From an uncultured Bacteroidales bacterium (GTDB lineage Bacteria; Bacteroidota; Bacteroidia; Bacteroidales; P3), in assembly GCA_944321735.1 (NCBI GenBank), contig CALUMK010000018.1:1-50941 (forward strand): a stretch of 50,941 nucleotides of DNA, given 5' to 3'. The notes under the pieces are model-generated. The model worked only from the letters and a program-made list of their open reading frames with translations. It was not told where the DNA came from and did no database searches. Below, in pieces: positions 1 to 50,941 of this stretch. A program made the position numbers and the translations under genes. How positions within the stretch are numbered: position 1 is the stretch's first letter; each line of letters begins with the position of its first letter.

Positions 1-28
1 TCGTTGGCTGCGCCGAAGATAGCTTGGT

Positions 29-82
29 CTCGGCATAATCAAAGCAAGCTTTGCTTCTGCTCTCGACTTTCGCTATCTTTGC
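29..82 (+). repeat. Promoter-bearing short hairpin repeat, copy 1
   Basis: The unit begins with CTCGGCATA (29-37), continues with a 6-bp stem and 3-nt loop (AAGCAA-GCT-TTGCTT), then TGCTCTCGACTT, and ends in TATCTTTGC (74-82). Two decayed relatives lie at 32252-32306 and 35312-35366 with nearly the same spacing (45-47 bp from the first box to the last). The stem sequence differs between copies (AAGCAA/TTGCTT here, CCGAAC/GTTCGG in copy 2) but stays complementary, which supports a selected hairpin. Similar promoter-embedded palindromes are, from memory, common in Bacteroidales intergenic DNA; that point is recall, not a search. Confidence 0.55.
50..81 (+). promoter_or_regulatory. Bacteroidetes-type promoter for the aminotransferase gene
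   Basis: TTTG at 50-53, a 20-bp spacer, and TATCTTTG at 74-81 match the Bacteroidetes sigma-A consensus (-33 TTTG, -7 TAnnTTTG). Transcription would start near position 88, giving a leader of about 185 nt before the ATG at 275. The -33 box lies in the right arm of the short repeat hairpin, so the hairpin is a DNA-level element and is not part of the mRNA. Confidence 0.6.
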
Positions 83-274
83 GGTCGGGAAAATCCGGCC
101 AATCCGCGACTGTCCGAAAAACAACCGGATTCCTGCATTATCAACCCGGACGCATCCGGAGAGCAGACATCTACTGCCTGCCGAAGGGATGGGTATCCAA
201 CCAAACGATAGCCCCACCCGTCATCCAGCCAGCCTTGTCCCGACTTTCAGGGTCGTCCTAAAAACCAAGAAAAC

Positions 275-1477
275 ATGTCAGTATTAGCAAAGCGCGTATT
301 GGAAATGGCTCCCTCTGCCACCTTGGGCATGAGCCAACGAAGCCGCGAAATGCAAGAACGAGGCATCGATGTAATCAGCCTCAGCGTCGGCGAACCCGAC
401 TTCAACACGCCGGAAGTCATCAAACAGGCCGGTATCGACGCCATCAACAACAACTTCACCCACTATCCTCCGGTGCCGGGTTACATGGATCTGCGCAAGG
501 CTATCTGCGCCAAGCTGACCCGCGACAACAAGCTCACTTATTCGCCTAACCAGATTATCGTTTCCAACGGGGGCAAGCACGCCATCATCAATGTGCTCCT
601 GGCCATGATCAACCCGGGCGACGAAGTAATCATTCCCGCTCCCTGCTGGGTTTCCTATCCTGAAATGGTGAAATTCGTGGAAGGCACGCCTGTCCTGGTT
701 CACGCCGGCATCGAAGACGACTTCAAGATTACACCCGAAAAGCTGGAAGCCGCCATCACGCCCAAAACGAAATTATTGATTTTCAACAGCCCAAGCAACC
801 CTACCGGCATGGTTTACAGCCGCGAGGAACTCAAAGCCATTGCCGATGTGCTGGCCAAGCATCCCGATGTATATGTCCTTTCGGACGAAATCTACGAATA
901 CATCGTATTTGAAAGCAAGTTCGAAAGCCTGGCGCAGTTTGAAGAAATCAAGGCCCGCGTGATTATCATGAACGGGGTTTCCAAGGGCTACGCGATGACC
1001 GGCTGGCGTATCGGTTACATCGCCGCTCCGGCCGAAATCGCATCGGCCTGCAACAAGATTCAAGGCCAGATGACCTCTGCGGCTTCTTCCATCGCCCAGA
1101 AGGCTGCGGTAGCTGCATTGATGCAGGATCCGACCAAATCGGAAGACCTCAAGAACATGGTGGCCACTTTCCGCAAACGCCGCGACATGATGATCGAGAA
1201 GCTGCGCGAAATTCCCGGCTTCAAGGTCAATATCCCCACCGGCGCGTTCTACATCTTCCCCAACATCGAAGGCTTGATTGGCAAGAAGTTCAACGGCAAG
1301 GAAATCACCTGCGGCGACGACTTGGCCAACTTCCTCCTCGATGAAGGCCATGTGGCTCTGGTAGGCGGAGATTCTTTCGGCGACCCGCACAGCATCCGCA
1401 TCTCTTACGCTACCAGCGAAGACAAGCTGATGGAAAGCGCCCGCCGCATCAAGGAAGCGGTGGCCAAGCTGCAATAA
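275..1477 (+). CDS. Class I PLP-dependent aminotransferase (aspartate aminotransferase type)
   Basis: A 400-residue cytosolic fold-type-I aminotransferase, probably transferring the amino group between aspartate and 2-oxoglutarate. Visible landmarks are NSPSNPTG with Asn175, LSDEIYE with Asp204, the PLP-binding lysine in VSKGYAMTGWRIGY (Lys237, followed by Arg245), and a C-terminal RISYATS segment where the substrate-carboxylate arginine is expected. Length is normal for subgroup I-gamma enzymes such as thermophile AspC. The ATG at 275 begins the conserved N-terminus; no upstream extension is needed. The gene is monocistronic, with a promoter at 50-81 and a terminator at 1496-1531. The amino-donor specificity (aspartate, tyrosine or other) cannot be fixed from sequence alone. 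Confidence 0.9.
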   Translation: MSVLAKRVLEMAPSATLGMSQRSREMQERGIDVISLSVGEPDFNTPEVIKQAGIDAINNNFTHYPPVPGYMDLRKAICAKLTRDNKLTYSPNQIIVSNGGKHAIINVLLAMINPGDEVIIPAPCWVSYPEMVKFVEGTPVLVHAGIEDDFKITPEKLEAAITPKTKLLIFNSPSNPTGMVYSREELKAIADVLAKHPDVYVLSDEIYEYIVFESKFESLAQFEEIKARVIIMNGVSKGYAMTGWRIGYIAAPAEIASACNKIQGQMTSAASSIAQKAAVAALMQDPTKSEDLKNMVATFRKRRDMMIEKLREIPGFKVNIPTGAFYIFPNIEGLIGKKFNGKEITCGDDLANFLLDEGHVALVGGDSFGDPHSIRISYATSEDKLMESARRIKEAVAKLQ

Positions 1478-1495
1478 GGAATCTTCTTCAACCAG

Positions 1496-1531
1496 AAAGG
1501 CGGTGCCGGCTGAATCCGACACCGCCTTTTT
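1496..1531 (+). terminator. Intrinsic terminator after the aminotransferase gene
   Basis: AAAGGCGGTG (1496-1505) pairs with CACCGCCTTT (1520-1529) across a 14-nt loop and runs into a short T tract. It lies 19 nt after the stop codon. Confidence 0.8.
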
Positions 1532-1587
1532 CGTTAGCCCACATGGCATAGCCTCATAAAACGGCATCACCTGAAAGACCGGTACCC

Positions 1588-1998
1588 CTATCGTCCATGG
1601 CAATGCGGGCAAAGGCCTTTGAGCATGAAGTTCACGCTCTCCATCTCGAATCCTTCTGGCAATGCAATGGCCGGAATCCGCGAGGGAAGGCAATACGTGC
1701 GATGGCATCGGGTACAGTAGAAATGGACATGCATATCGTTGACCGAACAGCCGTCAGGATTCCGGCAAAGCTCGTATTTGAGCACCCCGTTGCCATCCTC
1801 GAACGCATGGACCACATGATGTTCCAAAAACAGACTCAAGGAACGGAACAAGGTCGATTTGTCCACAGTTCCGAGACTTGCTTCCAGCTCGGAAAGAGAA
1901 ACAGGGTCTTGCTGCTCGCTCAATGCTTTCAGGACCAGCAAACGGATAGCTGTCGGCTTGACCCCCTTCTTTTCCAAAAGTTCTTCGATCCACAACAT
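1588..1998 (-). CDS. Fur-family metal-responsive transcriptional repressor (Zur-like)
   Basis: A 136-residue DNA-binding protein. An N-terminal winged helix (KKGVKPTAIRLLVLKAL, then VDKSTLFRSLSLF) is followed by the Fur dimerisation/metal domain with HVHFYCTRCHRTYCL and the final LCPHCHGR; the two CxxC pairs would hold structural zinc. Start chosen at the ATG at 1998 because the longer frame opens only with TTG at 2070 and its extra 24 residues do not resemble Fur. It lies downstream of the P-type ATPase in the same direction, so the pair is probably one operon in which the regulator senses the exported metal. Whether it senses zinc, another divalent metal or peroxide is inference; zinc fits the ATPase type. 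Confidence 0.85.
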   Translation of the reverse strand: MLWIEELLEKKGVKPTAIRLLVLKALSEQQDPVSLSELEASLGTVDKSTLFRSLSLFLEHHVVHAFEDGNGVLKYELCRNPDGCSVNDMHVHFYCTRCHRTYCLPSRIPAIALPEGFEMESVNFMLKGLCPHCHGR

Positions 1999-2089
1999 AG
2001 CATCTTCATTTATCCGATTTCCACGCAATTCAAAATCCAAGCAGATCCCCTCGGCATCGTATTCTCTCAAATCGAAAAAACGCTAAAAA

Positions 2090-3988
2090 TCATTTCTTCC
2101 TAAGCCAAACCCCGCGCACCGAGTTCAAAACCGCCAGCAAAGCCACACCGGAATCGGCAAATACAGCCATCCAAAGCGAAGCCACGCCCAACACGCCCAG
2201 CACCATCACCAGAATCTTAATCCCGAATGCCAGAATCACGTTCTCCCAAACCGTCCGCCGGGTATTGCGGGCAATCCGGAACACAAGCGGCAAGGACGAA
2301 AGCCGGTCGGTCTGCAAGACCACATCCGCCGTTTCTATGGCCGCATCGCTGCCCATCGCCCCCATCGCGATACCCAAAGAACTGGATGCCAGAACCGGGG
2401 AATCGTTAATGCCGTCCCCCACAAAAGCCACATTATGACCTTCCTGCTTGAACTTCTGCAAATATACCACCTTATCCTGAGGTAGCAAGCCGCCATAAGC
2501 CCGTTCCACGCCCACCTGCGAAGCCAAAGCCTCTACCACCCGGGGATGGTCGCCCGAAAGCACCGCCAATGGATTGACACCCAATCCTCTTAATTCCTGC
2601 ATGGCCGAAGCCGCATCCTCCTTGGGCAAATCGGCCAACTCGACCCAGCCGGAAAAAACACCGTCTATCCCGCAAAACACCACTGTCCGCGCCGAAAGGC
2701 CGGGCAAATCCGGCATTTCTATCCCGCATTCCTTCAGCCAAGCCGCCGAACCAGCCACTACCTGACGGAAAACAGGCTGGCCGGTATCGAATTCCGCCAA
2801 AATCCCGCCGCCCGCCTTTTCTTCAATCCTCTCCGGCTGAAACAAAACGGCCGAATGCTCCTTGGCATATTCCACCACCGCTTGCGCCAAAGGATGCCGG
2901 CTGGCATTCTCGGCCGAAGCCAAAGCCGACAGCAGACGGCCTTCGCCCTCGGATTGCATCGAGGTAAGCGCACAGACTCGGAAGCGCCCTTGGGTCAAAG
3001 TCCCGGTCTTGTCGAACACGATGGAATCCACCTTGTAAGCCGCATCCAAGCCATTGCCTCCCTTGAACAGGATTCCCCGGCGGGAAGCCATGCCGATGCC
3101 GGCGAAATAGGTCAACGGGATGCTGACTACCAAGGCGCAAGGACAGGAAATGACAAGGAACACCAAGGCCCGGTAAAGCCAAACGGAAAAATCGTAATGG
3201 TAATTGGCAACCAACGAAAACAAAGCCGGAACCGCCACCACCAAAACCGCCAATCCCATCACGACCGGCGTATAAATCCGGGCGATACGGCGCAAGAAAA
3301 GCTCGGTGGGCGCTTTGCGCTTGGAAGCTTCCTCCACCATCTTAGCCATTTTGGCCAAAGCGCTCATGCTATATGGGCGCAATACCTTCAATCGGATCGC
3401 ATGATCCAACACAAGGCAGCCTGCCGGCACTTCCTCGCCTTGACGGATGTAACGAGGCAGGCTCTCCCCGGTCAAAGCCGCCGTATCCAAAGAGGCCGCC
3501 TCATCCAGCAAGGCCCCGTCCAGACACACTTTTTCGCCCACCGCCACGCTCAGAATCTCGCCCGGCTGCACTTCTTCCGGCTGGGCCTCCAGCGTCTGAG
3601 CGTCCCGAACCACCCGCACCCTGTCCGGATGCATCGCCAGTAAATCCCGGATATTGCGGCGGGAACGTTCCACCGCCTTGTCTTGCAGTTGCTCCCCGAT
3701 GGCGTAAAACAGCATGACCGCCACCGCTTCCGGATACTCCCCTATGCAGAAAGCCCCTATGGAAGCGATAATCATCAGAATGAATTCATTGAAGAAATCC
3801 TTTTGCGCAAAAGCCTTGGCAGCGTCCTTGAAAACCGGCCAGGCAACCGGCAAATAGGCCAAGACATACCATACCACCGGGATCCACGCCGCCTGTTGAA
3901 AGGCTAACCAATAACGGTTCATGACCCAGCCCGCGCAAAGCAGGATAAGAGACAGGATCTTCGGCCACCACTCCTTCAATGTTTTCAT
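2090..3988 (-). CDS. Heavy-metal-translocating P1B-type ATPase (Zn/Cd/Pb class)
   Basis: An inner-membrane ATP-driven metal exporter of 632 residues from the ATG at 3988 (the frame extends to a TTG at 4099, but those residues look non-coding). It contains TGES in the actuator domain, the transmembrane CPC motif in ISCPCALVVSIPL, the phosphorylated Asp in DKTGTLTQG, the SRHPLA motif of the nucleotide domain, and GDGINDSPVLA. Lys in GIKILVMV and Asp in VFADSG near the C-terminus match the P1B-2 signature, which is known for Zn2+, Cd2+ and Pb2+. No N-terminal heavy-metal-binding domain is present, so it is shorter than E. coli ZntA. It is followed by a Fur-family gene. Confidence 0.9.
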   Translation of the reverse strand: MKTLKEWWPKILSLILLCAGWVMNRYWLAFQQAAWIPVVWYVLAYLPVAWPVFKDAAKAFAQKDFFNEFILMIIASIGAFCIGEYPEAVAVMLFYAIGEQLQDKAVERSRRNIRDLLAMHPDRVRVVRDAQTLEAQPEEVQPGEILSVAVGEKVCLDGALLDEAASLDTAALTGESLPRYIRQGEEVPAGCLVLDHAIRLKVLRPYSMSALAKMAKMVEEASKRKAPTELFLRRIARIYTPVVMGLAVLVVAVPALFSLVANYHYDFSVWLYRALVFLVISCPCALVVSIPLTYFAGIGMASRRGILFKGGNGLDAAYKVDSIVFDKTGTLTQGRFRVCALTSMQSEGEGRLLSALASAENASRHPLAQAVVEYAKEHSAVLFQPERIEEKAGGGILAEFDTGQPVFRQVVAGSAAWLKECGIEMPDLPGLSARTVVFCGIDGVFSGWVELADLPKEDAASAMQELRGLGVNPLAVLSGDHPRVVEALASQVGVERAYGGLLPQDKVVYLQKFKQEGHNVAFVGDGINDSPVLASSSLGIAMGAMGSDAAIETADVVLQTDRLSSLPLVFRIARNTRRTVWENVILAFGIKILVMVLGVLGVASLWMAVFADSGVALLAVLNSVRGVWLRKK

Positions 3989-4065
3989 ATTTATACATTT
4001 AACAATCAAGATATTGCACACAAGCCCTATCCTGATTAGATAAAGCAAGTATAACAAGATGCACC

Positions 4066-4080
4066 TGCAAACCGGTTGCA
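4066..4080 (-). promoter_or_regulatory. Near-palindrome upstream of the metal ATPase gene, possible operator
   Basis: TGCAAACCGGTTGCA is an imperfect palindrome centred on ACCGGT, about 78 bp upstream of the ATPase start. Its position suits a regulator site for the operon's own Fur-family protein, but it does not closely match a known Fur or Zur box, and I see no clear promoter around it. Weak inference. Confidence 0.2.
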
Positions 4081-4176
4081 AATTGCGGCAATCCTCCAAA
4101 ATGAATACTTTTACAAGCCCCTTGCAAAACCCAAGAAAGCCGAATCCACTCCTAACACATAAACAAGCAAAGCAAA

Positions 4177-4956
4177 ATGCGATTCAGATTCAGCACGATT
4201 ATCCTCTGCATTATTTCTGTTGTCATGCCATCTTGCGTGCCATGGGACGACAACACACCCACGGATGCCCAAGGCCACCGCTTGGTCTATCGGATGGAAG
4301 AAACCGACCCGAACGGATTCTGGGGAGAACGCTATACATTCCATTACACTGACGATGGTATCCTGAAACGCATCAATAATACCCGTTGGAATCTTCATGC
4401 CGGCACAACAGCAAACAAAGATGAATTTTCCCGAACCATCGAAATAGAACAAGACCGGATTTCCATATATGCCGACGGAAGCCTTTCTCGGGATCCCATT
4501 GCCGGAGCAGACTTAGCAAACGGACTGATACAAAATTCCTTTTGCATTGTCAATGGTATCCGGTACGAATGCTTTTACCACTACCTGCCCGATGGCCGTC
4601 TTGACTCCATATCAGGAAGTACCGATGCCAAAATCTACTGGATGGACAAACTTCCCATCGCTTACCGTCAAAATTCGGCTACCAGACACCCCGTCAACTA
4701 TTGGGGCAATGACAAGAATACTGCAAACATGAACTTGACTTCCCCATTTTGGGGATTGGACGAGAACCTCTTTTTCTACGGCTTCGAAAATTTCTGCGGC
4801 CTATACGCAGATTTCCTTGTAGAAAGCTGTTCTTCAAGAAAATCAGGACAAACAAGATATTTCAACTATACAAAAGACAGCCAAGGCAATCCCACAACAA
4901 TTACAGCAACAACGGAGTCGGGCATTGCCAGTACCTGCACTATCACTTATTATTAA
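4177..4956 (+). CDS. Hypothetical lipoprotein
   Basis: A 259-residue protein with a lipoprotein signal peptide: basic MRFRF, a hydrophobic stretch, and the lipobox ending VMPSC, with lipidated Cys near residue 20. The mature part is rich in aromatic and polar residues, and its end (TKDSQGNPTTITATTES) resembles the YDxxGNxTxI repeats seen in Bacteroidetes surface lipoproteins of the DUF4595 kind; that resemblance is by eye only. No catalytic motif is recognisable. It stands alone, and the tRNA-Met terminator lies convergently downstream. Confidence 0.6.
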   Translation: MRFRFSTIILCIISVVMPSCVPWDDNTPTDAQGHRLVYRMEETDPNGFWGERYTFHYTDDGILKRINNTRWNLHAGTTANKDEFSRTIEIEQDRISIYADGSLSRDPIAGADLANGLIQNSFCIVNGIRYECFYHYLPDGRLDSISGSTDAKIYWMDKLPIAYRQNSATRHPVNYWGNDKNTANMNLTSPFWGLDENLFFYGFENFCGLYADFLVESCSSRKSGQTRYFNYTKDSQGNPTTITATTESGIASTCTITYY

Positions 4957-5043
4957 GAGAGCAACGAAGCCTGTTCTTCTGTCAAAAGCATGATTAATAT
5001 GCCTTAGAAGTGTCTCCAACAGGGATTTTACCGTAACTGCAAA

Positions 5044-5078
5044 TAAAAAAAGCTGCCTGCATCGCTTTGCAGACAGCC
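5044..5078 (-). terminator. Terminator of the tRNA-Met transcript
   Basis: On the reverse strand GCTGTCTGC pairs with GCAGGCAGC (+ strand 5052-5077) and is followed by a run of seven T. It lies about 10 nt beyond the 3' end of the tRNA. Confidence 0.75.
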
Positions 5079-5087
5079 ATTTTTCCG

Positions 5088-5161
5088 TGGCCCCACTTGG
5101 GCTCGAACCAAGGACCAAATGATTATGAGTCACCTACTCTAACCGACTGAGCTATGGGGCC
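5088..5161 (-). tRNA. tRNA-Met, anticodon CAT
   Basis: A full cloverleaf can be read on the reverse strand: acceptor GGCCCCA pairing with TGGGGCC, D-arm GCTCAGTCGGTTAGAGT, anticodon arm GGTGA-CTCATAA-TCATT with anticodon CAT (+ strand 5125-5127), a short variable loop, and the T-arm CTTGG-TTCGAGC-CCAAG. The discriminator base is A and no CCA is encoded. The acceptor begins G-C, with a fully paired first position, which fits an elongator tRNA-Met better than an initiator. A promoter lies at 5208-5239 and a terminator at 5044-5078, so it is a single-gene transcript. Confidence 0.93.
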
Positions 5162-5207
5162 TGTTCCGGATGGCTCATTCACAGGGAACGAACTTCCAAA
5201 AACGGTG

Positions 5208-5239
5208 CAAATGTATAACTTTGCCTTTGAATAAACAAA
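5208..5239 (-). promoter_or_regulatory. Promoter of the tRNA-Met gene
   Basis: Reverse strand: TTTG (5239-5236), a 20-bp spacer, and TACATTTG (5215-5208), an exact fit to TTTG-N20-TAnnTTTG. It starts transcription about 40 nt before the mature 5' end. Confidence 0.7.
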
Positions 5240-5342
5240 CCCCAGGTAGATGAAAAAGCCGCTTGGAGACTGAATCCAAGCCTTTTCTTTGCCGGATTCG
5301 GACACGAAGCCGCTATCCCAAGGGCATCAAAAACCGAGCATC

Positions 5343-6014
5343 ATGCAAACAGACAGCATCAACACCATCATCCTCGACTTAGGACAAGTGATTGTCCCCG
5401 TGGATCAGGACCGAACCCTGAGGGGACTTTCCTGCTTTGTGGATCCGAGCCGCATGCAAGCCTCCGCCTTGCACCCTTTCTTCGGTACCATCGCCCGATA
5501 CGAAAACGGAGAGATAAGCAACGAGGAATTTCTGGCTGCGCTGAGCCTGTTCCTCCATCAACTCAACCCGAGCCTGCCTGCGGCTTATCCCAGTCGGCAA
5601 ACATTAATCGACATCTGGAACGCCATGATACCTGAATTGCCTGCCCGGAATCTGACCCTGCTCAAAAAGATACGGCAGCATTACAAACTCTACCTGCTAA
5701 GCAATACCAATGGCCTGCACGTAGAATACTTAGACCATCTCCTCCCGCAAGGCTCAGCCGGTTTCGCTTCCTATTTCGACCGGATTTTCTGTTCCTACGC
5801 CCTCAAGATGCACAAACCCGACCCGGCGATTTACCAATACGTCTGCAACTCCATCAGCCAAAAACCGGAGAACTGCCTCTTTGTGGACGACCGCGCCGAA
5901 AACATCGAAGCCGCCCGCAGCACCGGCCTGAACGCCATCCATCTCACCGACTTCAACCTCAGCAAGCTGTTCGAGGAAGACGGCCGGCTCGCTCCCGACG
6001 CACCTATCATTTAA
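5343..6014 (+). CDS. HAD-superfamily hydrolase (YihX-like phosphatase)
   Basis: A 223-residue cytosolic haloacid-dehalogenase-fold protein. Motif I is ILDLGQVIV with nucleophile Asp12, in the DLGxV form typical of the sugar-phosphatase/epoxide-hydrolase-N subgroup rather than DxDxT. Motif II is LLSNTNG, the motif III lysine is in MHKPDPAIYQYV, and motif IV is LFVDDRAENIEAA. A helical cap lies between motifs I and II. This layout matches E. coli YihX, an alpha-glucose-1-phosphate phosphatase, so a sugar phosphate is the likely substrate; that is inference. ATG 5343 is preferred over the upstream frame start at 5289, which adds non-conserved residues. Confidence 0.8.
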   Translation: MQTDSINTIILDLGQVIVPVDQDRTLRGLSCFVDPSRMQASALHPFFGTIARYENGEISNEEFLAALSLFLHQLNPSLPAAYPSRQTLIDIWNAMIPELPARNLTLLKKIRQHYKLYLLSNTNGLHVEYLDHLLPQGSAGFASYFDRIFCSYALKMHKPDPAIYQYVCNSISQKPENCLFVDDRAENIEAARSTGLNAIHLTDFNLSKLFEEDGRLAPDAPII

Positions 6015-6062
6015 ATAAAAGATCTTTGGAGATTACGCCTACCCCGATGAACTAAGAGAGAT

Positions 6063-6170
6063 ATGGAATGCAAGCAAGTAATCAGCCAGCCCATACTCAT
6101 CAAGCGGCTTCAACACATCGCGCCATTCTCTTCAAATGAATTTTGGAACACGATGATTGACGAAGTATAG
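6063..6170 (+). CDS. Candidate 35-residue small protein or gene remnant
   Basis: An ATG-to-TAG frame of 36 codons with no match I recognise. Its second half, IKRLQHIAPFSSNEFWNT, resembles the product of a frame at the right window edge (50879-50941, reverse strand), which reads MKRHQRIAPLFADEFWGT. The similarity is at protein level with many synonymous and substitution differences at DNA level, which argues for real coding ancestry. It may be a short-protein family or two fragments of one longer gene. No promoter or ribosome site is clear. Confidence 0.35.
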   Translation: MECKQVISQPILIKRLQHIAPFSSNEFWNTMIDEV

Positions 6171-6180
6171 GGAAATACAC

Positions 6181-6228
6181 TTTTTCCAACGAGTTTTCAT
6201 GTCTTCACCGCATTTTTTCCAACGAGTT
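6181..6228 (+). repeat. 15-bp direct repeat pair
   Basis: TTTTTCCAACGAGTT occurs at 6181-6195 and again at 6214-6228, 33 bp apart, in the gap between the small ORF and rplY. The intervening bases are not repeated. Purpose unknown. Confidence 0.5.
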
Positions 6229-6245
6229 CCGCCCTCAGCCTATAA

Positions 6246-6280
6246 AAAAAGCCGGATTTCCTCGTGGAAACCCGGCTTTT
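6246..6280 (-). terminator. Terminator downstream of rplY
   Basis: AAAAGCCGGATTTCC (6247-6261) pairs with GGAAACCCGGCTTTT (6266-6280) around a TCGT loop. It is U-rich in both directions; it lies 19 nt beyond the rplY stop on the reverse strand. Confidence 0.8.
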
Positions 6281-6299
6281 CATAGTAATAAACAGGACT

Positions 6300-6878
6300 T
6301 TATTCAGCAGGAGCCGCTGCGGCAGCAGCCTGTGCGTTACGTGTGGACTTAACCAAAACAACGGCCGCTGTCATGTCTTCCATAATCTGGTATTTGTCGC
6401 TGCAGAGGTCTTTCACCTTCACTTCCTGAGCGATATCCAAATTGGTTACATCTACCGTGATGTTTTCCGGCATGTTGGCAGGCAAAGCACGCAGACGCAG
6501 ACGGCGCATACGTTTTACCAATTTACCCCCTTTGAGCACACCGGCCGCATTACCGGTTGTCAACAAAGGCACCGCCATGCGGATAGGACGGTCATCGCGC
6601 AGTTCCAGGAAATCCACATGCAACAGGGCATCGGTAACCTTGTGGAACTGGGAATCCTGAGGAACAGCCTTGATTTTCTTTCCGTCGATATCCAAGTCCA
6701 CAAAGCAAACTTCAGGCTTGTTGAACAGTTGGATCAGGTCCTTTTCAGCAGCCGTGAACATGATTTGTTCTTCGCCGCCGTAAACCACACAAGGAATCCG
6801 GCCTTGCAGACGGAGGTCTCTTGCATCTTTTTTCCCTACGTTCTGACGTGCAGAACCGCTAATAGATACAGTTTTCAT
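6300..6878 (-). CDS. rplY: 50S ribosomal protein L25 (Ctc form)
   Basis: A 192-residue 5S-rRNA-binding ribosomal protein of the long TL5/Ctc type. The N-terminal L25 domain (SGSARQNVGKKDARDLRLQGRIPCVVYGG) is followed by the C-terminal beta domain (ALLHVDFLELRDDRPIRMAVPL, then LPANMPENITVDVTNLDIAQEVKVKDL) and an alanine-rich tail. The ATG at 6878 begins at MKTVSISG, as in relatives. In Bacteroidetes it commonly sits next to prs, as here. Between prs and rplY on the same strand lies the long-hairpin repeat at 6951-7069, which may separate or couple the two transcripts. Confidence 0.93.
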   Translation of the reverse strand: MKTVSISGSARQNVGKKDARDLRLQGRIPCVVYGGEEQIMFTAAEKDLIQLFNKPEVCFVDLDIDGKKIKAVPQDSQFHKVTDALLHVDFLELRDDRPIRMAVPLLTTGNAAGVLKGGKLVKRMRRLRLRALPANMPENITVDVTNLDIAQEVKVKDLCSDKYQIMEDMTAAVVLVKSTRNAQAAAAAAPAE

Positions 6879-6950
6879 TGATTGAATTATTATTAAAAGT
6901 GTTTCTCAAAATAAAACATGCCAATCGCGAAAGTTGACACATTTCCAAAC

Positions 6951-7069
6951 GGCGTGTCAGAATGGGTGAGATGCAAGGCGCTAAGGGCGAGAACGAAAGA
7001 GCGTACTATAGTACGTGACTGAGTTCGAGACCCGCAAGCAACGCAGCAGATTACCCATTATCACACGCC
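6951..7069 (+). repeat. Long-hairpin intergenic element, copy A
   Basis: Outer arms of 24 nt pair with each other: GGCGTGTCAGAATGGGTGAG... at the left end against the reverse complement of the right end, which ends ATTATCACACGCC. The apex is the perfect palindrome CGTACTATAGTACG (7002-7015). Conserved boxes are GAGATGCAAGG (left) and CAACGCAGCAGATT (right). Tandem GA/GA mismatches flank the apex and the TGC/GCA step. It begins 14 nt after the prs stop codon, read on the gene strand, and lies upstream of rplY. Confidence 0.75.
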
Positions 7070-7083
7070 GCCGCAAAGGTATG

Positions 7084-8028
7084 CTAATTCTGGAAGCTAT
7101 ACAAATTCGAAATGCTCTCGTAAGCTTCCACACGACGAATCACTTCCGCCAGCAGCTTGGCCGTGGAAATGACCGTAATCTTGTCCGAAGGCCGCGAAAG
7201 AGGAATCGTATCGCTGACGATCAACTCGGTCAGGTTCGATTTTTCAATCCGGTCGATCGCGTTGCCCGACAATACCGGGTGGGTAACAATGGCGCGGACG
7301 CTCTTGGCCCCATGCGACAAAATCAGGTCGGCCGCCTTCATGATGGTGTTGCCGGTATCCAGGATATCGTCCATCAACACCACGTTCTTGCCTTCCACAT
7401 CCCCGATCAACTGCATTTGGTCAACCACATTGGGTTTGCTGCGCTGCTTGTAGCAAATGGCAAAGCCCGTATTGAAAATCTTGGCGTACATGCTAGCCCG
7501 GCGGGTACCTCCGGTATCGGGCGAAGCGAACATCAGGTTGTCCATGTTCATTGCACGCAAATGGGGCACGAACAAAGATGAAGCATAGAGGTGATCCACC
7601 GGAGTTTCAAAGAAACCCTGGATCTGGTCGGCATGGAGGTCGATCGTGATGATACGGGAAACCCCGGCCGTCGTCAACAAGTTAGCCACCAACTTGGATG
7701 TGATAGGCACGCGGGGCTTGTCCTTGCGATCCTGACGCGCATAGCCGAAATAAGGAATCACAGCGATGATTTTCCGCGCCGATGCCCGCTTGGCGGCATC
7801 GATCATCAACAGCAGCTCGAAAAGATTGTCGGTGGGCTGGAAAGTGGATTGGACAATGAAGACATCGTTTCCACGAATGTTCTCTTCGTAAGATGGCCTG
7901 AATTCCCCATCCGAGAAAATAGCCACATCCGATGATCCCAGCGGAGCACCGTATTCCTTGGCAATCTTGTCGGCCAGATAACGAGTGGCCCGGCAGGAAA
8001 AAATCTTGACTTGCGCTTTGTTTTCCAT
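7084..8028 (-). CDS. prs: Ribose-phosphate pyrophosphokinase
   Basis: A 314-residue cytosolic enzyme making PRPP from ribose-5-phosphate and ATP for nucleotide, histidine and NAD synthesis. Seen are the ATP-loop region FSDGEFRPSYEENIRGNDVFIVQS, the PRPP-synthase signature in ITIDLHADQIQGFF, and the ribose-5-phosphate loop LMDDILDTGNT. Start chosen at the ATG at 8028 (MENKAQVKIFSC), because a good promoter lies at 8079-8110 and the longer frame to 8064 lacks conserved residues. Single gene, followed by a long-hairpin repeat. Confidence 0.95.
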   Translation of the reverse strand: MENKAQVKIFSCRATRYLADKIAKEYGAPLGSSDVAIFSDGEFRPSYEENIRGNDVFIVQSTFQPTDNLFELLLMIDAAKRASARKIIAVIPYFGYARQDRKDKPRVPITSKLVANLLTTAGVSRIITIDLHADQIQGFFETPVDHLYASSLFVPHLRAMNMDNLMFASPDTGGTRRASMYAKIFNTGFAICYKQRSKPNVVDQMQLIGDVEGKNVVLMDDILDTGNTIMKAADLILSHGAKSVRAIVTHPVLSGNAIDRIEKSNLTELIVSDTIPLSRPSDKITVISTAKLLAEVIRRVEAYESISNLYSFQN

Positions 8029-8078
8029 CACTGTAGTTTTTAATTGTTTACGATTCGGTTCCACCCCGAATCCGCCTG

Positions 8079-8110
8079 CAAAAGTAACTTTTTGTTAACT
8101 TGCTTGCAAA
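8079..8110 (-). promoter_or_regulatory. Promoter of prs
   Basis: Reverse strand: TTTG (8110-8107), a 20-bp spacer and TACTTTTG (8086-8079), matching the Bacteroidetes consensus. The leader to the ATG at 8028 would be about 45 nt. Confidence 0.65.
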
Positions 8111-8196
8111 TCCGGGAAGGCAAATGTCCTGACCGTATCTTGAACATTGCCGCCGAAAGAATCGCCATCATGCCCCACAGCCCCCTACAAGCTCAA

Positions 8197-9147
8197 TCAC
8201 AAATCCCCCTTTGCTGGCAAAACATCGTTTGCACCCGGTTCATCTTCCTCGGGCGGTACCAAGTAGCAAATCTCGCCCTGCGTCTCCGACACCAATTGAA
8301 CCATGCCCTTGCGGTCGGCAAGGTATATCGTATCGAAAAGGCCATACATAGTCTCGGGAAGCACATGCTTCAAGACACGGCCATATACCCGTCCATTCAC
8401 CGATTTCCATTCAGGGAAATAGTAAAAACCAGGCGTGTCTCCGTCCATGCCCCCTTGCAAGAACTCCGGAGAAATCTGTGTTGAGACCATATCCGCACCG
8501 CATAGAGGCTCTCCGTCCAATCACAAAGCCCCGGAATCTGCCAGGCACCAAGTGTTCCCATCAGCAAACTCCATCTGCAAGATACCTTTGCCCACGGCCA
8601 CATACAGCACGCAGGGAGCTTCGGCATCCTCCACCCGGTAGACATCCTCGTAATCCTGTCCGTTTGCCGCAGACCAATGCCCGAGCAAAGTGCATGAACG
8701 CCCGCCGGCTTCACCCCATGACGCAACGGACAAGCCGTCCTGATTGGAGAATGCCAACCATGACCATTGGTAGTCGATTCCCATGAAGTCACTCAAGCAT
8801 ACTGTCACTTCGCAGGAAGCAGGCAAATCCTCCCCCGGCCCCATGACGAAACGGTTCACATACAGGATGTCGCCAGCATCGTTCCCTTCCACTGCCACGG
8901 ATGCGGTCACATCGCAGGCGCACTTGGAATTAGTACGAATGCCGTACTTGTCTGTATAGTCCACGATGCCGCAATGCATCTCGACCTCCTTGCCCCCATT
9001 GACATAGACCAACTCCCGTCCCTGCTCCCCGACCGGCATAATCCCTTCCACATCCCTCGGATAGCCCGGACACGGGCGGGAACAGCCGACCGCCACCATG
9101 GCGATAAACAATGAAAACAATCCTGTCAAAAAATCCTTCAAAATCAT
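8197..9147 (-). pseudogene. Lipoprotein gene interrupted by an in-frame TGA
   Basis: The frame runs from the start near 9147 (ATG; a GTG at 9153 overlaps the protease stop) to a TGA at 8523-8521, then continues in the same frame to a stop near 8197. The first part, about 208 residues, has a lipoprotein signal (FIAMVAVGCSRP) and many cysteines. The second part, about 107 residues after the TGA, has ordinary protein composition (FYYFPEWKSVNGRVYGRVL). The join reads ADSGAL-stop-LDGEPLCG, so a single nonsense change, for example from TGG or CGA, explains it. The family is not recognised. It is the last gene of the operon with the C25 protease. Confidence 0.6.
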
Positions 9148-9149
9148 AC

Positions 9150-11156
9150 TCACTCAACTTTTAAAATAATATTAGACCCAGCCGATATTTCTGTACCTGG
9201 CTGCAACACAATAGTTTCGTTAGCTTTTACCTCCATATTAGTCCCTGCTTCAACTTTGGCATTAGTCAAAAACACCTGTTTTGCCTCTAACTTCAACAAA
9301 GAAGAAAATGTTCCAGCAATATTACCAGAAACAGTCATGGATGTCCCGGCTCGAAATAGCAATGCCGCATTGGATGATAAAGAAACCCCCTGGTTAATAA
9401 TCATAGTCCGAGAAGCTTCATACATCAAATCAATACCCGACACAGCTTCCAATTTCTGAGAAAATATGTAGTCATTCACCATAGAGGGTAATCCGTTTTT
9501 CAACAAACTTGGATCTCCAATCAGATTATAAGACTTCATGTACCTTCTCGTTCGTTTCAATGCCATACGTGACCATAATCGCTTTCGATACTTGGTCATA
9601 CCATGAGTGACTATAGCCCCTATGGTCTGTTCTCCAAAAGAAGACCCTAACACTTTTTCCTCTATTGCCAAATCACTATTTTTTAGAGTATTTACACTTG
9701 ATCCAAAATAAATAGACGGCCCCACATGTGCTTTTGTTGGAGCACAGGCCAAATAAGCGGGATTACTGTAATTTCCTGTTTTGCACGCAAACGAGAATAC
9801 AAAGGGGTACACATTCTCGCTTTTCCAATCGCTATATCTGAAACTACTACCATTCCCGTATGCCAAACTTGTCAGACTTCCATGTCCACTATACACAAAC
9901 CAAAAAGGATAATTATTTTTCAATGCATCAATACTGGTATAAGGAGACTGATAATATTTGTCACACCGGAAATCCTCTGTAGAAAATCCCTTTTGTATAG
10001 CTTTATCATGACCTTTCCTAAAAGCATTCTCCATATGGTCTCTATCATCAAAGCCTGCCAAAAAAACTGCCCTCTTTGGCCAAAGACCAATCTCACACTC
10101 TGTCTTGATAGTTTTATTGATAATGAAAGCTAACTCCTGCGTACTTGTCACTGGCCATCGCCCAAGATACACGTCTCCATAAATCTTATCATTCCCACTC
10201 CACCGCCTATATTCTTGATCCGTTATCGGATTATCCATATCTTCCGAACTCGGATTCCCGCTTGTATATGGAATATCATTTACAGATCCAACCAACAATA
10301 CATAATCCGGATTCACATCTTCAACGTAATTACGTATATTCTCCACAGTTTTTCCTATCACATCGGTCGATACGGTTTGTACATCCATCCCTATGTTTTG
10401 CTTGTATTGAGAGAAAAGAGACAAACCAGACTCATAAATCGGTGCAGTCACAATCAACAGCTTATCCGAAACATTTTCTTTAGGCGGATTATAGTTCAAA
10501 AGTTCTTCTGACAGAAACGATTTTCGTGCAGGACTCACCTTTACATCTGCCTTAACTGCACCAGAAAGAGACCACGACAATTGAAATTCGGCCTGTTCCA
10601 ATATTTGAATGGCTCCAGTCCGGGGCAAATACTGAAAAGGAATCACAGTCAAACTCACTGCTTTCTCTCCCATGACTTCGAAAGGTTCAGACAACTCATA
10701 AAAAGGAAGCGTGTATGGCGTTGCTGCATTTTGGTAATAGTTTACCTCTAGGAAATCCCCTTCCACACCATCTGCTCCATAGTCCACATACGGCTCTATA
10801 TATACCCCTACAGGCAAAGACCGGGATTCCACTTGCGCATTTTCCATAGACACCTGTACATTCACCGCATTAAATGGTATCCTAACATAGAATGTCAATT
10901 GCGGAACTGCTGGAAACCCCGGATCAGCCACCTGACCATAATCTTCATCAGACACAAGGACTGTTTTGTATTCTCCCGGATAATAATCCGCAATTATTTC
11001 CGAAATTTCGCTGGTTACTAGCGTATAGGATGGAAGATCAAAGCTAATCGCAACAGATGTCTCTGTACTGTTGACAATTCTTTGGGAATATCCACTGCCA
11101 ACATATAAAAAGAACACAATCCACCATACAGTCTTTTCAACAAATCCTCTCTTCAT
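9150..11156 (-). CDS. Gingipain-like cysteine peptidase (family C25)
   Basis: A 668-residue exported protease. The signal peptide is WWIVFFLYVGSGYSQ. The catalytic pair is His425 in FVYSGHGSLTS and Cys458 in FVFSFACKTGNYS, as in gingipains; DVYLGRWPV (about 329-336) is a further family motif. An N-terminal propeptide-like beta domain spans about residues 30-220. The C-terminus has no typical T9SS sorting domain; it ends in a beta stack with ANETIVLQPGTEISAGSN, like the 'coat-hanger' repeats of Bacteroidetes surface proteins. The gene is visibly AT-richer than its neighbours, which may reflect transfer. It lies 13 nt after the S74/T9SS gene and overlaps the lipoprotein gene by its stop, so the three are co-transcribed. 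At about 670 residues it is too short to be PorU. Confidence 0.85.
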   Translation of the reverse strand: MKRGFVEKTVWWIVFFLYVGSGYSQRIVNSTETSVAISFDLPSYTLVTSEISEIIADYYPGEYKTVLVSDEDYGQVADPGFPAVPQLTFYVRIPFNAVNVQVSMENAQVESRSLPVGVYIEPYVDYGADGVEGDFLEVNYYQNAATPYTLPFYELSEPFEVMGEKAVSLTVIPFQYLPRTGAIQILEQAEFQLSWSLSGAVKADVKVSPARKSFLSEELLNYNPPKENVSDKLLIVTAPIYESGLSLFSQYKQNIGMDVQTVSTDVIGKTVENIRNYVEDVNPDYVLLVGSVNDIPYTSGNPSSEDMDNPITDQEYRRWSGNDKIYGDVYLGRWPVTSTQELAFIINKTIKTECEIGLWPKRAVFLAGFDDRDHMENAFRKGHDKAIQKGFSTEDFRCDKYYQSPYTSIDALKNNYPFWFVYSGHGSLTSLAYGNGSSFRYSDWKSENVYPFVFSFACKTGNYSNPAYLACAPTKAHVGPSIYFGSSVNTLKNSDLAIEEKVLGSSFGEQTIGAIVTHGMTKYRKRLWSRMALKRTRRYMKSYNLIGDPSLLKNGLPSMVNDYIFSQKLEAVSGIDLMYEASRTMIINQGVSLSSNAALLFRAGTSMTVSGNIAGTFSSLLKLEAKQVFLTNAKVEAGTNMEVKANETIVLQPGTEISAGSNIILKVE

Positions 11157-11169
11157 GACTTTCTATATT

Positions 11170-12378
11170 TTATTCGGTTACGACCATTTTCCTGCTGTCC
11201 ATCACTCTGCCTTCCACCACCAAAGAATAGGTATACATGCCCGGCTGTAGGGTGTTCCCCGCTATCTCCGTCTGCCCGGCTTCCACGCCCTGCGGCAAAG
11301 CCTTTTCCATGACCCGCCTGCCTTGCATATCGAACACCTGCAAGCTTGCTCCCCTCGTTCCCTGCGGCAACTCGTAGCGGATCACGGTTGTCTCCGTGAA
11401 GGGGTTGGGCTGGTTCTGATACAGCTTGCATCCCGACTGTCCTGACTTGTCGTCAGAACCCTCGTTGGATGCTGACCCTTGCGCTGCTTTCGTCCCCGGC
11501 TGCAAGGCCGCCTGCACCGCCTCCAGCATCACTTTCATTGCATCCAATTCTTCCCGCAAATCCTCCACCTCCTGTGCCAAATTCCGGTTCTCTTCCTGCA
11601 ATTCCCTCACTTCCCGCCTCTCCTCCTGAAATGCTTTGACCAAATACGGTATCATCCCCACGTAGTTGAGCGTGTACATGTCCGCTTCCGGAATGTATCC
11701 CACCAAGCCCGGCATCACTTCCCGCACTTCCTGCGCAATGAAGCCCACCTTCCCTTTCAGCCCCGTCGTGTCCCCCGTCTGGCCATCGGCTTTGAAGTCG
11801 AAACTCACCGGACGAAGATTTTCCAGCAAGGGTGTCGAAGCCCCCAAACCTCGGACGTTCTCCTTGTACCGCTCGTCCGAGACGTAGCTGCTCCCTGTAG
11901 CCCGCACCTCTTTCACGTACAGGTAACGGAAACGAGTGCTGGCCGAACCCAAATCCACCCCAAGGTGGGTCAGCGGCTGCAAATAGGCTGCCGCTCCTTC
12001 GAACCCAAAGCCGGGATTCACATCGACTCCCGGAGCGGATTGCGGCTGCGAAGCCACGCCGGAAAGCCCGAGTTTCAACCCGTATGTCCCGTAACCTAGG
12101 CTCAAGCCTTGACCATCCGTCTGCTGTAAAGTATAAGGCCAAATCTCCACCGGCTTCAGGATTTCCACCCCTTGCGGGCTTACCGTCATGCTCCCGAAAT
12201 CGGCATTGCTCAACGACAAGTCCGTGATGGACAAAGGCCTCGTCATAATTATCTTGCTGCTGCCAACGTCCAAGCCGCCACCAATGTTCACCCCGTCTGT
12301 TCGGATAGTAATCTGGGCTGCCGCGATGCCGCCACACAAGGCCATGCCCATGGTCAAAAAAAGTCTCTTTGCTTTCAT
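11170..12378 (-). CDS. Secreted S74-type chaperone-domain protein with T9SS sorting domain
   Basis: A 402-residue surface or secreted protein. In order: a signal peptide (to about AAAQ, residue 22); a glycine-rich beta region; an intramolecular-chaperone (peptidase S74) domain opening with SDERYKENVRGL (Ser167, Lys172, the dyad used for self-cleavage in phage tailspikes) and including GKVGFIAQEV; a coiled coil (EERREVRELQEENRNLAQEV, about 250-295); a linker rich in Gly, Ser, Asn and Asp; and a type-A T9SS C-terminal domain (LYQNQPNPFTETT to GMYTYSLVVEGR). It is the first gene of the operon with the C25 peptidase, with its own promoter at 12463-12492. The cargo is expected to cross the outer membrane by the Por system. 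Confidence 0.85.
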   Translation of the reverse strand: MKAKRLFLTMGMALCGGIAAAQITIRTDGVNIGGGLDVGSSKIIMTRPLSITDLSLSNADFGSMTVSPQGVEILKPVEIWPYTLQQTDGQGLSLGYGTYGLKLGLSGVASQPQSAPGVDVNPGFGFEGAAAYLQPLTHLGVDLGSASTRFRYLYVKEVRATGSSYVSDERYKENVRGLGASTPLLENLRPVSFDFKADGQTGDTTGLKGKVGFIAQEVREVMPGLVGYIPEADMYTLNYVGMIPYLVKAFQEERREVRELQEENRNLAQEVEDLREELDAMKVMLEAVQAALQPGTKAAQGSASNEGSDDKSGQSGCKLYQNQPNPFTETTVIRYELPQGTRGASLQVFDMQGRRVMEKALPQGVEAGQTEIAGNTLQPGMYTYSLVVEGRVMDSRKMVVTE

Positions 12379-12462
12379 ACCTTGAAATTTTTAGTTGTTT
12401 GAAATGCTATTTATCTTGAATAAAACCTCTTTTTTGTTGGATAATCAGTGGACGAATCTGGA

Positions 12463-12492
12463 CAAAGGTAGTTTTTTTATTGAATCTGACAA
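12463..12492 (-). promoter_or_regulatory. Promoter of the S74/C25 operon
   Basis: Reverse strand: TTG (12492-12490), a 19-bp A-rich spacer and TACCTTTG (12470-12463). The leader to the ATG at 12378 is about 78 nt. Confidence 0.65.
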
Positions 12493-12868
12493 GCCTTCTC
12501 CAGCCAGACCCGCCCGCAAGAGGAGTGGAGAATAATCCAAAGAAAGATTCTATTAAAATCGGGCTATAGAACTCGCCAAAAGAAAGATTACGGAAGTTTT
12601 GAGTATCTTCGCGCTTTGGTTAACAGGCAAGAACGCAGAAAGCCCAGGCAACTCATGCCGCAGGCCATGCCGCCAAAGGCCGAGGGAATCCTCCAAAGCC
12701 GGTTCCAAAATCCAAACCGAGGCGGTTTTCCCTCTGGGAAAGCAGCGTTTTTGCCGGGGAAAGGCCGCAAAGCGGATACAGAACCCAATCCCAAAGGAAA
12801 GAGAGTGCCGGAGATTCCGCCGCCAAAAGGCATTGAAGCCCCCGGGCATCCCGATAAAACAAAACGGT
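12493..12868. other. Gene-free stretch upstream of nadB
   Basis: The nadB reading frame stays open back to 12599, but the added 90 residues are Arg/Lys/Pro-rich and unlike L-aspartate oxidase, so I read this as leader. TATCTTCG at 12604-12611 resembles a -7 box but has no TTTG at the right distance. Several GC-rich complementary segments lie at 12650-12860; no riboswitch class is recognised. Confidence 0.35.
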
Positions 12869-14449
12869 ATGAAGAAACATGTTGATTTCCTGATCATCGG
12901 AACCGGTATCGCCGGTCTGAGCTATGCCTTGAAAGTGGCTTCCAAAGGCAGCGTCTGCATCATTACCAAATCCAAGGCCGATGAAACATCCACCGCCTTC
13001 GCCCAAGGAGGCATCGCCACCGTGATGGATGCCTTGGATTCGCACGAAAAACATATCCACGACACCTTGGTGGCCGGAGACGGACTCTGCGACGAAAACG
13101 TGGTCCGCTTCACGATTGAGGAATCGAACGACCGCATCAACGAGCTTATCGCCTGGGGAACCGAGTTCGACCGCAAGCAAAGCGGGGAATTCGAATTAGG
13201 CCGGGAAGGCGGGCATTCCGCGCACCGCATCCTGCACCACAAGGATCAGACCGGAGCCGAAATAGAACGCGCCCTGCTGAAAGCCGTCCGCGAACACCCC
13301 GACATCGAACTCTTGGAAGGCTATTTCGCGATAGACCTGATTACCCAGCACCACCTCGGCGTGGAAGTGACCCGCCGCACGCCCGACATCGAATGTTTCG
13401 GAGCCTACGTGCTCAACCCCAATACCAATAAAATAGAGACCATCTTGGCAAAGACCACGATGCTGGCTACCGGCGGCAACGGCAACGTCTACACCAACAC
13501 CACCAACCCGGTAGTAGCCACCGGCGACGGCGTGGCGATGGTTTACCGAGCCAAAGGCAAGGTCTCGAACATGGAATTCATCCAGTTCCACCCTACCGGC
13601 CTCTACAATCCCGGCGAAAAGCCCTGCTTCCTGATTTCGGAAGCCGTAAGGGGCGCAGGCGCCAAACTCTGCACCATCGGGGGCGACTACTTCATGAACC
13701 GCTACGACCCGCGCCTGGAACTGGCTCCCCGCGATGTGGTAGCCCGCGCTATCGACAACGAAATGAAAATCACCGGCGACGACCATGTGTTCTTGGATTG
13801 CCGCCCTATCTCCAAAGAAGAAATCTTCCACCATTTCCCCACCATTTACGCCAAATGCCTCTCCATCGGCATCGACATCACCAAAGACCTGCTGCCGGTA
13901 GTCCCCGTGGCGCATTACAGCTGCGGCGGCATCGTGGTGGACAGCAACGCCTGCACCAGCATCAAGCACCTGTACGCTTCCGGCGAATGCTCCTGCACCG
14001 GCCTGCACGGTGCCAACCGCTTGGCATCGAACTCCCTGCTGGAAGCCTTGGTATTCTCCCACCGCGCTTCCCAACACGCCATCAGCCAGGTATCCCATAT
14101 TGATTTCTGCGAGGAAGTGCCGGACTGGAACGATGAAGGCATGGTGTTCAACGAGGAAATGATCCTGATTACCCAAAGCCTGAAAGAGGTGCAGACCATC
14201 ATGTCGAGCTATGTGGGCATTGTCCGCTCCAACCTCCGCCTCAAACGGGCTTTCGACCGCATGGACATCATCTACAAGGAAACCGAGGACCTCTACAACA
14301 AGTCGGTCCACTCGGTGAAATTGGCCGAATTGAGGAATTTGATCAATGTAGGTTATCTGATCATCAAAATGTCGATGGAACGCAAGGAGAATTGCGGCCT
14401 TTACTATAACATTGACAACATCAAGAAAACGGCTTGCCATAACGGATAA
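12869..14449 (+). CDS. nadB: L-aspartate oxidase
   Basis: A 526-residue flavoenzyme oxidising L-aspartate to iminoaspartate, the first step of de novo NAD synthesis. The N-terminal FAD-binding motif is LIIGTGIAGLSYAL (about residues 8-21). Also seen are TSTAFAQGGIATV, the active-site region MEFIQFHPTGLYNPGE, and GECSCTGLHGANRLASNSLLEALVF near the FAD-binding end. The C-terminal helical domain is present. ATG 12869 begins MKKHVDFLI as in relatives. nadA and nadC are not in the window. Oddity: the last residues (TACHNG) and the TAA stop are encoded by the left arm of the long-hairpin repeat at 14431-14551, so the repeat has supplied or replaced the gene's end. Confidence 0.95.
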   Translation: MKKHVDFLIIGTGIAGLSYALKVASKGSVCIITKSKADETSTAFAQGGIATVMDALDSHEKHIHDTLVAGDGLCDENVVRFTIEESNDRINELIAWGTEFDRKQSGEFELGREGGHSAHRILHHKDQTGAEIERALLKAVREHPDIELLEGYFAIDLITQHHLGVEVTRRTPDIECFGAYVLNPNTNKIETILAKTTMLATGGNGNVYTNTTNPVVATGDGVAMVYRAKGKVSNMEFIQFHPTGLYNPGEKPCFLISEAVRGAGAKLCTIGGDYFMNRYDPRLELAPRDVVARAIDNEMKITGDDHVFLDCRPISKEEIFHHFPTIYAKCLSIGIDITKDLLPVVPVAHYSCGGIVVDSNACTSIKHLYASGECSCTGLHGANRLASNSLLEALVFSHRASQHAISQVSHIDFCEEVPDWNDEGMVFNEEMILITQSLKEVQTIMSSYVGIVRSNLRLKRAFDRMDIIYKETEDLYNKSVHSVKLAELRNLINVGYLIIKMSMERKENCGLYYNIDNIKKTACHNG

Positions 14450-14551
14450 TCTGCTTCGTTACGCGAGGCATTCAGGCTCAGTCACGTACCAAAGTACGCT
14501 CCTTCGCCTTCAGCCTCGCGATGCCTCGCATCCCACCCGTTCTAACAAGCC
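14431..14551 (-). repeat. Long-hairpin intergenic element, copy B
   Basis: The left arm GGCTTGCCATAACGGATAAT (from 14431) pairs with the right arm ending CCCGTTCTAACAAGCC. The apex is CGTAC-CAAA-GTACG (14485-14498). Second-level stems GCGAGGC/GCCTCGC and AGGC/GCCT are separated by tandem GA/GA mismatches on the reverse strand. The left arm contains the nadB stop codon (14447-14449). Orientation by its conserved boxes is reverse, that is, opposite to nadB. Confidence 0.75.
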
Positions 14552-14601
14552 GCATAAAACCTGTAAAAAGCTAAATCTTGCTTTCTCAAAAAAACAGAAT
14601 A

Positions 14602-16017
14602 ATGGAAAACCCAGCAGCCCCCTTTCATCTTCACGCCATATCGCCCTGCGACGGCCGTTACGCAGACAAGACCGCCCCATTGCGGGAATACTTCTCCGAA
14701 TGGGCTTTGATCCGCTACCGTCTCCGGGTCGAAATAGAATACTTCATCGCCCTCTGCGGCTTCGACATCCCGGCCCTCGCCGCTTTCCCCAAGGAGAAGT
14801 TCGAGGATCTGCGGAATCTCTACCGGAACTTTTCCGATGCCGATGCCCAGGAAATCAAGGAAATCGAAAAGACCACCAACCACGATGTGAAGGCGGTGGA
14901 ATACTTCATCAAGGCCCGTTTCGAGAAATGGAGCCTGCAAGAGTTCGAGGAATTCGTACACTTCGGGCTTACTTCGCAGGACATCAACAACACTGCCCAG
15001 CCGCTAATGCTCAAGGAAGGCTTGGAAAACGCGGTCCTGCCTGCCTTGCAGAGCGTCATCGACAAGATTAGCGAGAAGGCCGAAGAATGGAGCCAGGTGG
15101 GCATGCTGGCGCGGACGCACGGGCAGCCGGCCTCGCCGACCATCCTCGGCAAGGAGATGCTGGTGTTCGTGGAACGCATCTACAGCCAGCTGCAGCTGCT
15201 GGCCAGTACCCCGCACTCGGCCAAGTTCGGCGGCGCCACCGGCAACCTCAACGCCCATTACGTGGCTTTCCCCGACAAGGACTGGGTGGGGTTTGCCAAC
15301 CGCTTCGTCAAGGAACACTTGGGCTTGGAACGTTACCAGACCACCACGCAAATAGAGCATTACGACAACGCTGCGGCCATTTTCGACGCGATGCGACGGG
15401 TCAACACCATCCTGATCGATTTCTGCCGAGATGTCTGGACGTATGTCTCGATGGATTATTTCAAACAGAAAATCAAACAAGGCGAGGTCGGTTCGTCGGC
15501 CATGCCGCACAAGGTGAATCCCATTGACTTTGAGAACGCGGAAGGCAACTTGGGCGTGGCCAACGCCCTCTTCACGCACCTGTCGATGAAGCTGCCCATT
15601 TCCCGGATGCAGCGCGACCTGACCGACTCCACGGTCTGCCGCACGATAGGCTTGCCGATGGCTCATAGCCTGATTGCCTACAAATCGCTCGAAAAAGGAT
15701 TGGGCAAGCTTCTACTGCACCAGGAAAGCTTTGAACAGGATCTGGAAAACAACTGGGCCGTAGTCTCGGAAGCCATCCAGACCATCCTCCGGGCCGAAGG
15801 CTTCCCACATCCTTACGAAGCCCTCAAAGCCTTGACCCGCACCGGAAACAAAATCACCAAAGAAACGATTCACGATTTCATCGACCATCTGGACGTGCCT
15901 TCGCCGCTCAAGGAAAGGATGAAACGAATCACGCCGCAGAACTACACAGGGTTCTACGGGGCGCATCCGGAAAGCATCTCCCAACGCATAGAAGACTGCA
16001 AGCGCCACAACGCCTGA
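14602..16017 (+). CDS. purB: Adenylosuccinate lyase
   Basis: A 471-residue member of the fumarase/aspartase superfamily that splits SAICAR and adenylosuccinate in purine synthesis. The N-terminus AISPCDGRYADKTAPLREYFS matches the E. coli-type PurB rather than the shorter B. subtilis type. Catalytic landmarks are TSQDINNTAQ and TRTHGQPASPT (catalytic His), and the signature loop GSSAMPHKVNPIDFENAEGN with the catalytic Ser (about residues 297-316). Start set at the ATG at 14602; the upstream frame to 14578 adds eight residues. It follows nadB at 150 nt, separated by the hairpin repeat. Confidence 0.96.
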   Translation: MENPAAPFHLHAISPCDGRYADKTAPLREYFSEWALIRYRLRVEIEYFIALCGFDIPALAAFPKEKFEDLRNLYRNFSDADAQEIKEIEKTTNHDVKAVEYFIKARFEKWSLQEFEEFVHFGLTSQDINNTAQPLMLKEGLENAVLPALQSVIDKISEKAEEWSQVGMLARTHGQPASPTILGKEMLVFVERIYSQLQLLASTPHSAKFGGATGNLNAHYVAFPDKDWVGFANRFVKEHLGLERYQTTTQIEHYDNAAAIFDAMRRVNTILIDFCRDVWTYVSMDYFKQKIKQGEVGSSAMPHKVNPIDFENAEGNLGVANALFTHLSMKLPISRMQRDLTDSTVCRTIGLPMAHSLIAYKSLEKGLGKLLLHQESFEQDLENNWAVVSEAIQTILRAEGFPHPYEALKALTRTGNKITKETIHDFIDHLDVPSPLKERMKRITPQNYTGFYGAHPESISQRIEDCKRHNA

Positions 16018-16050
16018 TAACACGCAGTGCCGTCTAACCAATCCCCTGTA

Positions 16051-16098
16051 GCGTGCCGGAACGAAATACACGAAACCAAGCCATCCGTTCCGGAATGC
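16051..16098. repeat. Inverted repeat between purB and the ABC transporter gene
   Basis: GCGTGCCGGAACG (16051-16063) pairs with CGTTCCGGAATGC (16086-16098), 11 of 13 positions, across a 22-nt loop. No T tract follows, so it is a poor intrinsic terminator. Confidence 0.45.
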
Positions 16099-16150
16099 TA
16101 GCCATGATGCCAAGCTGCGATTTGACACATCCTTTGCCAAAAAAACATCT

Positions 16151-18019
16151 ATGCTCTTCAAGCACTCCTTCTTCTACCGCTACGTAGCCCCCTATACGGG
16201 TCCTTTGCTCTTCAACGTGCTGTTGAGAGTGCTTTCGGCTCTGTTCACCTTGGTACTGACCATCGCGATAGCCCCATTGCTGGCACTCCTGTTCGATACC
16301 GGCCAAGCCGAAAGCGCGATTACCGGAGGCGGACTCGCCCAAAGCGGGCTGGAGCTTCTGGAAAACTGGGTCCAGCTCTCGGTCGCGGCCAACGGTAAAT
16401 ACGAGACCCTGTTTTATGTCGTTCTTGCCTTGATCCTGGCCTACTTCCTAAAGAACTTCTGCGCCTATATGGGGCTTTACCTCTTCATCCCTATCCGCAA
16501 CAAGATGGTTGCCAAGCTCCGTAGCGACATGTTCCATAAATTCATGATCCTACCCCTTTCTTTTTACGCGAACCAGCAAAAGGGGGATCTGATTTCGCGC
16601 ATCAGCAACAACACTCAGGATGTGGACACCCAGATGCTCAACCAGATACAACAGGTCATGGTCGATGTGGTCACATTCATCTTCTTGATTGCCGCCCTGT
16701 TTTTCATCAGCACCCCTTTGACCATCTGCGTATTGATACTTCTCCCCTTAATCGGCATCCTGACCAGTTTCATATCGCGGACCCTGAAACGCAAGTCGAA
16801 AAAGCTGCAAGACACGATAGGCCGCATCTCTTCCCAAGTAACCGAAAGCCTGGAAGGCATCAAAACCCTGAGGAGCTATAATACAACAGCCTACGCCCTG
16901 CGTAAATTCGACGCAGAAAACGCCTCGTTCTTCAAACTCAACACCCGAGTGCTCCGCCGAGTCTATTCCAGCCATCCTCTCAACGAAGTCCTTGGCACGA
17001 CAGCGGTCGCCATTATCTTAGTAATCGGAGGACATTTCATTATTTCCGAACAAAGCCTGAGGCCGGAAGCTTTCATCACCTATCTGGTCACGATGATCCA
17101 GATGCTGCCCACATCCAAGAACATCATCACAGCTTATTTCACCTACCAATCGGGAAAAGGTTCCTGGATGCGGATCAAAGAAGTGCTCAAAGCCGATGAA
17201 GTGATTCTGGAAAAGAAAGACGCAGAAGAAATCCACAGCATCAGCCGAGGCATAACATTCAAAGACGTCTGCTTCACTTATGGCAAAAAGCCCACGCTCA
17301 AAAACATCAATATAGAGTTTCCCAAGGGCAAGTTCATCGCCTTGGTCGGGCCTTCCGGAGGCGGAAAATCCACTATCATCAACCTCATCCCCCGCTTCTT
17401 CGACCCGGTTTCCGGCCAAGTGCTATTTGATGGAAAAAACATAGCCGATTGCCGAATCGACAACATCCGAGCTTTATCGTCCTTGGTATCGCAAGACACA
17501 ATCCTTTTCAACGATTCCATTTACAACAATATCCTTCTCGGCAATCCGCAAGCCAGCCGGGAAGAAGTAATCCAAGCCGCTAAAATGGCCGATGCCCACG
17601 AGTTCATCCTTGCCACTCCCAATGGCTACGATACCCTGATCGGAGATAGCGGAACCAAACTCTCCGGAGGACAACGCCAACGGCTCAGCATAGCCCGCGC
17701 CTTGGTCAAAAAAGCCCCCGTCCTCTTGTTCGACGAAGCCACTTCAGCCCTGGATACCGAAGCTGAAAGCCGAATCATGCAAGCCGTGCAGCAAGCCGGG
17801 AAGAAAAACGGCCAAACCATTGTCTCCGTAGCCCACCGGCTTTCCAGCATACGCCATGCCGACGAAATCATCGTCATCGAAGAAGGGGAAATCGTTGGCC
17901 GGGGAACCCACGAAGAACTGTACGACAACAACAACCTCTACCGCAAGCTCTGCCAAATGCAGAACCTCGACAACCGCCCCGCCACTCCAAACAATCACCT
18001 ACAAAACGCAACCCGATGA
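16151..18019 (+). CDS. MsbA-like ABC exporter (fused permease and ATPase)
   Basis: A 622-residue half-transporter that works as a homodimer in the inner membrane. Residues 1-340 hold six transmembrane segments of the type I exporter fold; the nucleotide-binding domain has Walker A GPSGGGKST (about 398-406), signature LSGGQRQRLSIARAL (about 504-518), Walker B VLLFDEATSALD and the H-loop VAHRLSSI. This architecture fits lipid A flipping (MsbA) or a related lipid or drug export; substrate is not determined by sequence. Its stop overlaps the rsgA start by four bases (ATGA), so the two are translationally coupled. Confidence 0.88.
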   Translation: MLFKHSFFYRYVAPYTGPLLFNVLLRVLSALFTLVLTIAIAPLLALLFDTGQAESAITGGGLAQSGLELLENWVQLSVAANGKYETLFYVVLALILAYFLKNFCAYMGLYLFIPIRNKMVAKLRSDMFHKFMILPLSFYANQQKGDLISRISNNTQDVDTQMLNQIQQVMVDVVTFIFLIAALFFISTPLTICVLILLPLIGILTSFISRTLKRKSKKLQDTIGRISSQVTESLEGIKTLRSYNTTAYALRKFDAENASFFKLNTRVLRRVYSSHPLNEVLGTTAVAIILVIGGHFIISEQSLRPEAFITYLVTMIQMLPTSKNIITAYFTYQSGKGSWMRIKEVLKADEVILEKKDAEEIHSISRGITFKDVCFTYGKKPTLKNINIEFPKGKFIALVGPSGGGKSTIINLIPRFFDPVSGQVLFDGKNIADCRIDNIRALSSLVSQDTILFNDSIYNNILLGNPQASREEVIQAAKMADAHEFILATPNGYDTLIGDSGTKLSGGQRQRLSIARALVKKAPVLLFDEATSALDTEAESRIMQAVQQAGKKNGQTIVSVAHRLSSIRHADEIIVIEEGEIVGRGTHEELYDNNNLYRKLCQMQNLDNRPATPNNHLQNATR

Positions 18020-18987
18020 AAGGCAAAGTGATATGCAGCACTGGCAACTGGTATGAGGTAGAAACCGAAGATGCCCGGATTTTCGCCTGCAAAGTCAAAG
18101 GCAACTTCCGCCTCAAAGGCATGAAGACCACAAACCCGGTCGCCGTCGGAGATTGGGTCGAAATAGAACACGACCCCAAGATCTCGTCCGGAAACGACAT
18201 GCCGGGAGGCTGGATTACTTCGATCGACGAACGCAAGAACTGCATTATCCGGAAATCGGTCAATCTGTCCAAACAGACCCATATCATTGCCGCCAACATC
18301 GATAGGGCTTTCCTCGTAGCCGGACTGACCCAGCCGCGCACCCCCCAGGGGTTTATAGACCGTTTCCTGGTCACAGCCGAAGCCTACCATGTCCCTGTCT
18401 GCATGGTTTTCAACAAAAGCGACTTGTTCGATGCCCATATCCAAGCCGAATACGAAGAATACCGCCGGATATATCAGAATATCGGATATCCTGTCTTGAA
18501 AACCAGCAGCGTGGACGGAGACGGCATCGGGCAGCTCAAGGAAATGATGGACGGCAAGACCTGCCTCTTCGCCGGCAATTCCGGGGTCGGGAAATCGGCC
18601 CTGATCCATTGCCTGGCACCGGGAATAGACATCCGGATAGGTGAGATATCCCAGACCCATCTCAAAGGCAAACATACCACGACATACGCCCGGATGTACA
18701 AGCTCTGGAAAGACACCTCGATTATCGACACGCCGGGAGTAAAGGAATTCGGCATGGTCCAGTTCACCCAAGACGAACTGGCCCTGTACTTCCCGGAAAT
18801 GAAAGAACTCCTACCCCGATGCCGGTTCAGCAACTGCACGCACGAACACGAACCGGGCTGCGCGGTCAAAGAAGCCGTGGAGAAAGGTTCCGTTTCTCTC
18901 CTGCGCTACAAGAGCTACCTCAACATCCTGCACGGGGAAGAAGTACCCGCCCCAAGCCTATTGGACAACAAGCAGGAAAGAAAATAA
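18016..18987 (+). CDS. rsgA: Ribosome small-subunit-dependent GTPase A
   Basis: A 323-residue circularly permuted GTPase that aids late 30S maturation. An N-terminal OB fold (to about residue 70) is followed by the permuted G domain in the order G4 (FNKSD), G5, G1 (GNSGVGKSAL, about 186-195), G2 and G3 (DTPGVKEF), and a C-terminal zinc knuckle with CRFSNCTHEHEPGC. Overlap with the upstream exporter gene (ATGA) suggests one operon. Confidence 0.95.
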   Translation: MKGKVICSTGNWYEVETEDARIFACKVKGNFRLKGMKTTNPVAVGDWVEIEHDPKISSGNDMPGGWITSIDERKNCIIRKSVNLSKQTHIIAANIDRAFLVAGLTQPRTPQGFIDRFLVTAEAYHVPVCMVFNKSDLFDAHIQAEYEEYRRIYQNIGYPVLKTSSVDGDGIGQLKEMMDGKTCLFAGNSGVGKSALIHCLAPGIDIRIGEISQTHLKGKHTTTYARMYKLWKDTSIIDTPGVKEFGMVQFTQDELALYFPEMKELLPRCRFSNCTHEHEPGCAVKEAVEKGSVSLLRYKSYLNILHGEEVPAPSLLDNKQERK

Positions 18988-19009
18988 AACTTTATTATCT
19001 TCGCGAGTT

Positions 19010-20104
19010 ATGATCGACCAAGCAAAACGAAGGAAAAGAATCATAGGGGCTGTTATCGGCCTCTTGGCATTGGCAGCCGTCCTTTACTGGCTGTCCGACC
19101 TGATTATCTACATCCTGGTCGCTTTCCTGATTTCGATGCTGGGCCGACCCTTGGTCAAATTCCTGAACAAAAGGCTTGCTTTCCCCTCAGCCATAGCCAG
19201 CATTGTCTCCTTGATGCTCATCATCGGCATTATCAGCGGCATCTGCTGGCTGATATTCCCCATGTTCGTCAACCAGATACAGCAGCTTTCAAAATTGGAT
19301 TACACCCAGATTGCCAGCCAGTCGTCCGGATGGATGGAAAATTTCCTTGCTTGGCTCAGCGAAAAGAACATCCATATCACCCGTGAACAAATCAACTCGT
19401 ACATAGCCCAGACCGCGAACCAAATCTGGGAAGCCATCAATTTGGAAGGAGTCTTGGTGAACATCGTCAACAAAGTATCCTCGTTCAGCGTGGCAATCTT
19501 CTCCATCATCTTCATCTCTTTCTTCTTCCTACGGGACGAGAAACTCTTCAAGAAGATTGTGTTCCTTTTCATCCCCGACCGCCAAGTAAAACGGGTGGAA
19601 AACGTAATCCAGTCTTCCGAATACCTGCTGACCCGCTATTTCATCGGGCTCTCCATCGAAATGATCTGCATGATGACGATTCTCTCCCTCGGCCTTTGGG
19701 CGTTCGGCATCCAGAACGCCTTGCTCTACGGCTGTATCGGTGGTTTCCTGAACATCATTCCCTATATCGGCCCGGTCATCGGTGCCGTGCTGACCTGCGT
19801 CGTGACCCTGCTGAACAATATCGACCTCGGCCTGAGCATGGACATGTTCTGGCTGTTAGTCAAAGTTGTAGGCGTCTTTGTGGGCGGCAATATGATCGAC
19901 AATATGCTTCTCCAGACATTCATCTATTCCACCAGTGTCAAAGCCCATCCTCTGGAGATATTCCTGGTAATCCTGGTTGCCGGAAACCTGTTAGGCATCT
20001 GGGGCATGATCCTGGCCATCCCCTGCTATACCGTGCTACGCATCTTTGCCAAGGAATTCTTCAAGGACACCAAAGTGGTAAGGGAACTGACCCGAAATAT
20101 CTGA
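19010..20104 (+). CDS. AI-2E family transporter
   Basis: A 364-residue polytopic inner-membrane protein of the AI-2E/PerM family. Hydrophobic segments pair at the N-terminus (ALAAVLYWLSDLIIYILVAFLISML), followed by a soluble amphipathic region (about 85-150) and a cluster of C-terminal helices containing GFLNIIPYIGPVIGAVLT, the family's most conserved stretch. Members export small molecules or ions; autoinducer-2 export is shown only for some. ATG 19010 lies only 7 bp after TATCTTCG (18996-19003), which resembles a -7 box; a leaderless transcript is possible but no -33 box supports it. Confidence 0.85.
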   Translation: MIDQAKRRKRIIGAVIGLLALAAVLYWLSDLIIYILVAFLISMLGRPLVKFLNKRLAFPSAIASIVSLMLIIGIISGICWLIFPMFVNQIQQLSKLDYTQIASQSSGWMENFLAWLSEKNIHITREQINSYIAQTANQIWEAINLEGVLVNIVNKVSSFSVAIFSIIFISFFFLRDEKLFKKIVFLFIPDRQVKRVENVIQSSEYLLTRYFIGLSIEMICMMTILSLGLWAFGIQNALLYGCIGGFLNIIPYIGPVIGAVLTCVVTLLNNIDLGLSMDMFWLLVKVVGVFVGGNMIDNMLLQTFIYSTSVKAHPLEIFLVILVAGNLLGIWGMILAIPCYTVLRIFAKEFFKDTKVVRELTRNI

Positions 20105-20165
20105 AATTTTATTTCACTTATTACTAAGCTTTTGTCGGTTTCCATTTCGTTAAAATCCATTTTAT

Positions 20166-20184
20166 GCGTTTATAGTTTAAACGC
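20166..20184. promoter_or_regulatory. Short palindrome just upstream of radC
   Basis: GCGTTTA (20166-20172) and TAAACGC (20178-20184) form an inverted repeat 5 bp before the radC ATG. It could be an operator or a translation-affecting hairpin. No regulator is identified. Confidence 0.3.
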
Positions 20185-20189
20185 ACATC

Positions 20190-20978
20190 ATGGAACCCGA
20201 CAGCACACACGCACACGAAAACCCAATCCGAGACAAGGCCTTCATCCTTCAAAAGAAACATTACCTGCCCATCAAGGAATGGGACATCCAAGACCGTCCC
20301 CGGGAAAAATTCCTGTCCGGGCAGATGCCCGATATGCCGGACGAGGAACTGTTAGCTATCCTGATTGGCAGCGGGACCGAAAACCTCTCGGCTTTGGACA
20401 TAGCCAAACGAATCCTGGAGCACTTCAACGGCAATCTAGAATCCCTCAGCAGCCGTTCTGCCAAAGAACTGGCGCGCAAGTTCACCGGCATCGGCACTGC
20501 CAAAGCCGTCAGCATCCTAGCTGGGATGGAATTGGGCAGACGCAGTTTCAATCCGCAGCATGAAGATGAAATCATCATCAATTCGAGCGAGAAAGCCTTT
20601 CAATTCCTTCGCCGCGACCTCTCCAGCCCTTACGAACGCTTCTACGCCCTCCTTCTATCCCAATCCGGGAAGTTGATTCGAAAGGTCCTGATCAGCGAAG
20701 GCGGACTGGCCTGCACTACGGTCGATGCCCGCAAAATCTTCAAATTCGCGATAGACGAACACTGCTGCGGCTTGATACTGGCTCACAACCATCCCTCCGG
20801 CAATACCCGTCCCAGCCCTGAAGACGTCAATATCACACAGAAAATCTGCGACGGCGCCCGCCTGCTCGATCTGCACGTGTTCGACCACATCATCGTAGGC
20901 AACAACCGCTATTACAGTTTCTCTGACAACAATCTGGTCATTGGCAAAATAGCCGACTTCCGTGCCATTGTACCGTAA
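20190..20978 (+). CDS. radC: RadC-family (JAMM/MPN+) protein
   Basis: A 262-residue protein. The N-terminal UPF0758 helix-hairpin-helix part (LLAILIGSGTENLSALDIA, then FTGIGTAKAVSILAGMELG) is followed by a JAMM metalloprotease-like domain with the metal-binding AHNHPSGNTRPSPEDVN (about 198-214) and the later DHIIVG. RadC was named as a DNA repair protein but that role is disputed; the domain suggests a metal-dependent hydrolase. Not linked to a phage here. Confidence 0.92.
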   Translation: MEPDSTHAHENPIRDKAFILQKKHYLPIKEWDIQDRPREKFLSGQMPDMPDEELLAILIGSGTENLSALDIAKRILEHFNGNLESLSSRSAKELARKFTGIGTAKAVSILAGMELGRRSFNPQHEDEIIINSSEKAFQFLRRDLSSPYERFYALLLSQSGKLIRKVLISEGGLACTTVDARKIFKFAIDEHCCGLILAHNHPSGNTRPSPEDVNITQKICDGARLLDLHVFDHIIVGNNRYYSFSDNNLVIGKIADFRAIVP

Positions 20979-21070
20979 AGACCACAAGCATCCTAAAGTT
21001 TGTTAGTAACTTTTTAGATACTTTTTCTTGCAAAAAAACATCTGAAACCATATTTTTACACCGTGATTCT

Positions 21071-21259
21071 ATGAAATACTCGGAATTACATAGAAAAATC
21101 ATCCAAGCCGGGTGGAAATTCGATCATGCCGTAGGAAGCCACTATTATTATACAAAAGAAGGAAAGAGCATAGGCCCAGTGCCTTACCACGGCAGCAAAG
21201 AGATACCAAAAGGCCTGCAACGTAGCATAGAACGTGCATTCAAACTATGCGCAAAATAA
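21071..21259 (+). CDS. hicA: HicA-family mRNA interferase toxin
   Basis: A 62-residue double-stranded-RNA-binding-fold toxin. MKYSELHRKIIQAGW and the catalytic His in GSHYYYTKEG (His24 by count), then PVPYHGSKEIPKGLQRSI, match HicA. HicA cleaves mRNA to halt translation until neutralised by HicB. It overlaps or abuts the hicB frame directly, typical for hicAB. Only a partial -7-like TACTTTTT lies upstream. Confidence 0.88.
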   Translation: MKYSELHRKIIQAGWKFDHAVGSHYYYTKEGKSIGPVPYHGSKEIPKGLQRSIERAFKLCAK

Positions 21260-21294
21260 AACGGAAAGGTGTACAATCCTTCAAAAACAATCGA

Positions 21295-21708
21295 ATGGAA
21301 AAAGAAAAACTCATCATCAATGTTGAAGCCAGCAAGAACCACTGCGGAGCGTATGCGGCAAACGTAGATGGCATCTGGGGCGCAGGAGACAGCATTCCCG
21401 AATGCAAAGCCGACATTTTAAAAAGCATAGAGGAAATACTTGCCAAACCCGCCTCCCAAGCATGCCAACTTCCCCAATGGCTACGAGAAGGGAACTACGA
21501 AATAGAATGGCATATCGATGTCAAAAGCCTTTTGCAATATTATTCCAATATCTTCAACATGGCCGGCCTGCAAAGACTTACCGGCATCAATCAGAAACAA
21601 CTGCACCACTATGCCAGCGGCCTGTCAAAACCCAGACCGACGCAACGAGCCAGAATAAACGAGGCATTGCATAAATTAGGACAGGAACTGCTAACCCTTA
21701 ATATCTGA
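21295..21708 (+). CDS. hicB: HicB-family antitoxin
   Basis: A 137-residue antitoxin. The N-terminal partial RNase-H-like HicB domain (INVEASKNHCGAYAANVDGI, WGAGDSIPECKADILKSIEE) binds HicA; the C-terminal half (LQRLTGINQKQLHHYASGLS) is a helix-turn-helix DNA-binding domain that would repress the operon. ATG 21295 is chosen because the longer frame from 21247 would overlap the hicA end with Lys/Arg-rich residues unlike HicB. A terminator follows at 21798. Confidence 0.87.
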   Translation: MEKEKLIINVEASKNHCGAYAANVDGIWGAGDSIPECKADILKSIEEILAKPASQACQLPQWLREGNYEIEWHIDVKSLLQYYSNIFNMAGLQRLTGINQKQLHHYASGLSKPRPTQRARINEALHKLGQELLTLNI

Positions 21709-21797
21709 AAACGCCCTGACTCTCCTAACAACTCACTGCCGAATCCACCTATCCCCAAACTGCCTCCACAAAGGGCGAATCCGAAAGCCCCCTGTAC

Positions 21798-21838
21798 AAA
21801 GCGACCCTGCCAGAATACATTCCAACAGGGTCGCTTTT
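21798..21838 (+). terminator. Terminator between hicB and the TPR lipoprotein gene
   Basis: AAAGCGACCCTG (21798-21809) pairs with CAGGGTCGCTTT (21826-21837) and is followed by TCTC. It is near symmetric and can serve both convergent genes. Confidence 0.7.
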
Positions 21839-21903
21839 CTCTTAGTGGGCTCTCTCGAATCGCCCTTTCACAGCAGCCGGATCAATTGCCAGCTCTGCCG
21901 ATT

Positions 21904-23721
21904 TTATTTTACCAAAGCCTGGAAGTCGGCATCTTCGCGCAAATCGAGGAACTCGATATCGCCCTGAGCCTGAGCCTTCAACGAAGCCTTGCCTTGGATA
22001 GCCTGCGTCAAATTGCTGATCACATCGGCCTTGGCATCCTGACGGGCAGCACATACGGCCAACAGATAGTAAGCATCCGGAGTCTTGGTCTGCATGCAGT
22101 TCAAGGTATTCTTGGCCTGATCAACCTGACCGTTCAGCAACTGAGCCAATGCCAGATTATAGATGCATTTTTCCGAACCCAGAGCGCTGACAGCCTTAGC
22201 ATATTCACCGTCCTTGATATTCATCAATCCCATGTTGAAAGCAGCTTCCGGGCTACCGGCCTTCAAAGCGTTTTCAAAATGAGCACGAGCATTTTCAAAA
22301 TCACCCTTAGCCAAGGCGATAGCTCCCAAGTTGTTCAATACAGCACCGTTGTTCGGCTGCAAGCCGTTGGCCGTTTCGAGCAACTGCTGAGCCTGATCGT
22401 ACTGCTGTTTTGCATACAGCAGAGCAGCCGCATTGGTGAAACCACGGAAATCTTCAGGATAAACTTCGGTAGCCGACATGAAAATCTTCAGCTGGTTGTC
22501 CTTGTCTTCGGTCAAAGTAGTAGCGTACAGAAGTTCTTCCAACTTCAAGGAATCGGGAGCCACCAACGACAGACGGGCGATTTCTTCATCGGTCTTCTTG
22601 GGTTCGAGGAAGTTCACCGTAATCTGGGCACGACGCAGCGGAGGCAGGATTTCGTCTTCGATTTCCTTGTAGATAACCGTCATATTGCGGATTTCCTGTT
22701 CGCGGGCATCGCGGTCGGTATGCGAAGAAATCACATTGATAATCGTATTCTTGTCTGCGATATTCGAAGCACGCAAGTCGGCCAGGAACTTGTCCCAGTC
22801 TTCACCCATCGATTCAACGGTCGGCTCGATATCCTGCTTGATGGTCGAAGCCTTCACCTTCATCTGACGAGCCAGCTTGTTCACCGCCTTGCTATAAGCC
22901 GAGTTGAAATACCTCACGGCTGTCTTGGCGCGGTTGTCGGACAGGTTCTGGTTGCGGGATTCTTCCCCTTCGGGCGAAGCCCAAGCCTTGATATCCACCG
23001 ACTTCATTTCCATGCCAGTGCCGAACAAGCTATCCAAGATACGGATGCCAGCCTTGGCTTCCGGAGTCTTGTTCAATTCAAGACGCCAGTTCAAGTTGTA
23101 GGTATCCACCAAATAGTAAATGTAAGCGGTGTGAGGAATAACCGTTTCCTTTTCGTATTTGTGAGGAACGACTGCCATTCTGGAGCTTTCCTGGTCGATA
23201 CGGGAAGATGTCACCATCATGCCTTCGGCAATGGTGCGTTCGCCCAAACCAAGGTTCTTGGCCACTTCCGAAGCCTGCGCGGCATTGGTCACTTCCATGC
23301 CTTCCGCCTTTGCTTCCGGATAACCTACCGGGTTAATCACCAAACGGCTCTGAGCCATAGCCGGGACGTATGCCACTTCGTCCGAATAACTGAACGAACC
23401 GCCCATCTTGTTATCAATCATCGTACCTTCACCAACGGTCTTGACACCGCGCAAGATGATAGGTCTCAACTCTTGCTGACCACCTTCATAAACCAAAGTG
23501 GGCTGGAATACCACAATAGCCTTGTTCCAGAAATACTTGGGAGGGACAGTACCGCTGATGTCCACTTTCACTTTGTCCCCATGCATTTCAAGCGGGCTAG
23601 GATTTACCTGATACTGTACTTGGGCATGATTTTTTGCCATTTTCTTGAGACTCTCACAGGATGAGAACAAGACCCCCAACCCGAGAACCAAAGAAACACC
23701 GATAAACTGTGCTTTCTTCAT
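21904..23721 (-). CDS. TPR-containing outer-membrane lipoprotein
   Basis: A 605-residue lipoprotein. The signal peptide ends in the lipobox VLFSSC with Cys22. The first two thirds are a Bacteroidetes-type periplasmic region with an OmpA-like stretch (DIKAWASPEGEESRNQNLSDNRAKTAVRYF). From about residue 420 there are tetratricopeptide repeats (ALLYAKQQYDQAQQLLETAN, NNLGAIALAKGDFENARAHF, AAFNMGLMNIKDGEYAKAV). This combination suggests a scaffold binding peptidoglycan and partner proteins at the outer membrane. No known gene name is assigned. A -7 box (TATATTTG) lies at 23826-23819. Confidence 0.75.
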   Translation of the reverse strand: MKKAQFIGVSLVLGLGVLFSSCESLKKMAKNHAQVQYQVNPSPLEMHGDKVKVDISGTVPPKYFWNKAIVVFQPTLVYEGGQQELRPIILRGVKTVGEGTMIDNKMGGSFSYSDEVAYVPAMAQSRLVINPVGYPEAKAEGMEVTNAAQASEVAKNLGLGERTIAEGMMVTSSRIDQESSRMAVVPHKYEKETVIPHTAYIYYLVDTYNLNWRLELNKTPEAKAGIRILDSLFGTGMEMKSVDIKAWASPEGEESRNQNLSDNRAKTAVRYFNSAYSKAVNKLARQMKVKASTIKQDIEPTVESMGEDWDKFLADLRASNIADKNTIINVISSHTDRDAREQEIRNMTVIYKEIEDEILPPLRRAQITVNFLEPKKTDEEIARLSLVAPDSLKLEELLYATTLTEDKDNQLKIFMSATEVYPEDFRGFTNAAALLYAKQQYDQAQQLLETANGLQPNNGAVLNNLGAIALAKGDFENARAHFENALKAGSPEAAFNMGLMNIKDGEYAKAVSALGSEKCIYNLALAQLLNGQVDQAKNTLNCMQTKTPDAYYLLAVCAARQDAKADVISNLTQAIQGKASLKAQAQGDIEFLDLREDADFQALVK

Positions 23722-23818
23722 TGTTATTCTGTTTTTGATTTTACTTTCTTTCTTTCATTTTCCCCTCGTAAGAAGCAAGGGAGCGAGAATTCATTATTTT
23801 ACCGCCAAAATGGGCACG

Positions 23819-23826
23819 CAAATATA
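23819..23826 (-). promoter_or_regulatory. -7 promoter element for the TPR lipoprotein gene
   Basis: Reverse strand TATATTTG matches TAnnTTTG, about 98 bp before the ATG. No TTTG or TTG is seen 19-21 bp further upstream, so only half the promoter is supported. Confidence 0.4.
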
Positions 23827-23841
23827 AACATTATTTACATA

Positions 23842-24786
23842 TTATCTGAATATCCTCTCACGCTTGGCCAGATAGGCCTGCAAAACCGGCACAAAACCCT
23901 GCCGTATATCGGCCTCAACAAAATCGATCCTATACTGATTGCAATGCTCTTTCAGCATGTCCATGTAAGACCTGTAACGCGCCACATAGGCATCCCTGTA
24001 TTGCGCAGGATCCAACTTGATTTCCTTGCCGCTTTCCAGATCCACCAAGCAATAATGCTTGGCCGGGAACACGAAATCCGCCTCTCTTCCATGCTCGGTC
24101 ACATGAAACAGGATAACTTCGTTGTTCCGGTACTTAAGATGCTGCAATGCCCCCATCAAAGCTTCCGGGTCATACTCCCCGTCAAACATATCGCTGAACA
24201 AAACAATCAGAGAACGCTTATGTATCCGTTCTGCGGCCAGATGCAGAGTCTCCACCATATCCGATCCACGCCGCAAAACCGAGGCCGGCCTGCCATATTC
24301 CAGACGCTTTTCCAATTCCGACATCAGATATTTCAGATGCGAGGCACTCGATTTCACTTCCGTCTGGAAAGAATCCTGTTCCGAAAAAAAATTCAAGCCT
24401 ACCGCATCCCGTTGACGAACCAACATACGAGCCAAAACCGCTGCCGCGCAAACCGAAAAACCCAACTTGTCCAGATGTTCAAAATCAAGATGTTCAGAAA
24501 CAGGAAAATACATAGAAGAAGACGTGTCAATCAGAATATGACACCTGAGATTGGTCTCCTCCTGAAATTTCTTGACATACAAGCGATCCGTTCTGCCATA
24601 AAGCTTCCAATCCACATAACGAACCGACTCGCCTCGGTTATACTGGCGATGTTCGGCAAACTCCACCGAGAACCCGTGGAAAGGACTCTTGTGCAAACCT
24701 GTAATAAAGCCCTCCACCACCTGCGAAGCCAAAAGCTCCAAAGAGGTGAAGGGCTCGGTGACTTGCCTGTAAAAATCTTCAGACAC
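23842..24786 (-). CDS. DUF58 domain protein
   Basis: A 314-residue cytosolic protein with a von-Willebrand-A-like fold. The DUF58 motif is RGESVRYVDWKLYGRTDRLYVKKF, and a MIDAS-like DTSSSMYF follows. Such proteins usually accompany a MoxR AAA+ ATPase as a chaperone or assembly pair; no MoxR gene is in the window. It starts with GTG at 24786, whose G overlaps the thioredoxin stop (TAGTG), so it is coupled to trxA. Confidence 0.85.
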   Translation of the reverse strand: MSEDFYRQVTEPFTSLELLASQVVEGFITGLHKSPFHGFSVEFAEHRQYNRGESVRYVDWKLYGRTDRLYVKKFQEETNLRCHILIDTSSSMYFPVSEHLDFEHLDKLGFSVCAAAVLARMLVRQRDAVGLNFFSEQDSFQTEVKSSASHLKYLMSELEKRLEYGRPASVLRRGSDMVETLHLAAERIHKRSLIVLFSDMFDGEYDPEALMGALQHLKYRNNEVILFHVTEHGREADFVFPAKHYCLVDLESGKEIKLDPAQYRDAYVARYRSYMDMLKEHCNQYRIDFVEADIRQGFVPVLQAYLAKRERIFR

Positions 24787-25103
24787 TACAGCAAAGCTTC
24801 GAGTTTCTTCCTCAAATCGCCTTCGCTGATGCTGCCCACATGCTTGTCAACCACTTCCCCGTTCTTCATGAACAGGATCGTAGGGATGTTGCGAACCTTG
24901 TATCTCTTGCTGATTTCCGGGCAAGCATCCACATCGACCTTGCCAATAAAGATTTTCCCTTGATATTCTTCAGCCAATTTGTCCACAATAGGAGCAATCG
25001 CGTTGCAAGGGCCGCACCATGCAGCACCAAAATCTACCATGACCGGAGTAGCTGCCTTGATTGCAGTTTCTTCAAAGTTCACATCCGTGAATGTTGTTGC
25101 CAT
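24786..25103 (-). CDS. trxA: Thioredoxin
   Basis: A 105-residue cytosolic disulfide reductant. The active site is WCGPC (residues 29-33), with the cis-proline in VRNIPTILF and the end KLEALL. Full length for the family and without a signal peptide. A promoter is likely at 25201-25232. It lies downstream of dnaE and is coupled to the DUF58 gene. Confidence 0.95.
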   Translation of the reverse strand: MATTFTDVNFEETAIKAATPVMVDFGAAWCGPCNAIAPIVDKLAEEYQGKIFIGKVDVDACPEISKRYKVRNIPTILFMKNGEVVDKHVGSISEGDLRKKLEALL

Positions 25104-25200
25104 TTTATTAAAATTTTAATGGTTATACGTTTAAGGAACGCCTGACCCAATCAGCCCGACACGTATCGGCGGCCAAACATCCCCGATGAATTCTAAAGAG

Positions 25201-25232
25201 CGAAATTACATTAAAATTACCAACCTTGCAAA
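25201..25232 (-). promoter_or_regulatory. Probable promoter of trxA
   Basis: Reverse strand: TTTG (25232-25229), a 20-bp spacer and TAATTTCG (25208-25201), one mismatch from TAnnTTTG. The leader would be about 90 nt. Confidence 0.45.
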
Positions 25233-25302
25233 AATCATCCAAAGCATCTGCCTCCGCAGGCACACAGGCAAGCGAAAACCGATTCCCGACCTCCTTTCAG
25301 TG

Positions 25303-28300
25303 TTACTTCAACTTGATGCCTACCCTCAAATCCGACTCCTGCAAGGCAGGCACAAACTCCGAAGGCATGACCTTGATCCGCATCGGCATATTCAGACTCA
25401 ACGAACTGCATCTATCCAGCACATGGAAATTGACAGAAGCCCCTCCTGCCGCCGCCGCTTTCTTGGATATCGTGTACTTGGCGCACAAATCCCGCATTTT
25501 CTGCGTGAAATCGGCCGATATGTCCTCCAAGTCGAGCTCCATCTCCACCTGCTTCGTATTCTTGTCCATCAATTCCGACAAAGGAATCATATTCAGCACC
25601 TTCAATTCCAGCTCGCCCCCTTCCCGGTTCCAGCGTGGGCGGATTTCCGAGTAGATATAGACGAACTCTCCCATATTGAGCAAATGCTTGAATTTCAAAT
25701 AATCTTCTCCGAACAACGCCAATTCCATCGATTCATCGTAATCCTCTATCGTGATACGCCCGTACCCGTTCCCGTTCTTGGTCATCAGATGCGCCGCCGA
25801 AGTGATGATAGCCCCGAAATTGAGCTTCCGCCCCCGCAAAGAAGCCCAACGCGCCTTGATAGCCGAAATATTGGTAGTAGCAAACTGGCTCAATTCCAAC
25901 TTATAGGTTTCCAGCGGATGCCCCGAAATGAAAAATCCCACCACCTCTTTCTCGTTGGAAAGCTGCTCTACCTTCGACCACGGCTCCACCTCCGGCATAT
26001 CTATCTCCGCCACCGTGGACGACTGCACCTCCCCGAACAAATCCGTCTGCGAGGAATTCTGATTGCTTTGGTACTGGGCCGCGTAATGCAGCAGTTTCTC
26101 GGTGAAAGTCTGGTTCTCGCCCGGTTTCTGGTAAAAGAACAACGAGCGCGGGATATTCCCCAAGCTGTCGAACGCCCCCGCCTTGGCCAAAGACTCCATG
26201 CATCGCCGGTTCATTCCTTTCAGGTTCGAACGACGCACAAAATCCACGATATCCTTGTATTCACCGTTCTTCTCCCGTTCCTCCACCATCAAGTCCACCA
26301 CGGCCGTCCCTACATTCTTGATGCCGCTCAAGCCGAAACGAACCGCCCCCTCCTTGTTCACCGTGAAAGACGGCATACTCTCGTTCACATCCGGCCCCAG
26401 CAAACTGATCTTCATCCGTTTGCACTCATCCATATAGAACGAAATCTTGCTGATGTCGTTCAAGTTGTTGGTCAGAACCGAAGCCATGAACTCCGCCGGG
26501 TAATGCGCCTTGAGGTAAGCCGTCTGGTAAGCGACCCAAGCATAGCAGGTGGCATGCGACTTGTTGAACGCATAGGACGCGAAGGCCTCCCAGTCCGTCC
26601 AGATCTTCTCGCAGACCTTGGCATCGTAGCCATGCTTGGCGCAGCCCTCCATGAAACCCGTCTTCATCTTGTCCAGCACATCCTTTTTCTTCTTCCCCAT
26701 CGCCTTGCGCAAGGTATCGGCATCCGACTTGCTGAAATCGGCCAGCTTCTGCGAAAGCAACATCACCTGCTCCTGATAGACCGTCACCCCGTAGGTATCC
26801 TTGAGGTATTCCTCCATATCCGGCAAATCGTATTCGATCTTTTCCCGGCCGAACTTGCGGTTGATGAACTGCGGGATATATTCCATAGGCCCGGGACGGT
26901 ACAAGGCGTTCATCGCGATGATATCCTCCAAGCGGTTCGGCTTCAGTTCCCGCAAGTACTTCTTCATCCCTTCCGATTCAAACTGGAATATCCCGTTGGT
27001 ATCGCCCCGGCCGAACAGCTCGTAAGTCTCATGGTCGTCCAACGGAATATGGTCGATGTCGATCCGGATGCCGTGCCGCCGCTCGATATTGTCCAACGCC
27101 CCCTTGATGATCGTCAGCGTCTTCAAGCCCAGGAAGTCCATCTTCAGCAAGCCCACCGACTCCACGTACTTGCCCTCGTACTGGGTTACCGGCATTTCCG
27201 AATCCTTGGCCGTCCCCGTGGGCACGTATTCCACCAAATCCTCCGGCGCGATAATCATCCCGCAGGCATGGGTTCCCACGCTCCGGATGCAGCCTTCTAA
27301 CTGGCAAGCGTATTTCAAGGTCTTACGAACCAATTCATTAGGATTGGCTTCCATCTCGTCCTTGAGCTGGGGAACCTCCTTGAACGCCTTGGGCAAGGTC
27401 ATACCCGGCGTTTCCGGCACCAGATCCGCCAGACGCTTGGATTCCGGCAAAGGCAAATCCAGCACTCTCGCCACATCCTTGATGGCCGACTTGGCCGCCA
27501 TCGTGCCATAAGTGATAATCTGCGAAACCCTCTCGGCCCCGTACTTGTCCACCACGTACTTGATGACCCGTTCCCGACCCACATCATCGAAGTCCACATC
27601 GATATCCGGCATCGAGATACGCCCCGGGTTCAGGAAACGCTCGAACAGCAAGTCGTACTTGATAGGATCCACGTTCGTAATCCCGATGCAATAGGCAATG
27701 GCCGAACCGGCCGCCGAACCACGCCCCGGCCCCACCAAGACCCCCATCTCGCGCGCCGCCCGGATAAAATCCCACACAATCAGAAAATAGCCCGGAAAAC
27801 CCATCCTCTCGATGGTAGCCAGCTCGAAGTCGATACGCTCCTTAACCGGCTGGTTCTCCTCGTAGTTCTCCCCGTACCGTTTCTTCGCCCCCTCGTAGGT
27901 GATATGCCGCAGGTAATCCATGTCCGAAGTGAAAGGCTCCGGCAACGTGAACTTGGGCAGCAGGATATCATGCGTCAGCTTGTAAGTCTCCACCTTGTCC
28001 ACGATTTCCCGGGTGTTCTCCAGATATTCCGGATGATCGGGGAACAAGGCCGCCATCTCCTCCCCGCTCTTGAAGTACTCCTGACCCGTGTAGAGCATTT
28101 TAGTCTCCTCGTTGAGCTTCTTGCCTGTATTGAGGCAGATCAGGATACGGTGCGCCTGGTAATCGTCGGCTTCCACAAAATGCACGTCGTTGGTAGCCAC
28201 GCACTTGATGCTGTACTGCTTTGAAAGCTGCTCGATGCGCTCATTGACCAGCGACTGCTCCGGATGCCCGTGGCTCTGCACCTCGAAGTAATAGTCCTCC

Positions 28301-28803
28301 CCGAAAAGATTATGGTAGAACTCTATATTCTCTTTCAACTGTTCCTCCTGCCCGGACAGGATGCTTTGCGGAATCTCGCCCGCCAGGCAAGCCGAGCAGG
28401 CAATGATGCCTTCATGGTATTGCTCCAGAAGCGAATGATCGATACGAGGCTTGTAGTAAAAAGCCTCCTTGCGCTGACTGAACGAACACAGCTTGACCAG
28501 ATTATGGTATCCTTGCAGGTTCTTGGCCAGCAGAATCAAATGGTAGCTGCTGCGTTCCTCCCGACCCGTCTTCTCGAACCGGCTTTTAGGCGCTACATAG
28601 ACCTCGCAGCCCACAATCGGCTTGATGCCCGCCTTGGCCGCCGCCTCCACGAATTCCATCACCCCGTACATATTGCCATGGTCGGTAATGGCCACCGCAT
28701 CCATGCCAAACTCGGCGGCTTTCTGCATCAAAGCCGGAATCTTGGAAGCGCCGTCCAAGACCGAATACAAAGTATGAAGATGTAAATGAGCAAAATAAGG
28801 CAT
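25303..28803 (-). CDS. dnaE: DNA polymerase III alpha subunit
   Basis: The 1166-residue replicative C-family polymerase. The N-terminal PHP domain (HLHLHTLYSVLDG, AITDHGNMYG) is followed by the catalytic palm with PDIDVDFDD (about residues 398-406, matching E. coli Asp401 and Asp403), the finger and beta-binding regions, a helix-hairpin-helix region, and an OB-fold near the C-terminus (GRITIEDYDESMELALFGE). Length is close to E. coli DnaE. Divergent promoter elements lie at 28910-28942. Confidence 0.97.
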   Translation of the reverse strand: MPYFAHLHLHTLYSVLDGASKIPALMQKAAEFGMDAVAITDHGNMYGVMEFVEAAAKAGIKPIVGCEVYVAPKSRFEKTGREERSSYHLILLAKNLQGYHNLVKLCSFSQRKEAFYYKPRIDHSLLEQYHEGIIACSACLAGEIPQSILSGQEEQLKENIEFYHNLFGEDYYFEVQSHGHPEQSLVNERIEQLSKQYSIKCVATNDVHFVEADDYQAHRILICLNTGKKLNEETKMLYTGQEYFKSGEEMAALFPDHPEYLENTREIVDKVETYKLTHDILLPKFTLPEPFTSDMDYLRHITYEGAKKRYGENYEENQPVKERIDFELATIERMGFPGYFLIVWDFIRAAREMGVLVGPGRGSAAGSAIAYCIGITNVDPIKYDLLFERFLNPGRISMPDIDVDFDDVGRERVIKYVVDKYGAERVSQIITYGTMAAKSAIKDVARVLDLPLPESKRLADLVPETPGMTLPKAFKEVPQLKDEMEANPNELVRKTLKYACQLEGCIRSVGTHACGMIIAPEDLVEYVPTGTAKDSEMPVTQYEGKYVESVGLLKMDFLGLKTLTIIKGALDNIERRHGIRIDIDHIPLDDHETYELFGRGDTNGIFQFESEGMKKYLRELKPNRLEDIIAMNALYRPGPMEYIPQFINRKFGREKIEYDLPDMEEYLKDTYGVTVYQEQVMLLSQKLADFSKSDADTLRKAMGKKKKDVLDKMKTGFMEGCAKHGYDAKVCEKIWTDWEAFASYAFNKSHATCYAWVAYQTAYLKAHYPAEFMASVLTNNLNDISKISFYMDECKRMKISLLGPDVNESMPSFTVNKEGAVRFGLSGIKNVGTAVVDLMVEEREKNGEYKDIVDFVRRSNLKGMNRRCMESLAKAGAFDSLGNIPRSLFFYQKPGENQTFTEKLLHYAAQYQSNQNSSQTDLFGEVQSSTVAEIDMPEVEPWSKVEQLSNEKEVVGFFISGHPLETYKLELSQFATTNISAIKARWASLRGRKLNFGAIITSAAHLMTKNGNGYGRITIEDYDESMELALFGEDYLKFKHLLNMGEFVYIYSEIRPRWNREGGELELKVLNMIPLSELMDKNTKQVEMELDLEDISADFTQKMRDLCAKYTISKKAAAAGGASVNFHVLDRCSSLSLNMPMRIKVMPSEFVPALQESDLRVGIKLK

Positions 28804-28909
28804 CAGAAACTCCTTTTCTCAAATATGCAACAAAATTTTTCAAGACCCTTCCCCCCGTATCTCCATTCCCTTCAAGAAACATATCTATCCCCCTTGAAAG
28901 CAAATCTTA

Positions 28910-28942
28910 CAAAGGTAAGAAAACTTTACTGTACTTTTGCAA
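28910..28942. promoter_or_regulatory. Divergent promoter region, dnaE and glycan cluster
   Basis: For dnaE (reverse): TACCTTTG at 28917-28910, with TTG 22 bp upstream (28942-28940), slightly long spacing. For the forward glycosyltransferase gene: TACTTTTG at 28932-28939 but no good -33 box. The two elements overlap, so the promoters may compete. Confidence 0.4.
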
Positions 28943-29070
28943 TCCCATAAGGACATGCCGGACGCGAAATCCAGCACATCCTCCAGCCTTACGACTCACC
29001 GCCCAGCAGCACCGGTTCCCGCGCCGCATCAGCCACCGAAACCGCCCTCGCTTTGGCAAAAGAACAAGCA

Positions 29071-29832
29071 ATGGCACAAGTCCGCGAACCACTCGTTTCC
29101 ATCATCATGCCGGCCTACAACGCAGCCAGGTTCATACGACATTCCATCCAAAGCGTCCTGCAGCAAAGTTTCCAGAATTGGGAACTGCTCGTCACCGACG
29201 ATGCTTCCACCGACAATACGCCCCAAGTACTGGAAATGGCAGCCACGCAAGACCCGAGAATCAAAGTCTTCCTGCTCAAACAGAACCAAGGACCGGGAGC
29301 CGCCCGCAACCACTCCCTCTCGCAAGCCAAAGGACGCTACATAGCCTTTTTGGACAGCGACGACCTTTGGCTGCCCCATAAATTAGAGCAGCAACTGCGA
29401 TTCATGCAAAACCGGCAATCGGCCTTCACGTTCGCCTCCTACAGCTTGATAAACCAACAAGGAGAAGATCTGCATAAAACCATACACGCCCCGGCAAGCA
29501 TCACTTACCGGCAATACCTGCGCAACACCATCATAGGTTGCCTCACCGTCATGATCGACCGGGAAAAGACCGGACCGGTAGTCATGCCCGACATGAAAAC
29601 CAGCCAGGACATGGCTACCTGGCTCGACATACTCAGAAACGGCATCATCGGCCACGGGATGCCCGAAGTCCTGGCACAATACCGCATCGTGGACGGATCC
29701 AACACCTCCAGCAAATGGAAATCGGCCATGGATGTATGGAGAGTGTACCGCCAGCACGAGGGATTATCGTTACCGGCCTCCTGCTTCAACTTTGCGGGCT
29801 ATTGCTTCAACGCCATCAAAAAAAGGCTGTAA
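29071..29832 (+). CDS. Glycosyltransferase family 2
   Basis: A GT-A-fold transferase of 253 residues acting at the cytosolic membrane face. Seen are SIIMPAYNAARFIRHSIQSV, the nucleotide-binding TDDASTDNT, the GPGAARNHSL segment, and the metal-binding FLDSDDLW. The ATG at 29071 is chosen because the longer frame begins with TTG at 29053. It opens a three-gene cluster with a priming sugar transferase (31 nt later) and a sugar aminotransferase, so it probably extends a lipid-linked glycan. Donor and acceptor are unknown. Confidence 0.87.
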   Translation: MAQVREPLVSIIMPAYNAARFIRHSIQSVLQQSFQNWELLVTDDASTDNTPQVLEMAATQDPRIKVFLLKQNQGPGAARNHSLSQAKGRYIAFLDSDDLWLPHKLEQQLRFMQNRQSAFTFASYSLINQQGEDLHKTIHAPASITYRQYLRNTIIGCLTVMIDREKTGPVVMPDMKTSQDMATWLDILRNGIIGHGMPEVLAQYRIVDGSNTSSKWKSAMDVWRVYRQHEGLSLPASCFNFAGYCFNAIKKRL

Positions 29833-29862
29833 CCGCAACAAAAAGCTGTAAAAACAGATTCC

Positions 29863-30471
29863 ATGCTGATCAAGACCCTCTTTGACCGAACCTGCGCCTT
29901 TTTCGGCCTGATTGTCCTCAGTCCGGTCCTGCTCACGGTAGCCCTCCTAATCCGTATCAAAATGCCGGGAGGTCTCGTTATTTTCAAGCAGACCCGCATC
30001 GGCCGTTACGGGAAACCATTCACCATGTACAAATTCCGATCCATGACCATGCACCACAGCGGATCATCGGTTTCTGTCAAAGGCGAAAGCCGGATCACCC
30101 CCTTAGGCAGCGTGCTCAGGAAATACAAACTGGACGAGCTGCCCGAACTCTGGAACGTGCTCAAAGGCGACATGAGCCTGGTTGGCCCCCGTCCCGACGT
30201 GCCCGGCTACGCCGACAAGCTGCAAGGCGACGACCGCGAAATCCTCCGTCTCCGGCCTGGCATCACCGGCCCGGCAAGCCTCAAATACCGTGACGAGGAA
30301 GAGCTCCTTGCCCGGCAAACCGATCCCCAACGATACAACGACGAAGTGATTTTCCCCGACAAGACCCGGATCAACCGCGCCTATCTGGCCCATTGGAGCT
30401 TCGGCCTGGACTTGAAAATCATTTTCTGCACCGTCTTAGGCAAGGAACTCCAGGAGCCGTTCCTGCAATAA
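29863..30471 (+). CDS. Polyprenyl-phosphate sugar-1-phosphate transferase (PglC type)
   Basis: A 202-residue monotopic phosphoglycosyl transferase. A single N-terminal re-entrant membrane helix (CAFFGLIVLSPVLLTVALLI) is followed by IFKQTRIGRYGKPFTMYKFRSM, the catalytic DE pair in KYKLDELPELWNVLKGDMSL, and VGPRPDVPGY. It transfers a sugar phosphate from UDP-sugar to undecaprenyl phosphate, the first step of a glycan. Length matches small PglC-like enzymes rather than long WbaP or WcaJ forms. Confidence 0.9.
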   Translation: MLIKTLFDRTCAFFGLIVLSPVLLTVALLIRIKMPGGLVIFKQTRIGRYGKPFTMYKFRSMTMHHSGSSVSVKGESRITPLGSVLRKYKLDELPELWNVLKGDMSLVGPRPDVPGYADKLQGDDREILRLRPGITGPASLKYRDEEELLARQTDPQRYNDEVIFPDKTRINRAYLAHWSFGLDLKIIFCTVLGKELQEPFLQ

Positions 30472-30558
30472 AACCGGCAAAGGCATCGATAGAACCCATT
30501 ATTCACTTTTCCACGTGAATACATTACTTTTGCAGTTTTGCCCTTAAAACTACAATCT

Positions 30559-31704
30559 ATGCAACAGCGAATCTGGCTTTCCTTGGCCCATATGGGAGGC
30601 AAGGAACAAGCATTCATTCAAGAAGCTTTCGACACCAACTGGGTCGTACCCTTGGGACCCAATGTAGATGGGTTTGAAGCCGATCTTGAAAAATACCTCC
30701 AAACAAAACCCAAGACCATCGCTGCCCTTAGCGCAGGCACTGCCGCCATCCACTTGGGGCTGCTGCTAGCCGGCGTGGAGAAAGGCGATGAAGTAATCTG
30801 CCAGTCTTTCACCTTCTCCGCATCCTGCAACCCCATCGTCTATTTAGGCGCGACCCCTGTTTTCGTGGACAGCGAAAAGGAAAGCTGGAACATGGATCCT
30901 GCCCTGCTGCGGGAAGCCATCGAAGACAGAATCAAGAAAACAGGCAAACGTCCAAAGGCCATCGTACCCGTCCATCTCTACGGAATGCCCGCCAAGATGG
31001 ATGAAATCATGGCCATCGCCAACCAATACGAAATTCCCGTGGTGGAAGATGCTGCCGAGGGTCTCGGCTCGACCTACAAAGGCAAGCCTTGCGGCACATG
31101 GGGCCGATTTGGAGTACTTTCCTTCAATGGCAACAAAATGATCACGACCTCCGGTGGCGGCGCCTTGATTTGCCCCGACCAAGAGACCTGCCAGAAAGCT
31201 ATTTTCTATGCCACACAGGCACGCGACCCTTATCCCTACTACCATCACACCCATATCGGTTACAACTACCGCCTCAGCAATATATGCGCCGGCATAGGAC
31301 GCGGCCAAATGCTGGTTCTGGACGAACATATAGCCCGCCGACGGCAAATCCAGAAAATCTACCAGAAAGCCATCGACCCGATTCCCGGCTGCCATATCAT
31401 GGACAACCCCTCGACCGATTCCAATTCCAACTTCTGGCTCAGCTGCATAGTAATAGACAAAGAGCAAAGCGGCTTCAGTGCTGAGGATCTGAGACTTTTC
31501 CTTGACAGCCGGAATATCGAATCCCGACGTCTTTGGTATCCTATGCACCGGCAACCGGTCTTTGCCCAAGCACCTGCCTACCTCAACGGAATTTCCGATG
31601 CCTGCTTCGAAGCTGGGCTTTGCCTTCCCTCCGGATCTTCGCTCACGGACGAAGAAATCGAAAACGTAATTTCCTGCATACAGCATATTGCAAGCCGGAA
31701 ATAA
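30559..31704 (+). CDS. DegT/DnrJ/EryC1/StrS sugar aminotransferase (PglE-like)
   Basis: A 381-residue PLP enzyme converting a keto-sugar nucleotide to an amino sugar. The N-terminus MQQRIWLSLAHMGGKEQAF is close to PglE-type proteins. Other landmarks are ALSAGTAAIHLGL, VVEDAAEGLGSTYKG, and the PLP lysine in FNGNKMITTSGGGAL (Lys193). With the PglC-like transferase it points to a bacillosamine-type amino sugar on the lipid carrier. The N-acetyltransferase (PglD) and dehydratase (PglF) expected for that path are not in the window. TACTTTTG at 30525-30532 is a lone -7-like element. Confidence 0.88.
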   Translation: MQQRIWLSLAHMGGKEQAFIQEAFDTNWVVPLGPNVDGFEADLEKYLQTKPKTIAALSAGTAAIHLGLLLAGVEKGDEVICQSFTFSASCNPIVYLGATPVFVDSEKESWNMDPALLREAIEDRIKKTGKRPKAIVPVHLYGMPAKMDEIMAIANQYEIPVVEDAAEGLGSTYKGKPCGTWGRFGVLSFNGNKMITTSGGGALICPDQETCQKAIFYATQARDPYPYYHHTHIGYNYRLSNICAGIGRGQMLVLDEHIARRRQIQKIYQKAIDPIPGCHIMDNPSTDSNSNFWLSCIVIDKEQSGFSAEDLRLFLDSRNIESRRLWYPMHRQPVFAQAPAYLNGISDACFEAGLCLPSGSSLTDEEIENVISCIQHIASRK

Positions 31705-31747
31705 AAAATTCGAGCCGCAGAAAACACACAGAAAACGGCTCTAAAGC

Positions 31748-31777
31748 TTTGAAAAAATAAGAATTTGTGTACTTTTG
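31748..31777 (+). promoter_or_regulatory. Promoter of the histone-like gene
   Basis: TTTG (31748-31751), an 18-bp spacer and TACTTTTG (31770-31777). Transcription would begin near 31784, leaving a leader of about 165 nt. Confidence 0.6.
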
Positions 31778-31784
31778 CTTTGCC

Positions 31785-31947
31785 AAAAGGCTGGTTTTTG
31801 CGGCAAAACGATTAAAAAAGACCCTTCGTAAGCCTCACAAGCCGCCCGAAGCTAGGGAGATAAAGAGACCCCCAAAGTCCTTTAGCGGCAAACCGCTGTT
31901 CTCCCTTCCCTAAAAGGACTTTTACTAACCCCTAAATTTTTTTACCA
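31785..31947 (+). ncRNA. Structured leader or small RNA before the histone-like gene
   Basis: The leader contains nested complementary parts: AAGTCCTTTA (31875-31884) pairs with TAAAAGGACTT (31911-31921), and inside it AGCGG-CAAA-CCGCT (31884-31897) forms a second hairpin. GGGAGA upstream (about 31855) could instead pair with TCTCCC (about 31900), giving two competing folds. A run of T follows the last stem. This looks like a regulatory leader or attenuator, or a separate small RNA. I do not recognise a named Rfam class. Confidence 0.45.
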
Positions 31948-32124
31948 ATGAACGAATTAATGAACCAAATCAATGAGCAGCTGGAAGTGTTCAAAACGAA
32001 TGCTACCGCTTACAGTGAAAAAGGGAACAAAGCCGCCGGTGCTCGCGCCCGCAAGGCTTCCTTGGAACTGACCAAGTTGTTCAAAGATTTCCGGAAGGCT
32101 TCTATTGAAGAAAGCAAGAACTAA
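31948..32124 (+). CDS. Histone H1-like nucleoid protein (Hc1-like, short)
   Basis: A 58-residue protein, MNELMNQINEQLEVFKTNAT... with the basic core KGNKAAGARARKASLELTKL. This pattern (one acidic helix, then GNKAAGARARKASLEL, then FRK) is the small Bacteroidetes protein usually annotated as histone H1-like. It probably binds DNA non-specifically. Both a long structured leader and a strong terminator are present, so it is likely a high-level single-gene transcript. ATG 31948 is set by the AACCCCTAAATTTTTTTACC context just upstream. Confidence 0.8.
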   Translation: MNELMNQINEQLEVFKTNATAYSEKGNKAAGARARKASLELTKLFKDFRKASIEESKN

Positions 32125-32145
32125 ATACGGATTCTTGCCACATAA

Positions 32146-32173
32146 AAAAGGGGACTCAAACGAGTCCCCTTTT
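32146..32173 (+). terminator. Terminator of the histone-like gene
   Basis: AAAAGGGGACTC (32146-32157) pairs perfectly with GAGTCCCCTTTT (32162-32173) around an AAAC loop, 22 nt after the stop. Confidence 0.9.
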
Positions 32174-32374
32174 CTGTATCCGAACACCTCTCCATCCACA
32201 ACCGATTCCCGTAAAAACGATTGTAAGCTACGCTTCCGATAAACGCGGCGCCTCGGCATAGCCCGAACTGCGTTCGGCTCTGCGCTCGGCTTGCAGTTCA
32301 TCTTAGAAAATCCAATACAAGCCCCCCTGACCGCAGAACCGCTGAAAAGGATTTTAGCGAGCAGATGCCACCTC
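32174..32374. repeat. Repeat debris between the histone-like gene and frr
   Basis: No gene is seen here. The stretch holds GTAAAAACGATTGTAAG (32211-32227), which matches the outer arm of hairpin element E; copy 2 of the short promoter repeat (32252-32306); and a fragment reading TTTTAGCGAGCAGATGCC (about 32353-32370) that resembles the right box of the long-hairpin family. It looks like nested or decayed insertions. Confidence 0.5.
32252..32306 (+). repeat. Short hairpin repeat, copy 2 (decayed promoter)
   Basis: CTCGGCATA, then a stem CCGAAC-TGC-GTTCGG, then TGCGCTCGGCTTGCA, and CATCTTAG where copy 1 has TATCTTTGC. Spacing matches copy 1 to within 2 bp. The -7 position has lost its first T, so promoter activity is doubtful. 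Confidence 0.5.
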
Positions 32375-32502
32375 GTAAAAACGATTTTAGAAGAACCGAC
32401 ACGAGGCGTCGAGCCGCCGGGCGGCACGGGAGCGTACTTTTGTACGTGACCAAGCCGCACAAGGCTCGCAACGAAGTAGCGGCCTTATAAAATCGTTTTT
32501 AC
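32375..32502 (+). repeat. Long-hairpin intergenic element, copy E
   Basis: The left arm GTAAAAACGATTTTAGAAG (32375) pairs with the right arm, whose reverse complement reads GTAAAAACGATTTTATAAG. The apex is CGTAC-TTTT-GTACG (32433-32446). Conserved boxes ACGAGGCGTCGAG and CAACGAAGTAG are present, with CGAGCC/GGCTCG as middle stem. The outer end of the right arm supplies the frr stop codon (TAA at 32501-32499). Confidence 0.75.
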
Positions 32503-33065
32503 ACAGTCATGATATCTTTTTCCTTCTCCGCCAAAATCGCCTCCACCTTCGCCACATACTTGTCGGTCTGATCCTGGATATCCTTTTCCGCCTGCTTGGC
32601 AGCATCTTCCGGCAGCGCCTTGTCCTTGCCGAGCTTCTTGATTTCCTCGTTGGCATCGCGACGGGTATTGCGGATCACCACCTTGGCATTCTCGCCCTCG
32701 GCACGGCACTTCTTCATCATTTCCTTACGACGGTCTTCGCTCAACGGAGGCAAAGTGATACGAATCACTTCCCCGTTGTTCTGGGGCGTGAAACCCAAAT
32801 TGGCCGCCAGAATCGCCTTCTCGATGACCGGCAGCATCTTCTTTTCCCAAGGCTGCACCACAATCTGCCGCGCATCCGGCGTATTGATAGCCCCTACTTG
32901 GTCAAGCGGCGTCATATTCCCGTAATAATCCACACGGATACCTTCCAACATTTGCGGACTGGCCTTGCCGGCCCGGATCCGACCCAGTTCCTTTTCCAGA
33001 TACTGCAAAGCAGCCTCCATCTGGGCCTTTTGCTTTTCCATACAAGCTTTCACTTCTTCGGTCAT
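32499..33065 (-). CDS. frr: Ribosome recycling factor
   Basis: A 188-residue factor that splits the post-termination ribosome together with EF-G. MEAALQYLEKELGRIRAGKASPQML and DYYGNMTPLDQVGAINTPDA are family-diagnostic, as are SEDRRKEMMKK and the C-terminal QDQTDKYVAKVEAILAEKEK. It lies downstream of pyrH on the same strand, a common order. The stop codon lies at the outer edge of hairpin element E. Confidence 0.97.
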   Translation of the reverse strand: MTEEVKACMEKQKAQMEAALQYLEKELGRIRAGKASPQMLEGIRVDYYGNMTPLDQVGAINTPDARQIVVQPWEKKMLPVIEKAILAANLGFTPQNNGEVIRITLPPLSEDRRKEMMKKCRAEGENAKVVIRNTRRDANEEIKKLGKDKALPEDAAKQAEKDIQDQTDKYVAKVEAILAEKEKDIMTV

Positions 33066-33205
33066 CGCAATTCTCTTTTAAAGATTAAAAATACAAGATA
33101 GCGCAAAACCTATCTCTCAAATTTAAAAATCAAATTTCATAACTGAAAGGCTTCCTCCCAAGCCCATTCCCGACCCTCTTTCCTGAAGGTCTATCCTTTC
33201 CAATG

Positions 33206-33229
33206 TTTTTTGAGCGAACCCATCGGGAT
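33206..33229 (-). repeat. 24-bp dispersed repeat, copy 1
   Basis: TTTTTTGAGCGAACCCATCG and the following GGAT recur at 35375-35398 with one difference. This copy lies between pyrH and frr. The unit contains CCCATCGGG, a small palindrome. Function unknown. Confidence 0.5.
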
Positions 33230-33256
33230 TAAGTTACCGCATCCACCCAATCCCGC

Positions 33257-33961
33257 CTAATGCACCAAGGTTCCTATCTCCTCGCCCTCCACCACCTTGC
33301 CAAGGTTGCCCGGCGTATCCATATCGAACACGTAAATAGGCACATGGTTTTCCTCGCAAAGCGTGAAAGCCGTCAAATCCATGATTTTCAACTTCTTCTC
33401 ATAAGCCTCGGCAAAACGAAGTTCCTTGTACTTCACCGCCGTCTTGTCCTTTTCCGGGTCAGCCGTATATACCCCGTCCACCCGCGTGCCCTTCAAAAGC
33501 ACATCCGCATGGATTTCCACCGCCCGCAAAGCCGCGCCCGAATCGGTCGTGAAGAACGGATTGCCTGTGCCGCAAGCCATAATCACCACATATCCCTTTT
33601 CCAAGTAATCAATCGCCCGGCGGCTGCTCATCTTCTCCGCCACAGGGTCTATGGCCAAGCCCGACAAAAGAACCGCCTTGACCCCTTCCTTTTCCAAAGC
33701 CGACTGCAAAGCCATCGAATTAATCACCGTGGCCATCATTCCCATATAGTCGCCCTGGATACGATCCATGCCCTTGGCCGCCCCCTGCAACCCACGGAAG
33801 ATGTTCCCACCCCCGATGACTATCCCGATCTGGCAACCCCGCCGGGCCACCCCCGCTATCTGCGAGGCGTATTCACCCAGCCTTTGCGGGTCTATCCCAT
33901 ACGCCTGCCCGCCCATCAGCGACTCGCCGCTCAATTTGAGCAAAATCCTTGAATATTTCAT
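33257..33961 (-). CDS. pyrH: UMP kinase
   Basis: A 234-residue cytosolic amino-acid-kinase-fold enzyme phosphorylating UMP to UDP. Seen are RILLKLSGESLMGG, VIGGGNIFRGLQ, the UMP-binding DYMGMMATVINSMAL, CGTGNPFFTTDSGAALRA and KGTRVDGVYTADPEKD. Full length. It lies upstream of frr, with a 191-bp gap. Confidence 0.97.
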   Translation of the reverse strand: MKYSRILLKLSGESLMGGQAYGIDPQRLGEYASQIAGVARRGCQIGIVIGGGNIFRGLQGAAKGMDRIQGDYMGMMATVINSMALQSALEKEGVKAVLLSGLAIDPVAEKMSSRRAIDYLEKGYVVIMACGTGNPFFTTDSGAALRAVEIHADVLLKGTRVDGVYTADPEKDKTAVKYKELRFAEAYEKKLKIMDLTAFTLCEENHVPIYVFDMDTPGNLGKVVEGEEIGTLVH

Positions 33962-34054
33962 TCTTTTGTCATTTTAGCCTGCCCGGCCGCCCTCCATCCC
34001 TGCAACCGCGCTCTTCCCAGCGAACCGAATCCAGCAAACCGAATTGTAAAGGTA

Positions 34055-34098
34055 CAAAAAAAAGTGTTCCAAGGGGAAATCTCTCCCTCAAAACACTT
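34055..34098 (-). terminator. Terminator downstream of the YitT-family gene
   Basis: Reverse strand: AAGTGTTTTGAGGG pairs with CCCCTTGGAACACTT and is followed by eight T. It lies beyond hairpin element D, about 170 nt after the stop codon. Confidence 0.7.
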
Positions 34099-34103
34099 CT
34101 AAA

Positions 34104-34138
34104 GGCGGCGTGTCATAATCGCGGCGGCAAAACACCGC
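34104..34138 (+). repeat. Orphan arm of a long-hairpin element
   Basis: GGCGGCGTGTCATAATC resembles the outer arm of copies A and C (GGCGTGTCAGAA...), followed by a GCGGCGG...CCGCCG hairpin but without the core boxes. Probably a truncated relative. Confidence 0.4.
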
Positions 34139-34157
34139 CGAACCTCCATTCACCTCC

Positions 34158-34280
34158 AAACGCCGCAGAAGGAGGCAGATACGAGGCGTCGAGTTGAAGC
34201 GCGGCGCGGGAGCGTACTTTTGTACGTGACCAAGCCGCGCAAAACTCGCAACGAAGTAGATGCCCCCTTATGCGGCGTTT
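34158..34280 (+). repeat. Long-hairpin intergenic element, copy D
   Basis: The left arm AAACGCCGCAGAAGGAGGCA (34158) pairs with the right arm, reverse complement AAACGCCGCATAAGGGGGCA. The apex is CGTAC-TTTT-GTACG (34213-34226). Middle stems are CGAGTT/AACTCG and GCGCGGC/GCCGCGC, which differ from those of copies E and F but stay paired. GA/GA mismatches sit next to TAC/GTA and next to the apex stem. The right arm encodes the last residues (NAA) and the stop of the YitT-family gene. Confidence 0.78.
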
Positions 34281-35272
34281 GAACGGAGAGCCTTGAACCC
34301 ACGCCCCATAACCTCGCTCGAATCGCTCACCGACACAAAAGCGTCCGGATCGGCATCGCTAAGCAGGTTGCGCAGGGTCACTAATTCACGACGGGTCAAA
34401 GAAACATATACCAAGTCGCGCTCCAGACCCTGATAAAGCCCTTTGGCATGGATATGGGTACCGCCCCGCTTCATTTTGGAGATAATCACCTCGCGCACAG
34501 CATCATATTTATTGGTGACAATAAACACTGTCTTGTAGGACTTGAGGCCATCCACCACGATATCGATAACCTTGCCTTCAATCACAATCAACAGGATGGA
34601 GTAAATCGGCAAGCGGAAACCCTTGCCCAGAACCAAAGTGGACAACGTAATCGTGGTATCGACAATGATAACCAAGGTCCCCAGCGGAAGATGCGTGTAC
34701 TTGTTGATAATCATCGAAATGATATCGCTACCGCCCGAAGTGGCCCCCGACTTGAAAATCAAGCCGATCGCAATCCCGTAAATCAGACCGGCCACAATCG
34801 TGTTCATGAAATAGTCCGGCACGAACCACACCAGCTGTTCGCCTTGGCCGATAGAACACATCGTATTCTGCATATATTCCGGCATCGCCGCCACCTGGCT
34901 GGCATCCAGAATGCCGTTATGCAGGATAGGCGCGTAGCCCCAATAGGTTTCAATGACCCAAGTGGCCCCCAGAATCACGAAAGTGGACAGAATCGTCTTG
35001 AAACCGAAACGCGGCCCCAGAATCAACGTCCCGATAATCAGCAAAGGAATATCCATGCAAGCCGCCAAATAGCTGACCTTCCAATGCACAATGGCATTCA
35101 AAACGTTAGAGAGACCGTAAGTCCCGCCGGGCGCCAGACCGTAAGGCGTGGCGAACTTGATGTTCCCGAACGCGAAAATAATACTCCCGCTGATTACCAA
35201 CAGATAGGAAATCAACTCCTTCTTGTTGAACCACTGGTCCTTGGTAAAAGAATTCTTCAGAGCCGTAGCCAT
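34268..35272 (-). CDS. YitT-family membrane protein (DUF161 and DUF2179)
   Basis: A 334-residue inner-membrane protein. Five or six hydrophobic helices (YLLVISGSIIFAFGNIKFAT, GLAPGGTYGLSNVL, then SGATSGGSDIISMIINKYTHL) form the YitT domain; the C-terminal DUF2179 part (FIVTNKYDAVREVIISKMKRGGTHI, YVSLTRRELVTLRNLLSDADPDAFVSV) is a small cytosolic domain. Function is unknown; substrate transport is assumed by family. Its last codons and stop lie in hairpin element D. Confidence 0.85.
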   Translation of the reverse strand: MATALKNSFTKDQWFNKKELISYLLVISGSIIFAFGNIKFATPYGLAPGGTYGLSNVLNAIVHWKVSYLAACMDIPLLIIGTLILGPRFGFKTILSTFVILGATWVIETYWGYAPILHNGILDASQVAAMPEYMQNTMCSIGQGEQLVWFVPDYFMNTIVAGLIYGIAIGLIFKSGATSGGSDIISMIINKYTHLPLGTLVIIVDTTITLSTLVLGKGFRLPIYSILLIVIEGKVIDIVVDGLKSYKTVFIVTNKYDAVREVIISKMKRGGTHIHAKGLYQGLERDLVYVSLTRRELVTLRNLLSDADPDAFVSVSDSSEVMGRGFKALRSNAA

Positions 35273-35311
35273 AATCCACCTATTTTAAAATCTACTTGGA
35301 AAAAAACTGCG

Positions 35312-35366
35312 CCCGGCAAAGCCCGAACCTCGTCCGGCCCTGCGCCCGGCTTGCAATCCATTTAAA
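35312..35366 (+). repeat. Short hairpin repeat, copy 3 (decayed)
   Basis: CCCGGCAAA, a weakened stem (CCGAAC...GTCCGG), TGCGCCCGGCTTGCA and CATTTAAA mark the same unit as copies 1 and 2. The stem now has mismatches and the -7 box is lost. It lies between the YitT-family gene and tsf. Confidence 0.45.
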
Positions 35367-35374
35367 TGCAATTA

Positions 35375-35398
35375 TTTTTTGAACGAACCCATCGGGAT
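35375..35398 (-). repeat. 24-bp dispersed repeat, copy 2
   Basis: Matches the unit at 33206-33229 with a single G/A difference. It lies right beside short hairpin repeat copy 3. Confidence 0.5.
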
Positions 35399-35445
35399 CA
35401 GCGCACGCCTGCCAGCACATCCGCGCCAACCACCAAACACAAAAA

Positions 35446-35474
35446 GAGGGTGGCTAAAAAAATTAGTCACCCTC
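35446..35474 (-). terminator. Terminator of tsf
   Basis: Reverse strand: GAGGGTGACTAA pairs with TTAGCCACCCTC (one mismatch) and runs into TTTTTG. It lies 20 nt after the tsf stop. Confidence 0.85.
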
Positions 35475-35493
35475 CCCTATAATCAAAATCCGA

Positions 35494-36321
35494 TTAAGCA
35501 CCCAACTGTACACGACGGAAAGCCGTAATCACAGCACCGCCGCCATTCTGCTTCACATAGTCGGCCACGCTCAGCTTGCCGTCCATGATGAATTCCTGAT
35601 GAACCAAGGTGTTTTCCTTGTAGAACTTGTTCATACGGCCCATCGCGATTTTTTCAATCATGTTTTCAGGCTTGCCTTCAGCGCGGGTGGCTTCCTTGGC
35701 CACTTCCATTTCGCGGGCAATCACATCAGCCGGAACTTCCTTCTCGCTCAAAGCGATAGGATTCATGGCAGCCACCTGCATCGTCACATTGTGACCTACT
35801 TCAGGATTGGCATCCGCCTTGTCGAACGAAACCAAGGTAGCCAGTTTGTTGCCGTTGTGGTTGTAAGCGAAAACCACCGGAGCTTCCAGAAATTCATAGT
35901 GAGGAATTTCCATCTTTTCGCCAATCTTGCCCACCAAGTCAGTGATATGGTCGGCCACCGTGCGGTCGTCCACCTTCAAAGCCATGACTTCTTCCTTGGT
36001 CTTTGCCTTGGCAGCCAAAGCCAGTTCGGCCATCTTGCGAACCAAGCCGGTAAATTCATCGTTCTTGGCAACAAAGTCCGTTTCGCAGCTCAAGCAAACG
36101 ATGCAGCCGAAGCCCTTGTCGGCCGTTACCTGTGCCCAAACCATGCCTTCCTTGGCTTCCTTGTCGGCGCGGTTGGCAGCCACCTTCTGGCCTTTCTTAC
36201 GCAAATAATCGATTGCCTTTTCGAAGTCGCCTTCGCATTCGGTCAAAGCCTTCTTGCAATCCATCATACCGGCTCCGGTCATTTGGCGGAGCTTGTTTAC
36301 ATCAGCAGCAGTAATAGCCAT
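35494..36321 (-). CDS. tsf: Elongation factor Ts
   Basis: A 275-residue nucleotide exchange factor for EF-Tu. The N-terminal UBA-like part (AADVNKLRQMTGAGMMDCKKAL), the core contact motif (CLSCETDFVAKNDEF) and the dimerisation/coiled parts are present. It is downstream of rpsB; the two are separated by hairpin element C, and the terminator at 35446-35474 closes the operon. Confidence 0.97.
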   Translation of the reverse strand: MAITAADVNKLRQMTGAGMMDCKKALTECEGDFEKAIDYLRKKGQKVAANRADKEAKEGMVWAQVTADKGFGCIVCLSCETDFVAKNDEFTGLVRKMAELALAAKAKTKEEVMALKVDDRTVADHITDLVGKIGEKMEIPHYEFLEAPVVFAYNHNGNKLATLVSFDKADANPEVGHNVTMQVAAMNPIALSEKEVPADVIAREMEVAKEATRAEGKPENMIEKIAMGRMNKFYKENTLVHQEFIMDGKLSVADYVKQNGGGAVITAFRRVQLGA

Positions 36322-36346
36322 TTTCTATAGTCTTTTATAAAAACCC

Positions 36347-36465
36347 GGCGTGTGATAACGAACAATCTGCTTCGTTGCACTCCCTTGGCAGAATCCTCAC
36401 GCACGAAAGTGCGCTCCGGTTCGCCTGCGGTCGCGCGCCTCGCATCTTATCCGTTCTGACACGCC
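36347..36465 (-). repeat. Long-hairpin intergenic element, copy C, inside the rpsB-tsf operon
   Basis: The left arm GGCGTGTGATAACGAACAAT (36347) pairs with the right arm, reverse complement GGCGTGTCAGAACGGATAAG. The apex is CGCAC-GAAA-GTGCG (36400-36413), which changes the usual CGTAC/GTACG on both sides together. It begins 20 nt after the rpsB stop. Its conserved boxes face the opposite way, relative to the upstream gene, from the other full copies. Confidence 0.75.
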
Positions 36466-36485
36466 GAGCTGAATCAATTATTAAA

Positions 36486-37382
36486 TTACTTCTTGGAAAC
36501 TTTCTTGGCTCCAGCCGGAGAAGAGCGACGCGGCCGGCGTTCACGATGACCTTCTTCCGAAGAATCCTCATCCGCAACACGCTTGCGTTTCTTTTCGCTG
36601 CCCCCTTCGTTTTCTTCTTCATCCATGCCGTCCACAGCCAGTCTTTCTTCGCTTTCGGCGGCTTCTTCCTCTTCCTTCTGCTGATCCTTGTCGAGCTTGC
36701 GTTCGGTCAAGCCTTCTTCTATCGCGTTCACAACCTGTTCCACGATAATCGCAATCGACTTGGAAGCATCATCATTTGCCGGAATCACAAAGTCCACCAA
36801 ATCCGGGTTCACGTTGGTATCGACCATGGCGAAAACCGGGATATTCAGACGGCGGGCTTCAGCCACCGCGATATGTTCCTTGTTGATATCCACTACGAAG
36901 ATAGCCGACGGCAGCCGACTCAAATCGGCAATGGAACCCAAGTTCTTTTCAAGCTTTTCCTTTTCACGCGAAATCTGCAAGCGTTCCCTCTTGGAAAGGG
37001 TTTCGAACTGCTTGTCGTTCATCAGACGGTCTATGCTGGCCATCTTCTTCACCGCCTTGCGGATTGTGGTGAAGTTCGTCAACATACCGCCCGGCCAACG
37101 TTCGGTCACGTAAGGCATATTGACACGCTGAACCTGTTCAGCCACGATAGCGCGAGCCTGTTTCTTGGTGGCTACAAAGAGAATCTTACGACCCGACTTG
37201 GCAATCTGCTTGATAGCCGCGCAGGCCTCATCCAATTTGGCTTCTGTTTTCTGGAGGTCAATGATGTGGATCCCGTTCTTTTCGGCAAAGATATAAGGAG
37301 CCATTTTGGGATTCCACTTTCTTCTTAGGTGGCCGAAATGCACACCTGCATCGAGCAATTGCTCAAAAGTTACTCTGGACAT
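36486..37382 (-). CDS. rpsB: 30S ribosomal protein S2 with long charged tail
   Basis: A 298-residue ribosomal protein. The family core is clear: FEQLLDAGVHFGHLRRKWNPKM, FVATKKQARAIV, ERWPGGMLTNFTTIRK and NIPVFAMVDTNVNPDLVDFVIPANDDA. From about residue 229 there is a 70-residue low-complexity tail, first acidic (KEEEEAAESEE), then basic (ERRPRRSSPAGAKKVSKK), longer than in most bacteria. The tail is probably disordered. Upstream are rplM and rpsI on the same strand. Confidence 0.96.
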   Translation of the reverse strand: MSRVTFEQLLDAGVHFGHLRRKWNPKMAPYIFAEKNGIHIIDLQKTEAKLDEACAAIKQIAKSGRKILFVATKKQARAIVAEQVQRVNMPYVTERWPGGMLTNFTTIRKAVKKMASIDRLMNDKQFETLSKRERLQISREKEKLEKNLGSIADLSRLPSAIFVVDINKEHIAVAEARRLNIPVFAMVDTNVNPDLVDFVIPANDDASKSIAIIVEQVVNAIEEGLTERKLDKDQQKEEEEAAESEERLAVDGMDEEENEGGSEKKRKRVADEDSSEEGHRERRPRRSSPAGAKKVSKK

Positions 37383-37565
37383 ATCTGATTTTTTTGTTTA
37401 CGTTCTCTAAAACAATCACCCGGTAGCCAGACGGATCCGGGCAATTTGGATTCTAAACGGGAATTTCGACCCTCAAGCACTGCGAGCGAACCCGCAGCAA
37501 ATCCTGCGACACAGCCCCAAGTCTCCGACATCGGCAGAGAACCCGGAGCTGCGGCAAGAAATATA

Positions 37566-37952
37566 CTAACGCTTGCTGAACTGGAAACGTTTACGAGCTT
37601 TGGGACGACCCGGTTTCTTTCTTTCAACCATACGCGGGTCACGGGTCAGAAGACCCTTGGCCTTCAGCGGGGCACGGTATTCGGCATCGATGGAGCACAA
37701 AGCGCGGGCGATACCCAAACGCAAAGCTTCCACCTGACCGCGGATACCACCGCCATCCAGGTTAGCCTTCACATCGAACTGATTCAAGGTACCTGTCACC
37801 TCAAAAGCCTGGTTAGCCACATACTGCAGCATGGGCGTGGGGAAATAGGTCTTGTAATCCTTACCGTTTACCACGATATTTCCGCTTCCGGCTGTCAGAT
37901 ACACGCGAGCCACAGCGGTCTTTCTTCTACCTGTTTTATTTGTAACTTCCAT
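37566..37952 (-). CDS. rpsI: 30S ribosomal protein S9
   Basis: A 128-residue protein, full length, with the family features [34 protein letters not shown], and the basic C-terminal end [24 protein letters not shown] that reaches toward the P-site tRNA. It follows rplM by 2 nt, the standard pair. Confidence 0.97.
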
Positions 37953-37954
37953 GA

Positions 37955-38410
37955 CTATTTGAGATCTTTAACATTAATCAGCTCGGGTTTCTGCGCCTGA
38001 TAAGGATGTTCGGGACCTGCAAAAACATGCAGGTTGCGGAACATCTGACGACCCAGAATCGTCTTAGGCAGCATTCCTCTCACAGCGTGTTCGATGATGA
38101 AGCAAGGCTTGCGGCGCAGCATCTCTGCCGGCGTAGCGAAACGTTGCCCGCCCGGATAACCCGTATGACGGACATACACCTTGTCTGTCTTTTTCTTTCC
38201 GGTGAGGAGCACTTTCTCAGCGTTGATCACCACTACGTAATCGCCACAATCCACATGCGGCGTGAAATTGGTCTTGTACTTCCCACGCAACAAAGAAGCA
38301 ACTTCGGAAGCAAGACGTCCCAAGCTTTGGTTTTCGGCATCCACCAAAACCCATTTCTTGTTGGCCGTTTTTTTGTTGGCCGAAATGGTTTTGTAGGTCA
38401 AGGTATTCAT
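37955..38410 (-). CDS. rplM: 50S ribosomal protein L13
   Basis: A 151-residue early-assembly ribosomal protein with [44 protein letters not shown] and [20 protein letters not shown]. The start is the ATG at 38410 because the promoter at 38464-38494 overlaps the extra upstream codons of the frame. First gene of the rplM-rpsI unit. Confidence 0.97.
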
Positions 38411-38463
38411 TTTCAAACTATTTTTATCATTCAACCTCCTGCACACGCTGCGCAAAGGGAGCG

Positions 38464-38494
38464 CAAAGATAACACAAGTTTTTTTTATGAACAA
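38464..38494 (-). promoter_or_regulatory. Promoter of rplM-rpsI
   Basis: Reverse strand: TTG (38494-38492), a 20-bp spacer containing an A tract, and TATCTTTG (38471-38464). The leader to the ATG is about 45-50 nt. Confidence 0.7.
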
Positions 38495-38564
38495 CTATTG
38501 CACATTTTTTTTCTCCACTTTTTACCCGCAACTTGTTCACTTTCGAAAGACTCCGCCATTCCGC

Positions 38565-39467
38565 CTATCCGGCGCACCCATCCTCCTTCCGTGCCGCCAC
38601 GCCCAACTCCCCGAGACGGAAGAAGTCGAACTCGCGCATACTCGGTTTAGGCGAAAGCAAATTCCGCACCAGCCGTTTCCGCATCAGCCTGTAGGCAATT
38701 GACAGCAGCCACCCCATGCCAAAATTCCGAATCCGCAAATACGTGCCCAGCAAGCGGCTCTCATCCTCGATACCCGGGTATCTTCCACTTCGATAAATAC
38801 GCCACAGGTTTTCCCCTGCCGTTACAGACTTGGCAAGCATCACTTCGTTGGTATCCAGCCCCAGATGCAACAAAGGATTGTCTATCTGGCTCACCCTGAC
38901 TCCCAGCTGCCTCAATTCAAGCCCCATCACCGTGTCCTCGTGCCCGTAACCCGCAGGAAAATCTCTGTCTTCCCTCAACTCACGCATCACCGCAGCCGGA
39001 ATCATGTAATTAAAACAGCTCAACCCTTTCTTCACATCCTGGCGGCACTCCCTTTGACGCTCGTAGGTCAGACGCAAGCTGTGCCCGGCATCCTGCACCG
39101 TTTCCGGCCGGGAAGCCAATCCCCCCACCAGCACCTCCCGCGTGCCGGACTCCGCATAAGACAAATATTTCCGGATGAAGTCCGGGCGAACCACCCGGGC
39201 ATCGCTATCTATGCAAACCAAATACGGGAAACGTGCCAATGTCGGCATCAGATACCTCATCCTATACCTTCCCCTGTTTTCCTTGCAGACAATATGACGG
39301 ACATTCTGCAACTGCTCCATCGGCGAATTGTCTTCCACACATCGCGTGGAACCATCCTCAAAGACCAAAATCTCGAAAGCCCCCCCGCATTCCTGAAGCT
39401 GCTTGTGCAAATCCCGGACCAGTGCCAGACAATTGTAATTGTAATTAGGAATCAGAACGGATAACAT
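38565..39467 (-). CDS. Glycosyltransferase family 2
   Basis: A 300-residue cytosolic or membrane-associated GT-A transferase. MLSVLIPNYNYNCLALVRDL, the donor-site EDGSTRCVEDN, CKENRGRYRMRYLM, and the metal-binding CIDSDARVV are visible. The ATG at 39467 gives the expected family start; the upstream frame has seven extra residues. Not part of an evident glycan cluster, so its product is unknown. Confidence 0.85.
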   Translation of the reverse strand: MLSVLIPNYNYNCLALVRDLHKQLQECGGAFEILVFEDGSTRCVEDNSPMEQLQNVRHIVCKENRGRYRMRYLMPTLARFPYLVCIDSDARVVRPDFIRKYLSYAESGTREVLVGGLASRPETVQDAGHSLRLTYERQRECRQDVKKGLSCFNYMIPAAVMRELREDRDFPAGYGHEDTVMGLELRQLGVRVSQIDNPLLHLGLDTNEVMLAKSVTAGENLWRIYRSGRYPGIEDESRLLGTYLRIRNFGMGWLLSIAYRLMRKRLVRNLLSPKPSMREFDFFRLGELGVAARKEDGCAG

Positions 39468-39558
39468 ATCGGTTGGTTTTGGTGGCAAGGGAATCCACGC
39501 CCGGGCCTGTCACGGCAGCCACGGGAAATCAATCTGCAAGGAGAAAACAGCCAATCCA

Positions 39559-39801
39559 TCAAGGTACAGGATCGTATCCACTTCCACCCCAAGGATGACA
39601 ACGCGACAAACGCTTTATTGTCAGCCAAGTTCCTTTAAACGGCCCATACTTGCGCAAGGCCTGTACCGCATATTCCGAACAAGTAGGCGTAAACCGGCAA
39701 CTGTTAGGCAAAAACGGCGAAATACAAATCTGATAAAAACGAACACATGCCCACAAGAGCCACATCAACGCGGCACATACCCCCTGCCACAACTTACGCA
39801 T
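39559..39801 (-). CDS. yidD: Membrane protein insertion efficiency factor
   Basis: An 80-residue protein with [20 protein letters not shown], the conserved [36 protein letters not shown] and [14 protein letters not shown]. It associates with the membrane and aids YidC-dependent insertion. The ATG at 39801 lies inside the 3' end of rnpA (8-nt overlap), which shows co-translation and the classic rnpA-yidD order. Confidence 0.93.
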
Positions 39802-40366
39802 GATGCAGACGGGAAGAGAGCGTTTTGATAGCCTGTTCGACATAGGCGTTCATTTGCGGCAAAGTTACACTTCTATTTCCAGTAAATTGCAAGAAAATCA
39901 ATAAAATTTTTCCCGAAGGCACCAAGCGGGCAAAAGCCTCCTTATGCGCTCTGTAGGCTTCCCGCAGCAACCGCTTAACCCTATTGCGGTCCACAGCATG
40001 CCTGAAAACCCTTTTAGGCGCATGCACCATGACACGGCAAGGCACAAGACCCTCTTCCGAGGACGGCATTGCCGCTCCTTCTTCCAACAAATAAAAAACC
40101 TGCAAAGATGAAACCGCAGGACGAAAAGACTTCCCCTTTTTCCGCTTTTTGACCCGGTGCGATTCAAAACGAGTATCACGATTTCCCTCAGATTCGCCCG
40201 CCCCCGTCGGATGAACAGGGGAAGCCGCCGAAAACATCTGCCCCGCAATCGATTGCTCCGAAGCCTCCTCCAAAGGCAAAACCACCGAGAACCTCCTTCC
40301 CTTGGAAAAAAGCATCTTCACCGGCCCCTCTCCCCACAAACGCTCCGCTTTCGACAATGTTGGCAT
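39794..40366 (-). CDS. rnpA: Ribonuclease P protein component with an inserted segment
   Basis: A 190-residue protein; bacterial RnpA is usually 110-140. The N-terminus [20 protein letters not shown], the signature [17 protein letters not shown] (about 123-139), and the last beta strand are all present. Between strand one (FSVVLPL) and strand two (LQVFYLLEE) lies an insert of about 55 residues (about 33-88) rich in Ser, Gly, Arg and Lys, including [13 protein letters not shown]. The insert falls in a loop of the known fold, so function as tRNA 5' processing cofactor is likely kept. Confidence 0.92.
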
Positions 40367-40441
40367 CGCTCTATAAATCTTCTCAACGCATTACGGCCTG
40401 CGACCCTCCGGAAGCGGCCTCAAAAACACACAGGATAACCT

Positions 40442-41413
40442 CTATTTCTGAGCCCGCGCCATCTGGCCAATCCGCCCCCCCTTCTTACCAGCAATCACAG
40501 CCAAAGCCGCCGCCTTGTTAGCCGCCACCTTGCTCTCTATGGTCTTCCTTGCCCGTGCAGCCGCATCCTTCCCCTTCAAATCTTCCTTCGCCCCATTGGC
40601 CGTCGAAGCCGAAGCCTTATGATAAGCATACTTCTCCGCAATCTTCGGCAAATCCCACCCATGCTTGCTCAAATCGTTCAAAAACTCTTCCAATGCCTGC
40701 ACCATCGAACTGGACGTGGGCGTAGGCGCCAGAAGGTTTACCGTAAGCCCTGCCTGTTGCGCAGCCTCGGCCACCGAAGCCCCGAACGTGGCGATAAGCC
40801 GACCTTCCTGCTTGAAATCCGGGAAATTCTCGAACAAAGACCTAACCCCTACCGGGCTAAACATCACCAACATGTCAAAATCCTTGGCATCCAGCTCCCC
40901 GGCCACCTTGGTAGGCACTGTCCGGTACATCGGAGCCTTCTGCAAGGCGATCTTGGACTTGGCGAAAGCCGCCGGCACATCCGAATTGCTTTCCTCCGAA
41001 CAAGGGAAGAGGAACTTCTCATCCTTATGCTTGACAATCACCTCCATCAAGTCGGCCGTGGTCTGCTTGCCGTAAAAAATCTTCCGCTTGCGGTACTGGA
41101 TATAAGTCTGTATATAAAACGCCACCGATTCCGAACTACAGAAGAACTTCATCGAAATAGGAATCTGCGTCCGCATCTCCTTAGCCAAACGGAAATAGTG
41201 ATCCACCGCGTTCCGGCTTGTCAAAACCACTGCCGTATAATCGAGCAAGTTAATCTTGTTCTTGCGGAATTCCAACGCGGAAATCCCTTCGATATGGAAT
41301 AGTTTCTTGAAAACGATGGAAAGGCTGAACTTATCGGCGATAGCCTTGTAAGGCGACTTTTCGTAATCGGCCGGAGCAGGTTGCGAAACGAGGATTTTCT
41401 TTACCTTCTGCAT
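40442..41413 (-). CDS. hemD: Uroporphyrinogen-III synthase with C-terminal tail
   Basis: A 323-residue member of the HemD family, making uroporphyrinogen III for haem and related tetrapyrroles. The two-domain core (LVSQPAPADYEKSPYKAIA, VVLTSRNAVDHYF; LVMFSPVGVRSLFENFPDF, IATFGASVAEAAQQAGLTV, APTPTSSSMVQAL) ends near residue 258. A Lys/Ala-rich tail of about 60 residues follows (ARKTIESKVAANKAAALAVI). Its place between DUF4271 and rnpA is the usual Bacteroidetes order. Other hem genes are not in the window. Confidence 0.88.
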   Translation of the reverse strand: MQKVKKILVSQPAPADYEKSPYKAIADKFSLSIVFKKLFHIEGISALEFRKNKINLLDYTAVVLTSRNAVDHYFRLAKEMRTQIPISMKFFCSSESVAFYIQTYIQYRKRKIFYGKQTTADLMEVIVKHKDEKFLFPCSEESNSDVPAAFAKSKIALQKAPMYRTVPTKVAGELDAKDFDMLVMFSPVGVRSLFENFPDFKQEGRLIATFGASVAEAAQQAGLTVNLLAPTPTSSSMVQALEEFLNDLSKHGWDLPKIAEKYAYHKASASTANGAKEDLKGKDAAARARKTIESKVAANKAAALAVIAGKKGGRIGQMARAQK

Positions 41414-41532
41414 ATTTCCAAAACTCCTTTTTCATCCCATCCCAAAAAGACAGGAACCGGGGGTGACTGCTCCGGCCGATACCCGTTCAAGAACCACAAG
41501 GATGCTTGCGCACAAACAATTGCCTTACAGCA

Positions 41533-42243
41533 TTATAAGAACGAAAATATCCGCCAAAAGCATACAAATGGCAATATTTCAAGGGCGCAAAGGTAAACAA
41601 AAATATGCAGGGGAGAAAACCGGCTGTACTCCCGACCCTCTATAACAAAACGTAACATCTTAATCACAAAGCACATACAATACAAGATAATCAAAACAAC
41701 CATAAGCGTTTTGAGGAAAATCCCGTCCAGCCTCATGCACAAGGCCAGCAACGGAAGGCAAATCAAAGAAAACGACAAATCGTAATACAGCCCCGTCTTC
41801 CAAGCAAAGGACGAAAGGCGCATTTCATCGAGGATGAAACCCACAAGACGCAAGACAAAATATTTCACCGCATACCAGCAAGCCGACAACGCCAAACCAA
41901 GCACAATCAAAACCTGTCCATGCGTCCAACCCGCCCAGGAATGCCCGCCCAGAACCGGCAAGGCAGGAAACACCTCCTTATAATTCACCAACCAGACCCA
42001 CCAAGAATAAGACGTAAACGAAACACAGAAAAACAAGCCGTTCACCCAGCCCGACGGCATATTCCCATCCCGGAAAGCCGCCCGGACCGGCTTATCGAAG
42101 TTCCGGAAATCGAACAAAGCTTGAAACAAGACACCTATCTGCTTGAAATAACGCTGTACTACCCAAGCATACAGCAAAAGCCCCGCAACCAACCACAAAT
42201 CCATGTTCCAGAAGGTCGCCTCCGGCATCGGATTCCATTGCAT
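41533..42243 (-). CDS. DUF4271 membrane protein
   Basis: A 236-residue polytopic membrane protein with about six hydrophobic helices (DLWLVAGLLLYAWVVQRYF, QVLIVLGLALSACWYAVKYF, LSFSLICLPLLALCM, VLIILYCMCFVIKML). DUF4271 is found in Bacteroidetes directly upstream of hemD, as here. Function unknown. It starts 1 nt after the gldA-like stop, indicating co-transcription. Confidence 0.82.
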   Translation of the reverse strand: MQWNPMPEATFWNMDLWLVAGLLLYAWVVQRYFKQIGVLFQALFDFRNFDKPVRAAFRDGNMPSGWVNGLFFCVSFTSYSWWVWLVNYKEVFPALPVLGGHSWAGWTHGQVLIVLGLALSACWYAVKYFVLRLVGFILDEMRLSSFAWKTGLYYDLSFSLICLPLLALCMRLDGIFLKTLMVVLIILYCMCFVIKMLRFVIEGREYSRFSPLHIFVYLCALEILPFVCFWRIFSFL

Positions 42244-42244
42244 C

Positions 42245-43168
42245 TCAGGCTTCCTCCCTCAAATTAGTCAACTGATGGAACACCGACTCCAAGCTCCGTT
42301 CCTCCTGCTGCAAGGTCAGCACCTCCAAGCCTTTCTCCACGGCAAGACGGAAAAGGAGCGGACGCAAGTCCACCTCGGCCCGGCTGGAAAGCTCGTAACG
42401 GCAACCCGGCAAAGCCCGTACAGCCTCTACCCCTTCCAATGCAGCAAGTTCCGATTGCGCGACTTCGGCATTAAACTCCACCTTTACCAGCACTTGGCCA
42501 TGCAGGAAAAACCGCAAATCCTTGGTAGGGGAATCCGCCACCAACCGCCCGTGATCCAACAGAAGCACCCGGTCGCAGACCGCCTCCGCCTCTTGCATGA
42601 TATGCGTGGACAGGATGACCGTCTTCCGCCGCCCTATATCCCGGATCAAAGCCCGGACCTCTTCCAGCTGGTTCGGATCAAGACCCGACGTAGGCTCATC
42701 CAGAATCAGCACTTCCGGATCATGAATCAAAGCCTGCGCCAAACCCAGACGCTGCCGGTAGCCCTTCGACAAAGCCTTTATCTTCTTATGGGCTTCCGGG
42801 ACAAGGCCGGTCTGCTCCAGCACCTCTTCCCGCCTTCTGCCCACTTCCTTTGCCGGCATGTAAATCCTTCCTACAAAATCGAGGTACTCCCGCACATACA
42901 TATCCAGATACAACGGATTATGCTCCGGCAGATAACCGATTTTGGCGCGAGTCTCCAACGAATGTTCCCGCACATCCAGCCCGCAGACCTTGGCCGTTCC
43001 TGCCGTAGGCGCCATATAGCCACAGACAATCTTCATCAATGTGGACTTGCCGGCGCCATTGGGTCCTAGCAGGCCTGCCACCTGGGCATCCTTCACAGAA
43101 AATGTCACCCCATCGAGCGCTTTCTGGATACCATACACCTTTGTGAGATTGTCCACTTGCAACGACAT
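42245..43168 (-). CDS. gldA: ABC transporter ATP-binding protein, GldA type
   Basis: A 307-residue ABC ATPase from the ATG at 43168 (MSLQVDNLTKVYG). Walker A is GLLGPNGAGKSTL, the signature LSKGYRQRLGLAQAL, Walker B VLILDEPTSGLD, and the switch histidine STHIMQEAE. Length and the C-terminal region resemble GldA, the ATPase of the GldAFG transporter. GldA is associated with gliding in Flavobacteria but is widespread in non-gliding Bacteroidales. No gldF or gldG lies in the window, so the partner is unseen. Confidence 0.8.
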   Translation of the reverse strand: MSLQVDNLTKVYGIQKALDGVTFSVKDAQVAGLLGPNGAGKSTLMKIVCGYMAPTAGTAKVCGLDVREHSLETRAKIGYLPEHNPLYLDMYVREYLDFVGRIYMPAKEVGRRREEVLEQTGLVPEAHKKIKALSKGYRQRLGLAQALIHDPEVLILDEPTSGLDPNQLEEVRALIRDIGRRKTVILSTHIMQEAEAVCDRVLLLDHGRLVADSPTKDLRFFLHGQVLVKVEFNAEVAQSELAALEGVEAVRALPGCRYELSSRAEVDLRPLLFRLAVEKGLEVLTLQQEERSLESVFHQLTNLREEA

Positions 43169-43170
43169 AA

Positions 43171-43644
43171 TCAATATTCTATTTTTCCATCATACGCCTT
43201 CCAATCCGCAAAAGGCGCTTTCCCCTCGTCCGGAACCAACACTTTGACCGGAATCCGCCTTTCCTCGTAAGGTTTCACCATCTCGTCGTACAAGAATTGG
43301 TCATCGAAACCGGCATCAGCCGCATCAAAACGGGAGGCCGACATATAAATCTTGCTGATACCTGCCCAATAGATAGCCGACAGGCACATAGGGCATGGCT
43401 CGCACGAAGAATAGATCTCGCAGCCCGCCAAATTGAACGTCCCCAACTTGCGGCAAGCCTCACGAATCGCGTTCACCTCCGCATGAGCCGTAGGGTCGTT
43501 GCTCAAAGTCACCGTATTGCCGGTCCGCGCAATTTCCTTGCCGTCCTTGACAATGATAGCCGCAAACGGGCCGCCGCCCTTCCTTATGTTCTCGCGAGCC
43601 AGCGCAAGGGCTTCCCGCATGAAATCCATTTCCATGATTGTCAT
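43171..43644 (-). CDS. Nucleoside/guanine deaminase (CDA fold)
   Basis: A 157-residue zinc enzyme of the cytidine-deaminase-like fold. The zinc site is formed by HAEVNAIREA and SSCEPCPMCLSAIYWAGI; the C-terminus FADWKAYDGKIEY resembles the domain-swapped tail of B. subtilis guanine deaminase, which favours guanine over tRNA adenosine as substrate. It starts at an ATGA overlap with the S41 protease stop and is followed 2 nt later by the gldA-like gene. Confidence 0.83.
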   Translation of the reverse strand: MTIMEMDFMREALALARENIRKGGGPFAAIIVKDGKEIARTGNTVTLSNDPTAHAEVNAIREACRKLGTFNLAGCEIYSSCEPCPMCLSAIYWAGISKIYMSASRFDAADAGFDDQFLYDEMVKPYEERRIPVKVLVPDEGKAPFADWKAYDGKIEY

Positions 43645-45335
43645 TCCTCCACCGCATCATTCATTTCCGCCGACTTCGGCCTAAGCAATGAGCGGTACCT
43701 GTCCTGGTCTAACAGAATCCCTATCGCCGTCTCCACGGTCTCATCCCCAGCCAACTCAGCCTGGGCACGCCCCGCCTGATAATAGTAGCGCGAAGCTATC
43801 TCTTCCCTCAAATAAGCCGAAATTTCTTCCTGGTGCCGTCTCAAATCCCCTTGCTTGGTATCGGCAAGCGTCTTCACCAAAGCCTCGTATTGCGCCCGAA
43901 CCGCCGGCATGCAGCTGTCGGCCACCACCGCTTTTTCAAATTCGTCCAGCACCCGTTCCGAAGGCAATTTATATCCGTAATCCTTATCCTTCATGAACTC
44001 CAAGAAATCCGCATACAATGCCTCGTCCACCACGAAATCCGCCACATCGCCCAATTTCTCGTGCTTCTTGGCATACCGGTTGGCATAATCGAAAATCCAG
44101 AATTTCGTCACCAAGCTGAAAGCCACATCGCTCACCATCGGCACTTCCACCGCCACGTCCGGCTCGATGCCATCCCCGTCATAGACTACACGTCCACCGG
44201 CCGTTCTGAAAGCCGTCCGCAATGAATCCGGCACAGGCAAAGGCCTTCCCGAAGCATCCTTGTGGCTGTAGTCCAAGGCCTGAACGCAACGCCCGCTCGG
44301 AATATAGTACTTTGCTATCGTCACCTTCATTTGAGCATTGTACGGCAAAGGAAGGATGTTCTGAACCAAGCCCTTTCCAAATGTCCGTTCGCCTACCAAG
44401 ACCGCCCGGTCGTAATCCTGCATCGAACCCGAGAGAATCTCCGAGGCCGAAGCCGTCCCACGGCTAGTCAGGAACACGATAGGAATCTCGGTATCCACTG
44501 GAGTTTCCCGAGTATAATACGTATGGTTCTTGGACGCCATCCGCCCCTTGGTGCTCACTACCGGAACTCCCTTCCGGTAAAAAAGATTCACGATATCCAC
44601 CGCCTCGCTCAGCAAGCCACCCCCATTATAACGCAAATCAAACACCAGATACTTCATCCCTTGGCTTTTGAGATCCAGAAACGCCTGCTTGACCTCCTCC
44701 GAAGCCCCTTCGGTGAAACCATCCTGCCGGATATATCCCACGCTATCGCGCAACATACCATAATAAGTAACGTTCTTTATCTGGATTTCCTGACGGGTCA
44801 ACGTCACCTCAAAGGGCTTGGGCTCATCCGGACGCTCTATCAGCAGAGTCAACGAAGTCCCCGCCTGCCCTTTCAGCATCGCACTCACATCGGCAGTGTT
44901 CTTGCCTCTGGTCGATTCCCCGTTCACCTCCAAAATCTTGTCTCCCGGCTTCAAACCCGCTCTGTCGGCAGGGAAACCCTCGTAAGGCTCGGAAATATAA
45001 ACAGAACCATCCCGGTAATGAATCAGCGAACCAATCCCGCCATACTGCCCTTCGGTCATGATACGTACATCTTCTATATCCGCCTCCGGGATATAAACCG
45101 TATAAGGATCCAAGGTGGCCATCATGGCATCCAGAGCCGTTTTGATAAGATCGCCCGGATTGACCCCATCTACATAATTCATTTCCAATCCTTTATAGGC
45201 AGACGCAAAGATTTCAAGGTTTTTCAGCACCTCGAAGTCCTTGTTTTCCACCACATCGGACTGCTGCCCTCGTGAAAAACCTCCCAAAGCCAGCAGCAAG
45301 GCCGTACACAGCCCTAATTTTTTTAAAATCTTCAT
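43641..45335 (-). CDS. S41-family C-terminal processing peptidase
   Basis: A 564-residue exported serine protease. It has a signal peptide (MKILKKLGLCTALLLALGGF), a PDZ domain (GGIGSLIHYRDGSVYISEPY to AGLKPGDKILEVNGE), and an S41 catalytic domain with the nucleophile Ser in SRGTASASEIL and the general-base Lys in ERTFGKGLVQ. It is a periplasmic CtpA-like tail protease. The ATG at 45335 is chosen over an upstream codon at 45356. First gene of a run with the deaminase, gldA-like and DUF4271 genes. Confidence 0.92.
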   Translation of the reverse strand: MKILKKLGLCTALLLALGGFSRGQQSDVVENKDFEVLKNLEIFASAYKGLEMNYVDGVNPGDLIKTALDAMMATLDPYTVYIPEADIEDVRIMTEGQYGGIGSLIHYRDGSVYISEPYEGFPADRAGLKPGDKILEVNGESTRGKNTADVSAMLKGQAGTSLTLLIERPDEPKPFEVTLTRQEIQIKNVTYYGMLRDSVGYIRQDGFTEGASEEVKQAFLDLKSQGMKYLVFDLRYNGGGLLSEAVDIVNLFYRKGVPVVSTKGRMASKNHTYYTRETPVDTEIPIVFLTSRGTASASEILSGSMQDYDRAVLVGERTFGKGLVQNILPLPYNAQMKVTIAKYYIPSGRCVQALDYSHKDASGRPLPVPDSLRTAFRTAGGRVVYDGDGIEPDVAVEVPMVSDVAFSLVTKFWIFDYANRYAKKHEKLGDVADFVVDEALYADFLEFMKDKDYGYKLPSERVLDEFEKAVVADSCMPAVRAQYEALVKTLADTKQGDLRRHQEEISAYLREEIASRYYYQAGRAQAELAGDETVETAIGILLDQDRYRSLLRPKSAEMNDAVEE

Positions 45336-45526
45336 TCTGCAAACAAATAAAAACATCGTCCCGCCCTATGGCGAGCCAGAACAGCAATGCTCACCAGCTT
45401 CCAGGCCGCAATCCCGCTATTGGCTGAGCGTGGCCGAATACACGACCGGATAAATCTCCTCAGGAAACCGATAGCCTCCATTGGCAAGCCGCCCCCATCG
45501 ACCTCTTGCCCGTTCCGACCTGCCCA

Positions 45527-46114
45527 CTATTCCCATTCGGACAAAACGCGGTATAAGCGCTGCGTCGGCAATCCCATCACATTGTAAAAAGAGCCTTCAA
45601 CCGCTTCGATTCCAACATAACCGATCCACTCCTGAATGCCGTAAGCACCCGCTTTATCATAAGGCTTATAGGTATCAACGTAATATTCGATTTCTTCCAA
45701 CGAAAAAACCCGGAAAGTGACCTTCGACTCCACCGACATCGAAAAATTACGGGTCTTAGTGCGCAGCGAAAGCCCGGTAATCACTTTGTGGGTCTGCCCC
45801 GAAAGCGCGTACAAGGTACGGATAGCCTGGTCGCGGTCAGCCGGCTTATGGAAAGGCTTATTATCGAGCAGCACCATCGTATCGGCCGTAATCAATAGAT
45901 AATTTTCCGGCAATTCCTCATCGGAATACGCCATCGACTTCAGATGCGCCAGATATTCAGGCACCTCGTCGCGAGGCATTGTAACAGGAAATGTCTCGTC
46001 CACCTCCTTGTGCATCACTTCAAATTTGAAACCCAGAGCCGCCAAAAGCTCCTTGCGTCGAGGAGAAGCCGAGCCTAATACGATATTATAAGGGAAATTC
46101 TGAAAAGGAAGCAT
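45527..46114 (-). CDS. maf: Maf-family nucleotide pyrophosphatase
   Basis: A 195-residue cytosolic house-cleaning enzyme with the family motif VLGSASPRRKELLAALG, DETFPVTM, LLITADTMV, SGQTHKVITG and the end GSFYNVMGLPTQRLY. Maf proteins hydrolyse dTTP, UTP and modified nucleotides. The gap to the S41 gene (170 nt) holds no feature I can support. Confidence 0.93.
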   Translation of the reverse strand: MLPFQNFPYNIVLGSASPRRKELLAALGFKFEVMHKEVDETFPVTMPRDEVPEYLAHLKSMAYSDEELPENYLLITADTMVLLDNKPFHKPADRDQAIRTLYALSGQTHKVITGLSLRTKTRNFSMSVESKVTFRVFSLEEIEYYVDTYKPYDKAGAYGIQEWIGYVGIEAVEGSFYNVMGLPTQRLYRVLSEWE

Positions 46115-46430
46115 ATAATGTAGTTTTAAGGTTTTTTGCTTGTTTGATACCCGTTCTGCCGCCTTCTGTCGTCACCCGGGAAGACTTCAAAAGCGGAGTT
46201 TCCGACCGATTTTCAAACATCCCCAGCCCCTTCGGCTGGCAGACAGCCGTCAAAATTAAAAAAATTCATTATACTTGCAAGTTAAAATTTCTTAAAAAGC
46301 CCGTTTGCCGAATCCCGCGAAAGCCTTTGCACAAGGCGCATCCCATACGGTGGGGGGAAGGGAAGCGAGTTTTACAAGAACCGAAAAGCAACAAATTCAA
46401 ATTTTTCATAAACAAACAAAGTACAAAGTT
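46115..46430. other. Gene-free stretch upstream of the POT transporter gene
   Basis: An AT-rich core at 46251-46300 holds TATACTTG (46270-46277), one mismatch from the -7 consensus and without a good -33 box. The transporter frame stays open back to 46305 but the added residues are not conserved. Nothing else is seen. Confidence 0.35.
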
Positions 46431-48365
46431 ATGTTAAAAGGACACCCCAAAGGACTTATCGTCCTTGCGTTGGCCAACATGGGAGAACGCTTCGGCTATT
46501 ACACCATGCTTGCCATCCTGACCCTGTTCATGCAGGCGAAATTCGGCTTGTCGAGCGCCGCAACCAGTATGATTTACGGCATTTTCCTCGCCGGAGTGTA
46601 CTTCCTCCCCCTCTTGGGCGGTATCATCGCCGACAAGGTATTGGGTTACGGAAAGACCATCCTGATCGGTTTCATCGTCATGTTCGGCGGTTATCTGCTG
46701 CTTTCGATGCCTACCGATGCCAATATGTCGGGCAAACTCATCATGTTCGCCGCTTTGGCCTTGATTGCGATAGGGACAGGCTGCTTCAAAGGTAACTTGC
46801 AGGCCTTGGTCGGAAACCTTTACGACGACCCCAAGTACAGCCGTTACCGCGACATCGCTTTCTCCATTTTCTACATGTTCATCAATATCGGAGCATTCTT
46901 CGCCCCGAGCATGGCCAACTCCATCAATAACTACTTCCTCAAACAGGACGGTTATACCTACGATGCCTCCATTCCGGCCAATTACGTACAGCTCAACGAC
47001 TTCACCGCATTGTACGATGACAATGCCAATTTGGACGCCTATACCCGCGACAGCTTGCAGAAAGGCCACGATGCCGCCCTGCTCCGTCTCAAGGCCGCCG
47101 CTCTGGCACAGGAAGGCCAGCTGGATTCCGCCAGCTACGAATTGTTCCTGAGCCGCCATGTGGCCGATGCCGACAAAGCTCCGGTCATTGCCCAAATCCA
47201 GCTCAGCAGCCTGAATCGGCCCAATATCGCCAATATGGAAGACACTACCGGATGGGGGTATGAATACGCCAACTGGGCTTCCATCGACAACACCACCCAA
47301 GTGAAGACCTGGGCCAACAGCTACGTGCAGAACGCCCTCAGCAAGTCCTACAACATGGCCTTCGGCGTGGCTTGCATCAGCTTGATTGTATCCTTCCTGA
47401 TTTTCATCATCTGGCGCAAGACCTGGAAAGGCGTTGACAAGACCCTGAAGGAACAGCTGGCCGAAGCCGCCAAGAGCGGGAAGCAATCCGAAGTGGTTCA
47501 ATTAAGCCCGGCCCAGACCCGCGAACGTCTGATTGCCCTGTTCTTAGTATTCTTTGTGGTTATCTTCTTCTGGATGTCGTTCCATCAAAACGGCCTTACC
47601 CTGACCTTCTTTGCCCGCGACTACACCCAAAGCTCCGTCAGCGGCGGCGGTTACATGTTCTTCAACCTCATTTCGCTGATTTCGATTATCGTGTTCGCTT
47701 ACGGTATCTATTGGGCCACGATGGGTCTGTTCGGCGGCAAGAAGAGCACCGGCAAGGGTCTCGTCACGATGCTTATCGGCTTAGCCGGCATCATCGCTTT
47801 CTACTTCCTGCGTGCCGTCGATGCCGAAAACATCAAGATTACCCCGCAGATCTTCCAGCAGTTCAATCCTTTCTTCATCGTATTGCTGACCCCGCTTTCG
47901 GTAGCCTTGTTTACCAGCCTCAACCGCAAGGGCAAAGAACCTTCGGCCCCGCGTAAAATCGGCTACGGTATGGTGGTTGCCGCTTTGGGCTTCGTGGTCA
48001 TCCTGATTGCCACCATTTCCAACCATCTGCCTTCGCCCAACGAAATCAAGGGTGTTTCGGATGTACTGGTATCGCCCAACTGGCTTATCGGAACCTACTT
48101 CACGCTGACCATTGCCGAGCTGCTGCTCAGCCCGATGGGTCTGTCGTTCGTAGCCAAGGTGGCTCCTCCTCAATACAAAGGCATGATGCAAGGTGGCTGG
48201 CTGGCCGCTACGGCTATCGGCAACCTCTTGGTAGGTGTCATGGGCTCGCTCTGGGAAAAAGTTTCCATCTACATGTTCTGGGGCATCCTGATTATCTGCT
48301 GCATTTTGTCGGCGTTGTTTATATTCTCGGTTATTAAGAAGTTGGAACGCGCCACCAACGATTAG
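46431..48365 (+). CDS. POT/PTR2-family proton-coupled peptide transporter
   Basis: A 644-residue inner-membrane permease of the MFS fold, importing di- and tripeptides with protons. The start motif GMERF-like is ANMGERFGYYTMLAILTLFM; IFYMFINIGAFFAPSM is the FYxxINxG motif. A long soluble insert (about residues 180-300) lies between the halves, as in other Bacteroidetes POTs. The last 12-14 hydrophobic segments are clear (SIIVFAYGIYWATMGLF, LVTMLIGLAGIIAFYFL). The TAG stop lies within the left arm of hairpin element F. Confidence 0.92.
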   Translation: MLKGHPKGLIVLALANMGERFGYYTMLAILTLFMQAKFGLSSAATSMIYGIFLAGVYFLPLLGGIIADKVLGYGKTILIGFIVMFGGYLLLSMPTDANMSGKLIMFAALALIAIGTGCFKGNLQALVGNLYDDPKYSRYRDIAFSIFYMFINIGAFFAPSMANSINNYFLKQDGYTYDASIPANYVQLNDFTALYDDNANLDAYTRDSLQKGHDAALLRLKAAALAQEGQLDSASYELFLSRHVADADKAPVIAQIQLSSLNRPNIANMEDTTGWGYEYANWASIDNTTQVKTWANSYVQNALSKSYNMAFGVACISLIVSFLIFIIWRKTWKGVDKTLKEQLAEAAKSGKQSEVVQLSPAQTRERLIALFLVFFVVIFFWMSFHQNGLTLTFFARDYTQSSVSGGGYMFFNLISLISIIVFAYGIYWATMGLFGGKKSTGKGLVTMLIGLAGIIAFYFLRAVDAENIKITPQIFQQFNPFFIVLLTPLSVALFTSLNRKGKEPSAPRKIGYGMVVAALGFVVILIATISNHLPSPNEIKGVSDVLVSPNWLIGTYFTLTIAELLLSPMGLSFVAKVAPPQYKGMMQGGWLAATAIGNLLVGVMGSLWEKVSIYMFWGILIICCILSALFIFSVIKKLERATND

Positions 48366-48488
48366 AAAGAATTAGGCGGGCAATCTACTTCGTTGCGAAC
48401 CTTGGGCGGCTTGGTCACGTACAAAAGTACGCTCCCGCGCCGCCCGGCGGCTCGACGCCTCGTATCTTACCCGCCTAATTCATTCTAA
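48362..48488 (-). repeat. Long-hairpin intergenic element, copy F
   Basis: The left arm TTAGAAAGAATTAGGCGGGC (48362) pairs with the right arm, reverse complement TTAGAATGAATTAGGCGGGT. The apex is CGTAC-AAAA-GTACG (centred near 48425). Boxes CTACTTCGTTGCGA and CGACGCCTCGTATC match copies D and E in reverse. The left arm holds the stop codon of the POT gene (48363-48365). Confidence 0.78.
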
Positions 48489-48504
48489 TACACTCTGCTC
48501 CATC

Positions 48505-48680
48505 GTTCTCGCCCTCGGCGGCCTTGCAGATTGCCCTTTCTGACACAAATCATAAGTGCAATGCGTACAAAACTCGCGACGCCTTGCATCTTGCCCCTTA
48601 AAATTATTCTAATAATACGTGCGAGGTGCCGCGCCGCCCGGCGGCTCGACGCCTCGTATCTTACCTGCCTAATTCTTTCT
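48505..48680 (-). repeat. Three half-copies of the long-hairpin element in tandem
   Basis: After copy F come three 3' halves: GTTCTCGCCCTC...CTGACAC (about 48505-48546), like the reverse complement of copy A's left half; GCGTACAAAACTCGCGACG...TTCTAATAAT (about 48563-48617); and GCCGCGCCGCCCGGCGGCTC...GCCTAATTCTTTC (about 48627-48680), nearly identical to copy F's right half. None has its left arm. They look like repeated insertion or replication slippage at one site. Confidence 0.6.
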
Positions 48681-48765
48681 TCCGACCGATCTTTTAGTAA
48701 AAACCTACATTTTTCCGACCGATCTTTTAATGAAGACCTACATTTTTCTGACCGATCTTTGAAAA
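48681..48765 (+). repeat. 33-bp tandem repeat, 2.5 units
   Basis: Units begin at 48681, 48714 and 48747, each opening TCCGACCGATCTTTTA (third: TCTGACCGATCTTTGA). Units one and two differ at four positions. In the frame of the following nuclease fragment they read SDRSFSKNLHF and SDRSFNEDLHF. There are no unique spacers, so this is not a CRISPR. Confidence 0.75.
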
Positions 48766-49466
48766 AGTTTGTACCGGCTCGAAAAAGTAGACATCTTCTG
48801 CCGGACGGAGGACGGCCGCCACCTGATTATCGAGATGCAGAACGACAGCCAGACCTATTTCCGCAACCGGAGCCTGTTTTACGCCTGCCGGGGCATTGCC
48901 AAACAGGGACGGCGAGGGCGGGACTGGCGGTATGCCTTAGACGCGGTCTATTGCGTAATTTTTGTAATTTCGCATTAACTGGGAAACTAAGGTCGGATTT
49001 CCTATTGATGGACCGGGAGACGAAGGAGATTTTCACCGACAAGCTCCGGCTCATCTACATCGAATTCCCGTTCTTTACGAAGACGGAGCAGGAGTGCGGG
49101 ACGGAATTGGAGCAATGGATATACATTTTAAAGAATATGGAAACATTGGAAAAGATGCCGTTCAAGAGCGAGAAATACCTCTTTGAGAAATTGGAAGAGA
49201 CGGCCAATGTGGATGCCATGACGGAGGAGGACCGGGAACGGTACGAGACGAGCCTGAAGGCTTATCGAGATTATTACGCCTGCCTGGAGTACCGGGAGGA
49301 AAAAGGCCGGCGGGAAGGACATCAGGAAGGTTTCTTGGAAGGGCGGCAAGAAGGGGAGACCGAAGAACGGATGAAAATAGCGCGAGCCATGAAAAGCAAA
49401 GGTTTCTCCGCCGAGGAAATCGCCAGCATCACCGGACTGTCTATCGAAGAAACGCGGCACCTTTGA
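48763..49466 (+). pseudogene. Rpn-type PD-(D/E)XK nuclease/transposase-like gene, frameshifted
   Basis: The first frame (about 48769-48978) holds the nuclease core VDIFCRTEDGRHLIIEMQND, with Asp and the Glu-x-Gln of the PD-(D/E)XK fold, and FYACRGIAKQGRRGRDWRYA. The second frame continues with LTGKLRSDFLLMDRETKEIF, QWIYILKNMETLEKMPFKSE and a Glu/Arg-rich end typical of this family. The switch is one base at a T5 tract (ATTTTTG, about 48957-48963); a sixth T would restore VIFCNFALTG. The N-terminal 70 or so residues of the family are missing. It is flanked by hairpin elements on both sides. Confidence 0.75.
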
Positions 49467-49487
49467 CCTGAAATGTGCCATCGTCAC

Positions 49488-49547
49488 GGCGACGTATCAT
49501 AATGAGCAACCTGCTGCCTTGCATCTTACTCACTCTGACACACCACC
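49488..49547 (-). repeat. Coreless long-hairpin element, copy H
   Basis: The left arm (49488-49514, GGCGACGTATCATAATGAGC...) and right arm (49521-49547, GCATCTTACTCACTCTGACA...) match at 17 of 27 positions; most differences become G-U pairs if read as RNA from the reverse strand. The right arm resembles the outer arm of copy A. The apex and middle stems are absent. It lies 21 nt after the nuclease fragment and 19 nt after the reverse-strand gene at 49567. Confidence 0.55.
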
Positions 49548-49566
49548 TAAGATTTATTCCAAATCC

Positions 49567-50715
49567 CTATTTTGATGCATCCTGCTTATCGGCTTCTATA
49601 AAATTGAAGCGGTAGCGCCCCTGCTTGGAGCGAGGGTCGCGCTTGCCGTAAATGCTGCCGTTCAAATTGACAGCCAGCCGCACCAACTGCTGTGTGCCTA
49701 AATGCGAACCCTGCAAGTGGAACACGAAAGCCGCCTTGGCTTCCACAAATTCGTTTTTGAAAAACTCCACATACCACTCACTCTGCAAATAAGACTTGGC
49801 CCGCAACATCGGATTGCCCCAATAGGTATTCGACCAGACATCCGTAGGCACCGTGTAACGTTCCTGGCCGTAATAATACAAGGTCCTCGTTCCTACCCGC
49901 CAATACTGCGCATGCAAATCCAACACCAAGCCCATCGGCATCGAAACCGGCGTGACATGATCCCGCTTGCACTCGTAACCCAGCATGAACGAAGCCGAAA
50001 ACCGCATCACCTCCAAACGCCGCGCATAACCCGAGAAATCAAAACCGATGCCGACCTGGCCCTGCCCGTTGTCATGCACGAAACCATCGCCCGAAACCGG
50101 CTTGGTATGCGAATAATGGTAATAATAACCCAATAAAGAGACAAAGAACCACTTGACACGCTGCTCCCCGCTCAGACCCACAAAGAAAGCCTCCCGGACC
50201 GTCTTGGAGCGAGCCCCCGTCCAATCCAGCCATACGTTCACAAACTGCGAACGCCCCGTAAACTGGTAAAAAAGCCCCGTCATATTCGGACGGAAATACT
50301 GGAACGAATCCCGGATATAGAGATTCGTGTAATTATCCAGCAAACCCTCGCGAGGGAACGCCCCGAACAAAAACTTGTGCTTAGGATTCTCATACTGGAA
50401 ATAGCCCGTGAAATACGCCTTGTCAAGATACTTGGGCGAACCGAAAGAAGTGAGCAAATGCGTGCCCACGAACAAACCGAAATCCTTGTACTTGAGACCC
50501 ACCTCCGGCGAGAACCGCATCCCGAACATCGTCTGCGAAGGAGCCCCGTCCACCATCCTAGAATACTCCCCGTTGTCGAAGAAACCCGAAGCACCCGCCT
50601 TCCACTCGAAAGACTGCGCAGCCATCCTGCCCTGAAAGAACATAAGGATAAACAAAACCAGAGCGCCTGTCCGCCATCCAAGCCAAGCCCGGCCATCAGA
50701 TACAAAACATCTCAT
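49567..50715 (-). CDS. Predicted outer-membrane beta-barrel protein
   Basis: A 382-residue protein with a signal peptide (GALVLFILMFFQGRMAAQS) and no lipobox. The mature part is a run of alternating hydrophobic/polar strands rich in Tyr, Phe, Trp and Gly (LKYKDFGLFVGTHLLTS, HKFLFGAFPREGLLDNYTNL, GLFYQFTGRSQFVNVWLDWT, RFNFIEADKQ), as in outer-membrane barrels. The family is not recognised. The start is taken at ATG 50715 (MRCFVSDG); another ATG at 50745 would add ten residues. A -7 box lies at 50795-50788. Confidence 0.7.
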   Translation of the reverse strand: MRCFVSDGRAWLGWRTGALVLFILMFFQGRMAAQSFEWKAGASGFFDNGEYSRMVDGAPSQTMFGMRFSPEVGLKYKDFGLFVGTHLLTSFGSPKYLDKAYFTGYFQYENPKHKFLFGAFPREGLLDNYTNLYIRDSFQYFRPNMTGLFYQFTGRSQFVNVWLDWTGARSKTVREAFFVGLSGEQRVKWFFVSLLGYYYHYSHTKPVSGDGFVHDNGQGQVGIGFDFSGYARRLEVMRFSASFMLGYECKRDHVTPVSMPMGLVLDLHAQYWRVGTRTLYYYGQERYTVPTDVWSNTYWGNPMLRAKSYLQSEWYVEFFKNEFVEAKAAFVFHLQGSHLGTQQLVRLAVNLNGSIYGKRDPRSKQGRYRFNFIEADKQDASK

Positions 50716-50787
50716 CAAATTAAGGCAATCGAATCGTCCATACATGCTTCAAAAGTATCCAAGCCTTGCTTGCGGCTGGAACACAGG

Positions 50788-50795
50788 CAAAAGTA
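50788..50795 (-). promoter_or_regulatory. -7 promoter element for the barrel-protein gene
   Basis: Reverse strand TACTTTTG fits TAnnTTTG and lies 73 bp before the chosen ATG. No -33 box is visible at the usual spacing, partly because the neighbouring terminator occupies that place. Confidence 0.4.
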
Positions 50796-50802
50796 CATAA
50801 AA

Positions 50803-50836
50803 AAACAGGGGTACGCATAAACACATACCCCTGTTT
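50803..50836 (-). terminator. Terminator of the gene at the right window edge
   Basis: AAACAGGGGTA (50803-50813) pairs with TACCCCTGTTT (50826-50836). On the reverse strand it is followed by a run of T. It lies 43 nt after the stop of the frame at 50879. Confidence 0.8.
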
Positions 50837-50878
50837 CAAAAAATTAATCACACAAACCTATCGAACCTCCTGACTTCG

Positions 50879-50941
50879 TCAACGCGTACCCCAAAATTCA
50901 TCAGCAAACAATGGAGCGATACGTTGATGCCGTTTCATAAG
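50879..50941 (-). CDS. 3' end of a small ORF, cut by the window edge
   Basis: Twenty codons ending in TGA, reading LMKRHQRIAPLFADEFWGTR. It resembles the end of the small ORF at 6063-6170 (IKRLQHIAPFSSNEFWNT). The ATG at 50938 may be the start, or the frame may extend past the window. The terminator at 50803-50836 follows it. Family unknown. Confidence 0.35.
   Translation of the reverse strand, partial: LMKRHQRIAPLFADEFWGTR

Follow-up and report, generated by a model that had tools for sequence, protein, structure and literature searches.

ERIC repeats are in wide use for typing, and REP hairpins, which have a tetranucleotide beside them, are sited at gene ends. ERIC/IRU/RU-1 sequences (~127 bp) are reported from Enterobacteriaceae and Vibrionaceae (PMC10969869). 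A 2007 review lists TA termini and a target site duplication as traits of ERIC/IRU, tabulates the Rickettsia palindromic elements (RPE) and CIR (Caulobacter/Brucella) beside ERIC, and treats what moves ERIC as an open question (PMC2229807). The Correia/NEMIS and RUP repeats of the same review, short MITEs with TA termini, can be likened to the present element by description only (PMC2229807). Herein, we analyzed a family of hairpin elements in a window of 50,941 nucleotides (positions 1 to 50,941 of contig CALUMK010000018.1, assembly GCA_944321735.1) from an uncultured Bacteroidales bacterium.

Hairpin copies in the window and in the genome

The earlier note on this DNA had placed six hairpin copies sharing three boxes at the coordinates of Table 1. 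All six copies are present there and range from 119 to 128 bp. The boxes are present as well, but they are less exact than had been written, with variants in copy A (GATGCAAGGCG and CAACGCAGCAGAT), copy C (GACACGAGGCG and CAACGAAGTAGCG) and copy E, in which GCGCAC/GTGCGT replaces the core GCGTAC/GTACGT, a change that is itself compensated. GGAG is located 5' of the core stem.

Table 1. Coordinates of the hairpin copies in the window and of the boxes in copy D.
Feature	Position	Strand	Context or sequence
Copy A	6951..7069	+	between prs (7084-8064, -; PRPP synthetase) and rplY (6300-6878, -; ribosomal L25)
Copy B	14431..14551	-	arm contains the stop codon of an FAD flavoprotein gene (12599-14449, +)
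Copy C	32375..32502	+	terminal TTA holds the stop of the ribosome recycling factor (RRF) gene (32499-33065, -)
Copy D	34158..34280	+	arm contains the stop codon of a YitT-family gene (34268-35272, -)
Copy E	36347..36465	-	between rpsB (36486-37382, -) and tsf (35494-36321, -)
Copy F	48362..48488	-	end at the stop codon of a POT transporter gene (46305-48365, +)
5' inner box, copy D	34178..34188	+	GATACGAGGCG; consensus CAAGGCG in 27 copies drawn from many genomes
Core hairpin box, copy D	34212..34229	+	GCGTAC-N4-GTACGT, GA on both flanks; the part common to several phyla
3' inner box, copy D	34249..34261	+	CAACGAAGTAGAT; consensus AACGCAG in 27 copies drawn from many genomes

With up to three mismatches, the core box matched the window seven times, at the six copies and at 20630 (three mismatches), against an expectation of 1.49, and none of 100 shuffles got to seven. 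The box CAACGAAGYAGAT, with up to two mismatches, matched precisely the six copies (expected 1.99) and is weaker by itself, since one of 100 shuffles gets to six. For GATRCGAGGCG, with up to one mismatch, there were 10 matches (expected 1.95; 0 of 100 shuffles got to 10), the extra ones lying at 24336, at 28441 and, shortly past copy F, at 48580 and 48650.

The family is indeed dispersed, as had been proposed, and larger than stated at the time: a covariance model built from this genome found at least 112 copies at E ≤ 0.01 in 2.7 Mb. Copy counts from the model are lower bounds, because at most 150 candidates were scored per genome (150 of 526 first-look candidates here, and likewise up to 150 in each other genome). 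The 20-base core, with at most one mismatch, occurs 68 times in the genome, against 0 for a reversed control, and a looser scan of the fetched loci found the core at 70 places.

The claim that the two arms covary was upheld when the covariation test was run, paired change being far above shuffled and slid controls. In 61 of 67 copies, 90.4% of stem cells were paired, compared with 67.8% after shuffling (0 of 500) and 23-41% after sliding; both sides had changed in 20 of 25 pairs, and the covariation score was 0.590, compared with 0.188 for shuffled and at most 0.145 for slid controls. The six copies left out had been excluded by eye (two tandem duplicates of L006; L030; and L017, L038 and L053, whose halves look recombined). 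Their pairing was 79.3%, and that of the whole set with them was 89.4%. Fold z-scores of six folded copies (A, B, D, F and two others) ranged from -6.4 to -12.8. The earlier note took compensation to show selection on the fold. The covariation is very strong, but selection need not be its sole cause: copy L022 (-) reads GAT on both sides, while its orthologues in the relatives G257 and G247 read CAG/GAT with the mismatch kept, which shows that one arm was block-corrected to the mirror of the other.

Likeness to ERIC and occurrence across phyla

At the gathering score, the sole Rfam match in the window was a tRNA, and the element matches no Rfam family. The supposition that no named element has this design proved wrong, as a model made from this genome alone (R1) matches E. 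coli ERIC and many copies in Klebsiella and Citrobacter. R1 spans positions 1-132 of 132 in the E. coli ERIC loci L352 and L353 (29.5 and 28 bits; rough E-values 7e-6 and 2e-5) and in one locus each of Klebsiella, Citrobacter and Enterobacter. By genome, it found at least 53 copies in Klebsiella indica, at least 56 in Citrobacter, at least 15 in Rouxiella, at least 5 in Enterobacter cloacae and at least 1 in Aeromonas; these five gammaproteobacterial genomes had been chosen through an exact core match, and the E. coli loci through similarity to an Enterobacter copy. Two genomes of the window's own order gave one copy each (up to 150 candidates scored per genome). The model also found the element in genomes of Listeria, Fulvivirga, Porphyromonas, Rickettsia, Asticcacaulis, Mesorhizobium and Scalindua.

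The element and ERIC have in common the core GGAGC(G/T)TAC-N4-GTA(C/A)GTGA, the flanking inner boxes AAGGCG and AACGCA, a full-length covariance match with an end-to-end fold, a length of the ~127-bp class, an imperfectly palindromic, intergenic and multicopy character, and the strand that folds better; in Citrobacter the outermost arms are, by eye, also site-variable. They differ in the core stem, which is mostly GCGTAC here and GCTTAC in the two E. coli loci, in the arms, which are far more site-specific in this genome, and in host phylum, the present host being a gut bacterium of a Bacteroidota genus, outside the host range of ERIC in the strict sense. Among the matches listed in the open-access literature, none described ERIC beyond Gammaproteobacteria or a docking at stop codons, and a search by sequence strings of the element gave nothing relevant among the matches listed. 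It is very probable that the element belongs to the ERIC/IRU superfamily. Given that R1 matches ERIC, that enterobacterial genomes hold many copies and that other phyla have the element too, it is a Bacteroidota branch of this superfamily, in a host genus that includes Candidatus Pullibacteroides.

Conservation of the core across phyla is by construction, since the set was selected by its core. The flanks were folded with the core removed. Their median fold z was -5.46 at 123 core matches, compared with -0.30 at 137 random places. The z fell below -3 at 91 of 123 versus 5 of 137, both inner boxes were present at 71 of 123 versus 9 of 137, and the flanking fold was not clear at the other 32 core matches. 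The window-genus loci L066 and L085 (G256), L068 (G247) and L125 (G257) were kept in this set and are among the sources of the R1 locus matches; they were excluded from the strand, mismatch-type and mirror tests below. L066 and L085 come from a record labelled Ruminococcus flavefaciens NALB_7813_18, which is G256 of the window's genus, and an occurrence in Bacillota by way of this record was rejected. In a viral scan, 7 of 14 core matches were without a flanking fold and look like chance. The same core was found in three Rickettsiaceae genomes (8, 8 and 63 places) and in an Asticcacaulis (33 places); identity of these copies with RPE or CIR is only a lead.

One-way docking at ORF stops and strand asymmetry

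Of 64 copies in the window's genome (G000), 39 have an ORF stop no more than 8 nt from the element's 3' end, as do 36 of 58 in G257 and 20 of 31 in G247; a stop is this close to the 5' end in only 4, 2 and 0 copies, respectively. Orthologous copies among the three genomes are not independent. Docking at ORF stops is shown to be one-way for most copies, with the 3' end towards the gene. In the window, copy A stands 14 nt from the prs stop, copy B is followed by an adenylosuccinate-lyase-like gene (14578-16017, +), an AA_kinase gene (33257-33961, -) comes after copy D, and copy E is the exception in orientation, lying on the same strand as its genes. By comparison, 36 ERIC-type copies from Klebsiella and Citrobacter (36 of 38, two Scalindua copies, one of them counted right, being excluded) showed a weak stop association that was not one-way (left 11, right 6).

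The stop codon is the limit of the palindrome. The left arm mirrors the 10 nt starting at the third base of the stop codon in 34 of 39 copies, compared with 141 of 1482 cross-paired arms, and the 12 coding bases before the stop agree with the arm at chance level (2.6 of 12). The idea that the arms are copies of coding sequence was rejected, as the pre-stop identity is at chance. Of 33 stop-adjacent copies in other genomes, only 15 pass the mirror test. TA stands at the mirrored place in only 11 copies out of 34 and was seen by eye in two of the six window copies (C and F); both ends of copy C are TA. TGA is under-used beside the elements (12 of 95, versus 175 of 590 long ORFs of the relatives and the window). 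At a site in Mesorhizobium, the element-free alleles whose end was read have TGA, and TAG stands in three of four element-bearing alleles. Simple targeting of the TA of a stop is opposed by these TGA ends.

The family with covarying arms is real, and its fold is also strand-specific. The element strand, which reads GAGCGTAC-N4-GTACGTGA, was the more stable one in all five sets under RNA parameters (63/67, 62/63, 28/33, 110/120 and, for ERIC, 33/35), and its advantage was much the same under DNA parameters. Isolated mismatches were of G-T rather than A-C type in the ratio 95:24 in other genomes, 27:3 in ERIC, only 28:16 in G000 and an even 13:12 in G247 (sign test p 0.10 and 1.0 for the last two). 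The mismatch-type asymmetry is seen in four of the five sets.

Turnover at orthologous sites and possible modes of movement

No copy F was seen in the first 130 nt past the end of the same gene in G247 and G257, and copy E was not seen in ten other relatives. The sites of copies E and F and the Mesorhizobium site are shown to differ in occupancy among close relatives, although single cases may be losses. At the Mesorhizobium site, L322 was flagged as occupied by the script and the other three alleles were recognised by eye, the script having missed them because of a five-base loop. With copies masked, 41 orthologous sites were occupied and 8 were without a core from G000 to G257, and 15 and 7 from G000 to G247; the rows of L040 in this comparison include paralogous sites, and it was dropped from later ones. 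Clean orthologous pairs kept the same inner part in 20 of 24 cases. The counterpart of copy B in G247 has a 9-base deletion in its core, and that of copy D in G257 lacks its left half.

Could the hairpin instead be under selection at the RNA level, terminating transcription intrinsically or stabilising the mRNA at gene ends, with arms coevolving for that role? An ORF ends at or in the 3' side of 53 of 64 copies, AAAA follows the stop in 16 of 39, and ERIC in Yersinia is described as destabilising mRNA depending on orientation (PMC2229807). At the RRF gene end, a plain intrinsic terminator was seen by eye in six relatives, the element stands in G000, G257, G256 and G247, and G250 has neither clearly; a hairpin also occurs at rpsB-tsf in six relatives. 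However, in 37 of 39 stop-adjacent copies the mRNA strand folds less stably than its complement, and TTTT at the hairpin's far end on the mRNA strand was found in 6 of 39 (15%), compared with 9% of random 22-mers. Intrinsic termination as a general role was rejected for want of this U-tract, although some single copies could terminate. Furthermore, the genes on either side of copy A (prs-rplY) and of copy E (rpsB-tsf) are usually co-transcribed. We consider an mRNA element unlikely. A further reading, in which a hairpin with site-specific arms (a terminator, for example) was there first and received the element in its loop, appears improbable as well. G256 and G000 have the outermost TAAAAACGATT in common at the RRF end and differ inside, L045 and its G257 counterpart keep an outer palindrome round different contents, and L001 and its G257 counterpart are 91 and 86% identical in the outer arms and 75% in the inner part. 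Nevertheless, no outer palindrome without element sequence was found among the orthologous sites examined, and the three short alleles (L324, G000 beside L055, and G247 at copy A) retain boxes of the element and resemble internal deletions, a point on which a defender of loop insertion could differ. The arms themselves also change, with four different pairs in the four Mesorhizobium alleles and with different arms at copy A's site in G247 within 99% identical flanks.

The long covarying palindrome would suit a protein-binding cruciform, symmetric in both strands, but this is highly improbable in view of the asymmetry of stability and mismatch type, and the tandem GA of one strand reads TC in its complement. 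It is scarcely credible that the element is a repeat of REP/BIME type mobilised by a REP-associated Y1 transposase. The hairpin, its position at gene ends and its GGAG resemble REP hairpins and the tetranucleotides beside them, yet structure and size differ (119-128 bp, against a REP unit of 20-40 bp; PMC3733652), and PF01797 was found in 0 of 13 genomes of the genus, some of them incomplete, by a search positive in 5 of 14 control genomes. Movement by a REP-type TnpA, which had been suggested, is not supported in this genus. Of the options raised in the earlier note, a single-strand mobile hairpin, of another kind than REP/TnpA, is the best reading, and the stabiliser and the symmetric cruciform are disfavoured by the strand asymmetry. 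The docking, the end of the palindrome at the stop and the strand bias, usually not towards the mRNA strand, favour such a hairpin over a terminator, an mRNA stabiliser or a symmetric cruciform.

As to the enzyme, a PF12784 gene adjoins copy F, and 6 of 10 listed E. coli ERIC matches lie inside Rpn genes. PDDEXK_2 genes number 10 in G000, 7 in G247, 5 in G257, 4 in G255 and 2 in G250, with none in 8 of 13 genomes. Five of these gene-free genomes hold exact core copies (G256, 23; G253, 22; G248, 15; G252, 11; G251, 8), and PDDEXK_2/Rpn was rejected as a required mobiliser.

We regard the element as probably a non-autonomous, mobile-type hairpin of the ERIC/IRU superfamily in this Bacteroidota genus, and we are evenly divided on a single-strand mechanism of its mobility. 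By such a mechanism, the element would be mobile in the form of a folded single strand, with the core hairpin and the tandem G-A mismatches, and not a fixed terminal sequence, serving for its recognition. It would enter at TA sites or at stop codons, and there a purine at the element end would rebuild the stop. Arm complementarity would be kept by selection on the fold and also by hairpin-templated copying, in which one arm is rewritten as the mirror of the other. More tentatively, there may be a bacteria-wide superfamily of which ERIC is the enterobacterial branch, with one core hairpin (Bacteroidota, Listeria, Rickettsia, Planctomycetota), arms rewritten per site, oriented stop docking in several lineages, and one shared enzyme that reads the folded strand and not a terminal sequence.

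What is new here is the one-way docking at stop codons and a palindrome that ends at the stop. Strong, testable clues to mechanism come from the oriented docking and from arms that covary without having fixed ends. A family spread over several phyla permits a comparative approach, through the genes that track copy number, the folding strand and the landing sites, and the element is open to study in harmless cultured hosts such as Fulvivirga.

Copies of the element and paired change in their arms

The six hairpin copies that the earlier note had located in the window are all present, and box searches compared with shuffled sequence support them. When the window was searched with Rfam families at the gathering score, no match for the element was obtained, a tRNA elsewhere being the sole match. 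The 20-base core has 68 matches with at most one mismatch in the host genome (reversed control, 0), and a scan under looser conditions located it at 70 places among the fetched loci. The earlier note had proposed a genome search with a covariance model; such a model (132 positions), built from copies of the host genome alone, found at least 112 copies there in all at E ≤ 0.01.

Element copies and associated features (window positions unless a contig is named)
Feature	Position	Strand	Remark
Copy A	6951-7069	+	
Copy B	14431-14551	-	
Copy C	32375-32502	+	
Copy D	34158-34280	+	
Copy E	36347-36465	-	
Copy F	48362-48488	-	
PDDEXK_2 gene	48531-49466	+	PD-(D/E)XK nuclease family transposase; directly after copy F
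GATRCGAGGCG box	48580-48590	-	past copy F; perhaps a half-element
GATRCGAGGCG box	48650-48660	-	past copy F; perhaps a half-element
Tandem array L006	G000:C1:304907-305196		three element copies 135 bp apart

Besides L006, which is in the host genome, tandem arrays were also seen at L088 and L083 (Rouxiella aceris, Alteribacillus), with spacings of 122-127 bp.

Covariation was assessed on a MAFFT alignment of 61 of 67 copies from the host genome; visual inspection had removed the other six, namely two tandem duplicates, L030 and three whose halves look recombined. RNAalifold gave 25 pairs, 20 of which change on both sides, the copies being paralogues within one genome and the counts therefore not independent events. 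Among stem cells, 90.4% pair, compared with 67.8% in shuffled controls (500 shuffles, sd 0.8) and 22.7-40.8% with the partner slid; the covariation score is 0.590, against 0.188 shuffled and at most 0.145 slid. With the six omitted copies restored on the same columns, pairing is 79.3% in those six and 89.4% over the full set of 67. The compensatory change proposed for the arms is thus borne out. In the folds, short helices alternate with 2x2 internal loops, of which several are GA/GA.

Spread over other genomes and kinship with ERIC

Searching the genome collection for exact copies of the core gave at least 115 stretches, which come from enterobacteria, Mesorhizobium, Listeria, Bacillus, Rickettsia, Porphyromonas, Fulvivirga, Scalindua and others. 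These stretches were selected by their core, so evidence can come only from the sequence outside it. With the core removed, the flanks of 123 genome matches had a median fold z of -5.46 (91 below -3), compared with -0.30 (5 below -3) for 137 places drawn at random from these loci; both inner boxes were present in 71 of the 123 matches versus 9 of the 137 places. The 36 genomes reached through exact-core loci, three of them from the window's own genus, hold 1 to 97 core copies each (maximum, Fulvivirga imtechensis), with 0-1 control matches per strand. The model, with at most 150 candidates scored per genome, matched 110 places in Fulvivirga, 89 in a Rickettsia endosymbiont, 71 in Porphyromonas somerae, 70 in Listeria rustica, 33 in Asticcacaulis, 24 in one Mesorhizobium and at least 150 in Scalindua. 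MAG titles are fallible (one is wrong here); strains are named in the titles of the Fulvivirga, P. somerae, Listeria, Asticcacaulis and Mesorhizobium records. L066 and L085 come from a MAG titled Ruminococcus flavefaciens that has contig places in common with a Bacteroidota genome of the window's genus, and that public label looks wrong. Within the window's order, the exact core occurs in 3 of 247 sampled genomes, the window's own included, and in 12 of 41 near relatives, eleven of them within the genus, which includes a genome of Candidatus Pullibacteroides excrementavium.

The same model matched two E. coli loci, picked by similarity to an Enterobacter copy, across its full length; the E. 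coli locus L352 holds the classical ERIC2 primer sequence. Model copies, at rough E-values, numbered 53 in Klebsiella indica, 56 in Citrobacter, 15 in Rouxiella, 5 in Enterobacter cloacae and 1 in Aeromonas; two large genomes from the order of the window's host gave a single copy each. From the full-length match and the enterobacterial counts, we conclude on sequence grounds that ERIC and the window element belong to one superfamily. The earlier note knew of no named element with this design; ERIC, whose E. coli loci match end to end, is one.

Position at stop codons and strand asymmetry

In the window, the 3' end of the element strand, the one carrying GAGCGTAC-N4-GTACGTGA, faces the end of an opposite-strand gene in 5 of 6 copies, and the stop codon of that gene lies inside the element in 4 of 6. 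Copies A and E sit within prs-rplY and rpsB-tsf, which are usually conserved gene pairs. Genome-wide, an ORF end (ORFs of at least 90 codons; random places 12-13%) lies inside or within 60 nt of the 3' side in 53 of 64 copies, and of the 5' side in 19. A stop lies within 8 nt of the nominal 3' versus 5' end in 39 versus 4 of 64 copies in the host genome, 36 versus 2 of 58 in its relative G257 and 20 versus 0 of 31 in G247. The left arm mirrors the ten bases that begin with the stop codon's third base in 34 of 39 copies, compared with 141 of 1482 pairings between arms of different copies, and the mirror match of the twelve coding bases before the stop is at chance; in the host genome, the stop codon is thus where the palindrome ends. 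Among 104 copies from other genomes (four loci from the window's genus), ORF ends lie at the 3' side in 53 and the 5' side in 30 (controls, 12-14%), and the mirror test holds in 15 of 33 stop-adjacent copies. Unlike in the window's genus, the 3' side is not ahead in ERIC (6 versus 11 at the 5' side; 36 Klebsiella and Citrobacter copies). Stop-codon docking is therefore not shared by the whole family.

Isolated stem mismatches on the element strand favor G-T over A-C by 28:16, 24:11 and 13:12 in the host genome, G257 and G247, 95:24 in other genomes and 27:3 in ERIC (sign test p = 0.10, 0.04, 1.0, 3e-11 and 8e-6, with related copies taken as independent). The element strand also folds better than its complement in 63/67, 62/63, 28/33, 110/120 and 33/35 copies of these sets with RNA parameters, and in 64, 61, 27, 111 and 33 with DNA parameters. 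The earlier note had suggested a 3' mRNA stabiliser or a protein-binding cruciform. The mRNA strand is the weaker fold in 37 of 39 stop-adjacent copies and TTTT stands at the far end in 6 of 39, which argues against selection for an mRNA hairpin; the asymmetry of folding in all five sets likewise argues against a symmetric cruciform.

Turnover at sites and possible movement

The inner part is at least 80% identical in 20 of 24 clean orthologous pairs (host genome versus G257 or G247), so most copies are inherited. Change at single sites is nevertheless evident. No copy F was seen behind the corresponding gene end in G257 or G247; ten relatives lack copy E, and at its site six of them have a plain hairpin by eye and four nothing. 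At the stop of the ribosome recycling factor gene (copy C site), six relatives have, by eye, a plain terminator, four genomes the element and G250 neither clearly. The copy A site in G247 has 99% identical flanks and wholly different, yet complementary, outer arms, with the core lost; copy B there has lost nine core bases, and copy D in G257 its left half. At one Mesorhizobium site (61 genomes searched, 28 alleles read), the element is present in 4 alleles, each with a complementary arm pair of its own; 1 allele is a remnant and 23 are without the element. Within the element at L325 and L336 (Mesorhizobium), another sequence that looks palindromic has been inserted beside the core. In L022 (-), the left arm is an exact mirror of the right and both orthologues retain the usual mismatch; two bases altered together, as by hairpin-templated copying, and this single polarised case is a hint and not a rate.

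REP-type movement by a Y1 transposase, also raised in the earlier note, is disfavored, since no Y1 transposases were found in 13 genomes of the window's genus, some of them incomplete. The PDDEXK_2 family is not a required mobiliser: five genomes of the genus have 10, 7, 5, 4 and 2 matches, and eight have 0. E. coli ERIC matches lie within Rpn-family genes in 6 of 10 among the matches listed. Kinship with ERIC, orientation, strand asymmetry and turnover are demonstrated. The best-fitting account of movement is a non-autonomous element whose folded single strand would be recognised through the conserved core hairpin and G-A mismatches, and which would enter at TA or stop-codon sites; in this account the single-strand mobility, the choice of target and the enzyme are inferred. 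The kind of element is already known (ERIC/MITE); as far as the open-access literature matches listed go, one core across phyla, one-way stop docking, strand asymmetry and site-specific arms are new.
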